Assembly: GCA_016648135.1 (NCBI GenBank)
Contig: JADDOH010023043.1
Location: 62,001 to 126,000, forward strand
Source of the DNA: Agrypnia vestita
Taxonomy: Eukaryota; Arthropoda; Insecta; Trichoptera; Phryganeidae
Direction of reading: 5' to 3'
DNA length: 64,000 nucleotides
The translations under genes were made by a program, and so were the position numbers. Positions 1 through 64,000 of the stretch are shown one piece after another (positions within the stretch are counted from its first letter, which is position 1; each line of letters begins with the position of its first letter). The notes beneath the pieces are model-generated. The model was given only the letters and a program-made list of their open reading frames with translations. It did not search any database and was not told the origin of the DNA.

Positions 1-344
1 TTGCACCAGACTCACTAGTGGATACAATTAATTTTACTTTGTGTTGAATAATTTGTTCGGACATAACACTGTGCTGATCTTGGCTTTTTTATATTTTATT
101 TTAATATTTTATATTTTCCGAATAGCTTTTAAGGGAAATATCGATATTCAAACTGTTTTAAAAAAACATAATAAAGATTATTTTCCACTGTACATCCTCA
201 AAGAGATAATATTTTGTCCTGACGGTAACGACCTTTCCATGGAAATGGAAATAAGTAATGAAGTTGATTGCATCTTCTTAAGAAGGGCTTCTTATATTTA
301 GGAATAATACAAAAATGTTTATTTCAGACTCGTTTTTAGTGGTT

Positions 345-475
345 CATCCATCCAGCAGGTTCCATCCTGCAATGGGATCCGAAACGTCGGCATCGGCCAG
401 AAAGGTCGTATATACACGGCAGAATATCTCAGAAAACTCTAACTATAAAGTTCTAAATGACCGTGAAAACCTGAT
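345..475 (+). repeat. Hammerhead-bearing repeat, family A, decayed copy
   Basis: Matches copies at 32746-33165 and 61510-61800. The shared part is the stem-II region, GAAAC (381-385), GTC (386-388), and downstream blocks like ACACGGCAGAATA and CCAGAAAAC-like sequence. The CTGATGA core block seen in the other copies is replaced here by an unrelated stretch near 350-360, so this copy should not self-cleave. Assignment to Penelope-like retroelements is inferred from the ribozyme motif in the sister copies. Confidence 0.6.
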
Positions 476-499
476 AACTGTATTATCGAGAACATTCTA

Positions 500-1490
500 A
501 TTAATTTAATAAATTAATATAATGCTAATGATTACCATAAATATTTGTTTTTTAATCAAATGGTTTCTCATTTTGTCGCATATTAGCATATCAAACATGT
601 AACCTATTCATATTTATTTGATATATTGATTGTAAAATACGAGAATTTGTATTACATAAATATCACTTGTGATTTTGTATCTACTATTTACATATCTAAT
701 GCATGTGATAAAACTGTACTTATTTGTATGCAACCGTTCGCTATGTACAAACCATGTTGACCTTTAGATTATAAAAATATTATATTATTTTTATTGCATA
801 TCGATTCATTTTACGGTCTTTGAACCATAAATAAAAAAAATATTTAATTAGAATTCGCCGTTTATTTTAAAATCAAGCATATTTGTATTACTTGTTTTAA
901 TGTGATTGATGATCGATTACTATTATAGTATTATATGTCTACTTTGTACAGTTTTATTACTTCCTTGAGTTTTTTTTTTGCGATCTACAGAGATAGCAAA
1001 GTTTATAGTTACTGATAAAACATCACTACGCAAGACGACTTGACATCTTGCGTAGTGATCTAAAAGTCGAGGTTCGCTCTCGGCAGCCGCTATGTTAACA
1101 CTTATACCTGCATTTAAAACAGGTGTAAAGACCATCCGTAATAACAAGGATAGATGTATTGACATTTCACCTACAACAAACGTAAAGTAAAGCGCGAGAC
1201 GGCGAATCTCTGAGACGTGGTGTTCACACGGAATAGCGAAATACGAGCGGTAGTAAGCCCTGAGCCATCGTATATGAGATTTACATCCACTTTTTTTAAT
1301 AGCTTCGTCTCTGTGAGACTTCTATAATTTATCCTTAATTAATTAATAAATTTTAAAAGTTATTTTTTAAAATATCCAAAGAATCTCATAGAAGCGAGTT
1401 CCACTTTTCAAGCATATCAGAGATTATCTTGAGTTGAAAATTCGCTTCTGCTTTAATGGCAAAAACTATAAATCGACGATGCAACCTATA
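500..1490. other. AT-rich non-coding stretch
   Basis: No gene or recognisable element apart from the short hairpin at 1022-1059. The small open frames have no family resemblance I recognise. Confidence 0.5.
1022..1059. repeat. 13-bp perfect hairpin
   Basis: The arms ATCACTACGCAAG and CTTGCGTAGTGAT are perfect reverse complements separated by about 12 bases. It sits alone in AT-rich DNA, and I see no flanking target duplication. Function unknown. Confidence 0.7.
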
Positions 1491-1759
1491 AAATGAAACC
1501 ATTCTATCGCGAAAAAAATAATAAGGAAAAAATAAATAATAGATGCATACGCAATCGGATGCATAGAACTGTGCAAATGCATTGTTCATCGTGCAGAGCG
1601 AGTATAGAGTGTAGATGCATGCCTATTACAAAAATGCACAGAATTCTAATAATGTCGATATTGAACACAAGAATAATTCTGTACACGATAATAGAGCCAT
1701 CGGGTACCAACCGTATTAACCGAGATGTACATGAATAGATTGTTTAGATCCGTGAGAAC

Positions 1760-1955
1760 CAGCGTCTCTCTTCGAGCACCTGGTGTACAATATTTTTGGA
1801 AGGTGGAACAAAATTAACTGCAATATAAGTGGTTCCTAAAGAATAAGTATTTATTTATTTATTTAAAAAAATGTATATTAAAGTTTTTATGAAAAAAGTT
1901 ACGGACGTTACACAAAGTTACGAACAGACCGACAGACAACGAAATTATCATTATT
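1760..1955 (+). repeat. Interspersed repeat 3' tail (acgaaatta family)
   Basis: Contains the block GGTTCCTAAAGAATAAGTAT followed by a tail with ACGGACGTTACACAAAGTTA and ACAGACAACGAAATTA. The same tail ends sequences near 44475, 54345 and 63630 on the plus strand, and 16590, 56850 and 61830 on the minus strand. This marks it as the shared 3' end of a retroelement family. The protein-coding parent is not in the window. Confidence 0.65.
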
Positions 1956-2011
1956 TGGATGTTAAAACATGCACATAACTATGCACGTAAATAATTTTTC
2001 TTAATTATTCT

Positions 2012-2135
2012 TACTATTCTCAAACTAAGCCTATGCTATGAAAATAGGACCAATTTGCTGGTGTCGTGGAACGGAGCTCGAACCACCGACCATCAGATCA
2101 CTAGGCGAGCGCCATAACCACTACACCTACAAGAT
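2012..2135 (-). repeat. tRNA-derived SINE, family B, copy 1
   Basis: On the minus strand there is an A-box-like TAGTGGTTATGG (2112-2123) and a B-box-like GGTTCGAGCTCC (2073-2084) at tRNA-like spacing. These are followed by a non-tRNA body, including the reverse complement of GAAAATAGGAC. A second copy lies at 47806-47925 with the same body and tRNA-like head. Two unlinked copies with the same extra body argue for a SINE over a functional tRNA gene. Confidence 0.75.
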
Positions 2136-2139
2136 ACTT

Positions 2140-4240
2140 ATTATGTGTACTAAATTATTTTTTTGTATACGCAAGTGTTACAGCAATAGCATATTTCTAT
2201 TGAAAATGTACTTTCACTGCTATAAATATATTTTACCGATTTAGGGCAGTGAAAATGTATCAAACAATGAATTTACACTTCCTCTGATCAGTATCGGTAG
2301 GTATATGTATATTTTCTTAAATCAATTTTATATTTTCTGCTAGTAAGGCTATTGACCATGAATTTAACATGAGAGTAAAGTGTTTTTTAATATTTTTATT
2401 ATCGGTGTTAAATATATTATTAAAATATTTATTTAAATATATTGTATTACATTCTTTTATACATTATATTCAAATTAAAATACGAATCTACACATACATA
2501 TATTCATGCATTTACATTATATGCAAATGAGTAAGAAAATCCTTAAACTGCGAAGGAATATTAGTTAACTCTCGCGAATATTCATTTATAGGTTAGATTA
2601 AGTTTGAGAGTACCTACTTGAGAGCTCATCTCTATTACTATTGGCATTATGAAGAATATTGTTGCCCGACTCATAATTCAGGTAGAAATGTACCTGTTAA
2701 GTATTGTGGACTAACTCTGTTACATCCTGTATAGTACATAATTCACTTAAGTTGTCACACGAGTATATCTATTAGCTCATACTTGTGCATTAATCATTAT
2801 ATTGAATGTTAACCTGTTAGGCTCCCAATAGGTTATCTTCTAAATGCTTGATGATTTATTAAATACATCGCCCGCTGAAAAGATGATAACCTGAAGACAC
2901 TAGTAGCGACTAGAAGATGAACTGACCAGATCAACAACGCTACAGGCGTCGCATTGGAAGAGCTATCCGAACTACGGTCAGCAGGGAAAGTTCGAGGAAA
3001 ATCAAGGATATCAGGTCGGGGGTTATGATCCCCAGTAATGTTTAACTTTTCAGGAGAAAAAGACGATTTACTAAATATTTATGCAAAATTAATAATTCTC
3101 TCGAGTGATTCCAAAAACTCCAAATTATAATCAGCCAAGTCTTTCATTTCTAAGTAGCCAAGTGACTATTTCAGACAGCTTTGCGATATCTTCTTCCGGT
3201 TTGTATTCAAAACAATCGACTGAATTTTATATCGCTATATTTCTCGAATTTTCATCGTATGCGAATGATCTACATACCAATTGAAAGAGGAGATTCGAAA
3301 TTTTGGGTCGAAAAAAAAGTCACATCACTAGACCGCTCTTAGTTCCACACATGACCTCTAGAGTGCTCGCGCTGCCAAAGTTATGCATTAATTGTGAATA
3401 TTCTATGCATCACAAGGTTTTCTGTGTTCGTGAGTTTTGTAAAATTGAGTCATAGTCATGTATAGCGCAGCGTGCCTTTCATCTCCATTTTAACATTGAA
3501 CCTCTAATTAGAAAGAACATTTGTCGTTGGTATCACCAATTTGAGGAACTTTATGCTGTATTTATGTGTTCATCCTTTTGAATAACTCAGTACTATTTAT
3601 TGCTAGAGAAATTATAAATATATATCTTTTTTTAAATATAAATTAGATTAAATATTCTATAACTCCGGAAATGAAGATGTCATAATGTCAGATGTCAGAA
3701 TAATGAATGATGAATGTCATGAACAGACCTCTCGAAGAAAGTGAAAACAAGAAGGCTGTAGTAGGTGGTTCATGGAGCCAGAGCAGGTGAGTCCCGTAAC
3801 ACACACAAATTCCTCATACACGAGCCAACAGGTTCGAGACCTGGGGGGAAGACCAAGACGAGATGAGCAGTGTTGTCAAGATAGATCTGCCTGGAGTAAT
3901 AGATGGCGATCTATTGTGCTGCCATATCCGTATTCCTTAAGGCCGCTAAAGAAGAGTAGGTATCTGATAAAAGTTTTCAACATCAGCTGTGATCTTAAGC
4001 TTAGGGGGCCACTCTTAGTCGTTTCGACTAACACGGCAAACATTTGATGCTTTCTCTTTCGAACTTTTGAGTGTATCGCGTTGTTTCTTCGTTCCAACTC
4101 AAGTCACCGACAGGACGTTGAAGAAACTGCTGTGTCACGCTGGTAAGTGCCATTTTCCATATACGAAGTACTTATTAATCTTATCGAACTGCAGCTTTGA
4201 ACCTTTTTTGGTAAGTGATAAATGAAGACATCGCACAGAG
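2140..4240. other. Non-coding stretch without a recognised gene
   Basis: AT-rich DNA with no convincing coding region. A perfect B-box-like GGTTCGAGACC at 3831-3841 has only a poorly spaced A-box candidate upstream (about 3755). I do not call it a SINE. Confidence 0.5.
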
Positions 4241-4243
4241 AAG

Positions 4244-4690
4244 ATGATTGAGAGATTAATGAATGAGAAAAAATACCAAAATGAGAGTGAAGAGGAATCT
4301 GAAGCGGTAAGATTGAGGACTACTTGGATATGGAATTGGACTACTAAACGGATAACGTCTTCTTCGACCAACTACGGATCTGTTAGCATTTCTGGCAATT
4401 TTACTGTCCCTCAAAATATTCCTCAGCCATCAGCAATCTCGAATAACATACGATCCCGTGGTAAAAATAATAATGTTTGGTCTACTAAAAAGACAAGAAC
4501 AATTAGAGCAGCCGCTATAAATATTGCTCATGAAACAAAAGGTCCTACGCTTCACGCTAGAGGTGTAACAGATCCATTAACATGTTTTGAAATATTTTTA
4601 TTACCAATGAGAAAATAGATGATATAGTCAATGCAGAAATTATAATTAAAAAACAAAACTATAATAATTTATACGCAGGGTCATGAAAAT
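4244..4690 (+). pseudogene. piggyBac-like transposase, N-terminal fragment
   Basis: A 124-residue open frame starts at 4244 and stops at 4616-4618. Its C-terminal third reads like the N-terminal region of piggyBac transposases: a W-S-T segment, then RAAAINIAHETKGPT, an ARG...DPLTCFEIF block, after which the family normally continues with residues of the DDD catalytic core. After the stop, a shifted frame still gives IVNAEI-like residues up to about 4690. The catalytic aspartates are absent, so this is a broken relic. TTAA target sites were not identified. Family assignment rests on the conserved T-R-A/P-G-P/ARG/DPL-CFE-F spacing, by eye only. Confidence 0.7.
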
Positions 4691-4812
4691 ATCAAAAAGA
4701 GAAGAAAATTTGTATTTATAAGAAGCGTCGTTTGACGAAAGTGTGAAAAATGGGGAGTACACAAAGTGCAAATATTTCTTAACTGAACCGATTTTTTTTT
4801 GGAAATTTTTTT

Positions 4813-4973
4813 AACGTTTCAGCAGACCAATAAGCCCAATAAGTGAAGTTGTTACATCACAAAAACACCCAAGCTTGAGCAAATCACATAATTTAATTGA
4901 GACCTCATCGGGAATCGAACCTAGAACCCTCGATGTAAGAAGGCAGTGTTGTGCCCACTGGGCTACGAGGTCC
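4813..4973 (-). repeat. tRNA-derived SINE, family A, copy 1
   Basis: Read on the minus strand, a 73-base tRNA-like head (4973 down to about 4901) has complementary ends GGACCTC and GAGGTC, A box TAGCCCAGTGG (4955-4965) and perfect B box GGTTCGATTCC by way of 4911-4921. The body follows with ATGTGATTTGCTCAAGCTTG and ends near GCTGAAACGT. The same head and body recur at 60471-60632. Pol III transcription is expected from the boxes; activity is unknown. Confidence 0.85.
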
Positions 4974-5942
4974 GCTTATAGTAAATATTTTTTAACCATT
5001 AATTAAGTTAAAAATATGAATATTCTTTGGTTACTCATATATTACTGTCTCAGTAAAGAGTGAGGTTGATTTTTAAATAAATAATAATAATGAAACCTGT
5101 ATTTTTCTTATTTTTCCTGTAAAATATGAATATATTTCTAAAAATTTTACTAACACCATTGACGTATTATAATATAGACACGTTATTCCCATACAAGCCG
5201 GCTTTTTCATATGTAGCAAATATTGTATTGAAAAATACAATAAACCACGGCACACTTATTTCACAAACGCTCTGCGTGTAGACAGAAATATCAGGTAATT
5301 TTAAGTCACGGTGACGAAAATAACATACTCATTCTTACAATAGTGTACGATACTCCTTTCCTTTTTCCCCGGGACTTTTTTTTTAGGCGTAGCGTCGCGT
5401 CCCATCACAAAGAAGGTCCGTTCGATAACGAATGCAAGTAAGGCAATTACCCTACTTTTGAGTTTGTAAGATTTCACGCTTGTAACGTATCTACGGTTTA
5501 TTACATCATTAGCTAACACCAAGTAAATAAAACAATTAAAAGTACATCTAACAAGAATTATAATTAGTGAGTCGAATCGAGTAAAAAAAGTATCAGAAGC
5601 CTTTTAGGGTTAAGCACGAATTTATTAACAATGCTGCCTACGTAGGTACTACATCACATCTTGCAGGAAGGTACATCGAAGGTTCTTGTACAAGTTTTAC
5701 ACATCTTCCCGTTTCTTATAACACTTTTAAAATATTTAGCTGTAAATAAATTACTACGCAATCAGTTCCACATTCATACTCGCTAGAGTTGTGTACGTAT
5801 GAAGAGCTAAGTATGAGCCAGGTAGGTACATAATACCAAGCCCCAGAGGTCAAACAGCGGCCTTCTGACATTTGATGCGCCGGCACCGCGATCAGCAGTG
5901 AAAGTAATGTCCTAACGTCCAAAGCGCGATGGTTTTAATTAA

Positions 5943-6326
5943 TTACCGTGTCCAATAGAAGATGCCTCTTGTCAGGGTAGTTTGATAATAAATATATGAT
6001 TTTTGTATGATGGGAGGAATCGGCAGGCCTCGATTGGTAATAACGCTGTGATTTGGAAACAATAATGGCATTATTGTTTCCATCACTGTCGACTTTTCCA
6101 GTCGAAACCTCATTTTAAAATTTTGCGAACTGTAAAACTCAACGGGATTCTCAAAATCCCGCAAATACCGTCGTATTGTTACCGGCCTACTCATCCTATC
6201 TATTTCATCGAGGTATTGAATATAATACTCCGTAAAACTACCGTCCAACAGGTCAAAATTCGCCATGATTACAATAAATTCAACTTCACTAAAATTTAAA
6301 GAAAGGTATCGAGCAGCTTTCAACAA
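5943..6326 (-). pseudogene. PIF/Harbinger (HARBI1-like) transposase, N-terminal fragment
   Basis: A 127-residue minus-strand frame. From the internal ATG at about residue 21 (MANFDLLDG) it resembles the N-terminal region of insect HARBI1-like nucleases: RRYLRDFENPVEFYS, then F-K-M-RFRLEKSTV, then LP-I/RGLPIPP. The DDE catalytic domain that should follow (another ~250 residues) is missing, and the frame ends in unrelated residues. It is therefore a 3'-truncated relic. A Harbinger-type MITE with a TAA target duplication lies at 20775-20919, but no sequence link between the two is visible. Confidence 0.75.
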
Positions 6327-6839
6327 CTGTCAAAAAAAGTAGATATTTGGCCGGTTTACTTACAATAATGTCAATAATGCGCATGCGCACCGCTAAGCAT
6401 TGACTGTGAAATGAAGAACCATAGAAATTTCATACCCAATTGTGAGGTGGACACATTCCTTTCGTTTGTCGAGGTGTGTGACGTCATAACGAATATAGAT
6501 TTGACTCTGACTACAAATTACATTTTCGAGTGGTCCCTTAAACCTTAAAATCGTATAAGTATTGACTCTGTATTCGGGCCTCAGTCCTGGCTGGCTGGTT
6601 AAACGTCGTCACCATCATGAGCACGCCTTTCCACCGCTAAATATGAGGGGTTCAGAAGTAAGACCGTCACACAATTTACGAAATAGAGATAAACGTATTT
6701 ATGACCGATTTTATACTATGTTTTGCTTACATAAAATATGCTTCTAGAAACAGCGGCGTATCAACAAATTTCCAGGCTTTCGGAAAAATACATATACTGG
6801 ACTCTCCACTCCCCAACAACAACACACCTCGTTTCACTT

Positions 6840-6930
6840 TTTATATTTAAAAAAACCTTCTGCCACGAATCTGCCTGCAAGTTTTGTCGGCGGACAAGCA
6901 GACGCTACGAGTTAAAAGAAAGGGAGTAAA
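6840..6930 (-). repeat. Interspersed repeat X, fragment
   Basis: The reverse complement carries TTTTACTCCCTTTCTTTTAA followed by CTCGTAGCGTCTGCTTGTC and GCAGATTCGTGGC. The same blocks occur at 12888-13265, 13335-13620 and 46915-47150. No coding capacity is evident; it is probably a non-autonomous DNA element or an end of a larger one. Confidence 0.7.
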
Positions 6931-6996
6931 AATGAATTCACATAATGAATATACAAGTTTATTTGTAAAACATTAATAACCTCGCAGGACTATACT

Positions 6997-7449
6997 CCTG
7001 CCTTGATTATGAGTCGAAAATGTTCAAGCTATCATGACTTAATATCAATAGTTATGGAGATATGTGACATCAAAGTTTGCATTTTTTTCTCAATATTTCT
7101 GACTTATTTTTTCGTAAAACGTTGGACTATCATTACAGTAACTAATATCAAGTACGAAAAATTAATTTGTTTCAACACAAGTTAAATAAAATGATTAAAA
7201 CCCTGAAAAAATTCCAATTGGAATGTTTTCCAATTGGAATTCGAAGGTTTTTATTTTTTTATTTGACTTGTTTTAAAGGGAATGAAATTTTCATACTCGA
7301 CATAAGTTACTGTAATGATAGTCCAACGTTTTACAAAAAATAAGTCAGGAATATTGAAAAAAAATGCAAACTTTGATATCCCATATCTCCTTAACTATTG
7401 ATATTAGGTCATAATAGCTTGAACATTTTTGACTCATAATCAAGGCAGG
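6997..7449. repeat. Fold-back element with ~220-bp arms
   Basis: Left arm 6997-7222 and right arm 7229-7449 are reverse complements with scattered mismatches and small indels. Shared blocks include CTTGATTATGAGTC, TCAATAGTTA, CAAAGTTTGCATTTTTTT and AACGTTGGACTATCATTACA. The centre has two CCAATTGG palindromes (7214-7221, 7230-7237). A transcript through it would fold into a long hairpin. A related half-copy lies at 7990-8165. No coding sequence and no clear target duplication. Confidence 0.85.
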
Positions 7450-7779
7450 TTTTCTGTAGGCCGAACAGTAAACAACACAATAAAGAACTTCGAAAAAAAT
7501 GTGAGTCCGATAGCGTGACGGATTCTAATATTTTGATCGGCATAATTCATAAAGAAGTAACATAATATAGAGAAAAAACGTTAATATTTTCGTGATATTA
7601 CAGTAACGGTGTGTACGTTCAACGGTAATGTCTTATTACCTCTACACAATACTGTAAAATGAACAAAAAAAAGTGCCGAATGGTGTGTAAACTTTTTTCA
7701 GAGTGATATCACTCTTGGGTCTGACGATCAAAGTTTTTTCACGAGTCTTCACACACGCAACTGGTACATGAGCAAACAC

Positions 7780-7880
7780 ACGACTTTGTAGTCGAGCGGC
7801 CAGATTCTTCGCCTCTGACACAAGGTCGAGGGTTACAAATCCACTACCGGTCATCCAAATTATTTGTATTTTCATAGCGT
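7780..7880 (+). repeat. Probable tRNA-derived SINE fragment
   Basis: A run from GTCGAGCGGCCAGATTC through GAGGGTTACAAATCCAC and TACCGGTCATCCAAA looks like an aged tRNA head with an imperfect B box, followed by a CCGGTCAT-type body. The A box is weak and no second copy was found in the window, so the call is tentative. Confidence 0.4.
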
Positions 7881-7989
7881 AGACGTTTTGACTTGGCTTA
7901 ACCATATAGACGTAATTTTTCATGTTCTTATTATTTTTTAATTCAAAAATAAACTTTATGAAGATTATACAGAGTGTACCAGAGCTAGC

Positions 7990-8165
7990 AACAGAAACTT
8001 GGCCTGTAGATTCCTGCCTATGTTATGAGTCTAAAATGTTCAAGCAACCATGACCTAACATCAATAGTTATGGAGATATGCAATATCAAAGTTTGCATTT
8101 TTTTCAATATTTAATTAATTCAAAACCGACATAAGTCAAATTGACTTATGTCGATTTTGAAAATT
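7990..8165 (+). repeat. Half-copy of the 7-kb fold-back element
   Basis: Repeats the outer arm of the element at 6997-7449: ATGAGTCTAAAATGTTCAAG, TCAATAGTTATGGAGATATG and CAAAGTTTGCATTTTTTTCAA. It then ends in a short perfect-loop hairpin at about 8122-8160 (GACATAAGTC/GACTTATGTC). Most of the second arm is missing, consistent with internal deletion. Confidence 0.75.
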
Positions 8166-8189
8166 CATTCGCTTTGATACAAGTCGTAA

Positions 8190-8490
8190 TAGAGTTTCCA
8201 TGGCCCATATGATAGCCAGGATCATGTAGCGATGCTAAAATGACAATGGGCAGGACATGTTGCAAGGATGCTACATGATGGCCTCCCAGAGTTCTGAAAT
8301 GGAGACCTTGGGAGAATAAAAGAGGCATCGGAAGACCTCAAAAGAGATGGGCCCATGATATAGCCGCTGTGGGGAGAAAGAAATGGCTACAATTGGCAAA
8401 CAACAAGTAAGGATGGAAAGGGAAGGAAGAGGCCTGTATCCAGCAGTGGAGAGACAAAGGCTGATGATGAAGAAGAAGAATAAGATATGA
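8190..8490 (+). pseudogene. Non-LTR (RTE-like) retrotransposon, C-terminal fragment
   Basis: Frameshifted plus-strand translation gives WAGHVA-M, then LKWRPWENKRGIGRPQKRW, AHDIAA and, further on, QQWRDKG. This is the typical tail of insect non-LTR polyproteins (WAGH-ARM ... GRP-RW-DD ... W). The fragment ends in CTGATGATGAAGAAGAAG-like simple repeat, the kind of tail RTE-clade elements leave. The reverse transcriptase is absent: a 5'-truncated, dead copy. Confidence 0.8.
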
Positions 8491-9249
8491 TAGCCAACGT
8501 CCGTTGAATGGATAAGGCAAAGAAGAAGAAGAAGATAAACTACGTAATTGTAAGTTATAAGAAAATTAATATTCTATTGCTGAAGTGAATTAAATAATGT
8601 AGAAATATCCCTTCTCTGGCTAACATTGGATACGCGGCTAATATTCTATATACATCGTTACTTTAGCAGTTTTTATTTGTAAAAAAAATCCGTTTCAAAA
8701 TTTCAAGGTAGCTAATAATTATACTTGCTAAAAAAGTGTAATTAAGATAAAAGAGCAAGGACAGCCACCGCATGCCGCATATAAACACAAAGAATCAGCT
8801 GACTTTATTATATAATTGATTATATTAATTAATAAGTAATTAGATGAAAGCGGTCTGTGCGAGTAATCAACGCGTCGTCAAAAATCTAATCGGAAAACGA
8901 TTATGGACACAACTCCGTCCTTCGTAATCACCATACTAATTTCGTTTTCATCTTTGCATTTTTCATCTTAGACGCGACCTTGTCCCACTTCGCGCCGGCA
9001 TTCTTCGAGAGTCGCCGCCGCGGTCAACACACCCGCCGGTGGTGTTTGCCGCCGGTTACCTCACGACGTCTCGGCTCCGTCACGCCGCCTCACTTGTTAC
9101 ACTACGGGAGAAATCTACACCGAATAAAGGTGAAGTCGCATCGCAACGACAGCTCCGAGATTGAACTCTCACGAGACAATCGTTTCCGAGAAACAGGTGA
9201 CACAAGCAACGCTTTAAATAGCGCAAGGGTCATCATGAAACTTATTCAT

Positions 9250-10040
9250 TAGAAGTACATTTTATTACGCCAAACGATCTTGAAAATAAATAACAGCTGG
9301 ATTTATTTGTTTTTCAATAAGAACTCGCATTACATTTAAACACTAAATATATAATACACCTAAATGTACATGTAAAATACACTTAAATGTAAAAATACAT
9401 GTTACTAGAGCGTGCCGAAGACACTTGTAATTGGGATAATAGGCATAGTCTTCATTTATAATCTATATATTAATTACTCCAACCAATGTCGTTTCTGCAT
9501 ATGGATAATTTCTGTTGCCAGTTTAAAAAAAAACATTTTAGAGTACATTAAAAAGATTAAAAAATATAGGAATACGAACAAACTGATATCAAAAAACATC
9601 CAAATCCAAATTATCGAAAATTAAAATATCGGAATTTATAGATTTTTTAAAATATTTTCGTGGAATCCGTGTATTCAAAACAGCCAACGTAATTGCAGTC
9701 AACGAATTTTTGTGCTGGTCATACCACAGAATGACGCTTTATGACATTGACAGTAAGTATACGTTTACGCTTTTCTTTTTATTGTTTTTGCGTTAATCTT
9801 GCTTCAATAAACGTTCAAAGCATTTATTTATTAAACATTTATTACGCTTTATATTTTATTTAAACTGCAAAGTGAACTTAACCTTAGATTCATAAACGTC
9901 TCTCATATAACCTCAAAAGTCTCACAGCGCGTGGCGCGAATGTCATTTTACGTGTCATTTTCTCCGTATTTATACATAAAAATTATTATTTTTCAGAATT
10001 CCGATGGAAGAAAACCGGCAATTTGATAATGCGATTCGAG
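9250..10040. other. Non-coding stretch before the Helitron relic
   Basis: No gene seen. It should contain the 5' terminus of the Helitron (an unstructured TC start), but I could not place it. Confidence 0.4.
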
Positions 10041-10059
10041 TTCACAATATAAATGAAGA

Positions 10060-12180
10060 AATGCCAGACGTAGAGTGTCAAACATAACAGAAGAGGAATG
10101 TGAAAGAAGGAATGCTGAAAATGCTAGGCAAAGAGTGTATGCTGAAGGAAGAAATGCGACATCTTATTTTAAATGTGCCATTAACAATTTTAATTCATTT
10201 GCAGATCAGCATTATTTAGGTGCCAATCATTGCATTTTAAGTTACTTCATAGCTGTTGCCACAATGGAAAAATATCCCCGCAAGTACTGCCGCAATATCC
10301 AGAAGAAAACAGTAATGAGTCTAAAAATTTTAAGGAATTTATTCATCAGTACAACTGTGGTAATGCATTTGCATCTTTCGGAGTGCAAATAAGTGACATA
10401 CCAGGTGTAGGCCCGTATTGTTTAAAAATTTCAGGTGAAGTATATCATAGAACGTCTAGAAGTTTGCAGAGTGATGGAGAGGTGCCGGCATATGCGCAAC
10501 TATATGTTTACGATGCGGATGAAGCAGTCAGGGTACGTATGAGCCATCCGTCTAACCTTAGATGTCAACAAAATATAATTGAAACTATTGATAATGTCAT
10601 CCGTCGTGTAAGTCCATATGCTCTCCAATACAAAAGGTTGAAAGAAGCGGTTGAGGAAGAAGAATCTATAGTTGCAGAGCACGGGGGCCAGATGCGGAAT
10701 ATTCAACTACTCTTTACGCGTTCTTCGTTAGATAACCAAAGAAGGTATAATGCTCCATCTAATAATAACGAAGTCGCCATTGTTTATATAGCAGATTACG
10801 AAGGTAGGTTACCATCAAACATAGATGTTGCTGTTCACCCTAAGAATGTAGGAGGTCTCCAGCGTATTAATATGTTATCAAAACATTTAGATCCGATGGT
10901 TTTTCCATTGTTATTTCCATCAGGTGAATTTGGTTGGACTCTACAGCCTCAAATAATACAACATTAACTGCATGGTTTAAACTTAACCAACAAGATAATG
11001 AGGCATGTAATATTAAGTATCAGGATTGAACTAATTTCTATGTTTTTTCCAGCAATAAGCAGTGGAAGAAGAGGCAATGTGGCGGGGACAAGATTATTGG
11101 TCGCATGTCCCCCGTTTCTCCTAGAAATATAGAATTATACCATTTAAGAAAATTGTTTCCTTTTGTATATTCAAAAGGCATTAATAAATGAAAATTCTTC
11201 TTGCACATCACAGGGCTTGCCGGGACCAGATTACAGCAATACTTATAATGAAGTGGTTGATATTAATTTAGCATTAGAAAGTTCTTTAGGGTTAGAGATG
11301 GCTGGAAAACTCAATCGAGAACAACATTGTGCTTTCGACAGTATAATAAGTAAAAAATTTCAGATGTACCTGAAACAAAAAAATGTTTCTTTATTGACGG
11401 TCCTGGTGGCACAGGTAAAACGTTCCTTTATAAGACCATCATACATACTTTAAGAGGAAGATCTAAGAAAGTTTTATCTGTTGCTTGGACAGGAATAGCA
11501 GCAATTTTATTACCAGGTAGACGTACATGTCACATGGATTTTAATTTACCTCTTGATTTATAGAATAACACAACATGCAGAGTGACATCCAAGAACCGTG
11601 CAATTATAAGTGCAGCTGATGTATCATCTGGGATGAAGCACTGATGGCGCCAGTTATAGCTTTAGATATAATTGAACATACTCTGCACGATATAATGGGT
11701 AATAATGATATTTTTGGCAATAATGTTATCATTTTGGGCGGCGACTAGACAAATTCTACCAGTTTCTCGAAGGGCTTCTCGCGGTCAGTTAGTAGCGACA
11801 TCTATTAAAAACAGCCAACATTTGAAAATTTTTACTATTTTCAATTTGAAAACTAATGTCCGCACTTTAGAAGGTGAAAATTCATTTACACAGTGGCTTT
11901 TAGATTTAGGCGATGGAAAGCTGCCTCCTGTGGAAGGAAAGTATGCGTCATCAGTGCTTATTCCAAATGAAAGTGGAAATCAAAATGTTGTTCAAAGCAT
12001 ATAAATGAAGTACATTCTATAGTGTATATTCCCTAATGAGAAAACGAGCGATACTGTGTCCAAAGAATGAACATGCTCGATTGGTTAACGAAGATGTACT
12101 CGGGCGTTTAGAAGGCCCAATCTTTACATTTTATTCTGTGTATTGATAGTATTGAAGATGAAGATGATGGTCGTGAAATG
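10060..12180 (+). pseudogene. Helitron Rep/helicase, decayed
   Basis: Several plus-strand frames together outline a Helitron protein. 10075-10250 and 10230-10967 match the N-terminal region before the Rep HUH domain, ending in VHPKNVGGLQRINML, then DPMVFPLLFPSGEFGW. The HUH nuclease itself is not visible: the sequence jumps from about 10970 to the helicase at 11163. There the frame LNREQHCAFDSI leads, after a frameshift, to the Walker A motif GPGGTGKTFLYKT near 11395-11425, then a Walker B-like IIWDEALMAP near 11625 with frameshifts, and a QILPVSRRASRGQ block (motif III region) at 11750-11790. The rest of the helicase (motifs IV-VI) is degenerate. At least three frameshifts or stops make it non-functional. 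The likely 3' terminus is the hairpin/CTAG at 12842-12884. Confidence 0.9.
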
Positions 12181-12330
12181 GACTGCAAAATGATATATTT
12201 TTAAAATACATTAATTTATCAATAATCATTAAACTAAAATGCTATGTAATTTATTAATAAATAAGACGCTGTAATTTTATCGATAAAAATAAATACAAAT
12301 AATAATTCGATAGATGTTTCATTTTTTGTA

Positions 12331-12440
12331 TGTCACTGACAGATACCATAGACAGAAAAACCTGATTTTTTCATTGAAGTTTTGTCTGTCACTGACAGCT
12401 ACCATAGACACTAAAACCTGAATTTTTTCTCCTCAATGTT
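12331..12440 (+). repeat. Two-copy tandem repeat, ~56-bp period
   Basis: TGTCACTGACAG, ACCATAGACA and AAAACCTGA recur 56 bases apart at 12331 and 12387. The second unit begins with the palindrome CTGTCACTGACAG. It lies between the Helitron helicase relic and the Helitron hairpin array. Confidence 0.75.
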
Positions 12441-12598
12441 GATGAATTCATTATTTTAAGACCAGCCAAACTTAAAAACTCAAAGTTGACAGCATCACAA
12501 TGTTATACAGTAACTGTCAAGAAACAAAAAAAGAAATATTGCTTACTTCAGAATACGGCCGATTATCAAATTCTATTAACTTTGTAACAGTAAAGAAA

Positions 12599-12840
12599 AC
12601 AATTGTGTTTGTTGCAGAGCAAACACAATTGGCCGCGAGACGACCGTCATTGGCCGCGAAGCGGCCACAATAGCATAAATGGAAATTTGCCAGATACAAT
12701 TGGCCGCGAAGCGGCTGACGTAGGCATAGGTAAACAATTGTGTTTGCTGCACAGCAAACATAATTGGCCGCGCAGCGGCCATCGCTGGCCGCGGAGCGGC
12801 CGTCATTGGCCGCGAAGCGGCCACAATAGCCGCCCGCAGG
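12599..12840 (+). repeat. Array of short hairpins inside the Helitron 3' region
   Basis: Two AT-type hairpins (CAATTGTGTTTG...CAAACACAATTG at 12599-12630, and CAATTGTGTTTGCTG... at 12735-12765) alternate with GC-type palindromes GGCCGCGAAGCGGCC. The GC-type copies are at 12652-12666, 12702-12715, 12766-12780, 12787-12801 and 12808-12822, plus a decayed one at 12631-12645. The GC-type units differ mainly in the loop (GAA, GCA, GGA), i.e. stems kept and loops varied. The GC content is far above the surroundings. Confidence 0.85.
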
Positions 12841-12841
12841 G

Positions 12842-12884
12842 CCTAGCAGTAAGCAATCGGCGAAGCCGATTGCTTTCCTGCTAG
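12842..12884 (+). mobile_element. Helitron 3' terminus (hairpin plus CTAG)
   Basis: A perfect 11-bp stem AAGCAATCGGC (12851-12861), loop GAA, and GCCGATTGCTT (12865-12875) is followed by TCCTG and CTAG (12881-12884), with T as the next base. This is the canonical Helitron 3' end: a hairpin a few bases before CTRR, inserted next to a T. The outer CTAGCAG (12843-12849) also pairs with CTGCTAG, lengthening the stem. It lies on the same strand as, and downstream of, the helicase relic. Confidence 0.85.
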
Positions 12885-12887
12885 TAT

Positions 12888-13265
12888 GTTTTAATTCGTC
12901 TTTAATTGTTGTTATATTTTACAAAGAAAGGGAGTATAATAAAAACTTGGTTTTTATGGGTTACTTTTTTACTCCCTTTATATTAACTCGTGAAGTCTGC
13001 TTGCTTGGCGAAAAAACTTTGGATCGATTTTTAACCCTTTTCCCGTGATCCAATCGAGCTGAAACTTTGCAAGACTCGTGGCGACGATCAAGAAGATCTA
13101 TCAAATTTTCGTTAAAAAAAATTAATAAATTTTTGGATTTTTCAAATTTTTAATGGTTTTTTCATACAACTTACTAAGTTGTATGAAAATATTTCAATGC
13201 GTCTGGTAGACACGGAACCTGATTATAGTATAATTTTGGATTTTTGGAAATTTTTTATTACTCCC
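12888..13265 (+). repeat. Interspersed repeat X, copy 1
   Basis: Starts three bases after the Helitron end with GTTTTAATTCGTCTTTAATTG, then AAAGGGAGTATAATAAAAAC, ACTCCCTTTATATTAACTCG, and CCAATCGAGCTGAAACTTTG. The head recurs at 47565-47650 and the body at 13335-13620 and 46915-47150. It is non-coding. Confidence 0.75.
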
Positions 13266-13334
13266 TTTCGTAGTGTCATCCGACCGAAGCCCAACGCGCA
13301 GGTTAAGCGCCAAACCAGTTTCCACTAGTAAATG

Positions 13335-13620
13335 AGAAAAGGAGTATAATAAAAACTTGGTTTTTATGGGTTATTTTTTTACTCCCTTTCTTTTAACTCA
13401 TAGCGTCTCCTCGTCTACTGAAAAAACTTTGGATCAACTTTTAACCCTTTTACCGGGATTCAATCGAGCTGAAACTTTGCAGGCAGACTCGTGGCGATGA
13501 TAAAAATGATGTAACAAATTTTCATCTAAAAAAATTTAATTATAGTATAATTTTGATTTTTTCGAAATTTTAACAGTTTTTTCAAATTGGAAACCATACA
13601 AATGAGAAAGGAGCCCGCCG
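13335..13620 (+). repeat. Interspersed repeat X, copy 2
   Basis: A second, near-adjacent copy in the same orientation. It has AAAGGAGTATAATAAAAACT, ACTCCCTTTCTTTTAACTCA, CAATCGAGCTGAAACTTTGC and GGAAACCATACAAATG at the end, which is also the end of the 46915-47150 copy. Confidence 0.75.
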
Positions 13621-14867
13621 CGTGGAGAAGGCGCGCGAAACCTGTAGTAAATTTTTTTCTTTTCTTTTTTATATAAAAAAAAAATACTTATTACTTAGTA
13701 ACCGACGTGTAAAGACATTCTTTAATAATTTTTGTAAATTTTTCTGTGAAACTTTGTGAAAGGCCATTTTAAATAACATTAAAAAATGGTAACACTGTTT
13801 CATTTGAAAGTAAGAAGTATTATCATTTTTCAATACATATAATTTATTCTTTTACTTTATTACCCAACCGGTAATAATAAATATTAATTGTTAAATTTCA
13901 GTCTCAAAACTCAACAAAGGATATTTCAAAATTTGTAATGATCGTAGTAAGGTCATTCATTTTAGAAAGTTGATAAAACGACTGATGCATACTGACTTTT
14001 ACCTCCAAATCTTCAAGACTTCAGAAAACTGACTACTTTGTTATAATATCAGCATAAAGCTTGACTAGTCCAGTTGATCCCACTCTTAGAAAATGTTAGC
14101 GTTGAAAAATTATGACTATTTGACATATTATTAGTATAAAGTTTTGACTGGCCCGGTTGATCCCACGTGCCTGAAACAATTAGTATTAAAAAGCATGACT
14201 TTGGTGGAACCTGAATTACTTTTGACAACCAAAGTTGCCTGAAATTCAATTGCCCTTTTTCATCCTGAGAAAAAGCAAGCAATGTTATTTGTGTAAAATG
14301 CTACAGAAAAAACAACTTGAAAAGTGTGTGTAGTAATCACATTGAAAGATGAGATAGGGCTAATTTGACCAAGGTCGTAGACAAGCAGTGCAGCCAGGCA
14401 AGAAAAAATTATTTGAAAAGCATGTGTAGTAATCACAGTGAAAGACGAGATGGGGCTAATTTGTTAAGGCTGCAGACAAGCAAAGAATCAAAAATGATAT
14501 TTCTTTTAAATGATGCGTGATGAATGAAATGATGATGAAAAATGTTGCAACATATAATCTACAGGTTCCCTCATTGGAATTATGTATTATATTCGAAAAT
14601 GAAATGCTTATAATCAAACTATTTACAAATCTTAGGCTGTAATGTGAATGAACATTCACCTCAGTTAATTTTTTTCCTATCTCAAATTTAAAAACCCAAA
14701 AAATACATCGATACCACCATTAACAATTTATCACTCCCACCAATATAAAAAACAAAAATGATTTTTTGCAGAATTTCTTGTTGCGTAAAAGTTACCAAGA
14801 ATTTTCTGAATTTTTAAAACAAAGATACAATTTTTTTTTTGATCTCTCATCTTAAAGGAAACACTAT

Positions 14868-15160
14868 TTATATAAATAAAAATGTAAATTTTCGTTTGTA
14901 CAAAATCGCTAATCTCTGAAAGTTATTCACCGATTGCTTCGAAATTTTGGCACAATGTTGCATTCAAATAAGAGGATGTTTTTGTACATCTACTTTTTTT
15001 ATATACTTCTTAGTTATTTATATAAATAAAAATGTAAATGTTTGATTGTCCATGATCTTAAATCTCCTATAATTCTTCAACTATTGATATTTTGACACAT
15101 CGTTCCATTCGAATTCGCACAAATTATTTGAAAAAAAGGCGCCGGTACCTACCTTTTCAA
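14868..15160 (+). repeat. Two-copy tandem repeat, ~146-bp period
   Basis: TTATATAAATAAAAATGTAAA starts units at about 14869 and 15015. Each unit then has ATC...AAATCTC, ATTGATATTTTG/ATTTTGGCACAAT and a CATTC-AA block. It resembles the short AT-rich retroelement tails common in arthropod genomes. Non-coding. Confidence 0.6.
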
Positions 15161-15624
15161 TATTGATAAATATTTATATATAGGTACCTAACATTTACCG
15201 AATTCAAATTTTTTGATTAGATTCGGTTGTCTTTGCTTAAATTAAACGTTTGAACCGATAAGAAAGTACAGCGATACTTCAGAATAAAGGACATTTATGA
15301 ATACTGTCTATGATTTATTTTCAATTCTGATACTTCCGAGCTTATCGTTTATATCATCATGACAACCATTAACATTGCATAACAATATTAAACACAATAA
15401 CAATAACTACTATAAATCTAAAATAAAGTGGATTCATTGTACAAACATAGTAAGTAGTATGCACCAAAATTGTTAATATACAAAATGCACTTTTCAGTTC
15501 TCTAATTCGGACAGAACGTTTATAACGATACCAATATTAATAAGTGTTTTTAGTAACAGCACCATCTATTGGACGTAAAAGCAACACACGCTATCTGTAC
15601 CTATAAAACTCAATGTCTGTCTGC

Positions 15625-16010
15625 CTGTTCTCTATACAAATCCACACAGTTTATCTGATCTGACACAAATTTTGCAGACTTATTCTTTAGGACCCTTCGG
15701 GTAACATAGGCACCATTTCCCTTCCCCCTTCCCCATCCCTTGATATATTTTCCATGAAAATCTGTACCGTTTGATCGATCTGACTCAAATTTTGCATAGA
15801 TATTCTTTAGAAGCCGGCGGGTAAACATAGGTGACAATTTCCTCTCCCACCTTTCCCCAAAATATTTTCCATGCATATCTGTACCATTCGACCAATTTGA
15901 TCCAAATTTTCTATACTTAATCTTTAGGACTCTGCGGCTAAAATATATAATATTTCCTTCCTCCCCCTCCACTGATTCGCATACATATTCTTCAGGACCT
16001 GGCGGCAATA
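15625..16010 (+). repeat. Minisatellite, ~118-bp unit, about 3.3 copies
   Basis: CAAATTTTGCA/CAAATTTTCTA recurs at about 15664, 15784 and 15901 (periods 120 and 117). Each is followed by TTCTTTAG, a GG(A/C)GGGTAA-like block, a C-rich tract and ATATTTTCCATG. A truncated fourth unit starts near 15974. A 132-codon open frame on the opposite strand (15610-16008) simply reads through the units and is therefore repetitive; I do not call it a gene. A single unit of the same sequence occurs near 56920-57040. Confidence 0.85.
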
Positions 16011-17857
16011 TTAAATGGAAACATTGTTTTTTTGGAGACTTTGCAAAACTGGGAAACCTTTGTTTCCCCTCACAAACTTATTTTTTACTTAATCCTTAAC
16101 CCGCGCAACCAGCTTGTACCATGAAAAAATGACCATAAACCTACTTATAGCATATAGCACCTGATCTTTAAGAGGCAATGAGAATGCAGAAAAACAGCAA
16201 AATGCTCTTCTGAACATTATTTATTTTGTAATCAGTAATGTATAGCAGAGATACAATTACACTTTCCTATGATAACAATGTCTATATTTACATTATTATA
16301 GTAATAAATATCTCGTTACATTAATAAAATGCAAACACCTTTGTAGATCTGTTATAAATAAAATATACATATTCACATTTCTATATTCACCCGCATTCAA
16401 TTCAATTATGTGCGTTTGTATACTTTAATGGTAACACATTATTCACTTTGTTGTGCCCAGATAATTTAAATCATGGCCCCCACTTCGACAAATTTAATTT
16501 CATATTTTAATTTTTAGGTGTAATATTCACAACAGATTTATATTAATTTTTATTAATATATTTGAGTTCCCTTTGTTTTAATCTAAATATAATAATTTCG
16601 TTGTCTGTCTGTAACCTGCTGGAATTACAACTTTAGACAATAGAGTATCAGTTGCAATCAGCGCACAGCCCAAGCAACAGATAAGGGTCGAAATTACACG
16701 ATCTTATATAGTTTTAGGTTAAAGTGAATAAAGACAATTTAAAAACAAATGGTTTTCTATTCATGAATTTTCAGCTTCAAAATTCTCAAATTATTATGTC
16801 CCATAATTTTTTGCGGGTGTACTGCTAGTTTTACATAATTGCACAATTGTTTTTATTACAACCCTTCCAGGTAGACAGACTAAGCTTAATGCAAGATGAA
16901 AGTGACCGCTCGCGCTATTATCACGGCTTAACTGTAAAAGATTTACTTAAGTCCTTATAATTTATATGATAATTTTAATGACATCTTTTATTTATGTATG
17001 GTGTTCAATTTGGCTCATTTTCTGGACCCACTTCTGACAGTTATGTACTTTCTCAGTTAATGCACTGAACTATCATTTCAGTTAGTTTTATTTCAGTAAG
17101 TGAAAGAAAATCATATTAATTTGTAGTACAAGCATTTACAATGATGTACTATTACTTCTATTAACAGGTGTGAACACCTAGTATATAACACAGCTGTGCC
17201 TTTTGGACAGTGTTCTAAGACTCAAATAGATAGAAGTCACAATTTAAAACTTAAAGAAAGGTGTCTTAATTCAGTCACAGTATGAAGATGGCCATATTTA
17301 TGAAGGAAACAAAATTCATTGGCAGTAGTTTCCAAATAACTGAATGAAATGGTCACCTTGTGAGCATTTCATTCCCCACATTGGTACCTTCAATGATTTG
17401 CATCATTCCTATGCTGAAGTTTACATCTGACAAATTTCTCCAAAGCAATTCAAGCTGGGTACAATCGTAAATTCATCACTCACATGTGCAAACCTAGCAT
17501 AATTTGCAGAGGGTCGCAGTAAAAAATAATTTACGTAATCCCTTAAGTAGGAGTGAAGGCCTCACAGGTAAGGAATTTTTGATTTGCAGTATGAAAATCA
17601 ACTGACTGACTCAACGATATTTTATATTGATGTATAAATGTATTTTTAAATAAATATTCTCATTTTTATATGACTGATATCATTCTTTAAAAGGCATATC
17701 TACTTTTTATAACTGTAAAAACTTTGAAAAACACTGAAGTCTTTACCATTTGAACAAATCTTGACATGCACTTACCTCATTGCCTAAAGCCTATCTTCTC
17801 AAAATTTTTCTATACAAAACATCCAGTGCACACTCATTCTTCTTAGCCAATACTGAC
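16010..17857. other. Non-coding stretch with one repeat tail
   Basis: Only a minus-strand copy of the CAGACAACGAAATTATT retroelement tail (about 16588-16625) is recognisable. The rest is AT-rich without coding signal. Confidence 0.5.
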
Positions 17858-18114
17858 CAGGCGTGTGCAGTGCGTACATTGAAGCATGACTTTTACGCAG
17901 ACATAATTTTGGAAAAAACAATTCAAATAAAATATGTATGTGAGAGAATATCATGATATATAAAAATCTGCTGTATAACTTTTATTGAAAAATTTCGAAT
18001 TATCGGGGATTAACTGTAATAGGAATATTACAAAATAAATCTTTAAATAATTTTTTTTTCAAAATATATGTATACATAAATGTCACGCTGCAATGTTCTC
18101 ACTGCATGCTTCTG
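17858..18114. mobile_element. hAT-type MITE, family 1, copy 1
   Basis: Terminal inverted repeats of about 60 bp begin CAGGCGTGTGCAGTG and end CACTGCATGCTTCTG. The flanks are ATACTGAC (17850-17857) and GTACTGAC (18115-18122), an 8-base target duplication with one mismatch. Eight-base duplications and CAGGSGCG-type ends fit the hAT superfamily. There is no coding sequence; it is non-autonomous. Confidence 0.85.
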
Positions 18115-19079
18115 GTACTGACATGAATGAATGTACTGGTCTGTTAAGTATTCCGTACCTACACTAAAAATTTAGTTGTTCTAGACTAGACTAGATGGAT
18201 AACAATAGATTCTATTAAATTTTAGAGGCAGAAATAACACTGATTTGCTTACACATATATATCTATGAATTTTTGGAACTCTTCTGTAGTATTATTGTTT
18301 GTTATTAGGAATCCAATTTTTCATTGCTAAATAAGAGCCAGTAGAAGTCAGAAAAATCAATCATGCCAGTTCTAAACACATACAAAACAACTTCAAATCA
18401 CTTGTTATATATTTCTTCTTTTTTTCAACAGAACTCTGCAAATTGACACTAATATTTATTTTTTGGCAGTGGAGACTTGGAGACAAGGTTTTTTACATCA
18501 AGATTGGAAAGCCTTCTGAATTATTCTAGTCAAAGGTTATTTTTAATTCACATACATACATGAATTTAATGAAACAACTGTTTTAATTGTGGTGGGTCTG
18601 TTTTCGAAGAGATAATTCCGCAACCACAAAAGAGGATACATTATTTTGTCTTGAAAATTACTTACTTCCTGTGAATACTGATAAATTGTGGGAAACCACT
18701 TTCTGAATATTTTTTTTATTTGCACTTAATGGGAAAACTAATATTTTTTAATAAATTTAAAGAAAAATAAACCAAAAAACTATTTGTATTTCTAAAACTT
18801 TTGACTTTTTATGCCAAAGCAGTGCTTAATTTGTAACTACAGATTCATGTTACAACTCAAAAGTGACTAATATGGGATGCATCGCTTCAAATAAATCTTG
18901 CACGCATTATTTCAAGCCTTGGATCAGAAAGGCAAGGAAGCTGTAGGGAAGTAGTAGTCATTGTTCAGATTGAAATGTACCAGTTAAAATATAAAGTGAA
19001 TCACAAGTTGAAGTAAAACAAGCCACAATACTACTTTGCTAAAACACATTATTATTATTATTGATAATGGGCAGGTAGT

Positions 19080-19520
19080 TTAAGCTGATAGGCCCATATC
19101 ACTGTCTCTCATTTGAATATACAGCCTATTCTTAAATTGGTCGACACTGGCTGCAGACACAACGTTCTCAGGCAAACTGTTCCACATATTGACCGCTCTA
19201 TTGCTTAATGCATGCTTTCTTGGGTTACACAAGAATCGAGACTTGTTCAACTTCAGGTGATGTCCTCGAAGACCCATATTAGTGTTTGATGCAAACATGT
19301 CAAATTACAAATATTGTAGTAGCCCGATAGAATCTTGAATGTCTGGATGAGGTCACCAATCTTGCTCGTCGCTCCTGAAGAGTGGGCAGTTTTAATACTC
19401 TCAGCCTTTCCGCATATTCCGGGTTTTTAAGACCCATGGGCAAATTTTGTGGCTCGTCTCTGAACATTTTCCAGTAAAACTATATCTTTAGCAAAATATG
19501 GATTCCAGATCTGAGAGGCC
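19080..19520 (-). pseudogene. CR1/jockey-like non-LTR retrotransposon, C-terminal fragment
   Basis: Minus-strand translation gives, across frameshifts, VQRRATKFAHG, NPEYAERLRVLKLPTL, ERRARL, then in an intact 72-codon frame TNMGLRGHHLKL, LSNRAVNMWNSLPENVV and SVDQFKNRL. This is the standard end of jockey/CR1-type polyproteins: VQRRAT-L, Y--RL--L-L-SLE-RR-R, RG---KL, F--R-V--WN-LP--VV-A-S---FK--L. The palm domain is absent; it is 5'-truncated. Confidence 0.85.
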
Positions 19521-20078
19521 TCACATATGTCTTATAAATAGTTGTCAATAGAATAGAAAAGAACTAATAAAATTATTAATATGTATAACGCGAATTTGGA
19601 TGTGGGACTAAGTGTTCCCATCGCTATTAATCATAATGAGAAATCAACATTTTTTAAAATTTCAATGTTTGTTGTGTTCAGCATACAAGAAATTCCACAC
19701 CACACACTTAATTTTGTAGCCTGTGCAACATTTCAATTACCAATGGGCCTGAACATACCAACCATACACCTTCCTTGGGAATCTCTCAAAATAGAGTTGA
19801 CGCATCTCATCATCCACATATTTTTTTGCATTTCGATGAAAGCCACATTTATTAATTCTTCCAATTACTTTGTAGAGTGAAATTCTAAGATCGCAAAATC
19901 AACTCGCTATAGCGGCATCACACATTGATGTATCAACACATATCAAATAGAGAACTTTTCAATTTACTAGGTGAGCGTAAGGGACCACTATTACGAAGCA
20001 CGTTGTATAAATCAAAGTCGATATTACGATGATTTCTCTAAGTTGAATTATGTACTGCATTTAATGCAGCAATAACAC

Positions 20079-20298
20079 CAGGCGCGTGCAGTGAGAACAC
20101 TGAAGCATGACTTCACATAAACGTACATTTGGGGAAAAAATATTGAAATTAAATATTCGTCTCACAGAATATTATGAAATATTAAAATAGGAATAATATG
20201 AAAATTACTATGATAGGAATATTACAATATATAATTTATTTTTCAAAATATACACTTAGAAAAAAGTCACGCTTCAACGAACTCACTGCACGCCCCTG
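20079..20298. mobile_element. hAT-type MITE, family 1, copy 2
   Basis: Begins CAGGCGCGTGCAGTGAG and ends CTCACTGCACGCCCCTG. The flanks AATAACAC (20071-20078) and AATAACAA (20299-20306) are an 8-base duplication with one mismatch. The inverted ends extend through GAAGCATGACTT/AAAGTCACGCTTC. Confidence 0.85.
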
Positions 20299-20665
20299 AA
20301 TAACAATTCGTGAAGATGGTACACTTTACTTACTTACATAATTATTCACTTCTTCAGCTCAATCGGATTTGGAAATATTCAGAAATAAATTACACATGGC
20401 ATCAACATCCAGCAGCAAACCTTGAACTTTTAGAAAGTCAATGTGACAAAGAAAAATGAAACCAAGTAACACATATATGGTTGATTGTTTTTGGGTGAGG
20501 GGCCATTCAAGTATTACGTAAGCAGTATTTTAGCAATTTTTAACCCCCTCCCCCTTGTCAGCAGTGGTGGGAGAAATTTATAACATTTTACAATTTGAAC
20601 TATCGGCTTTCATGCACATGTCCTGAATACCATTTAATGTCTGGTAAATCAGGAAGATCTGATTC

Positions 20666-20760
20666 ACCGGACCCAACATATATTGCAGAAACATGATAAT
20701 CATCATTGAGCTCCACCGGACCCAACATATATTGCAGAAACATGATAATCCATTGAGCTC
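20666..20760 (+). repeat. Two-copy 49-bp tandem repeat
   Basis: ACCGGACCCAACATATATTG followed by CAGAAACATGATAATC and ATTGAGCTC starts at 20666 and again at 20715. The copies differ by a 3-base ATC insertion. It is adjacent to the Harbinger-type MITE. Confidence 0.85.
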
Positions 20761-20774
20761 TATATCTCTGCTAA

Positions 20775-20919
20775 GGGCCGGTAGTTTCAAGTTGGATCAA
20801 AGTAAAAGTTCGTTTAAAGCATAGATTTTCGGGTTCTCCACCAGTCAAATGATCCGTTTCTGTAAAAATCTATGCTTTAGACGAACTTTTATTCTAATCC
20901 AACTTGAAACAACCGTGCC
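20775..20919. mobile_element. Harbinger-type MITE, 145 bp
   Basis: The 55-bp arms (left 20775-20829, right about 20865-20919) match at about 48 positions, starting GGGCCGGTAGTTTCAAG against GGCACGGTTGTTTCAAG. It is flanked on both sides by TAA (20772-20774 and 20920-20922), the TWA-type target duplication of PIF/Harbinger. The centre is only about 35 bases, so it is essentially a palindrome. Confidence 0.8.
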
Positions 20920-21589
20920 TAATACATTTTCGGCAAACTCAAAATTGGATATATCTAAATTTTTATTACTAGTAACGCCACGGTCGTCCAAATGAGATCC
21001 AAAATGGTCACGAGGTAATATCAAATCAGCCAGTTCCCGACTACGAAGAGCCATTCTGCGCTCTACTCGGTTACACGCACTTTTGCCAGGAGCATTTGTA
21101 GCTATAAACAGTGCAGTGAGAGAAAGTTTGTATAGCAAACCCTATCCTATTATCCAGACTCCCCTGTATCATCAAAAATAAACAGCAAATATCCCCCCAC
21201 CCCCTTGGTATTTACGTAATACTTTGTCGCTGTATATATAATTAATGTGCCGTTTTAGTACATTCTGAAATAAACGAATGAAACTGTTTTAAAAAATAAT
21301 TGCAAAGACTAGATTTATAAAAAATATTTTAAATAATTACTAGGCAGACTTGCCAGATGAACGGCAATGTTTTTTTTAGAATATCTCTATTATTTATATG
21401 AAAAATTGACAAATTGATTCATTCATCTGAGAATGTATTAAACGGCACATAGGCTTAATTATATATACAGCGATGACTTGAATGTTCCCTGACCTAGAAT
21501 CGCAGAAGAAACCAAAATTGAATATATCCATGGTTAATGATAAATTGCGGTATTAACTAAAGAAATAAAAAATAAATAAAAACTTCAAT

Positions 21590-21715
21590 GGCAGGATCGT
21601 GTCCTAGCAAATTCCAATAATTACTGGCGAGCAGCTGCATTGGACAGGAACGGAGGAGTTTTGCTGGCGACCATGACCCACCCTGCCTTATTGGGGCTAA
21701 GAAGAAGCTGTTGAA
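21590..21715 (+). pseudogene. Non-LTR retrotransposon C-terminal scrap
   Basis: The plus-strand reading NSNNYWRAAALDRNG, with one frameshift restoring W-S, then LLATMTHPALLGLRRS, resembles the last ~35 residues of RTE-like polyproteins (W---A-DR--WRS--A----P). It is too short to classify further. Confidence 0.5.
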
Positions 21716-21799
21716 ATAGGTTTGCCTATGTTGTAATTTCTGATTCAAAAAGTTTAGTGTTGTATTAGCAAACACTTTTTGCATTTACCAATTTCAAAT

Positions 21800-23200
21800 T
21801 TATAGTGGTTTAGCGGTGCTCGCCTTTGGATACCAGATTCAGAATATTAGAATAAAACCAAATCGATTTGTAGTTATTTTTATCATCAACAACCTTTATT
21901 CAGCAAGTAACACGATTTAGAAAATAGATATAACTAATATCCGTCGTTTCATGTCTTATTTTGTAAATTTAAGTCTAATGTGACATTGAAACTTAAGACA
22001 AACGGCCATTTTAACGACAATTCTACTAAAGTTCAATCTTCGGCAACTGCATTACTGTGGTGATGGCCAATCTCAGTGATTGGGAGCATGAATAACATCA
22101 ATCTATTTGATTAGTTGAATTTAATAATTACCACTATTTAGCTGCAAGAAAGTACTGAGAATTTCACATTAAAATAACAAAGAATTTTTCCTCTAAGAGT
22201 AGTTAATTACAGTATCTTAGAATATAAATATGCCAACAAATATTAATGTGACAATCATTTTCAATATGTTGTTTTTTCATATGAAGAGCAGACACTCTTG
22301 AAACAGAACTGTTACACATATTAAATGTAACTAGCAAGGTGTAGATATTCTGGAGGTAGACGAAATAATGCCGGATATTTGATCTTACCAGCGCAAAACA
22401 ATTTATATGTAAAATTGCTTTATTCAAGAGTGTCATCTTCATAAATAAACGCTTTTCTCATTCCTCATATTAAAAATATACAAATACGTAGCCAATATTC
22501 AGTTGGGTAATATTAGTATCACCATCATTGATATTAAAAAAGAATAATAAAACTAGGGGTGAAAATTTAAAACAATAACACAAATTTCGCAATTTGTCAT
22601 TTTCATTTGTGACAGATTATCGCTAATTAATTTAAAGCAAAATAAAATCAGACAATGACAAGTTTACTGAGACCTATGCTTCCGTTAAATAAAAGAGACC
22701 ATAATATGCAACACAATACGCAAAGAAAACTTGATAACAGAAACAAATGTTCGTAATTCGATACTTACATGGCAGTAAAAATGTGCATGCTATGATAAAT
22801 GTTTGTGGCAACAAAAACAAATCGCTTGGAGGTAAAGCGCTATACTTCAAGATCAGGTGTCAAGCGATGATTAAGGCTAATTTAGTTAATAAAGTGGGCG
22901 GGTGTGATCTCGCGTGCCTGCCCAGGAAGAGACCGAAGCAACTGAATAAGTGAAAGCAAGTGGAAATGATTGAAAACACTGCAAGGTTATTAATAATACA
23001 TTATGCTTTTAATATAATTAATCTTTCAACAATCACAAGCATGAGAGAACAATCCGGATCCGGCCTCAATACCAAACTAAAAATGGCTTTTAAAAGTTGT
23101 TTAATAAACTTTTGTACAACTATATTACATTATTACCGTTTAGAGACAGACAAGATCGGAGAGTGTATAAAATGAATTTAAAATAAAAACTGTAGTAATT
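21800..23200. other. Non-coding stretch downstream of NAC-beta
   Basis: No recognisable element or gene. The scattered short frames lack family features. It lies between the 3' end of the NAC-beta transcript and the non-LTR scrap. Confidence 0.5.
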
Positions 23201-23216
23201 GCATCGATTATAGTGT

Positions 23217-23222
23217 TTATTC
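23217..23222 (-). terminator. Probable poly(A) signal of NAC-beta
   Basis: AATAAA on the minus strand, about 230 bases after the stop codon and the first canonical signal in that direction. Inference from position only. Confidence 0.6.
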
Positions 23223-23447
23223 CTAAGATTAGAATTCCTAAGCACTTAGGAACATTCGAAGCGATGTTGAGATATTTTGCACTGGACATGAAACCACTCG
23301 TGCGCCAGCGGTGACGAGTCACTGAGAGGCGCCAATCACCGAGAGTGTCTATCACTCTGAATGAACAAAAACAGAGCACACCGCTTCCTTATATTATCTT
23401 ACAGGTTTTGTCAAAAAAATAAATTTCGAGGCTGAGTCGTCGAGGCC

Positions 23448-23945
23448 CTAATCGGACTTCTTGTCTGTCGCTTTGGCTTCGACCGTCTCAGCCTTGGGGG
23501 CGACCTCCTGTTTGGAAGCTTCGTCGAAGTTTCCGACTAGACTGGGGACCTCGTCGTAGTCCTCCGCCAAGGCCTTGGGGGCCCCGGCGCCGGCGGCGAG
23601 CTTCTTCAGCTGGTGCAGCCCCTCGGGGCCCAGCTGCGTGAGGATGCCCGGCAGCATCTCCGCGATCTGCTTGTTCTCGCCGTGGCCGGTGATGACGAAT
23701 GTGTTGGCGGCGAGAGACGCCTTCGCTTTGGGATTATTAAAATGAATCACAGTACCGTCGTCCTTGATCATGTTCACCTCTTCGATGCCGGGTATGGGGT
23801 TCAAAGACAGCTTTTTTAGGGAAGACTCCAACTTCTTGTCATCGGTGGCTGCGGTCGCGTGCACAACCTTCTTCTTGCGTCTCGGGGTTCCTTTGCCGCC
23901 GATGCGCACTTGTGATTGCAACTTTTTCAGCTTGTCTGTATTCAT
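23448..23945 (-). CDS. bic: Nascent polypeptide-associated complex subunit beta (BTF3/bicaudal)
   Basis: 165 residues, close to the usual ~160-170 for animal NAC-beta. NAC-beta pairs with NAC-alpha on the ribosome, near the nascent-chain exit, and controls access of targeting factors; in Drosophila the gene is bicaudal. Visible features are an N-terminal basic ribosome-binding segment [13 protein letters not shown] (residues 14-26, containing the RRK motif), then the NAC domain from about residue 38 with [30 protein letters not shown] and the helix [15 protein letters not shown]. An acidic tail follows with [14 protein letters not shown]. The start codon is the first ATG after the inferred acceptor at 23967-23968, and it gives the expected MN-x-KL-KLQ start. 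The coding region lacks introns and is strongly GC-rich, unlike its surroundings, consistent with a conserved, highly expressed gene. A retrocopy is possible, but the intact frame, an upstream intron and the absence of a poly(A) tail argue against it. Confidence 0.96.
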
Positions 23946-23966
23946 TTTGTGTGTGTTTACTCAAAC

Positions 23967-24080
23967 CTGCTGACAGAAATACAAAGCACTTTAGTCAGGT
24001 AGTTTTAGCAGAATTTGGGTGCAGAAAACTATTATTTTATCAAAGTACAATTTACGCACGTGCTCTCGCGGACCGGTTAC
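23967..24080 (-). other. bic: Inferred 5' UTR intron of NAC-beta
   Basis: On the minus strand a donor GTAACC (from 24080 down) follows CTCTTTGAA, and a pyrimidine-containing acceptor TATTTCTGTCAGCAG ends at 23967. It is 114 bases long. The exon before it holds GCCACCATTTTCTCTTTGAA, whose pyrimidine run would suit the 5' TOP start of a translation-apparatus gene. The exon after it is GTTTGAGTAAACACACACAAA and then the ATG. This is based on splice signals only; transcript data are needed. Confidence 0.5.
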
Positions 24081-24239
24081 TTCAAAGAGAAAATGGTGGC
24101 CGTTCTGAGCAGTCTGTCCAACCTTCAAAAATAAAATATCATTCGAGATGGTCAAATCTGTAATACTGCGCTCTTCTATATCGACTAATTCGGTTGAGCT
24201 ATAACTGTTTGCAACGTACACAATAGATGTCTTGATGAT

Positions 24240-25720
24240 TAAACGAATATGAGTTTGACGAAGTTCGGCTACCGTCCAACAGAATTCGCTATGCGTTGTG
24301 CACTAGTGCCACTAGTGTGTTGTAGACTTAGAGTATATACAATCCAGTTGTAGACGTTTGTTGGTGGGCGAATTAATTGTTAATTGTTTAGTTCATGAGA
24401 AACGTCAACTCACACTTCTTCTCATTTATTTCCATTACACTACCGCCACAATTAATCATTAACTAACATATATTTTTGTTTTTCCATGAATCTTCTCCTC
24501 TTAATCACTTAAATCACCTACCTAACTGCCATGTTTTCTAACGTAGGTACCTACCTACCTGCCTATTGATAGTAAATTTTATATTAAAATGATAATAATT
24601 TAACATTTTCCCTTTTTATTTTGGCAGATGGAAGATTTTCTTATATTATAGTAGCCGGTTCAAAAATTATTTACTTTTCGAAAATATGTAATTTTTCATG
24701 TGATTATTTATGGCTTTTGTTTGATTTTGGGTTAATTAGGATGATAGAAATCTTGAAAAAATCTAATATTAATAATTTATTCTCGGATTGGAGAATATTA
24801 AAAAGAATAAGTGTGAAGTCGTAGAAAATAATGTAGGCATTTAAGAAATAATTTGTAATCTTTGTTGCAAAAAACTAACCTACAAATAGTATTATAAATA
24901 ATTATTTACATTTTACTCAATAGAATTTAACGCATGATTAATGATAGGCAGGTAATATTTATATATGATTTAAATGAATAGACTATATTTAATCAGAGGC
25001 GTTACTAAAAAATGGATACAAATTCAAAATGAAAAAAAGGTAGTTCTATTTGTGTAAGTATCTACCTAATCTAAACAATAGGTAGTAAATAATAAAATAA
25101 ACTAATGTAGGTAGATACGTAATATAAAATAACTCAAACATTTTATTTGTATTTAAATCAAAAGCTATAATTAATAATGTTCAAAGTGCTACCAAAATAT
25201 AATAATGTTTTCCTGTTACCTTCTAATCTACTGGGAAATTGGACGTTTGTTACATTGTTTTAAAAACAAAAATATTGCCAGAAATTCGATACAATAAAGT
25301 CAATTTTTATCAAAATGTCTGATGTTACCTTATGCTGGCCGATCCAGCGATCGCAGTTTTGTTTACGTTGACGTAATCAAACTGCCGTGCCCGTAAAGAA
25401 ACAAAGGATGTCGCGCTAGGGAGACAGGCGACACCACACAATTCCCAGTTCCCAGTCGGGCCTCTGCCGTAATATCTGGCGTACCTATGCTGCGCAACAT
25501 CGGAGTTTCTTTGTTCCTATTACTTATTACTTACTTGTATGTACATCTTCACTTGCTCCCGGAGCACAACTTCAGGGAGAAATAAACAAAACACTCCTTC
25601 GTTTCACGAACTCCAGTGTATCTCTTCTAGGGTCGCTGAATGTTCATTTCATAGTTTTTTTCATCTTGGGGAACGGGAAAGGGTTGCAGAGGGCCATGTC
25701 CGGCGAACCCGGAGGCCAAG
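24240..25720. other. Upstream flank of NAC-beta
   Basis: AT-rich with no further coding region recognised. A promoter must lie near 24090-24300 on the minus strand if the intron model is right, but I see no TATA or other diagnostic element. Confidence 0.4.
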
Positions 25721-25730
25721 ACGTCACAAC

Positions 25731-26251
25731 TAGGGAATGCAATCCCGATCCCGCGAGATCTCGAAGCATTTTACGAGATTAATCCCTAACCGAAAAATCG
25801 GACCAGGTTATCGGGATTATCGGGATTGATCAGCATTTTTTATGTTTTGTATGTTTAATTGTATATGTCTATAGAACTTTTAGTAAGTAGGTACTTAAAA
25901 CTTATGTTCATGTCACAAAATAATGAAAATAGCTTTGAATAATATTTGCTGTATTTTATCAACCTAACATAGTAATAAAAACTACTGGTTAGTAGTTTTT
26001 ACTGTACTACATTGACTGAATGCTTGGAAAAACGCCTACAAAAACTTTAATGCAATAATTAATAATGAACATTTTATGAAAATTGCTGATATAAGAATGC
26101 AAAGAATTGTCGTTAATTGATATTCAGCGCTATAAACAAAAAAAACCACTAAAGTATTCGGGATCCCGATCCGTAGGGATCCCGCGGGATTGGAAATTCT
26201 AATCTCGAGGGATCCCGAAAGGGCGATCCCGACTCGGGATTGCATTCCCTA
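25731..26251. mobile_element. hAT-type MITE, family 2, 521 bp
   Basis: It begins TAGGGAATGCAATCCCGA and ends with the exact reverse complement (18-bp perfect TIR, weaker beyond). The 8-base target duplication GTCACAAC is perfect at 25723-25730 and 26252-26259. The internal ends are rich in CGGGAT repeats (e.g. GGGATCCCG), which act as subterminal repeats. No transposase. An exact duplication suggests recent insertion. Confidence 0.92.
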
Positions 26252-26259
26252 GTCACAAC

Positions 26260-27655
26260 ACTCTTTTTTTTTGATAAAAAATCACGAAGAAGTATTTTTT
26301 TTGTTAATAATTGCTTAGATATTGATTCTCGCGCAATTTATGAGTAGGTATATGGAAGCGATCATCCGTCAAATGATTTAAATGCTGCCATTAAATACGT
26401 TGACATGATCGTTTAGTTCGTTTGTTGTACCTACACTACGCGTTATGGTGTGCCTATTCATTACATCCGTTCAGCATTTTGGGATATTGAATAATGCACG
26501 ATCTCGATTACGCAAATAATTATTTGAATAGGCCATAATTCTGCAGCAAGTTCGGAGAGTCAGTCATGTTTCATACGATTTAGACTCCCAGAATGCCTTC
26601 CTGTCTTCGCGACTCGAGGCTGCGTTAATTGCATTCTCTCGGCAGTTCTTCGTGGCGCACGAATGCAGGACATTCTCCTGTTCTGCGCGAACAGCACAAA
26701 AAAGCGTAAAAATAACTGCATTTGAATCTATTCAATCACGTGGATGTTTTTATTTTGGTATGGGTTCGAAACCATTCCATATTTAAATTTTGGTAGGATT
26801 ATGAAGTCTTTAGGAGACAACGTTTCGCGTTTAGAGAGGCAAATATTTTCTTAGTAAAGAAATTTGGTCTATTTTTCCCTAATGAATTACCTAACTCTAT
26901 TTAAAAATGGCAATGATTATCAAAAAATGATTTCAACACGGTGTATCTCGTAAAAAATATACTCTGTCTTAATAATAGACCATAGATAAAGGATTACAAG
27001 TACCTATCTAACAAAATAAGATATGATAATTTTTTTTCGTATGCGTTTTATTTTAAAATATCCACGGTTTTTAGAGGGTTAACTCCCCGGTAATTAAGAT
27101 AGTGGAGGTGGAGGTTATCACCCACACACTGGAAAAGGCGTACAATTGAGTTTCATTCAGGACATTACTGGTTAACCCTGATATGACCGGAATGGTTTGG
27201 TGGTCTTTCGCACTTTTATTTTAACAGATTACCTACGATCATTCTTATGTTTTTTTTATATTCCTCTGACTATTAACACTTTGGTGACTTAGCATATAGC
27301 AGGTGTTCAGTTACATCATTCTACCGGGGGCTAAGAAACTAGGGCCCAAAAAACTCTATTCTATCGCTACAATTTTTTTTTTCTACTTTTGACTGTCATA
27401 TTACACATTATTATTTTGTTTTCTTTGGGTGTTGTATTCTTTAGGATATTTATGAAGATTACAAAGAATAGCAGTTCAATATCATTAATAATTATTAAAA
27501 AGTTTTAAAAATAATATTTTTGGGGTTAAGTTATAACCCCGTTCCGGAACGTGAGTGTTAAGTACTCTTTTGTGGTGGAGAAAGTCCAAAAGAAGTTTGA
27601 AAAATAATTAAATGTAATAATATGTACGCATTTAATTTAAGTATGTTGTGTATAT
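26260..27655. other. Non-coding stretch
   Basis: No gene or element recognised. The GAAACG block near 26825 was examined as a possible ribozyme and rejected. Confidence 0.5.
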
Positions 27656-27657
27656 AT

Positions 27658-27980
27658 TACTAGCTGTGCCCGCTATTTTTCTAGAATCATTTCAATTTTC
27701 TAGAACCTTCTCCTTCCAGAACTTTCTAGAGCAGGTTTTTTCGGAACCTTCTAGACTCACCGACACGGTCGGCGCGCCTATTTTGAAACAATCTGAAGCA
27801 TTTGCGGCCTTCCCATAACAAAACAATGTGTTAGAAAGCACATTTTCGTCACCCACTCCAACCACGCACAGCCACCCCCACCAAACTCGCATATTTTCGA
27901 TGTGACACCAAGGGCCATCCACCACCATAACCACCGGTGGGTGGTTGTGGAGAAAAATTGGCGGGTGGGGAAACATGGGT
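27658..27980 (+). repeat. Retroelement-like repeat with clustered TTCnnGAA motifs
   Basis: Opens with TACTAGCTGTGCCCGC, a boundary phrase typical of many insect interspersed repeats. Positions 27678-27755 then carry TTCTAGAA twice, TTCCAGAACTTTCTAGA and GAACCTTCTAGA, i.e. tandem inverted nTTCnnGAAn units, the binding pattern of heat-shock factor. A C-rich part with CCACCACCATAACCACCGG follows. The overlapping minus-strand frames look like shadows. Confidence 0.5.
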
Positions 27981-28439
27981 TTCTTTATATATATGATTTA
28001 TTGAAAAAATTGAATTGAGTTGAACAGAATTGAATAAATCGGTTATACAATACAAACGTGGTCGTCAAAACTTCTTATAAATAGTACATAATAACAAGCA
28101 TAAGTTACGATTTGACTATCCAACACAGCCTAAAAACAGCTACTCCAAATGCAATCAAATATATAAACATAAAATACATAATTAGCCAGAAGAGGGAATC
28201 GTGGAAAAAAAAAGTAAAGAGAGCCAACCCCAAATGAAATGGGAAGCGGGTGAATAGAAAGAATAGACACTGACACAGAGTAAATACACTGACGCAACAC
28301 GATTTTGGTGTCGTGCATACTTGACCCATTTCAGTGTTGCAATAGTGTCCAGTCGCTATGAATCAAGTGTAGGTATGTAGGTCAAACCGTCTTATGTATA
28401 CGTATATGAACGAGCTGGAATATGAAAATCGGGATCGTT

Positions 28440-28605
28440 AATAACGTCACCAGGACGGACCTCTTAAAAACATCAATAATTGAAGAGCGTGCATAAGAAG
28501 ATGTATGAATGTGGTTGAAGCAAAAGCGGTGTGCCAGGAAAAAAGAGCATGGCGTTCTATCCTCTCTATCTATCCCTGCGGAGAAACGGCGTCATAGATA
28601 GTTAG
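28440..28605 (+). pseudogene. Non-LTR element R1-C (CMNV-EAK family), C-terminal fragment
   Basis: Plus-strand reading: ACIRRCMNVVEAKAVCQ, then RAWRSILSIYPCGE. The same protein end is found at 43613-43855 (CMKVNEAKVVCQDRRVWRS) and on the minus strand at 35073-35285 (CINVAEAKVVCQDRRVWCS). All end in YP-GE or Y-GK. The three copies are 5'-truncated and define one family. Confidence 0.75.
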
Positions 28606-28979
28606 TTTATCACGGTGACATATAGAATTAAAAAAATAGATTGGATTGCTAAGTTACACAAAGAAATGTCATTTCAGGGTTAGGCTGAAGATATTAATTG
28701 GTTAATTAACTAATTACGCGCCAAAAATTAAAAGACATAAATCTCAGTGCTATCTGCCGTCTGATTTACTAACTACGGACTGTTTATACGGCCGCCCCAT
28801 AAATAATGCTATCATTTGATTAGACAAGACATTCTTATTAGGTGATGCAAGAAAATTAAGATTTTTTATAATGTTTGGAAATTAAATGTGTCGCCTTTTA
28901 ACCGGAGTAGATAATATGATAAAACTCAATAATATTTATTTATTTTTTATGTTTATTTATTTTTCAAAGGATCTACAGC

Positions 28980-29145
28980 TCATATCGAGCCTTGGCCTTC
29001 ATCAGCCTCGCCTCCAACTCCTGTCTCCCGCTGCGGTCCTCCAGTCTGTCACCCGCAGTATTTGGTCCGCATCCCTTCTGACCTCGTCATATCCTGTGGG
29101 ACTGTTCTTTGATGAGGGACGCAAGAGAAGCTTTGATTGAGGGCA
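28980..29145 (-). pseudogene. Possible non-LTR C-terminal scrap
   Basis: Minus-strand reading includes RRDADQILRVTDWRTAAGDRSWR and a run LMKAKARYEL with one frameshift or stop nearby. The DW---A-DR--WR pattern resembles ends of non-LTR polyproteins. Weak and short. Confidence 0.4.
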
Positions 29146-29569
29146 TAAATGGGCCACATGGAACAGGTCGGCGTCTTACAAATGCCGACCTTGTGAGTTG
29201 TGAGGATAACTTCAGACTTTTTAAAGTGTTCGTGGGAATTTGGGTGAACCGTTGGGAAATCCTAAGAGGTCCTGCTCTGTGGTCCTGATGTACCCTTGAC
29301 CATGCTGCCCTGCCTCGGTCTTTCTTTGTTTTCTTTTAATAATTTTGCTTGCAATTTCATTTTGCCTGTTTATTACTACTATTTTTCTCTTTACATTCTT
29401 GTTAATTTTATTGTGTTTTCTATCGTTATTTTCCATTTTCTTTGCACTACCATGTTATCTTTCTGTTTTGTATCATATTTTGTCAATTGTTACGTTGTTT
29501 CTCCTGAATCGGTGTCTTACTGGTGGTTTTAGTCTCAACTGACACAAGTGCTACATGTTTTTATTTTGT

Positions 29570-30440
29570 TTTGTCCCTTTCCCTTCAAGGAGGGGTGTTG
29601 ATTTACTTTGTCCCGTGCGATGTCTCCTCGGGTGTTCTTATATTGTATTTTTTAGATTGTAGATGTTCTTTTATTGTACTTTTGTAAAACCCTTTTAAGA
29701 AATAAGGACTTTTTCGCGTGGGACATTGCTGGGATAATAGGCCGGATGGAGAGGACTCTTTAGCATAAAATAATGCCAACCAGGCGGCGAACGTGTTGGG
29801 CCGATATGGACGCTTCAGCGCATAAAACAGCCCAGGGTATGTGGTGGGTCACCTTCAATGACCTCGTCTTCCCACCGCAGCCCAGGTCTGCCGACTCTTC
29901 TTCTCCCGCCCGGATGTCCCTCGAGGATCCTGCTGGGCATCCTGTATTCTCTGCACATTGCCGCCCATCTCAGCCTACTTAGTCTAGCGTGTTCAGAGAG
30001 CTTAGGAGCCTTAAAGATCGCTCGTCGTTGTGTCTTATTCTCAAAGTTTCGCCAACGTTCATAGGTCCCAGGATTTTGCGTAGCACTCTTCCTTCAAATA
30101 TTTCCAGCATCTCCACAAATCTTGCTAACATTGTCCATGCTTTGCATCTGTATGTCACTACTGTTCTTATGATAGTTTTGTAGAAGGTGATCTTGATATG
30201 AGCACTTGGAGGAGAGAAAAGAATGCCTTGTTTCCTGTAGTGATTCACATTTTCTTTGTTTTTGTGGTTATGGTGGATCCGAGATATGTAAAGTCGTCGA
30301 CTACCTCAAAGCTATATCTGTCCCCAAACTGAACGCCATGTTGAGGATTATTTACTACTCAGGTTTCTGGATTGTATCAATATTTTCGTTTTGCTCTCAA
30401 TCATTTCCAGTCTTAACTCTTTAGCTGCTGTTTCTAGTGT
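29570..30440 (-). pseudogene. RTE-like retrotransposon, C-terminal third
   Basis: On the minus strand: a LE-IESKTKIL-like stretch, then frameshifted VDDFTYLGSTI-like residues (about 30270-30300), then the open frame 29979-30248 with FYKTIIRTVVTYRCKAWTM, FEGRVLRKILGPMN and RIRHNDE. This is the LY-TLIRPV--YG-E-WT---- ... FERR-LRKI-GP pattern of insect RTE-type elements. Beyond it come GHVQR and H-GGR----R-RLRW-DEVI-like residues, with several stops. The palm domain catalytic FADD box is not in the fragment. Confidence 0.8.
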
Positions 30441-30905
30441 GATCGGTTGAACCCACTATATTTTTGATATATCCGACCGATTTCGTAACCACTGTACCTT
30501 CTTTAAGGTAGACTACAAACTAAAAAACACTAGGATTTTGTACAATAATAACGTTAACTTGTAGTTTACTCTAGTAGAAGAAAGATAGTTCATTCCAAAA
30601 CCGGTTGTTGTTATTAGAAATATAGGGTTTTCGCACTATCGAGAGAGGGTGTTAAGATCTCTTTGTGATTTAGTACTTACGAATAGGGAGATATATTTTC
30701 AGATCGTACTTAGGCATAATACAGAAGAGTATGACAGTCCAGAACATCTGGAAGATCATTAATGAAGAAGAGAAAGATCTCCGAGGAACACCGGAAGAAA
30801 CTAAAGCAGGTGGGTAGACTCCTATACTTTTTATTTGGTGGTAGTACACAAAACAATAAGTAGAGGAATCTATCTTTCCCACATACCGTAATTAATCTGT
30901 TTCTT

Positions 30906-31175
30906 AAAGAGTTAAGGTTGTTATTACGGTCGTTAGACATATTTAACTGTAACTGGTTGCGGATATTTCATACGAACCGTATGTTTTTCCGAGAAACGAT
31001 TCTCGACGTTTCGTTGAATTCTTATTCAACGTCATCAGGAGGACGACCTTTACCCGCGGAGGTAGAGGGCGGACTGATTACTGTTTTCGAGGGCGTAAAT
31101 TATATGCACTTTGTTGTGGAGTGTTCACTTCTTCTACAATAGAGGTCGCCAGTGTGCAATATGTACTAGTTACGT
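30906..31175 (-). repeat. Hammerhead-bearing repeat, family B, copy 1
   Basis: Shares long blocks with 52572-52845: AGAGTTAAGGTTGTTATTAC, ATACGAACCGTA, TTATATGCACTTTGTTGTGG and GTGTGCAATATGTACTA (plus-strand sense). The ribozyme motif reads on the minus strand, so I take that as the element's sense strand. No protein coding is seen. Probably a terminal region of a Penelope-like element. Confidence 0.65.
31001..31043 (-). ncRNA. Hammerhead ribozyme motif (family B)
   Basis: Minus strand: CTGATGA (31038-31032), one unpaired C, stem II GTTGAA/TTCAAC with loop TAAGAA, then GAAAC (31012-31008) and GTC with predicted cleavage after the C. Stem III is the self-complementary ACGT, too short to close in a monomer, so a dimeric form is expected. 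Stem I pairs GAG with CTC (3 bp). Confidence 0.7.
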
Positions 31176-31229
31176 CGGCGGACTTTTAAGTAATGACTAT
31201 TAACCAAAGTCCCCTGTAAGGTGAGCGCG

Positions 31230-31245
31230 TGTGCGCGCGCACACC
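31230..31245. repeat. 16-bp alternating purine-pyrimidine palindrome
   Basis: GTGTGCGCGCGCACAC is a perfect palindrome of alternating purines and pyrimidines, the type that can adopt Z-DNA. Outer bases AGGTG/CACCT also pair. Confidence 0.8.
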
Positions 31246-31249
31246 TAGC

Positions 31250-32628
31250 AAAATGTCTCCGCACACATGTTTTACCCTCCGCACAGTCAATATTGTAAAA
31301 TAAAGTTTCCTTTGCCAGATTTTAGTTTTGCTCGAATGCATGAAACAATACATGCACAATTCTTTCGCACGCTTTCGGAGAAATAAGTCGAATAATACAA
31401 TTTTACCTATTAATTATATAAAATTTATCCCCTTAAAATGTTGAAAAGGAGTGGATGTGGCGATCATTAAGAAGAAATCCTGCGATAAATTTAAACTGGA
31501 ATGTCTCTCTGAAATCGTCGAAACAAAAATGCCATCTTCAATGCATTTACAAAAAGTAACAATTGGTGAAATATTTGTTTATTGGAGACATATGATGGTG
31601 TCAAATGCATCATATGTTCCGAAGCAAATATGAAAAGTAGGTACAATAGAAATGCGACAAAATTCGGAGAAAGACTTTTTACGTTGTTGAAAATTTAAAA
31701 ATAATAAATTTGAATAAATGTGAAAAATTTACATTATTATAAATGTTTATTTTGAAGAAAAAAACACAACAAACAAATAATATAGATTCAATATACCTAA
31801 ATAAAAAGAAAATTCTACAAGTTTAGTATTTTATATATTATATTAACGAATATTTTTTTCTTTTTTAATTATTTCAAAAATTATCTTTGTTATAGCTAAA
31901 AATATGTGTGTTGTTACGATGCAAAAAAAACGCAAAATAAGTTTTTCTAGTAAGTAAGCAACCTTTTTTAAACTAAAAAATATGTATTTATTTGGAATAC
32001 GGGCTTACCAGGCAACTTTCCCCCGCTTTCTTCTTATCCCACCGCCACTGCACAGATGCGTCGAAGATCCGCACACACAATAGAAAAATTAGAGGGAACG
32101 TTGCTATTAACCTTTTCGAAATATGTAAGAAATTTTTGCCGTAGTATTTATATGCATATATATCTATGTATAAAATATATACATCTTTTTGTTTGTAGTT
32201 CTAAACAGCATAACCAATGTTTATGCCTACTACACGCCACTGCATTGGTTGGATCCATCAATGGCGATGGTTATTATACGTCACGTTCCATAATCATAAC
32301 TTACAATGTTTAATAAAATATATTATCACGTAATTGTAACGTAATGTGATTGATATAAAGCCAGTCATGGAAAAATTATACAATATATACATTACGTTTT
32401 ATGCTATAACAAATATATAGATGATGGAGGAATGTAAATTTGAGATTAGCATGAGATGAGTATTACAGATTAAATAAATAAAGATTTTTTTTTACATAAT
32501 TTACATGAGGAACTAATGACCGACCGAAGGGTGGTTTTGGACAAGGGATTATAATATGGGTGACATTTCTTCTATACCGGTGTTTTTACAATATTCTTCT
32601 TCTTTTTTATTCCATTATACTTAACCGG
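31250..32628. other. Non-coding stretch
   Basis: A 60-codon frame at 31451-31633 (KKKSCDKFKLECLSEIVET, then a frameshifted VKCIICSEAN) has the look of a zinc-finger-containing mobile-element protein, but I cannot name the family. The rest is AT-rich. Confidence 0.35.
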
Positions 32629-32629
32629 G

Positions 32630-32735
32630 TCGAGGGCCTATCTCGGGTTTTCACGGCCGTTCAGAATTTTCTGTGTATAGTTTTCTGGGATATTGTGCCG
32701 TGTATATGTGACCTATCTGGCCGACGTTTCGTATT
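32630..32735 (-). repeat. Hammerhead-bearing repeat, family A, 5'-truncated inverted copy
   Basis: Reverse complement reads GAAACGTCGGCCAGATAGGT, then ACACGGCACAATATCCCAGA and GGCCGTGAAAACC. This is the sequence downstream of the ribozyme in family A. It begins just upstream of GAAAC and thus lacks CTGATGA and stem II. It abuts, head to head, the plus-strand copy that starts at 32746. Confidence 0.75.
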
Positions 32736-32745
32736 CTAAACTAAA

Positions 32746-33165
32746 TAAATAAATATTAATAGGGATAACGGTCTTAAGTTAAAAACGGCGCTGCAGGATC
32801 AATTAAATCGACGATCCGCCCAGTCCGACATCCGACAGTAGATAAAACAGTGAAATAACGCCACAGAAAATCTTGACAACACGTGTCTCCGACACGGAAG
32901 CACAACACACTACATCAAGACATACACACCCTGCTTTCGACACGGTACTGCAGTACAGTACCTAACCTAACACAAACTTAGACATACCCTGACTTCGGAA
33001 TGGTATTGCAAGGTAATACTTAACCTACACTTCGACACACACTCATAATAATAGACCTGATGATGGACCCTGCAATGGGATCCGAAACGTCGTCCAGAGA
33101 GGTCACACATACATGGCAGAACATCCCAGAAAAGTATGTACAGAAGAGGGCCTATCTCTTCCATC
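32746..33165 (+). repeat. Hammerhead-bearing repeat, family A, longest copy
   Basis: Starts AATAAATATTAATAGGGATA and parallels the copy at 61500-61800 (AATATTAATAGAGATGATGG): ACGGTCTTAAGTTAAAAACG, GACTTCGG and GGTATTGCAAG blocks, the ribozyme, then AGAACATCCCAGAAAA. About 420 bases, non-coding. The length and the position of the ribozyme fit the terminal repeat region of Penelope-like elements; this is inference. Confidence 0.7.
33052..33097 (+). ncRNA. Hammerhead ribozyme motif (family A)
   Basis: CTGATGA (33057-33063), unpaired T, stem II GGACCC with GGGATCC (one mismatch, loop TGCAAT), GAAAC (33084-33088), GTC (33089-33091), predicted cleavage after 33091. Stem I pairs GAC (33054-33056) with GTC (33092-33094). 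Stem III is the self-complementary ACGT. Confidence 0.7.
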
Positions 33166-33360
33166 ATTCTCTGTCCTGTGCTTGGAACAAGTCTTTCCAT
33201 TTGCCATGTTCTTATGGGTCATACAAGAGTCGTTCTTCTCTCTTAAGAATGATTTCTACACACAGAATATGTTTGATTTGAAGTTTCCCCATAACAATAA
33301 AAATAGAACGCCAGAAAAAGCGTTACAAAATTTCTAAATATTTTGTCTTATATCCTATAG

Positions 33361-33860
33361 TCACCATGAAATTGTTCTAAGTAACCGTTTTCTTCTTCCT
33401 GGCACTGTCCCAACTAATTGCCAAGGTAGGCTGTTGGGGTCGGCTCTTCTTGTTCTCAGGCTGTACCTTCTTCGGTTCTGTGTGTCGCTTTCATCCAGGC
33501 CGTTTCTCTGTAGGACTTTGGAGCATTGGGTCATCCAGGAGTTCTTTGGTCTTCCTTTGGATGACTGTCGATGAAGTTCCATAAGTTGGTATGGTCTGGT
33601 GGTTTCCGTCTTATGTGCCCGTAGTATCTCAGCTGTCTTTCTTCCATCCTACTGTTTATGTCCGTGACAACCAGGCTTCCACGAATGTGGAAACTTTTAA
33701 TCATATCTTTTAGTGTTATTCCTGCCGACCATCCAAGTATTCGGGTTTCTGCTTTTTCAATTTGCCTAGAGTAGGAGTTTTACACAGTCCAGCATTCGGA
33801 GCCATACATAATCGCGGGTCTAAGTACCCATAAATTAAATGCTATATAGGTCTATACAAA
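33361..33860 (-). pseudogene. RTE-like retrotransposon R1-D, C-terminal fragment
   Basis: The minus-strand open frame starts MELHRQSSKGRPKNSWM, then VLQRNGLDE, DRR-like NRRRYSLRTRRADPN and WQLVGTVPGRR. Upstream, in shifted frames, are residues of the WYGH-RR----- type and an AWSAGI-like turn. The order MELH---RGRP---W-D---KDL...DR--WR---R-ADP is standard for insect RTE-like polyprotein ends. A second copy lies in opposite orientation at 55600-56010. Confidence 0.8.
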
Positions 33861-34689
33861 TGATCAAAACATTATATTATGGCATTTAAATAAAAATGAA
33901 TAATACAAGATGGCGGCCGGTCTGTCAATGTAGTGTGTCTAATTAAACAAAAATACAGCAATAAATTATTTCAGCCGTTGTGTAAATATTAAATATCTAG
34001 AGATAGTGTTGACCTTTGGCACCATTTAGATATGGGCCATGCATCACGCACAATTGAGTGTGTTTGGAACTGTGGAACGCAAGAAAAATAGAGGATTTTA
34101 TAATAATATATATGTCACGTCAACTTACAGTGCACATCATACAATTCGCATCATTTAAATACAAAACAAACAATATGAAATTTAATTATTTGATTTATTT
34201 ATTTATTTTAATTTTATTTATTTGTTTATACAGTAGATAGGGGAAGGTGGTGTCAAAAGTAACAAAATAGACATTCTGGTTTATAACAAAATAATTAACC
34301 GGTTAAATTACCTGATTTTTTTTTTCAAAGCACTTCCATATATTTAGGAACTAAGTGTATGGTTAAAAAAATTGAAGGTATTAAGAATTTTTGTTTATTT
34401 GAAAATTAAAAAAAGAAGAAAACTGTTACATTTGACACCACAGTGGTGTCGATAGTAACACTCGTGGTGTCAATTGTAACATAAGTCGCACAAAACATAA
34501 TGTATCTACTTATTTTTATTAGGTATATTTTTATGTACTAAATGACTATAAAGTTGTAAGATACATAAAAACAAAACAAATTATCTAATTATAAAAACCA
34601 AAATTTATAAAATAATTAGAAAAAAATCTAATTTAATATGCTTCCCTAAAATAATTTTAATACCGTGAAAGTATTTCAAATTGCTCAAT

Positions 34690-34919
34690 CATTATCAGAT
34701 TCACAATTGAAGCACATAATTTAATTGTTTGGTTTGGGCACAATTCTCATGCGCCCATAATTTAAAGGAGGAACGCTGGATCCAACCCTCTTTGCTTGTT
34801 GAATATAGTTTGGTACAAATTAAACATAAAGCATCATCAGTTTCTTCTTTTTTCTCGGTTATTATACAAGTTTTTGTTCGTCTTTTACCTTGCTTATTTT
34901 TTGCAGCTTTGTTACTCAA
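34690..34919 (-). pseudogene. pogo-like transposase, C-terminal zinc finger
   Basis: The 72-residue minus-strand frame holds CLICTKLYSTSKEGWIQ, then a serine-for-cysteine position and WAHENC. This matches the C--C...W-QC--C--WAHE-C finger that ends many insect pogo/Tigger-like transposases (one expected cysteine reads S here). The preceding basic stretch KQGKRRTKT is also typical. Confidence 0.75.
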
Positions 34920-35072
34920 TACGAAGGATTCCTTCTTATAAATGCAATCAGCTAATCTTTCGAAGCCATACCAACTTCATCCCAACCAGTGGGATATGTC
35001 AGAGTTGAGTTGTTGATGTTATTGGAGTAATAGTTGTTGATAATTTATTTTGACTAACAAACTAACTAACCA

Positions 35073-35520
35073 TCACGCCGTTTCCCCGCAGGGGTATGCA
35101 GAGGGGATTGAACACCACACTCTTCTATCCTGGCACACCACTTTTGCTTCGGCCACATTTATACATCTTCTCATACAAGTTCTACGGTTGTTTGCGGCTT
35201 TAAATAGGGCCATCCTCAAATACTTGTAGTATCTGATCGTGCCAGGTCTTTCACGGACGCCCTCTATTCCTATTGCTTTCAACACTCACCTCTTGTATGC
35301 ATGAGCCTCATGCAATTATGGCCAAAAAGAATCTGTCAAAGGAAGCAAGACTAGCGGTACATAATAGCGTTCTAGTGCCAACCCTGATGAATAGAAGTGA
35401 AGCCTGGAATTGGCAAAAGAGGAATGAAAGTAGACTGAATGCGGTGGAAATGCGGTCACTATGACGCTTGTGTGTAAAATCTTTAGTCGATAGAGTGAGG
35501 AATAAAAAAAATTAGAATTT
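35073..35520. pseudogene. Non-LTR element R1-C with inverted 5' segment, nested in the pogo element
   Basis: The minus-strand frame 35073-35285 gives the family C-terminus (MRRCINVAEAKVVCQDRRV, SAYPCGE), preceded by IEGVRERPGT. Immediately beyond it, the plus strand 35300-35464 carries the upstream part of the same protein: KKNLSKEARLAVHNSVLVPTL and SEAWNWQKRNESRLN. The two parts are adjacent but in opposite orientation, the signature of 5' inversion during target-primed reverse transcription (twin priming). The 43420-43860 copy shows the collinear order. Confidence 0.8.
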
Positions 35521-35574
35521 ATTAAAATTTACAGTAGTCAGCTAATTCTTTTTCTGATTAGATAAAAGCTTGTT

Positions 35575-35790
35575 GTGGGGTAAATATCCTAATACTGGGG
35601 CAGATCCATCTTTTTTGATGCGTTCCATGTATCTATGAGGAGATAGGTGTCATTTTCGATATGCTTGGCTGCTTTTCTTATTGACACGTTTCCATTTTTT
35701 TATAAAAATTTTTATAAAAGTGTGCCTTCTCAAAAGTTTCTTTGGATGTTTTTCCCCATTTGTATTTCGTTCTCTAGGTTTAACCATTTT
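35575..35790 (-). pseudogene. pogo-like transposase, N-terminal psq helix-turn-helix
   Basis: Minus-strand reading across two frameshifts: KHPKKLLRRHTF- then a segment equivalent to G-MSIRKAAKH-ENDTY, a Y-R--E-IKKDGSAPVLGYLP run. This is the arrangement of the psq DNA-binding domain at the N-terminus of pogo transposases, SIRKAA... followed by G--P-LG. It is the only N-terminal remnant of this element. Confidence 0.65.
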
Positions 35791-36479
35791 TAACAACCAG
35801 GAACCCAAAATGACATTAACTTCCAATTAGATTACATTATTATCTCGAAGGTGTCAATTGTAACATGTTACAATTGACACCCTTTACACTGTTACAATTG
35901 ACACCTTTCGCCACATTGCATTAAGGTTATGTTTTATCTTAAACTATTAAAAAAACCGTTAAAATATATACACATCATGATAATAAACAATATTCTGAAT
36001 ACTAACACACAATAAAACAATAAAAAATACTTACAATTTGACGAATACAAAAAGATGACTATTTAATGATTTTCTTACTTCACTAGGCCGAAATACGATG
36101 ATATCCAATATACCGATACTTTCAAACTGATATTAACGCAAAATGGCGTTCGTTGATAGCTATTGATCCCGTCTAATAGACGGTACTGCTTGTGCCATTA
36201 AAAGACCAATATTTAAAAATATACGGCGACTGTTACAATCGACACCTGTTACTATTGACACCACCTTCCCCTACATATTTTTTTTTATATTAAATTGATT
36301 CTCTATTATAACTTTTTTAGACATTATACTCCCCATAATATGAGCCAAAGCTCGAGCTTATGGGAGGAGTATTTACAAGCTAAATTAAAGTATAAAAGAA
36401 GAACTAAAGAATAAAAGTATAAAAAGAATTAAAGTATAAAGTATAAAAGAAAAACTACAGAATTAAAGTATAAAACAGA

Positions 36480-37567
36480 CATGTGGGCAATGTTACAATT
36501 CATCGTTGTCGAAAATCAAGGATTTGACTTTTTTCTTAAACTGTTCGTATTTTGGAATGTTCTTTTCGTGAAATTTGTTTTGCGACAACAATGTATTGTA
36601 CCATTTAACTCCCAAATATGCATAATGATGTTGTGCCATGGTGGTTCTTAAAGATGGTATCTTTATTTATCCCTTTGTTCTATGTCTACTACTCATACAG
36701 TCTAAGAGGTGAGATTTATTTATAAAATATTCTTTGTATATTTGGCATAGGGAGTTTGTTTTGTATATTTTTGTGAGTGACGGTACATTAAATTCTTGAA
36801 ATATACTTACAGTAGGATAGTTATAAGGTTTTTTGAGAATCGCTTAAATAATTATTTTTTGCATTATGATTAATGGCTGTACGGTGGATTTATAAGCCCC
36901 TCCCCACCCAATAATACCACACTGTAAGAGGGACTACACCAAGGCGTAATGCACCATTTTAATAGTATTTTTTTCAATATAATGCGTAGTTTATAAAAGA
37001 CATGGATCAGTTTTCTCAGTCGTTCCACGGTCAGATTGACATGGTCTTGCAATTTGACATGTTTGTCAATTGTAATTCCCAAATATTTAATGTTAGATTT
37101 ATGATTAATTTTAGTACACTCATTGTTGCATGTTACATTGTTTTTAGAGTTTATATAATGAATCGTTATATTCAGATTTTTGGGAACTTCTTCTTGGAGT
37201 GAGAAAGGGATGAAAAATGTTTTTCCCGAATTGAGTGACAGAAGATTGTCATCGAACCATTCTTAGATGACATTTATGTCATGAATAGCTGCAATACTAA
37301 TCCCATTCAATGTTTTATTTTCAAGATTATTGCAGTATCATCAGCAAAGGCTATAATTTCACCCCGAAGTGATAATTTAAACATTTGATTTATATAAATT
37401 AAAAATAAGATTGGTCCGATGACTGTTCCTTGTGGAATTCCGAATTCCAAAATTTCAGGTTCGCTTATTGAATGTTGTAGTTTGAGATCTTGACTTTTTT
37501 GAGTTAGATTGCTTTGTAGCCAACATCTAAGTTTTCCAACTATGCCATATATTTTATTTATTTTCAT
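36480..37567 (-). pseudogene. Jockey-like non-LTR retrotransposon: palm to C-terminus, decayed
   Basis: The minus-strand frame 37307-37567 gives IYGIVGKLRCWLQSNL, then GIPQGTVIGPILFLIYIN and IIAFADDTAI. The last two are the RT motif with GxPQGS-x-GP-LF and the catalytic FADD box. Further along, 36870-37082 continues with MGITIDKHVKLQDHVN and LRKLIHVFYKLR, the thumb region. To about 36480 the frameshifted remainder resembles the C-terminal domain. Stops and frameshifts make it dead. The upstream end, at 37568, is the axis of a perfect palindrome. Confidence 0.88.
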
Positions 37568-37606
37568 TCAGCAGCAATGAAAATAAATAAAATATATGGC
37601 ATAGTT
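37538..37606. repeat. Perfect 31-bp inverted repeat at the RT 5' break
   Basis: The 31-base arms (37538-37568 and 37576-37606) are exact reverse complements around the 7-base loop CAGCAGC. The left arm is the start of the RT frame in minus sense (ATGAAAATAAATAAAATATA); the right arm is the same coding sequence in plus sense. It is therefore a duplication-inversion at the element's 5' break. A second hairpin follows at about 37629-37668 (CTGTCTCAA/TTGAGACAG). Confidence 0.92.
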
Positions 37607-37899
37607 AGAAAAAATTTAGGGTGGAATATGTCTGTCTCAATAGAATAATCTTTCTTGAGACAGGCATAGTTTACAAATTAGTTGTAGAATTTAGATATTT
37701 ACAGTGTCTATTACGCACGATAACAAGCAATTATGTCATAATTTGAGTTAGAAAGGTAGGCGTATATAAAAAATAGAATAATAATTATACCAAAAATAGT
37801 GAAAAATAATAAAATACAAATAGAAATGAGTAAATAATAATGCATTAGTTTTTTTGGATTAGAACGACAGTTATACTTAAAAGAAACAGAACAGTTATA

Positions 37900-38055
37900 C
37901 TTAAAAGTCTCTCTATCGAAAAAATATTTTGTCACCACCAGGATATGAACCCAAAATTTTCTCTTACTTGAAGTCAGTCGGATGAATCTCATTGGTTTAT
38001 GTTGTAACAATCATGTCGATTGCTTTTTGCTAGGCCCTGCGGGTGTTTAGCTATC
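37900..38055 (-). repeat. SINE-like or Helitron-end-like repeat fragment
   Basis: The minus strand has a B-box-like GGGTTCATATCCTGG and, upstream, CCCGCAGGGCCTAGCA followed by AAGCAATCG. The latter phrase also stands immediately before and in the terminal hairpin of the Helitron at 12835-12860 (CCCGCAGGGCCTAGCAGTAA, then AAGCAATCG). It may be a piece of a non-autonomous Helitron. The tRNA resemblance is weak. Confidence 0.45.
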
Positions 38056-38540
38056 GCCCATTGCCTGCTGCTTTTCATACAATTTGGTTATTTTTTGAAA
38101 CCGGTAATGGCAAAACCGCACACTGCATACAGCGTTTTTGAAGTATTCATAATATAGATGATGCGTTGCCTTGTAGGTAGGTACTATATGCGTTCGAGTT
38201 TCATCCATTTCTACATTTCACATCCTGGCCCTTTTGTTTACTAGGACACTTAAAAATTCTCCACTTTTGCTTAGTGGGGAAATTCACGGAAAAAATGTTG
38301 GATCTAATGTCGCGTGGATCTTTTGTCGCATGGGCTTTTTGTCGTTGGACCAAATATCCGTGGACTTTTTGTGATGTAACTATTGGTAACGGATATTCCC
38401 CTATTTATTTATTTAATATTCACGGAATACCAACAGCACAACAAAGAAGCATAGAAAACATTAATATAATATAGATGGCCAATTACAGGTCTCCACTTTT
38501 AGAAATATGTTAATAATGATAAATATGTTATGAAATAAAC

Positions 38541-38755
38541 TTAGGCATGTTAAGAATAATATAACAAGAAAGAATAAAAATTTAAACAAAAGAAAAATAG
38601 ATACTTAATTAGTAAGCAGAAAAATATAGGCATGTTAAGAATAATACAACAAGAAAGAATAAAAAATTTAAGCAAAAGAAAAATAACTTAATTATTAACA
38701 GAAAAACTTAGGCATGTTAAGAATAATACAACAAGAAAGAATAATATATTTTTTA
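38541..38755 (+). repeat. Three-copy tandem repeat, ~84-bp unit
   Basis: TAGGCATGTTAAGAATAAT, then ACAAGAAAGAATAAAAA and CAAAAGAAAAATA starts at 38541, 38626 and 38708 (periods 85 and 82). The third unit is partial. A-rich, non-coding. Confidence 0.85.
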
Positions 38756-39706
38756 AAATTATAACATATTTTTACATTGTACTTTAATGTCACACTAGGA
38801 ATATCTATCAGGATCTTTAGAGAACTGTTGATAACTTGTACGTTAAATTAAAAATAATAATAAAAATCACGTAAATGATTTTTTAAAATATTTTTATGTT
38901 ACCGTGTAACGAGTAATTGTACTTAGAAGAAAGCTGAACCAAAAAACTATATATTATATAAGTATAATCACTGCCCGGATTGTAATATTATTCAATCGGA
39001 AGTGAGCTGTAAAAAGTTATAGTGATACTATCAGTCCTAGACAGAATAGAGTAACTAACGAACTTTTATTAATCAATGTCAAAAAAATATTTGCAAAAAA
39101 GAAATCAGTTGACCACTTACACTTACGACAATCCACCTTAAAATTAAATAAAGAAAAAACACAAATTCTCAAGCAATAATATTTAGTATCTGCTTTGTGT
39201 GTACATCTATGGAAATCATAGTGTGCGTGTTTGACTGGGAAGCTTTTGTTTAGTATTCATTGTGCGCGCACAAGAAATGTAGTTTAAAAACCGTTTTGTT
39301 CAAATAATTGCACTTTTAGCCCTGGTAGAACAACAGTAAATCAAATGAATTGTACAAATCTATTCTACGCACCCTAGAACTAGTAGGGTAATTACAATTC
39401 ATTGCGCAATCGAACAAAAGTGTTTAATAATAACACAGTAAGTATGATGTATGTATATCCGAGTTATTATTTAAATTGGATTTAACTGTAATTTATCGTG
39501 TTTGTGTATACAAAAGTGCTTTTGAACGTGCTTTTCTATTGTATAATTATACCCACTGCCTACCTGTAAACTGGGTTTATTCGCAGTTTGCATGAGCCAA
39601 GACACACCTATACGAAGATTAGTGATTAGTATTAGCTACCTGCAGGTTTATAGCAACTGTTCCTCGTTAGCGCAAGTATAATACTCCGTGTCCACGGTGA
39701 GATATA

Positions 39707-39818
39707 TTTCAGAGATTTAGCACCTAGATTCAGATCTCTCCATGAACACACAAATGAACAGTGGCAGTATCAGTGTATCTTTTTATCAACTGAGACAGAT
39801 CAAAAGTATTCAGACACC
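39707..39818 (+). repeat. 112-bp direct repeat, left copy
   Basis: TTTCAGAGATTTAGCACCTA to TATTCAGACACC is repeated at 41006-41117 with only a few substitutions (e.g. AATGAACAG/AATCAACAG). The copies are 1.3 kb apart and bracket the TIR element at 39855-40615 and the CCTAA-like tract. Confidence 0.9.
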
Positions 39819-39854
39819 TACACAATAGGCATGATGACAGAATTAAAGAATTAA

Positions 39855-40615
39855 GCCATGTATTCACTAGGGGACAAATTGTCCCTCAACAGCACGCGCG
39901 GCATAGAGTCTACGTGACGTTGCAACGTCGTGCACTGTTCCGCGACCTCGCGCACAACATAGCGCGGCATTTCTACGTGCCGTGGCAACGTTGCCATGCG
40001 CACGGTACCCGAGCGTACTCACTGCAACATTCCGCGGAGCGTCAGTACCACGTGGTATGTTTACAAGTGAATACGCATGCGCTGTATCTGTCAAGATGAC
40101 AATGCGGGGAAACGAAATCGTTCTCGAACTCATCGAGCTGTATCGATCGAAGATCGCATAGAATGTCTGTCCTTCTTTCTCTTTGCAGTAAATAATTTCG
40201 CATTCTCCTCTTTTTTCTCCTCTTACTTTTCGATAAACTCATTAACATAAACAGATACGCGGCTATCATCATAACCTCATAGGGCGATATATTTCCGCGA
40301 CGTCTGGAAAACAATAATTATTTGCAAAAAGGACCTTGTTTTTAATAATATTCAATTTACTACAGTAAAACCTCGTTAATTTGCAATTGCGACCCAAAAA
40401 AACATTTCGAATTGCGCGGAACCCCGTTTTCGCCAAATGAGATACCGCAGCTGTCATCCATAACCTCATCGGATGACATTTCCGCGACAAGATATGCGAG
40501 TCCCGGTGTGTACACGTCAAATGACCGCGTCATTGTCCCCGAAACATGAGCGTAGATGTTGATGGGACATGTCGAGCGGAATGTTTCGCGATTTGTCCCC
40601 TAGTGAATACATGGC
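39855..40615. mobile_element. TIR DNA element, 761 bp, superfamily uncertain
   Basis: The ends GCCATGTATTCACTAGGGGA plus CAAAT are perfect inverted repeats (25 bp). The flanks are TTAA on the left and TTTAAAG on the right, so a TTAA duplication with one extra base (piggyBac/Kolobok-like) or a longer AT-rich duplication are both possible. The GC-rich interior has two 12-bp palindromes (ACGTTGCAACGT at about 39923, GGCAACGTTGCC at about 39984) and direct repeats of TATCATCATAACCTCAT / TGTCATCCATAACCTCAT (about 40264, 40452). The insert near 40365, ACAGTAAAACCTCGTTAAT, resembles a Tigger-type terminal sequence. No transposase. Confidence 0.75.
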
Positions 40616-40734
40616 TTTAAAGAATAAGTGATCTTGGAATAATCCAAGAATATGGTCCCGTTGTTCATACAATGAAAATAAGTATTTCACTATATAATTT
40701 AATGTCCTGTTAATTTAATCTAACTAAAATCGTA

Positions 40735-40825
40735 ATCTAAATTAAACAAACCAAACCTAATAACCTAACCTAACCAAACCTAATAACCTAACCAAACCAA
40801 ACCTAATAACCTAACCTAACCCCAT
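40735..40825 (-). repeat. Degenerate TTAGG-like tract, copy 1
   Basis: The minus strand reads TTAGGTTAGGTTATTAGGTT and TTTGG variants over about 80 bases. It ends in GGTTTGTTTAATTTAGATTA, homologous to the end of the tract at 45880-45975. TTAGG is the ancestral arthropod telomere unit, but the interruptions and shared flank mark this as an interspersed repeat. Confidence 0.7.
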
Positions 40826-41005
40826 ACATTGCCTATGAAATGTCGAAATGTCGCATTTCTCGAAACTTTAAAGTGTAATATCTTATTTAATACTTACTTT
40901 TTAAACGTAAATTATCTTTCATTTTGTTATTCGCACATTCAATAATATAGTGAAATAATCATTTTCGTTATATATTCAATGGAATCATTATCTTGGATTT
41001 GGCCA

Positions 41006-41117
41006 TTTCAGAGATTTAGCACCTAGATTCAGATCTCTCCATGAACACACAAATCAACAGTGGCAGTATCAGTGTATCTTTTTATCAACTGAGATGGATT
41101 AAAAGTATTCAGACACC
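41006..41117 (+). repeat. 112-bp direct repeat, right copy
   Basis: Partner of 39707-39818. The flanks of the two copies differ, so the unit itself ends close to TTTCAGAG and GACACC. Confidence 0.9.
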
Positions 41118-42454
41118 AAAGAAAATATTTTGAAAGGATTCTAAAAATGATCCAGTTTTAATATACACATTTAAATAAAATAAAAGTGTAAAATTGTGCA
41201 ATCCGCCATTTTAACTGAAACAACGGTCAGAGTGAATGAAGTCACGCCTCAGTACCCATCACCATGTCTTTAAACCGTTGCCATAGACAGAATGTTTACT
41301 GAGGCTTGACGTCACGTAGATGACATGGCAGCTGCGGGAGTTTTTGTGAAAATGCATTTATTACCGTAAAAACTTAGTTTATTACTGAAATAATATTATT
41401 TTCGGTAATAGACGTGTAGCTACAATATAAAATGTTATTTCAAAACCATCATGCCTATTATAGATACTCATTGAAACAATTCTAAAGTGACTTAAAGCAT
41501 TTAGGATGTGGATTTACATATGGGTTTTAAAAATAAGCTGGATTTACAGGGTAAAATGACAATATAATGAATAAAGCTGAAAATCGAGAGGTATATAATT
41601 CCAAAGAATTTCATGAGAACAATTCCGAACAAAAAAAAAAACGGGCGAGACTTACAGTAGTCGCATACGATGTGTAACATTTGACATCTCACAATTAAAA
41701 ATATAAATTGAGCTGAAACAGAAATTAACATCAAAATTTAAAAAAGCTAATACTTAGGTATATATTTATTAATTAGTAAATACGTATGTGCATTTATTTA
41801 TTATTGAATTTTACCGGATTAGGTAGGTATCTGCATACGCATTTTTATTTCGAAATGTGTTTGGTCAATTATATGCTTTTATTTATTTTCATAGATGGCG
41901 GTAGTGTGCCACTATACATATCGTAGAAAACTTTGAATAAATATAAAATAATCACATAAACTACACAAAATATGAGAATGTAAATCGTAAAGGGTATTGT
42001 TTACTTTAATGTAAAAAAAATGAAGTATTTATTGGATAGTTTCGAAGACATATGTCAACATATATCAAAGATACAACATTCACACGCTTGACACCAGCCA
42101 TGCAACATATATACAAAATCAGAAGCTTGAAGTTGGGTGTTGGAAGTGTGCGTCTTCGCTGTGATGGCACTTGCTGGGCATTGATTTGTTTATAAACCAT
42201 ATTTTTTTTCTATCGCGCGCGCTCATTGGTCAAATGAATTTGACCAATTTCCGTTCTTTTCCACGAAATCACTGCCACAGATTGCAGGAAAGCGAGAGGA
42301 AAGATGTTACACATCAAAAAAAAAATATCTCTGAGATTTTCTCGAGACGCTATCTCTTCTAGGGATACGGGTCCAAACGGTTAATTTATAGACGTCGATG
42401 GTTTATATAGCATGGATGGTGTATGTGTTTATAAATGTGTTAGAATGAATTTTA

Positions 42455-42590
42455 TGTCAGATTTAAGAGGTGGAATTGTTAGGGTTATAATTATTATATA
42501 ATTAATATAATAGGGTCATATATATTTATATATAGAATATAGATAATATATATATTATATAGATATATATATATATAGTTTTTTATTTAA
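42455..42590. repeat. AT microsatellite-like tract
   Basis: Interrupted (TA)n from about 42490 to 42580. It is followed to about 42830 by A-rich repeats of AATAATACAG and AATAATAGTTAAA. Confidence 0.8.
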
Positions 42591-42985
42591 CGCCCTTATG
42601 GGCTTTTACAAATATACAGAATAAATTTTTTTAAAAATAACATAAGACAGTTAAAATAATAATACAGTTAAAAGTTACAATAATAATAGTTAAAAGGTAA
42701 TAATGATAATAATACAGAAAAACATGAGACAGATAAAATAATAATACAGTAGGTACAAATAATAATAGTTAAAGGTAAAATAATAATACAGAAAAATTTA
42801 TTGTCCATTTCCATTTCGTTGAGATGTAAACAATTGTATCAGCTTTGTCCTATACACAGTTATACTATCAGCAAAAATGTCAGAAAATATATATATATAA
42901 TATATTAAGGTTATAATTAAGACATTTTTCAAAAAAATATTGATTGTATTATTTGTATATATCTACTTATATTATTTAATTAATT

Positions 42986-43027
42986 ACGCCAACATGTTTC
43001 GGAAATACCTTTCCATCATCAGGGTGT
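42986..43027 (-). ncRNA. Hammerhead ribozyme motif (family E, minus arm)
   Basis: Minus strand: CTGATGA (43022-43016), unpaired T, stem II GGAAA/TTTCC with loop GGTA, GAAAC (43000-42996), palindromic stem III ACATGT, then T and predicted cleavage. Stem I ACACC against GGCGT pairs at four of five positions, with C opposite A in the middle. Confidence 0.7.
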
Positions 43028-43061
43028 TGTATATTTATATTGTTATTAACTTAGTTATACA

Positions 43062-43104
43062 ACACCCTGATGATGGAAAGGTATTTCCGAAACATGTTGG
43101 TGTA
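43062..43104 (+). ncRNA. Hammerhead ribozyme motif (family E, plus arm; best preserved)
   Basis: CTGATGA (43067-43073), unpaired T, perfect 5-bp stem II GGAAA (43075-43079)/TTTCC (43084-43088) with loop GGTA, GAAAC (43089-43093). Stem III is self-complementary ACATGT (43092-43097), cleavage is predicted after T 43098, and 5-bp stem I is ACACC (43062-43066)/GGTGT (43099-43103). All conserved core positions of a type I hammerhead are present. The loopless stem III implies action as a dimer or on tandem transcripts. Confidence 0.82.
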
Positions 43105-43419
43105 ATTAATCAAATAATATAATTAAATATATACAAATAATACAACCAATATTTTTTTTAAATGTCAATCTACAATGTTGCTGAATCAATTGAAAAAATA
43201 AGTAATTTTTCTTTTTGAAATGTACTGCAGTATCTTAAAATATCATTTCTAAGTTATTTTCACAATTTGTAGAACTGATTACCTCATAATTTATAGGAGA
43301 ATTCACAGGGGAATAAGTTTTATAATTATTTATGCGGAAAAGACGTGTGTGGCTTGAATGGCAAGTTGGAGTATGAAAGTTCAACTTATTCAGGGCAGTC
43401 GATATTATTGCGCAATATA

Positions 43420-43860
43420 TTCAAGTGAAGCCTGGAATTGGCAAAAAAAGAACGAAAGTAGACTGAATGCGGTAGAAATACGGTCGCTTGGACCGTGTAT
43501 GTGTGTCTATGTGAAAATCTTTGAACGATAGAGTAGAGAACGAACGAATCAGAAGTGAATGTAATGCTGGCTGTAGCGCAAAATATAGAATAAAGAAAGG
43601 AGTGAGGAAAGGATGGTAAAGAAAATTTACGAGGCGAGTGTTGAAGGCAGAAGAAACAGAGGGCGTCCGCGGAAGACCTGGCATGACCAAATAAATCAAA
43701 TTCTTGAGGATGGTCTTGTTAGAAGCTTCAACAACCGAAGAGAGTGCATGAGATGTATGAAAGTGAATGAAGCAAAAGTGGTGTGCCAGGACAGAAGAGT
43801 GTGGCGTTCTATCCTCTCTGCCTACATCTATGGGAAACGGCGTGATGGTGAATAGTATAG
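43420..43860 (+). pseudogene. Non-LTR element R1-C, C-terminal region, collinear copy
   Basis: Plus strand: SEAWNWQKKNESRLNAVEIRSL, then frameshifted V-VKI-DRVRNE residues, then the open frame 43613-43855 with EGRRNRGRPRKTWHDQIN, ILEDGLVRS, NNRRECMR-MKVNEAKVVCQ, DRRVWRSILSAY. The order matches RTE-like polyprotein ends: EAW-W------RL-A-E--SLR, R-RG-PR-TW-DQI, then VCQDR--WRS--SAY. 5'-truncated and frameshifted. It contains an IYG repeat-terminus instead of the usual HP-G. Confidence 0.8.
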
Positions 43861-43967
43861 TTAGTTATATTCTAAAAAATATTAGTCATTCGATATGGTG
43901 TAAACGATACTTAAAGGAATTACATGGATGTGTGAACATTTTATGTATACATACGCGTAGATACTAA

Positions 43968-44475
43968 TATACAGAGGTAAAGTTTGTAGGTTTGGATGTA
44001 GGAGGTTATCTCCGAAACTACTCATCCGACATAAAAAATTCTTTTACCAATATTTAGAATGGACTTTCAGGGTGGACATAAGATATGTATTATCCCATTA
44101 AAATAAAAGGGCTTCTCGTGGTGACCTATTTTACATCTAAAGTTGATGAAAAAACGATCGAGCGATGCGTTTTATACGAACGCTGCTTTAACGGTAAGAG
44201 ATATTTAAGTAATTACTGTAAAGAAGTTGTGAAAGAAAATACTTTCTATGAAGAATGTTATAAAAATGCAATTCATTTTTATGCATATAACTAGCCGTCA
44301 AAAATGACGACCTTTTACATATCGGTTCCTAAAGAATATGTATTTATGTAAAAAAAAAGAAAAGAAAATATTAAAAAAAAAAGAAAACGAAGGAAAAAGA
44401 AAAAAAGTTTTGATAAAATAAGTTACGGGCGGCATAGGCAGAGACAGAGAGGCAACGAAATTATTTTTAATGAAA
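43968..44475 (+). repeat. Interspersed repeat Y, copy 1
   Basis: Begins TACTAATATACAGAGGTAAA, then CTCCGAAACTAC, AAAAATTCTTTTACCAATAT, TGGTGACCTATTTT and CGATCGAGCGATGCGTTTTA, which match 61977-62300 block by block. After CTAGCCGTCAAAAATGACGA it runs to GGTTCCTAAAGAATATGTAT and ends with GGCAACGAAATTATTTTT. The whole is probably a 3'-end family of a retroelement. The short open frame at 44085-44294 (CVLYERCFNGKRY) is not a recognised protein. Confidence 0.7.
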
Positions 44476-45554
44476 TTTAAAAGAAATGAAATTTTAATAA
44501 ATATTATTAAGTTCTACAGTTATTTTAAATGTGAAGATGTTTCGTCTCGTAATTAATAATATTATTTATTACATTTTAATATATTTTAAATTTAATTAAA
44601 AATAAACAAGGAGACCGTAATCACAACCTTTACGCTTAGGTCACGGTTAGAAAATAATGGTCTCATTCTGAGAAACGCACTTCTCGCCATCTCTTCTTGA
44701 GCTTTTACTTCTTGAGATGGATCCCAGCTCTCGTTCACCCATGCACCTAAGTACTTGTATTGCGTGACTCTTTCTATTGGTTATAGGTTAGGATTTTTTT
44801 ATTAGATAAAATTAGCTTATTTAGGTTTAATCAGATTTGTTTTGGTTATTTTGTATTTTTATTTGATTTGATAAACTTGGTTGACGGTCCCTCGAGCGTG
44901 TAATACATGCTCGTCGTAGACACACGATGTTGACCTTGGAACCCGTGCACTCGCCATAAACCTGTTAAACTTGTTTTCATATTATACTCAATACTGTTTA
45001 CAATTTATTTATCTTTAAGACACTTTTTATTATTAATTAATTTATTTTTATCATTAATTGTATACTATGTAAAAACTTATTAATTTATTTATTTAAAAAA
45101 AATTATTGATATGCGATGTAGGTATATTTATGTAAAATAATTGTATGTAAGAAAAAAAATTGAGCTACTTATTGATCTGCGATATTTTTATATTTTATCA
45201 TTTATTATTTTTCATTATTAATTATTAATAAACCGTAAAAAATGTTTAAGTGTATTATATTATATCATAAAAAATTCTTCGAGATGATGCAAGACAAAAA
45301 AACTTCATTGGCTTCAAAAAAGTACAAGGTAAAAGAATATATATTAAAACTATGTACCTAATCTTACATTAATTTATAATTATCATGTATCACTTGTAAA
45401 AATCATGCAATACTCTATAATGACCCACTCTGTAATCTTCGTAATAAAATAAAAATTATTACTTATAAAAAATATTGTAAAATAACTTGTCAAACAATAT
45501 TGAAGGCAATAGCAGTTTGGCACAACATATATGTACGTAATGTATATCAAAAAT

Positions 45555-45720
45555 AAATAAATATTTTAAAAAATGAGGGTAAACACAACAAACACCGTTT
45601 AATTCGTTTATTAGAACGTTTTCGAGAAATCTCGACAATTCTAACTCTAACAATTCAAAATAAATATATAGTGGAATAAAACAGTGTTGTGTTTACTCTC
45701 ATTTTTTAAAATATTAAAAA
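45555..45720. repeat. Inverted-repeat-flanked decayed hammerhead-like segment
   Basis: The arms AATATTTTAAAAAATGAGGG plus TAAACACAAC (about 45558-45590) and their reverse complement (about 45685-45716) enclose, on the minus strand, GTCGAGATTTCTCGAAAACG followed by TTCTAATAAACG. The stem CGAGA/TCTCG before AAAACG mimics stem II plus GAAAC, but CTGATGA is not recognisable. It is a possible decayed relative of the ribozyme repeats. Confidence 0.45.
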
Positions 45721-45879
45721 GGAATTTCCACAATGTTACAAACAAAAAACTTGAAAAATAAAATTCAAATGTTCACAAAATACAAACTTACATTTTAATG
45801 TCACTAAAGGACCACCTATAAGGGTCATCAATGACCTGTTGACGGTGTGTATGTTAAAAAAATAAACAAATAAATATAG

Positions 45880-45975
45880 GTTAGGATTTATTTGTTAGAT
45901 GAAATTAACTTAGGTTTGATTAGGTTAGGTTATTAGGTTAGGTTATTAGGTTTGGTTTGTTTGGTTTAGGTTACG
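45880..45975 (+). repeat. Degenerate TTAGG-like tract, copy 2
   Basis: TTAGGTTAGGTTATTAGGTT repeats, then GGTTTGTTTGGTTTAGGTTA. It is homologous in reverse to 40735-40825, including the flank TTACGATT. A third partial relative (GGTTATAGGTTAGGATTT) is near 44778. Confidence 0.7.
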
Positions 45976-46639
45976 ATTGTTATTATCGCATAATATATTT
46001 TATTGTTTACGGTTGGCGTTTCGAAATTATTATTGCATAATACTTTTTATTGTTTTTGGTTTGCGTTTTGTCTTTAAACTTCAAAAATTGTAAAGGGGAG
46101 TTAGAGTGTTAAATTAGTACACTGTAGCTATTTAGTACTTAGTGTGGATTGTTCACAGCCAGAGATAAACAAACAATAATATACGTTTGACATTGTGATT
46201 CGGTCATTGCTTGGCGATATACACAACTTAAATACGGCAGTAAAAAGATTACAAATGATACTTAATGGACGTTGCGAATAAAAAATAATATAATTACGCG
46301 TAAGACATGGCGCAGATTACAAAAATTCCAGTTTGAACTAACGCGATTTAGTTCGACTTGGCGTCACTCCAACTATCTGATAGAGTACAAATGATCATAA
46401 TTTATAAAATAGTTGTACTATTTTGTTAATGACCCATATACAAGTGTACTTTGAAAAACAATATTTAGATACACTTTGCCAAGAACAAATTGATCATCAC
46501 CGTGATTCGTATAGCCCTGGTTCTAAAACTCAGTATACGTCTTGGCCAGTGTCGAAACTAAGTTATTTCTACCACTTCTTGAAAAAGAGCAAAATAATTT
46601 TGTAATGACATTATTAATATAATCAATAAAAATTAACTT

Positions 46640-46900
46640 TCTTTTCACTACTTTTGTATTGAAAAATATCAACATGTTTCAGAGCCCATGGCCCCTTCGT
46701 TAGGATACAATTGTATATAAAAAATAAAAATCAAAATTATATTTTGATTTTTATTTTTTATTTTATTTTTATTTTATTTATTTATTTTATTTATTATTTT
46801 TATTTTATTTTATTTTGTCTATATTTCGATTTTTAATTAGTAAGTATACAATTGTATCAATCGAAACATGTTGATATTTTTTAATACAGAAGTGTTGAAA
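46640..46900. repeat. Hammerhead-bearing repeat, family D, inverted pair
   Basis: The left segment (about 46655-46715) on the minus strand has CTAACGA (46703-46697; the G of CTGA is changed), stem II GGGGCC-ATG-GGCTC-like, GAAAC (46680-46676), palindrome ACATGT, and stem I GATA/TATC (4 bp). The right segment (about 46845-46890) is its mirror image: GTATCAATCGAAACATGTTG and GATATTTTTTAATACA. Its CTGATGA/stem II portion is collapsed to AATC. A T-rich stretch lies between them. Confidence 0.65.
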
Positions 46901-46914
46901 ACAAAGTTCATTTT

Positions 46915-47150
46915 TACTTCCTTTCTTTTAACTCGCGACGTCTGCTTGTTTGTTTTCTTGACGAAAAAATTTTGAATCGATTTTTAACCCTTTTCCCGTG
47001 ATCCAATCGAGCTGAAACTTTGCAAGCAGACTCGTGGCGACAATCAAGAAGATCTATCAAATTTTCGATAAAAAGAAATATAGTATAATTTTGGATTTTT
47101 AGAAAATTTAATTGATTTTTGAAAATTGGAAACCATACAAATGTTTGATT
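46915..47150 (+). repeat. Interspersed repeat X, copy 3
   Basis: TTACTTCCTTTCTTTTAACT, GACGTCTGCTTG, CCCGTGATCCAATCGAGCTG and GGAAACCATACAAATG match 12960-13620. The apparent 82-codon minus-strand frame here is a by-product of the repeat. Confidence 0.8.
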
Positions 47151-47177
47151 ACCTACTACCAACAGCGGCCTGAGGAC

Positions 47178-47451
47178 GTCACGGAATATTTAAAATTTGA
47201 ATTACTTCGTCGGTATATGTAATAGGTACTTCAGTACGAATTTCGAAAATTTATGACAATTGGTTCACAGATGACAGCAAAATTCACAAATATATCAAAA
47301 TCTTGATTAAATTCGTCACAGAATATTTAAAATTTGAATTACTCCGTCGGTATATGTAATAGGTACTTCAGTACGAATTTCAAAAATTTGTGACAATTGG
47401 TTCACAGATGACAGCAAAATTCACAAATTTATCAAAATCTTGATTAAATTG
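47178..47451 (+). repeat. 137-bp tandem duplication
   Basis: GTCAC(G/A)GAATATTTAAAATTT to TCAAAATCTTGATTAAATT appears at 47178 and 47315 with about six substitutions. Head of interspersed repeat X (TTTTAATTCGTC...) follows at 47565-47650. Confidence 0.93.
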
Positions 47452-47805
47452 ACTGACAAATGTTTTTAGAATTTAATTTTCAAAATGAAGTGTCATATCA
47501 AAGCTCAAAACATCTGACATTTTAGAAATATATTAAATTACTGTAAGTTTAGTGTTATGTTATACGTTTTAATTCGTCTTTAATTGTTGTTATATTTTAC
47601 AAAGAAAGGGAGTATAGTAAAAACTTGGTTTTTATGGGTTAGTTTTTTATTAATTATGTTAATTCTATCAATTTAATGCATTGGGGTTCAAAATATTCGT
47701 GTCCAATAATACATTTGTTTTCGTTTCTTTTGCGGTATATAATTTTTCCAGCATTTATTTTTCAATAGAGATGCGAACACGGAATACGTGTCACATCAAT
47801 ATTCT

Positions 47806-47925
47806 TACTATTTTCAAACTAAGCTAAACGCTTGTGATATGAAAATAGGACTAACTTGCGAGTCTGGAGTGAAGTTCGAACCCGCGACCTTTGGATCACG
47901 AGGCGAGTGTCCTAACCACATACTT
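47806..47925 (-). repeat. tRNA-derived SINE, family B, copy 2
   Basis: Minus strand: A-box remnant GTGGTTAGGACAC, CTCGCCTCGTGATCC and B box GGGTTCGAACTTC (47883-47871). The body reads CTCGCAAGTTAGTCCTATTT and continues to TTAGCTTAGTTTGAAAATAG, as in copy 1 at 2012-2135. Confidence 0.78.
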
Positions 47926-48189
47926 ATTAGTATTATTTTATCTATGGGAATCGTGTTATAGACAATACTTTCAGTATTCGGTACTGTCCCGAGGACAGCT
48001 TATAGTCGTATGATACACAGCGTTAACATTGGAACCCGCGCACTCCATACTCCGTATTGTGCTTCGTATAACTTGTTGATCTACGAGTACCTACAGCGTA
48101 TTTCTGAATTGTGAGAGCAATACGAAAATTATCTATCCTACTCGTTCTACAATTTACTTACATCAAAATAGGGGTTCAATATGTTCATA

Positions 48190-48450
48190 ATTTTTCTACA
48201 TAGTCACCTTCCTTGTCAATGCACTGGGTCCAGCGGTCCACAATATTACATATTTCGGTTAGTTTCCTCCTTTCTTCCTAATATCGTTTAATTTGACAGA
48301 ATTTACGGAAGCTAAGCTCGTCTTGGATGACTTGATAGGCAGAACCATAACTTATATTCAAAGACGCTGCTTCGCCGATGGTACTTCGCCTATTTTCTAG
48401 TATTATAGTAATGTATATAAAGCGATGGTTATAACCATCGCTTAATCTGG
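48190..48450 (-). pseudogene. mariner-like transposase relic with the catalytic core deleted
   Basis: Minus strand 48445-48300: ENRRSTIGEAASLNISYGSA, YQVIQDELSFRKFC. This is the second helix-turn-helix of mariner transposases (..TI-E.A..L.IS.GSAY.II.DDL..RKVC). It is followed directly by the protein's far end, RWTQCIDKEGDYVEKL and a stop (48240-48195), the usual C-terminal W--CI---G-YFE. About 200 residues with the DDD catalytic triad are missing between. A typical internal deletion. TIRs were not resolved. Confidence 0.85.
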
Positions 48451-48954
48451 CTGAATCTTGCCATCCATGAAAAAAATAATTAAAATCCACCGCAGCACGA
48501 AAAGGAATTATAAAATTATTAAAATAATTTCCTACGTATAAAACACGTAAAAACATAATCAATGTTCACAGTGAGACCCCGTTAATGTACATATGACGAG
48601 TTGGGAACCAGAAAATTACCACGAAGAGAAAATCGTCGTGGCGCAAATAAAATATTTTTCAGAATATTTTGAGTTTGTCCTAATTTTTCAGGACACAGTG
48701 CTGAATTTTGTCACCAGGGACTTCATAAATCAAGATATATTATACATATCTCATAATTAGAACATACGATACATATGAAGCGGCTTGTAAAATTAAAATA
48801 CGTAATACAAGTTCCAAAAATTTTATAGGTGCGGTATTCTATCGTGGTGGAAATGGTCAAAGTCATTAAGCCAGCCGTACGATAGGTCGTATTTAAGCCC
48901 TATAAACACCCAAAGACTTCCATACCCACTTTCCCATAAAACAAATACAATATC

Positions 48955-49395
48955 CTCTCTATGAGACATCCTGACGGAGAGAGTGAGATCAAGGGTCCAG
49001 GCTGCCGAGATGAGTTTTCTAAGGGAGGTAGCGGGAGTCACACAGATGGACAGAGTGAGGAGTGCAGACATAAGGCACACACTCGGTATGGAGCCCCTAC
49101 TCCTGCACATAGAAAAATCACAACTGAGGTGACTTGGACATGTGCTCAGAATGCCAGAGGAACGATTACCAAGAAGAACCCTCTTGGCAACGCCGGAGGG
49201 AAGACGGCAGGTCGACCCAGATCAAGCTGGGAGAGACAAAAAAAAATGTATTTGAAGACAAAATGGGTCTGGACTGGTTGACTCGAACAGAAGCACCGCA
49301 AGACAGGGGATCATGGAAGCACCTTGTCGAGCCTTTGGGCCCCCGACCCTACTAGGACAAGGGGAAGAAGATGATGATGATGATGATGTGACATC
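48955..49395 (+). pseudogene. Non-LTR element R1-E, C-terminal fragment with (GAT)n tail
   Basis: Across frameshifts the plus strand reads -IQAAEM-FLR-VAGVTQMDR-like residues, then GMEPLLLHIEKSQL-W-GHVLRMPEE, LATPEGRRQVDPDQ/AGRPRSSW and KMGLDWLTRTEAPQDRGSWK, HLVEPLGPRPY, stop. After the stop comes GATGATGATGATGATGATG, the simple-repeat tail expected of RTE-clade insertions. It is 5'-truncated with no reverse transcriptase. Confidence 0.85.
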
Positions 49396-49579
49396 TATAA
49401 TACATCTTGATTGAAATATTTTTTATTTGGGAGTGCATTTAAATGCCTATAAACACATTTTTATTTTAATCTCTCGTTGGATTCTTATTTTTATTTTATC
49501 TCTCGTTAGATTCCTGAATTGTTCAGTGCATGCTTGTCTCTGACAAGAATAACACGCATGTGATCAATAGTGGTGATAG

Positions 49580-49700
49580 TTTTACAATACTATGGTTGGG
49601 GTGTATAGTGTAGTGTTGGTCCTGACGAAGAGACGGGTACGTCTCAAAACCGATGGACCGTAAATCTGGTAGTGGTTTTTACTAAGTTTACTAACATTCT
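49580..49700 (+). repeat. Hammerhead-bearing repeat, family C, decayed copy
   Basis: CTGACGA (49622-49628), unpaired A, perfect 6-bp stem II GAGACG/CGTCTC with loop GGTA. The next block is AAAAC instead of GAAAC, and the cleavage-site base reads G. Stem I GGTC/GACC is kept. Flanks (CAATACTATGGTTG, GTAGTGGTTTTTACTAAG) match the reverse complement of 54740-54860. The core mutation should abolish activity. Confidence 0.75.
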
Positions 49701-50564
49701 GTTACATTTTTATTTGTTTTAAAGGAACTGTGGGTATGAAGGAGATAAGAGACCAATTTTGTTAAAATTCTTCAACAGATAAATAAGTGTATTACTTTAT
49801 TTATATACTTCATTTCATTTCAATGCCGATAAATCGGCGTTGATTGGACAAATGACATTTAATTGCTTGATACATACACACATAATACATATAATCGAGT
49901 AGTTGCATATTAAAACATACCTAAAGCTAAAAAGTGTTTTTTGGCAAATCATTTAGGTACGTCTTGTTCATAACTTGAAATGGAATAAAGAATTAAAAAT
50001 AAAACATTCAAATAACCTGTGCGTGTAGCGCATACAAGCAAAAAAGCTGTGCATTAGTAAAGATTGGGAAACGAATATTAATTAAATAATCCTTATCTTA
50101 AGAAAAAGTCGATTGAGAATTCTAGCCGTAATTCGTCCCACGGCTAGATGTTTTATTTTCCGACGTTTCTGGATCCAACTTCATGTCAATTCATAATTTA
50201 TCTCACTCGTTTGCGCCTAACAAATTTGTTCCATAGATCCAGTCAAGTCGAGAAAAAACTCGGCCTGAACCGTGTATTTTGACTCATCTCTATGTCTGCG
50301 AGTTTTTTGTAATAGACAATTAAATTTTTCATGGAATAGCGTGTTTCTTCGAAAAGTCCAGTGCCAGGTGAGAACTGCGCGCACGTCACTTGCAGAAATG
50401 ATATTTTTTACACATTTCATCCAACACTTTTTGTGTGAATTCTATTTATATAATATATAAATATTTTAAAAATAAAAAATTGAAACATTTGAAAAATAAT
50501 GCTTCATACATCTATTAATCGCTTGCAATAATATATATACAATTAACTAGTTTAAGGTGATATG

Positions 50565-50603
50565 TTTAGGTATATATATATATATACACCCACACACACA
50601 AAC

Positions 50604-50645
<42 letters not shown>

Positions 50646-50650
50646 CGCAT
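50565..50650. repeat. Compound (TA)n/(CA)n/(TG)n microsatellite
   Basis: TATATATATA, CACCCACACACACA, a longer (TA)n and then GTGTGTGTGTGTGTGTGTC. The CA and TG blocks flank the TA run and make the tract nearly palindromic. Confidence 0.95.
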
Positions 50651-50969
50651 GTGCGTTGTTCATTGGTTTTAAGCCTATCAATTTATTATTTTGAGTTATT
50701 GCTTAAGAATATACTTTCAAGGGAATTCTCGTATTGCAAGAATACTTTTATGATTCTACCGATAACTGAATTTTTTATTGAATTATGAACTATTATGCAA
50801 TAATATGAGAAACTGACAGAACTGGAAATAATGTGGCGATTATCGACCATAAAGTAGTTTTATTAGAACACATTTAGTTTATTGGTACCATCAACTAGAT
50901 GGGATTGACCATTGTCTGATTTATTTGAAAGGTTTCTGGACCACGGGAGTATAGCGTAATAAAAGGACA

Positions 50970-52560
50970 ATTGTTAATTGACTCCGCAGTTTTATTACCA
51001 CTCTGGATAGGAAATCAGTTTGACATCTCGTCAGGGAGACGATCCCCTCCAGAGAATGCAGTTCAAATTGTAAACGATCCTTTGTATATGCATTTCGATC
51101 TCGGTGCGTTTTTACATTGTTGCCTTGCTTCTGTCAAAAGATTAAGTCTCGAGGTTTGGTTCTGTGCTCGTAGATGGCGTTGGTCAACGTATTTCGAGAA
51201 GAAATTTGCGAGAATGTTGCTTCTACATAGAAACAAAATTATATGGAGAGATTTTATATAAGTTGGGTGTTCAGCTTAGTTAAATCTTCAATAATGGATA
51301 TTACTCATATAAAGAGTATGTAGTTAATTATTTTTAAACGCGGGTATTTCGAGGTTAACCCAATATTTAATTTTTTCTTCTTCAATAAAATGTTAAGAGT
51401 TAAGGAACACTTAAGGTGTTTTGCAAATCGGAAAATTTGGAATAAATTCAAATTGGAAATAAATGCTTTTGATATTAATAAATGTTTCAAATTTTACATA
51501 CAAAAAGTGAAAAAGTGTTGACAGTAAATATTATAAATAACCAGGTCCTTTTTGCAAATGGTTTCCTTTTAAATTTGTTTTAACATTATTGCATAATTGA
51601 AATATGTATATAAAAAAAACATTGAAACTACATAAAAATAACAATTTTTTTGACATAATATAAAATAAATAAAATATGAATTAAACTAGAAATTATTTTG
51701 AAACTTGAAAAAAAGACATACTTTTACTTTATACTTCGCCGCGAGTTAAGGCTATGAGAACATCGCCATCTAGCGTCTTGGTAGTGTTGGTGAAGAACAT
51801 TGTTAAATAGAGAATTATGCTCTTTTCCTTTCCTTTTTTACATCATTTTTAGTTGCGCCTTTTGGTAGCGTTAGTGACGGACATTGTTACATAGAGAATA
51901 GTAATTTTTTCTTTTTATACTTCATTATTTTGTATATCTCGTCATTATTTGCGGCATCGCATCGTGTAGTATTAATGGCGGAGTTTTACGAAAAAATCGA
52001 CCGTGGCGGCAGAGCTGTCGTAATTAATGAATTATTCATTGACAAAAAGCACGAATTTATTTAATAATGGAGTATCTCATAATTTTTTTTCCTATGCGAC
52101 TAGTTTCGCTATGATCGATTCGTTTTTTGCATAAGTACTTTTTGTAAATGATTTATTTGAATGACTTCCAGAATCAGATTGTCAAATTGCGTTCCATTTT
52201 TCACAGCGTCTGTGCAATCCAAGGGTTGTTTTAACGGATTTAGTGTTTCCTCCCCCAGCGCGGGGACAGGGATGGAGAGGAGGGCAGCGCCGTGTTTGAA
52301 GGGTGCAAATAATGATTTTATTACACGGTATATTTTATTGGGCAGTGGCGTGCCCGCACACCATTACCCCCGTCCGAAATAGATACAGCTATTTATTTTG
52401 GGGGATGTTTTCGTCGGGGGGTGGGCGAGAGGAAGCTCGCAATGATTCGACAGTTAAAATCGTATTAGCGCTTCAATGGGGAGAGGATGATTGCCGCGGG
52501 ATAAATGGAATTGTAACACGTCATTTTATAAGGGCATGCATTTTGACTTAAGCATCTATC
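50970..52560. other. Stretch without a recognised gene
   Basis: A 96-codon frame at 50971-51261 is the longest here and has no features I recognise. Around 52240-52440 is a GC-richer patch (CCCCCAGCGCGGGGACAGG) without an identifiable product. Confidence 0.4.
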
Positions 52561-52571
52561 ACGATAATTTT

Positions 52572-52845
52572 TAAAGAGTTAAGGTTGTTATTACGGTCAT
52601 TGGACATATTTATGTGCTTAATAAAACGGATATTTTATACGAACCGTAAGTATATTTCACTGAGAAGAAAATCTCGATGTTTCGCTGAAGTCTTATTCAG
52701 TGTCATCAGAAGAACTTCCTATCACCGCGGAGGTGAAGACCGAACTGATTATTTCTTCCAAGGTTGTAAATTATATGCACTTTGTTGTGGAGTGTTGACT
52801 TCTTCTACGACTGAGGTCGCTAGTGTGCAATATGTACTAATTACA
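52572..52845 (-). repeat. Hammerhead-bearing repeat, family B, copy 2
   Basis: Matches 30906-31175: AAGAGTTAAGGTTGTTATTA, CGGATATTTTATACGAACCG, TTATATGCACTTTGTTGTGG, and GTGTGCAATATGTACTAATT. It is in the same orientation. Non-coding. Confidence 0.7.
52675..52714 (-). ncRNA. Hammerhead ribozyme motif (family B, copy 2)
   Basis: Minus strand: CTGATGA (52709-52703), stem II CTGAA/TTCAG (5 bp) with loop TAAGAC, GAAAC (52683-52679), then ATC as the cleavage triplet. Stem III is weakened (ACAT, not ACGT). Stem I pairs GAGA with TCTT, including a G-U. The core is intact but likely weaker than copy 1. Confidence 0.6.
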
Positions 52846-52859
52846 TCTTCGAGCTTTTC

Positions 52860-54105
52860 TCTGACGTCTCGTCGCATGAAATATAATAAAAAAATCCGTT
52901 ATATTTAACACATAAACCAATATAAATTACTTTATTTTCGTATTTTTTATTTTAAGCAACATTTCATTAACCAATCGTCATTACTTTAATGAAAATACAT
53001 AATATTGTGATGTTGCTATTTTAGAAAGTAGTCTGATATTAAAAACTATTTAGATTAATCAATTTATTATATCAATCTAACTCGCCCCCAAACTTTACAA
53101 ACCAACGCAGCCCTGTTTGTTCAGTAATAATTCTTTCACTCCATGTTTCTTAAATATAAACTAAACCCGTTCATTAGGAAAGAGGATTAGGTGACAGCGG
53201 AAGAATATCCCCCTCATGTAGGTTTAAGATACATTAATACTGCAGTTGAAGTAAGTATTCTTGCATATCTAAATCTTCTAGCAAAGAACATATTTTTTAC
53301 AAAAGACGTTGTTTTTTTTTAAATAATTTAACCGAGTGTCTCAAGTAAAAAAGGTTTTCTTGTAATAAAGCGTGACTACTACTAAGATATTATAATTTTC
53401 AGAGTATTTAGTTTGTTGACCTTTTTATAATTATTTAAAAAATTACAATATCGTGGTAATTTTTTAAGAAAAGTCAAACATATTGGAAATTGGGACCAGC
53501 AGTGGCAATTTTAAGTTCGCATTCTACCAATTACTGCTTTTCATGCAATTTGCAAGAAAAGTGAGTTTTTGTCGTATTGTACCAATTACTACTATTCGTT
53601 TTTCTACCAATTGCTGAGTCTATTATCTGTTCAAAATCTTATCATAAGTAGGGTACACGGTACTGAGATTTGTATCATCGTGTCCAATCCGTGGGTGCGG
53701 GCCTTTTAAAATTATTTGTTTACGAAATACTTTATTTTATTTCATTTTTATTCGGTCATCCATCAGGGAGACACAATTGATTGGTAGGACGAAATACAGA
53801 AAAAATATTTAAACGTCATCCACTGGATTGGAGTAGTCGTATTTGACAGTTCGTTCAGTGCGAAGTACGCTCGAGATGGCGGCCAGGTGTGCCCAGTCGT
53901 GAAATTGCGAAGCAATTAGTATCGAGCGAAATAATACTACGTATAAGAATTGGATAGATGTTAAAAAAATTTTCCCAAAAATATACATAATATAAAATTT
54001 GGACCGTATATGTCTTGTTTTTTTAATTTATACGAGTTTTCCGACACCGTGAATTTCACTTCACCGACAAATTTCATTTAGATAGCCGTACACCCGTGAA
54101 CGATC
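52860..54105. other. Non-coding stretch
   Basis: AT-rich with no gene or element recognised, apart from a CAATTACTGC/ACCAATTACTACT-type near-repeat around 53525-53615. Confidence 0.45.
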
Positions 54106-54109
54106 ACGG

Positions 54110-54350
54110 AGGAGGTTAATTAGATTAGATTAATGGTTCGCGTCTTAGCTAAGCCATGTTCTTACAATGTGTATCATAGTATATCTTTAACGGGCAAGGA
54201 AGAAGCGATGGTAGCTATACCGCTTTGTCGTCCGCGCGTGCGAGTTTCGAATCTTTTCCAGCCGTATAAATTAGTTTCTTAGCCATGAATTGCAGGAAGT
54301 TACGGAGTTACGGGACAGACAGGCAACGAAATTACTAAATTTAGATAAAA
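54110..54350 (+). repeat. tRNA-like-headed SINE, family C, copy 1
   Basis: Matches 63395-63635 in order: ATGGTTCGCGTCTT, then a tRNA-like stretch ending GAGTTTCGAATCTTTTCCAG (a decayed B box), then TTAGTTTCTTAGCCATGAAT and the tail TTACGGGACAGACAGGCAAC followed by GAAATTACTAAATTTAGATA. Confidence 0.65.
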
Positions 54351-54739
54351 AAGTACAAATCAAACGATTTTGGAACAGGCTTTTATGCACACTGAGCCAA
54401 TTGAATCCTTACGTGAAAAGCAGCAAACTCTGGATATTATTTCAACCAGGGGTGGCGCACGATCCACAAGCCCGCCATGGAATAAGGGTGGATTAGCCAT
54501 TAATGCAGGCATGTTACTGCCGATGGAAGGGTAGATGCTATCTGCGCGGCAAAGAGCATGCCTTTTAGAAATGCTATCAGATTTTAAGCGCCGTTATTAC
54601 AGCAGTTTACAAAAATCGGCTATTTACCTCGAATTCAAAGTTATTAAAAGCGACTGCAAGCAAATGTGGCTAAACGCCGAAATCTATAAACAAAATTAGT
54701 AAAACAAAATGTTATATATGTTATACCTATATAACCACT

Positions 54740-54860
54740 AAAAATTACTTTTGTGTCTACCGGTTTCGAGACGTAACCCGTCTCTTCGTCAGGACAACCA
54801 CCACACTAGCATGTAAATAACACTACAAACCACAACCATAGTATTATTTGCACACGAATT
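54740..54860 (-). repeat. Hammerhead-bearing repeat, family C, intact copy
   Basis: Counterpart of 49580-49700 in reverse orientation: ATACTATGGTTGTGGTTTGT, the ribozyme, and AAAAGTAATTTTTAGTGGTT. Only about 120 bases match. Confidence 0.75.
54753..54797 (-). ncRNA. Hammerhead ribozyme motif (family C)
   Basis: Minus strand: CTGACGA (54792-54786; the seventh core base is free to vary), unpaired A, perfect 6-bp stem II GAGACG/CGTCTC with loop GGTTA, GAAAC (54767-54763). Stem III is palindromic ACCGGT, cleavage is predicted after the A of GTA (54758), and stem I is TGTC/GACA (4 bp). The core is complete. GUA is an allowed though less favoured cleavage triplet. Confidence 0.8.
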
Positions 54861-55599
54861 TTTAAAATGTATTGTTATTCTATTAAAAATGAGTTCCAGA
54901 AGCGAAAAAATTGTTGTTAACTACATTTTTTTAAGGAAAATTAGTATATTTTTATTTTCTTGTGTATAAATGTTTTTTTTCTTTGTAAATAGTTTTTTGA
55001 TATTTTAGTGACATAAATCAAAAAAAATTAATCTTAAAATAGCAATAAAACATATTTTTCAAAGGCGAAATGCAAATGTCTAATTATCTCAAAATGACTT
55101 GAATGTTAGTTAACAACTTCTTGCCATGGGGTATTCAATTGTATTTAATAAAAAATACATTATGTTGTGTAAAAATACATTATACAAATACACAAAAAAT
55201 ACATAGAGTTGTTTATTAGTGTTGGGATTTTGTACCAAACAAGACAATAAAAAAGAGAATGACCGACTAAAATAAATAACATTTTGTTAAAATGTCTGAC
55301 CACAAAGTTATTGCTTTAAATACTAAAAATATGAATAATAAAATTAGTAAAGTTTATTCATATCATTTTTGGATATTTTTGTCACGGAATATAAAAGTAA
55401 AAGCATCTTCTTATAGTAAAGCACGACTTGTTACTTAGACATCATACTTTTTAAGAGTATTTTGTTTGAATTTATCGTAATTGTTTTAAAATTTGCAAGC
55501 TCGCAGTAATTATTTTAAATAATTTGAATGTAGATATTTGAATATTATTGAGTGTTCGAACCCGAAAATTCCTTTAAAATTTAAAAGAAATACCAGACT

Positions 55600-56010
55600 A
55601 TTGTTAGACGCGCTATAAGCTATAATGTATGGCTCCGAATGCTGGAATATGTATTACTCCTACTCTAGGCAACTTGAAACAGCTGAAATGCGAATTAGAT
55701 GGTTGGCCGGAGTATCACTAAAATATAGGTATAAAAGTACTCGTATTCGTGGTAGCCTGGGTGTCACGGATATAAACAGTAAGTTGGAGTAACAACAGTT
55801 GAGATGGTATGGGCACATAAGACGGAGACCATCAGACTACATGGTAAAGCAGGTAATGTCAATGGAGCTTCATTGACAGTCATCCAGAAGAAGACCGAAA
55901 AACTCTTCAATGTTCTCCAGAGAAACGGCCTAGATGAGAGTGACACCGAGAGTGGGACAGTGCAAGAAATAAGAAAAAGTCAAACACATTTGAACCCGTA
56001 ATGGCACCAG
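55600..56010 (+). pseudogene. RTE-like retrotransposon R1-D, C-terminal fragment
   Basis: Plus-strand reading across several stops: MYGSECWNM, QLETAEMRIRWLAGVS-like residues, IRGSLGVTDIN-K, then QLRWYGHIRRRPSDYMVKQV, MSMELH, S-RRPKNS, NVLQRNGLDESDTESGTVQ. The last part equals the minus-strand copy at 33361-33860 (KVLQRNGLDESDTQN). The thumb-to-C-terminal portion of the polyprotein is preserved, but mutated. Confidence 0.8.
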
Positions 56011-56844
56011 GTTATATGTACCAAGGGATTACATTAGTTCATGTCTATATATTTTGTTGGTCTCTGATTTGGATGGAAGAAGTCTCATCGCCGCGTTTTT
56101 CGGCACTGAATTATAAAGATTTAATTATTTATCGAAAACTAACAATTTTATTTAAAAATTGTGAATTAAAAAGGCATTTAAACTATTTATGTGCGTACGT
56201 GATATCTGGAAAATTACCCCCAAATTTAAGGGCTGTCCAAATTTATGGCCGTTTGCTCCAGATAATGATTTCAATTAAGTCATCATTTAATCGGTATTTC
56301 GTAGAGAACTGTAATTATGTGAGCGTATTTTACATGTTGTAAAAGTAACCACCGCTTAAAGAACATTGATTCAAGCGTTGTGTGCAACAATGAGTGGTGT
56401 TATTAAAATGGTGATTTTTTATTTTTATTAAAAAATATATAAAGGATCTAGAAAGCCTTTGAAAATTATATTAAAATTCACGTGAAATTTAGAAATTTTA
56501 CATTTGAGATTTTGAAAAGCAATTAAAGTTTAATAATTATTAATCAAAAAAATATGACATAAAATACAACTGTCTTCGTTACGTTTGTGTACATCTTAGA
56601 ATTTTTTTCCCTTATTTTTGTCAATATTCAATTTTCTTGTCTGTTTAGATAAGTTGTTTAAACTTTTGCAAATGTGTCGTGATTGTTCTGTTTTTATCTT
56701 AGGTGGAATTATGTGGTAGTTTTGATTTTGTCTTTTGTGTAATTGTATGTCTCTGTCATGTATTTCCGTATACCAATAAGATAAATGAAAGATGAATATA
56801 AATTTACTTAGATATTTTACATTAAATCACATGTGATAAAATAT

Positions 56845-57065
56845 TTAACCAATAATAATATTTCGTTGTCTTTCTGTCCGTAACTTCTTTCGTAATTTTT
56901 TTTTGTTTTTTAATTTTTTTTTCTTATTCCTTAGGACCTGGCCGATAACATAGACGAAATTTCCCCCTCCATTTTTACCCTATCCTCTCCCCGCGATACA
57001 TTTTCTATTCAAAACTACACCGTTTAGGAACCGACATGTAAAATTACGTCATTTTTGACGAATTA
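56845..57065 (-). repeat. Interspersed retroelement tail with a single minisatellite unit
   Basis: The minus strand runs from CGTCAAAAATGACGTAATTT (57061) through CGGTTCCTAAACGGTGTAGT and GGGGAAATTTCGTCTATGTT to ACAGAAAGACAACGAAATAT (about 56855). It joins the phrase CGTCAAAAATGACG seen at 44293 to the tail shared with 1900 and 63600, and carries one unit of the 15625-16010 minisatellite. Confidence 0.7.
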
Positions 57066-57137
57066 CTATTTACTAGCTAGTTAATAATAACATTTTTTTT
57101 TGTGTAGGATAGACTCCTAAAAAAAATCTTGATTATC

Positions 57138-57319
57138 CAAGGGGCGTGGAGTGAGAACATCGAAGCGTTACTTTTTCCTAAGCATATACTAAAAAAAAAA
57201 ACAAATAAAATATATATCTCGAAATTTTCCTAATATTCGGTGGGAAAAATATTTGATTTTGATATTTTCCCCAATATATGTTTACGTAAAAGTCATGCTC
57301 CAATGTTCTCACTACGGTG
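57138..57319. mobile_element. hAT-type MITE, family 1, copy 3 (aged)
   Basis: The left end AAGGGGCGTGGAGTGAGAAC and right end GTTCTCACTACGGTG are mutated forms of the family termini. The interior keeps ATGTTTACGTAAAAGTCATG. The flanks GATTATCC and GATTATTA-like are consistent with a decayed 8-base duplication. Confidence 0.7.
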
Positions 57320-58655
57320 GATTATTACATTACATTAAACCTATGTAATGAGCGTTTATAAGAGACTTGATGACCATATATAATTGTTACATATTTTTTC
57401 CTGTACTAAGTCATGTCTTCGAATGGTTAATGCTCTGTAAAATAATAAAATCATGTTAATTTCATCTGCGTCGTATAATTTCTGAGATGTAAGAGTTTAG
57501 AGGTACTGATACACATACTTATTTTTTACTTTAAAACTACCATGCTCTAACAACTGTACACACTTGCTTGTTATTGGCAGGCTTATTTTAATCATACTTA
57601 TGAATGAGCATGTTCAAAGCTAACAATCACAAACACATTCTTATTACTGGAATACTCTTGTCATAGAATAGAGACGCTCTTGTTCAAAATATAAATTTTG
57701 CAAACTGAAATAGAAAATTCAAGTGAACCAATAAATTTTTGATTTTAGTTTTAATAATTTTTATTATAAGATTTGAATAATTCATATTTTTTAGTAAAGT
57801 TTCATAAACATTATTTCTTGCTATATTATTTTTATATAGCGGTAACCGAGTATTCGACAGACATTCGTGATTCCTATAATAATGTTCTGTCATCTCCTCA
57901 ACGCGCCATATTATTTGTTTCATCTGTCGCAGACTGAGAAGATAGCATCAAAAATCGATACTAGCCGCGAATTACATTAGCATACTCACAAGCAAGCTTG
58001 TTCACACATGCTCAAAAGATACGCACACATGCACATGCTACTAAGTAGCAATAGCTCAAGAAGCTCAATTTTGCGCATGCTCACGTGCCACTAATGAGCA
58101 CGCTTATCAGTACACTATTTTCGTGATAAATTTTGATCATGCCCGCCGTACCTCGTACCGATTTTTAAGTCAAAAAATGTGACACATCGCATTGTTGCCC
58201 CGAGACCTTCAAATTGTACAAAGAAATTTATGAGTGGAAATTTTGAGCCATTAACCTGACGCGGTGGGGGCCGATTCTGCCCTGAAATATTACCCCGCTT
58301 TATTTGCGTCCATCCAGTACTGCGGACACAACGCCATGATTTATGGTGTTCTTGATAGAGCTCTCGTATCGATGGGTGAGATTTCAATTTCAGCCTCGAC
58401 CGGCCGTGACGTCACGGGATGCGGCGACCATCAGCGGGTCGTTAAAGAACTGGAATTACTTTCCCTTAATGAGGAGGCACAGAGTTGGCTAACGTTTTTA
58501 TGTCTGCAATTTCTGACTTTCAGTAATTGTTGTGAGTGGTGGTTTTTCACTCGGGATGGAGTGTACCAATTGCAATAAACACATCAACAAATAATAAACT
58601 ACGGCAATAACTTCATAGTTACCGTTTTCTTGATCGTTTTCTTGACACCTTAAAT

Positions 58656-59138
58656 CTGTGCTGTTCTGAAAATAGCAATATTGGGATGTCAGATCTTTAT
58701 CCCAACACTTAATAGACAAAAATTAAAATACAAAATATACGAGACGTAGGCATAAGTCGGTATTCGGCGAAGATTTGTATATTTTCACGTATCTTTGGTC
58801 TGTCAGCTGCCTTCCTCCGCAAACGTAACCTCACAAATAATAATTTTAAGCTTATAAAAAAGTATTATTTGACATGAACTTATTAATTTCTCTTCCCATA
58901 GCGTCCTTATGTAAAATTATGACAAAATTATCATTGTCACGGACCATAGAAAATATAAATATTGTTGGACTCTATTTATATTTGACGTTTGACGGTTAAC
59001 CGTGATGTATTCTTTCTCCCTCTGACCACACCACCGACGTATGCCTACATTTAGTTTATTTTTTTATTTTATTTTCATCTATTAAGTGTTGGGATAAAGA
59101 ACTTACATCCCAATACTGCTATTTTCAGAATAGCACAG
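58656..59138. mobile_element. DNA element with ~105-bp terminal inverted repeats
   Basis: Arms 58656-58762 and about 59032-59138 are reverse complements at most positions: CTGTGCT(G/A)TTCTGAAAATAG, TTTATCCCAACACTTAATAG, and GTAGGCATA(A/C)GTCGGT. The interior is about 270 bp and non-coding. The target duplication is not clear (AAT or similar). The superfamily cannot be assigned from the ends. Confidence 0.8.
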
Positions 59139-59528
59139 AATATGCGGGGTACAAAAGCGTGGGAACAAACACCCACAAAAAAAAAGTTTTAGTGAATTAC
59201 TATTATGTATAAAATTATAATACTATATATTACTATATAAAATGTACTGAATTCTACATTTTTTATATCTATCTCTTTCAAAATCATGTTTCCTATAAAT
59301 TTATAGGCTATTTATTCCCTATGAAATTCCGAATTCAGTACATTATAATTTAGTAATTCTCGATGACTGCATTAATTTTTTTTTGGATATTCCTGCCTTT
59401 GCTTTTTTACCATATATATATTATATAAGCTTAGAGCAATTTATTAACTCTGTTAGGGGTAAATTTGCGAGGTGACATACTTCCCCTAACGCATACGTGC
59501 GTACGTGCATATACACACACACACACAT

Positions 59529-59711
59529 TAGGCGCGTGCAGTGAGAAAAATGAAGCAAGACTTTTACGTAGATATATATTTTAGAAATTAAATATAGTAT
59601 TTATCTGACAGAATATTATAGTATGAATAATAAGGTATTATAAGATTATTTCGAGACAAAATATATGTTTATATAAAATTCATGTTTCAATGTTCCCACT
59701 GCACGCCTCTG
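59529..59711. mobile_element. hAT-type MITE, family 1, copy 4
   Basis: Begins TAGGCGCGTGCAGTGAG and ends CCCACTGCACGCCTCTG. It is inserted in a (CA)n microsatellite: ACACACAT on the left, ATACACAC on the right. The interior resembles copies 1 and 2 (CTGACAGAATATTATA). Confidence 0.8.
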
Positions 59712-60470
59712 ATACACACACATACATAAATAAAAAACAAAAATAAACCAACCACGACCAACCCGATAACCTATTTAAAATGTGTAAAATCTTACCGATA
59801 CAAAAAGGTACTTCAGTACAAACGGACACTGGGAGATTTCGGGGAGAAAAGGACACGCCCAATTGAATTAGGTACTACCTAACCTACACATATATTGTAC
59901 TCACCTGTAAAATTAGGGTGTCTTGTAATTGGACAAAGACTGTCTAATTACATCACTGGTTTATATGTGTTTGAGTTCGTAAGAATCATTTTGGAGTTCA
60001 TTAAAGTTATTGTTGTCTAATGCAATGAGGTAAATTTTTAGATACTTCTTCAGAAAGATTGTTTATTGTTGAAGGGAGATGCAATTTTTTTTTGTTTGTT
60101 TTCTGGTTAATATTTAATGCACAAAATCGGGAATTTAAACGTTATTTATGCCATTTTGTTGAATTATTTCCGCTGTAAAAACTATCAATGCGGTTTATAC
60201 AAAAAAAAAAAAATCTTTTTTAAAATAATCAAGATGTATTATAGACGTCTCGTATAGATGAAGCTATATTTTTATATAGAAAAGTAGATATGGAAGTCTT
60301 TTGGGGTGTTCATAGAGCTTACGACCTATCGTACGGCTGACTTAACTGATCACTTAACACAATGTAACGTTCACCATTTCCACCCATGATAGACCACCAC
60401 ATCTATCGATTTTTTGGAAGTTGTACATACATATATATTTTTTATTTATTTTATGTTTATTATTTTTTTT

Positions 60471-60632
60471 ACGCTTCAACAGGCCAAGACGCCCAATTAC
60501 AGAAGCGAAAGACATCACAAAGCACCCAAGCTTGAGTAAATCACATAGATTAATTGTGACCTCACCGGGAATCGAACCCGGAACCCTCGGTGTGGAAAGC
60601 CAGTGTCATGCCCATTGGACTACGAGGGTTTA
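60471..60632 (-). repeat. tRNA-derived SINE, family A, copy 2
   Basis: Minus strand: head AACCCTCGTAGTCCAATGGG with A box TAGTCCAATGG (60622-60612), then B box GGTTCGATTCC (60578-60568), CCGGTGAGGTC, body ATGTGATTTACTCAAGCTTG, and tail GTTGAAGCGTAAAAAAAATA. It differs from copy 1 (4813-4973) by a few dozen substitutions, so both are old. Confidence 0.87.
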
Positions 60633-60639
60633 ATTTACA

Positions 60640-61500
60640 CAACTTGCTTCGTATGTGAGTTGTATTTTTACTACTGCCACCTGCAGTCCAAAGCTTTTTT
60701 ATTCCCATAATCCAATACAGATGTCACTATTGATAATGAAGTATCTATTCTATATTTTTGATTTAATGTAATATGCAATCACTAATTATATTCACTAATA
60801 TCCAACCACCAACCAATAATAATTATGTCCAACCAAAAAGTTTACGTAAAAAATAACTAATTATTTGATTTACATGGGAAGCGTGAATATGCACCTCCAT
60901 AAAAAAAATCAAATCAGTCCTCAATAATACGCAGATGGCAAAACATATTTAAAAGCCTGTTATCCTAATTCGACTTACCCACGGGTCTGAAAACCGTCAA
61001 GGGTCCAGAAAGAGTGCGTCAAAAAAATCCTTAGAGACAGCCGCATTAAAGGATTAGTGCTTTTGAGATACGGTTGTGTATTGGACTTCGCTGGAGGTCC
61101 GTCTACTGAGGCAACATGTGTTTCTTGGCACTTTGTCAATTTTTTTGGCTGCAATCGATACTAGGGATCGATCTTAAACACCTGTCAAAGGCGGCGACTT
61201 AAATGCTCGCACATTTTGCTATTTTTTCATCTAGTCCAGAGAGCGTTTTAAAAATTATAATGCGTTATCCCCATCCCACAATAATAATAATTTCTAATGT
61301 CCATCCGTAACCGTAACTAGAATCTAATAGCTGAATTCATTCCGTTTTCAAAATTAGTATGTAACTGATCTTATTCCGTTTTCGTTATCAAACATAATAG
61401 TTTCGTTATTCGGATACCGGCCATCATTTTGCATTCGAACCGAAAATCCTTGGAAACCCTACGCGTCTTATCAAGGAAGCACTAGAAATCTACAAGCACC
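60640..61500. other. Non-coding stretch
   Basis: No gene seen. ATAATAATAATTTCTAATGTCCATCCGTAAC near 61281 is repeated loosely at 62430 (AATACTAATTTCGAATATCC), a sign of another diverged repeat. Confidence 0.45.
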
Positions 61501-61509
61501 CGATAAATA

Positions 61510-61800
61510 TTAATAGAGATGATGGTCTCAAATTAAAAACATCTTGGTATCCGGCGCTTCAATGTCAATCTCGTCGCAGACTCCGCAGAGATAGTGATCA
61601 GACAACGGATGAATCATACACACAACACAATACAACACATCATGACTTCGGCACGGTATTGCAAGCCGATACTTAACCACAACACCAACATTCACAACAA
61701 CATATCAACCCTGATGATGGACCCTGCAATGGGATTCGAAACGTCGGCCCGAAAGGTCTTAACAACACGGCATAATACCCCAGAAAACACACTTGAAGAT
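61510..61800 (+). repeat. Hammerhead-bearing repeat, family A, copy with core intact
   Basis: Parallels 32746-33165: TATTAATAGAGATGATGGTC, GACTTCGGCACGGTATTGCA, CTTAACCACAACACC, the ribozyme, AACACGGCATAATACCCCAG and AGTGGCCGTGAAAA. It is followed directly by a minus-strand retroelement tail (TTTCGTTGTCTGTC, about 61827-61850). Confidence 0.75.
61706..61750 (+). ncRNA. Hammerhead ribozyme motif (family A, copy 2)
   Basis: CTGATGA (61711-61717), unpaired T, stem II GGACCC/GGGATTC-like with two imperfect pairs, GAAAC (61738-61742), GTC (61743-61745) with predicted cleavage after 61745. Stem I is only CC/GG before a C-A mismatch. The core is intact but stems I and II are weakened. Confidence 0.6.
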
Positions 61801-61976
61801 TCTGAGTGGCCGTGAAAAACATTATTAATAATTTCGTTGTCTGTCGTTGACGTTTAATGCATGTTGCTACGGCCACCACTCCATGGAGCGCCGAAAAAAT
61901 ACTATAAATATATATTAGGGCTTAGCAAAGACGAGAACTAGTGTTCCGTCATTTTTTACGGGTTGCAGCTAGTCTA

Positions 61977-62340
61977 TACTAATATATAAAGAGGTAAAGT
62001 TTGTAAGTTTGGATATATGAGGTAATCTCCGAAACTACCCGACCGATTTCAAAAATTCTTTCACCAATATTTAGAATGTGCTTTAACGTTGAATACAGGT
62101 TATATATTATCCAAATAAAATAAAAGAGCTTTTCATGGTGACCTATTTTTACGATGAAAAAATGATCGAGCGATGCGTTTTTTACCAACGCTGCCTTGAA
62201 GGTAAGAGATAGTTAAATATTTTATTCAGAGAAGTTGTAGAAATCAAAAAGTTCTTTAAAAAAGTCCGTGACAACATATATCTATATGTTAAGGTTAATA
62301 CACAAATTGATTAAATGTGAAGCCGTGTGGGGACAGCTAG
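61977..62340 (+). repeat. Interspersed repeat Y, copy 2
   Basis: TATACTAATATATAAAGAGG, CTCCGAAACTACCCGACCGA, TTCTTTCACCAATATTTAGA and GATCGAGCGATGCGTTTTTT match 43968-44250. It ends with GGGGACAGCTAGCTCAATG. Confidence 0.75.
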
Positions 62341-62344
62341 CTCA

Positions 62345-63390
62345 ATGTTAGTTTGATTTAAAATAATAGGTTTAAATTTTAGATTGATTTCCCAATACAT
62401 TTTTTGTTTTGACTTCCCCAATAATACTAATTTCGAATATCCGTCCGTAATTGTAACTAGAATCCAAATCTGAACTCATTCAATTTTCATTAAATTTAAT
62501 TAAAACATTATTCCGTTTTCGAAATTAGTGTGATTTCAAATGGTACACATTTACACTTTTGATTGATTTCCCAGTAGGTACCTACACTTTTTTGTTTTGA
62601 CTAAATAATATATAACTATATGATTAATAAATAATAATTATTTTTATATTAAAAATGTGGTCACATCTATATTAAATAAAAGAAAAAAATGATGTATGTA
62701 ATAATTTGTAAAAAATATGTAACTAAACATAATTAAATTTGCAGTTATAATATTGTGCTTGTTAGGTCAAGGATAAGAAAGTTGCTTATTAACAAAATAG
62801 TCGGGGATTCAAACCTCGTTTAAGCATACCATCAAGTTTAAACTGTGATTCGAACCTCGTTTAGGGATACCAATAAGTTTAAACTGTTTTTCATAGCACG
62901 AGTCCTTCTTGTCTTTTGAAAAAAGAGGATTATTGATGTGAGGCGTGTTCCATATATCAATAAATCAGAAAAATTAAGAATTTAATATCAATTTTTTCTA
63001 ATACACGGTGAGGTCGATTGATAAAAAATTCAATAGATTCCGAGAATTTGACGTTTGATGGTATCAACTTTATGCTATTCGCTTAGGAACAGATCGCCAC
63101 GTATCAGTTTCTGAAACCGCATTGCAAATTGGGACCGGAAATTGTTAATAAATTTGAGCGATAATTTATGTCTCGTAAACCACAAAAGGCTCCCTTTATT
63201 ATCCTTAAGTGTTACTTAATCTATCTAATTAAAATTCCAATATTTTTGAGCGCATATTTAAATACTTAACCTGTTATTGGTGATCGATAGATAATATTTG
63301 ATACCAAATCGAAGTAAATTTATTTATGATTTTCAGCTCAACTAATAGAGATTATAACTTACTACCGTGAAAAATCACGGAACATAACAG
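62345..63390. other. Non-coding stretch
   Basis: AT-rich. One small repeat: GATTC(A/G)AACCTCGTTTA(A/G)G followed by CATACCATCAAGTTTAAACT / GATACCAATAAGTTTAAACT occurs twice, at about 62807 and 62850. No gene. Confidence 0.5.
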
Positions 63391-63394
63391 CACA

Positions 63395-63635
63395 TGGTTC
63401 GCATCTTTGCTCCTATATGTACGATATTTTTGACGGTTCACGCAGGCTCGGCGATAGCAACATTGTTAAGTTGCGGCCGGTTCGGGTTTGCTGGCCCGGG
63501 GTTCAAGCCCCATCTCCGGCCGTTAATCTAGTTTTTTTAGCCGTGAATTCGAACGTAATTACGGACGTTACACGAAGTTAAGGACAGACGGACAAACAGA
63601 CAGACAACGAAATTATTATATTTAGATAAAACGTT
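63395..63635 (+). repeat. tRNA-like-headed SINE, family C, copy 2
   Basis: Contains a perfect B box GGTTCAAGCCC (63500-63510) in a CCGG-rich tRNA-like context (TGCGGCCGGTTCGGGTTTGC, then CCATCTCCGGCCG). It is followed by TAGCCGTGAATTCGAACG and the tail GGACGTTACACGAAGTTAAG to ACAGACAACGAAATTATTAT. The same tail is on the copy at 54110-54350 and the retroelement tails listed above, as expected of a SINE that borrows a LINE 3' end. Confidence 0.75.
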
Positions 63636-64000
63636 GTTGAATTATAATAGGTAGTGGTCACTTCAGGGCCAACGCTGCCCATTGCGCGTTCACTGCCCGT
63701 GTTTTTATAAAACCTATTTTTCGATATTTTCTTACTTATTTCGATGGGCTTACTGTGACGCCGCCTGGAGACAGATTGGCAAAACATAAAATAAGCGGTT
63801 CGTGTTTTGGCTGTTTTTCTCGGATCTCACCACTAGGCTTTTAACGCTAGCATTAAATATATATTTTTTTGTTTTTAATTCATAGTTTTGTGTTTTGGTT
63901 AAATATACAGAGTAAAAATATAAATTTGAAAAAAACTTGCAACTAGGATTTAAACAGAGTAAAAATATAAATTCCAAAAAAACTTGCTACTAGGATTTGA

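Follow-up and report, generated by a model that had tools for sequence, protein, structure and literature searches.

Hammerhead motifs in the pseudo-LTRs of Penelope-like elements and in their head-to-head insertions

Seven hammerhead-like motifs are found in the 64,000-nt stretch of DNA analysed here (the window), which raises the question of what elements carry them and how their copies were inserted. They are very probably minimal, dimer-type hammerheads in the pseudo-LTRs of several Penelope-like element (PLE) families, of which many truncated copies are paired head to head; their self-cleavage we infer. The element class itself is already known, and our additions are a count of single-tailed insertions and a test for one or two templates. 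Passages of one study describe PLEs as a retroelement class with a little-understood insertion mechanism (PMC11167929). Thousands of head-to-head pairs, the ends, repeats, and alleles of which record the insertion process, make self-priming versus two-sided initiation on two RNAs testable by counting.

Seven motifs and their helices

The pattern CTGANGAN{8,30}GAAAC matches exactly seven places in the window, the same seven listed in the earlier note, versus a mean of 0.53 and a maximum of 3 chance matches in 100 dinucleotide shuffles. On the minus strand, a minimal type I core with an ACGT stem III (31008..31038) lies in a 209-nt repeat (30979-31187) matching 52650-52858 at 79%, where a core of the same repeat family is located (52679..52709, minus strand). 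A further minus-strand core has an ACCGGT stem III (54763..54792). Plus-strand cores occupy 33057..33088 and 61711..61742. The remaining two, 42996-43022 (-) and 43067-43093 (+, with a predicted cut after 43098), had been counted as independent copies but are the arms of one inverted, head-to-head unit (42927..43033, minus, and 43056..43162, plus; 107 nt each, 94% identical, 22 nt apart). The 33057 core lies in the right arm of a similar insertion, with an inverted partner at 32669-32734; the left arm (32645..32734, minus strand) keeps the GAAAC box, lacks CTGANGA, and forms the longer "tail" end. This unit is bounded by 13-bp direct repeats, a candidate target-site duplication, at 32632..32644 and at 33146..33158, the latter 57 nt beyond GAAAC.

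The earlier note called this density unusual. The host genome (1.32 Gb) contains 91,135 core matches versus 8,617 for the reversed pattern, so about 4.4 motifs would be expected in the window at the genome average, and seven is ordinary for this host. Relative to minimal-hammerhead PLEs elsewhere, the present genome stands out for how numerous the copies are and for the many families that it combines, and the suggestion that several element families are involved is borne out.

All seven motifs have the extra base 5' of stem II attributed to them, and stem III is self-complementary in six on inspection. The full helix set said to be common to all is present in most copies, with three exceptions: 52679-52709 has a non-palindromic stem III (ACAT) and a decayed, mismatched base of stem II, a bulge interrupts stem II at 33057 and 61711 (3 bp runs), and stem I of 61711 has just 2 bp.

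Because copies were found by the core itself, the helices are the real test of the hammerhead class. Across 19 distinct motif sequences, several of which belong to one family (alignment A1, from which L070, L075, and L043, three of the 22 motif representatives, were omitted), stem II with one base skipped was paired in 94.4% of cells versus 59.2% in shuffled alignments, and 29 cells were changed on both sides versus 8.0. Without the skipped base, pairing was 52.6% versus 44.2%. Stem II normally starts with a standard 10.1-11.1 pair, but these bases are unpaired in 16/19; the pair is usual without being strictly required, and a natural U-U is known, according to sections of PMC3088659. More broadly, 84 of the 94 distinct exact-box motifs fetched have a stem II of at least 3 bp with the extra base, and 73 of these 84 have a self-complementary stem III (in four of them it spans 7 nt around an odd central base). 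At position 17, scored in the 73 with a clear stem III and not in the other 11, we counted T 42, C 21, A 10, and G 0, in agreement with NUH cleavage. The first three pairs of stem I are formed in 46/73 motifs; among distinct versions they are formed in 12/29, versus 4.1 (maximum 9) after shuffling. Counting against the hammerhead reading, a stem II of at least 3 bp adjoining the core is absent from 39/104 among the matches listed, a set that left out three listed genome places; a hand-picked set of 46 distinct motifs was set aside in favour of this set, the 94 exact-box motifs, and alignment A1.

The motifs have a CUGANGA...GAAA core between three helices and a diminished, self-complementary stem III that allows dimers. 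These sequence features place them among the minimal type I hammerheads of the PLE type, and self-cleavage is predicted. The compensatory changes anticipated among genome copies were found in stems I and II. Rfam (release 15) returned no hammerhead family match at gathering score, and none was reported at E up to 10 for window positions 29000-64000; covariance-model matching, proposed as a refuting test, is therefore misleading here, since Rfam is silent to E 10 yet the helices covary. An abundant hammerhead type goes unreported in this window by that release.

Also on the unfavourable side, the four single window copies gave no full hammerhead when folded as monomers. In single-sequence folding of 11 sequences, a sample that left out 52709, z fell below -5 in only four stretches, all with long inverted structure; for four other window stretches, 30958-31088 gave z -2.6 and three were no better than shuffles.

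Association with RT/GIY-YIG genes

The 61711 core (locus L099) lies in a pseudo-LTR following a PLE frame fragment (61401..61634, plus strand) that encodes a C-terminal GIY-YIG endonuclease, detected by tblastn and without a match by Pfam alone. Both ends of the 890-aa RT/GIY-YIG protein of locus L105 are matched here, by 61407-61634 (86%) and 61537-61791 (82%), the latter corresponding to residues 1-85, so that the core overlaps the next N-terminus start. The core at 33057 likewise overlaps an ATG, like the intact PLE family. Further tblastn matches to a PLE protein of this genome are at 366-497, 32730-32641, 32977-33024, and 33024-33128. Four PLE protein pieces used as queries revealed no RT core in the window, and Pfam covered 10/52 window frames; the statement that the window holds no Penelope RT is accurate for the RT core, but PLE coding remnants are present.

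The earlier note proposed to seek full copies beside a GIY-YIG/Penelope RT in the host assembly. L105 and L106 each encode an RT and a GIY-YIG endonuclease in one gene, with PF00078 (RVT_1) above cut-off and PF01541 (GIY-YIG) at E ~4e-4 (20.9 and 21.0 bits, under the cut-off of 22.6). L105, the one element examined for this feature, has a repeat spacing of 2563-2564 and two tandem hammerheads 2,564 bp apart, as in tandem pseudo-LTRs; inverted pseudo-LTRs with an optional tail and short target duplications also occur. In 22/30 loci GIY-YIG is followed, 162-303 nt further downstream and without a change of strand, by a hammerhead-like motif, a count that has no shuffle control and includes two overlapping locus pairs. 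An exact core is near GIY-YIG in 8/30, and for the window's own family all nine fetched loci, the window included, have a hammerhead-like motif after GIY-YIG. With motifs adjoining RT/GIY-YIG genes and PLE remnants in the window, the suggested PLE origin is supported.

Because the intact-looking element is tandem, two hammerheads, spaced by one unit, would be present on a single transcript. The very short self-complementary stem III would, judging from published work, permit good cutting only when two copies pair, and the dimer action suggested earlier has this literature and the tandem hammerheads of L105 in its favour. A separate listing of tandem hammerheads at short spacing consisted in good part of one family's upstream GAAAC or head-to-head pairs and was discarded as a tandem count.

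PLEs with minimal hammerheads in pseudo-LTRs have reportedly been described by Cervera and de la Pena in 2014 and by Lunse et al. in 2017. The present elements share with them the type I core, the very short stem III, the pseudo-LTR position, the RT and GIY-YIG gene, and the expected dimer action, and nothing separates them as a class. A possible difference is the additional base that the present motifs consistently have between A9 and stem II.

The commonest GIY-YIG family, which accounts for 14 of the 30 loci, has GTAAC in place of GAAAC, so at least one PLE family apparently spread with a core expected to be inactive, a point against the ribozyme reading. Such apparent spread with a substituted core agrees with the in vitro finding, in the portions of PMC11167929 on this point, that cleavage is dispensable for insertion.

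Head-to-head insertions and their templates

Genome-wide, head-to-head pairs with a spacer of 20-50 number 2398+2366 matches versus 10+4 in the control, and those with a spacer of 51-81 number 983+975 versus 9+7. Many genomic copies are 5'-truncated, with thousands joined in twos. Most examined pairs are flanked by 10-17 bp direct repeats. Repeats of at least 10 bp occur in 31/45 pairs, 30 of which have one short and one long end; mismatched flanks gave repeats in 137/1980, with such asymmetric ends in 44/137. L107-L113 have direct repeats of 13-14 bp in 7/7 and asymmetric ends in 6/7, and the window insertion at 33057 has both features. In total, direct repeats of at least 10 bp flank 39 insertions, of which 37 carry a tail at one end and none at the other (control 44/137), the exceptions being L109, tailed at both ends, and L075, which fits neither class. 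Outside these 39 stand the 14/45 pairs with no repeat of 10, including the window pair 42996/43067; six of 40 fetched pair loci (L068, L072, L077, L078, L081, L088) were not parsed as pairs, L115 and L116 are also head to head, with too little sequence beyond their right arms to look for repeats, and L117-L119 are outside the repeat and tail counts.

We infer that a head-to-head insertion begins with reverse transcription starting twice, from either side of the target break and at two neighbouring sites in the RNA. It is quite possible, if short of probable, that a large share of PLE insertions arose by two coupled starts at a staggered break, with different RNA start sites and at least sometimes two RNA templates, the converging cDNAs being joined head to head to give outward-facing hammerheads and one tail. 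Poseidon of Anolis carolinensis (PAc), in the sections of PMC11167929 describing it, is similar in having a start codon right after hammerhead G8, a tail between two RT start sites, and, in vitro, cutting and extension of both strands of the target; that case is documented in vitro and by reads of one family, whereas the present features are seen at both ends of head-to-head insertions that arose naturally.

A less likely alternative, doubtful on present evidence, is fold-back self-priming, in which a single cDNA folds onto itself and is extended along its own sequence, so that both arms derive from one template. Passages of PMC3846280 give this fold-back reading for rotifer Penelope elements, there on an antisense template, and the Adineta vaga elements described in them resemble ours in their inverted pseudo-LTRs, optional tail on one, 8-10 bp duplications, palindromic junctions, and head-to-head order. 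Many junctions here come close to a perfect palindrome around a small loop (no more than 6 in 21/64), those of L109 and L111 are hairpin-like, and the arms end at nearly the same place in three of nine long pairs (768/769, 1635/1649, 2072/2078; the complex L108 left out), all as expected of fold-back. An arm copied from an arm, however, predicts two tails, against the 37 single-tailed insertions; Adineta vaga has few copies, whereas the present set includes this count and some arms with alleles of different copies.

The alleles on the two arms point in both directions. In four of five informative long insertions, L109 and L111 included, a haplotype of three sites is present in one version on one arm and in the opposite version on the other, which suggests two templates and counts against fold-back. 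Arms of the first family are discordant in 20/190 comparisons at segregating sites, versus 0.152 between loci; these are not 20 independent events, because 15 fall at four neighbouring sites. Private differences make up 36/63 of the arm differences in this family, which favours fold-back. In a second PLE family (two insertions), 3/47 segregating comparisons are discordant versus 0.241 between loci, with pseudo-LTR positions counted twice owing to an inverted arm within the reference; these arms look like one lineage, a result against two independent templates. In a nearest-neighbour comparison of short arms, 20/38 have no closer relative than their own partner, which favours neither model.

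Retrozymes and coding constraint

Two other readings concern the motifs rather than their insertion. Non-LTR retrozymes, short non-autonomous hammerhead repeats spread via small circular RNAs, share the ribozyme type and an animal host, and parts of PMC7229834 report their co-occurrence with PLEs. The type I hammerheads of animal retrozymes described there lie in tandem repeats of ~170-400 nt with circular RNAs, whereas no tandem array spans any of the seven window motifs, as it should if they belonged to hammerhead-bearing monomers of ~150-400 nt, and the motifs are instead found at PLE ends, which makes this origin very improbable. Equally remote is retention of the motif as DNA or coding sequence rather than RNA (the GGACCC family start codon and first PLE residues), for which the ATG inside the motif, in frame in L105, and the family amplified with GTAAC might speak, because across families, including, by eye, those where the motif sits upstream of the apparent ATG, stems I and II change in a compensatory way, stem III is self-complementary, and position 17 is never G.

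The motifs have hammerhead anatomy

The seven hammerhead-like cores that an earlier note placed at 31038 (-), 33057 (+), 43022 (-), 43067 (+), 52709 (-), 54792 (-), and 61711 (+) are real: a core-pattern scan of the window returned seven matches against 0.53 expected, and none of 100 shuffled windows reached seven. In the flanks of all seven, a stem I that by eye spans 2 to 5 bp leads into the core CTGANGA and, after a single additional base, stem II and GAAA. The palindromic stem III described as common to all is present in six (4 or 6 bases), where the next base is never G, but not in 52709, which has ACAT. The motif density, which had been called unusual, is not remarkable against the genome average. 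In the 1.32 Gb host genome, the core pattern has 45,193 forward and 45,942 reverse matches, versus 4,482 and 4,135 for the control pattern read backwards, which amounts to approximately one core per 14.5 kb or 4.4 per 64 kb; the Poisson tail for seven, calculated by hand, is approximately 0.16.

Stem II was evaluated across 19 distinct aligned motif sequences, some of them sharing a family; because the loci were picked by their cores, the core cannot count as evidence in its own right. With one base skipped after A9, 94.4% of cells are paired versus 59.2% with the 3' letters shuffled, and 29 cells are altered on both sides versus 8.0 when shuffled. Shifting the register one column either way drops pairing to 66.2 or 39.4%, and the textbook register, in which no base is skipped, gives 52.6% versus 44.2% shuffled. 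Among 94 distinct exact-box motifs in the fetched sequence, 84 form stem II with the extra base over 3 bp or more, and stem III is self-complementary in 73 of those 84. Position 17 in the 73 is T (42), C (21), or A (10) and never G, and the first three stem I pairs form in 46, with versions including GCC/GGC, GTC/GAC, ATC/GAT, CTC/GAG, ACC/GGT, TAC/GTA, and TCC/GGA; of the 29 distinct versions, 12 pair at every position versus 4.1 when shuffled (maximum 9). In a plain listing of 104 motifs from the first genome scan and the window, 46 form at least four pairs once the extra base is skipped, 18 form three, one pairs without skipping it, and 39 show neither arrangement; the 39 include both chance matches and copies that have decayed or carry a bulge. 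In the PAc hammerhead, C3 and G8 precede the start codon according to PMC11167929, a description that would imply the same extra base there.

An Rfam covariance-model search, the check proposed in the earlier note, returned no hammerhead in the whole window and none at E up to 10 in 29000–64000. The single window copies that were folded as monomers did not form a complete hammerhead, which is expected of dimer-type motifs yet falls short of proof.

The motif is associated with Penelope-like genes

A Pfam search of the genome for GIY-YIG gave 63 matches among the 150 scored of 4,793 candidates, and 30 loci were fetched, of which two pairs overlap. In 22 of the 30, a hammerhead-like motif (no more than one mismatch in each box, at least 4 pairs in stem II) lies 162–303 nt downstream of GIY-YIG on the same strand; the exact core is downstream in 8.

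The window frame at 61401–61619 has no Pfam match on its own, and it is matched by all 150 scored of 9,025 candidates (E below 4e-36, the window itself included), the longest open frame among them being 890 aa. These matches include L105, an intact-looking tandem Penelope-like element (PLE) in which reverse transcriptase (RT) and GIY-YIG share a frame. Its 890-aa frame contains RVT_1 (E 9.6e-9) and a GIY-YIG match slightly below the cut-off of 22.6 bits (20.9 bits, E 4.4e-4), its repeats are spaced 2563–2564, and its hammerheads lie at 556–587, overlapping the ATG, and 3120–3151. The motif is 3' of the gene in all nine fetched loci L099–L107 (six best hits and three chosen by hand), and in other PLE families it lies by eye approximately 60–70 nt upstream of the apparent ATG. 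This layout agrees with PLE anatomy as published in PMC11167929, PMC3846280, and PMC7761336.

The claim that the window lacks a Penelope RT holds for the RT core, which tblastn with the L105 protein did not find in the window, but not for PLE coding remnants: the same search located protein ends at 61407–61634 and 61537–61791 and N-terminal pieces at 33024–33128, 32977–33024, 32730–32641, and 366–497. The last (+), which matches L105 residues 63–104 at 57% (E 3e-7), falls outside the interval of the earlier note. Three shorter PLE protein pieces from other families had no tblastn match in the window.

One PLE family, with many similar copies, has GTAAC in place of GAAAC in its hammerhead and accounts for 14 of the 30 GIY-YIG loci (L011–L013, L016, L018, L021, L024, L025, L028, L030–L032, L034, and L035). 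This change at A13 is expected to abolish hammerhead activity. As a family with such a core dominates the GIY-YIG loci, PLE insertion may proceed without hammerhead cleavage.

Most paired insertions examined carry direct repeats and one tail

Many motifs belong to head-to-head insertions, in which two inverted PLE arms carry outward-facing hammerheads. Outward-facing pairs with a spacer of 20–50 number 2,398 forward and 2,366 reverse matches (control 10 and 4), where one pair may be counted on both strands, and those with a spacer of 51–81 number 983 and 975 (control 9 and 7). Among 64 of the listed junctions, loci of the same family differ in their join, a sign of separate events rather than of repeated copying of one palindromic unit. 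Some listed junctions, such as L084 and L094, contain partial arm repeats, as if the polymerase had jumped more than once.

Immediately beyond the arms, direct repeats reach at least 10 identical bases in 31 of 45 pairs and at least 12 in 24, versus 137 and 17 of 1,980 mismatched flanks. In 30 of the 31, the repeat copies lie 50–70 nt past GAAAC on one side and 85–118 nt on the other; with slightly wider bands the count is 30 of 31 versus 44 of 137 mismatched flanks. Seven long insertions (L107–L113) all have 13–14 bp repeats, and six show the asymmetry, the exception being L109 (99 and 94 nt). The window insertion at 33057 has a 13-bp repeat (32632–32644 and 33146–33158) and ends 81 (hand count) and 57 nt past GAAAC, while the sole candidate for the 42996/43067 pair is 8 bp long, which does not exceed chance. 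In total, 37 of 39 insertions with direct repeats have one tailed and one untailed end.

Published work favours dimeric cleavage for PLE hammerheads, places the tail between two RT start sites, and shows that the PAc protein can cut and extend both strands of its target in vitro. We infer that the two insertion ends reflect two starts of reverse transcription, one on each target strand and each using one of the two sites, and that cDNAs, sometimes from two RNAs, would be joined head to head; hammerhead cleavage would trim the tandem transcript into units. Minimal hammerheads, inverted pseudo-LTRs, and optional tails have already been described for PLEs; neither the one-tail count nor the allele test of the two arms was found in the open-licence papers searched, outside which two key hammerhead papers lie.

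Across the seven long insertions, 9,195 positions are shared by the two arms and 63 of them differ; an allele unique to the locus is involved in 36 of the 63. Where each of the two alleles recurs in at least two other loci, 20 of 190 comparisons between arms are discordant (0.105) versus 0.152 between different loci (247 pairs). Of these 20, 6 are CpG transitions, 12 are transitions outside CpG, and 2 are transversions; 15 cluster at four adjacent sites (1954, 1971, 1989, and 2013 of the reference), so the insertion is the better counting unit. The trio 1954, 1971, and 2013 has two common versions, which are opposite on the two arms of L107, L109, L111, and L113, the same in L110, partially mixed in L108, and not covered in L112; the version does not track the tail. 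Self-priming, with one arm copied from the other, could yield these opposite versions only if gene conversion followed, which may have happened. Two observations speak against two templates: in a second PLE family, each of two insertions examined resembles a single lineage (3 of 47 comparisons discordant versus 0.241 between loci), and arms end at nearly the same position in three of nine long pairs, as self-priming would also give (L109 768/769, L111 1635/1649, L112 2072/2078); yet the arms of L109 and L111 differ in alleles.

Other features of the window

By eye, frames at 10194–11453 (+) look like part of a Helitron helicase; the two that were run against Pfam had no significant match. A 170-aa frame at 23451–23960 (-) contains a NAC domain (E 1.1e-22) and is probably a BTF3-like gene or retrocopy. 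A 109-nt repeat (4862–4970 and 60519–60627; two copies, 84%) looks like a tRNA-derived SINE, with a tRNA match at 60557–60629 (-) of 35.9 bits. Arrays of AACCT and TTAGG units, the insect telomere motif, occur in opposite orientation 5 kb apart at 40749–40821 and 45910–45973 and would fit an insect or another arthropod as host, and a 137-bp unit forms two tandem copies at 96% in 47177–47450.
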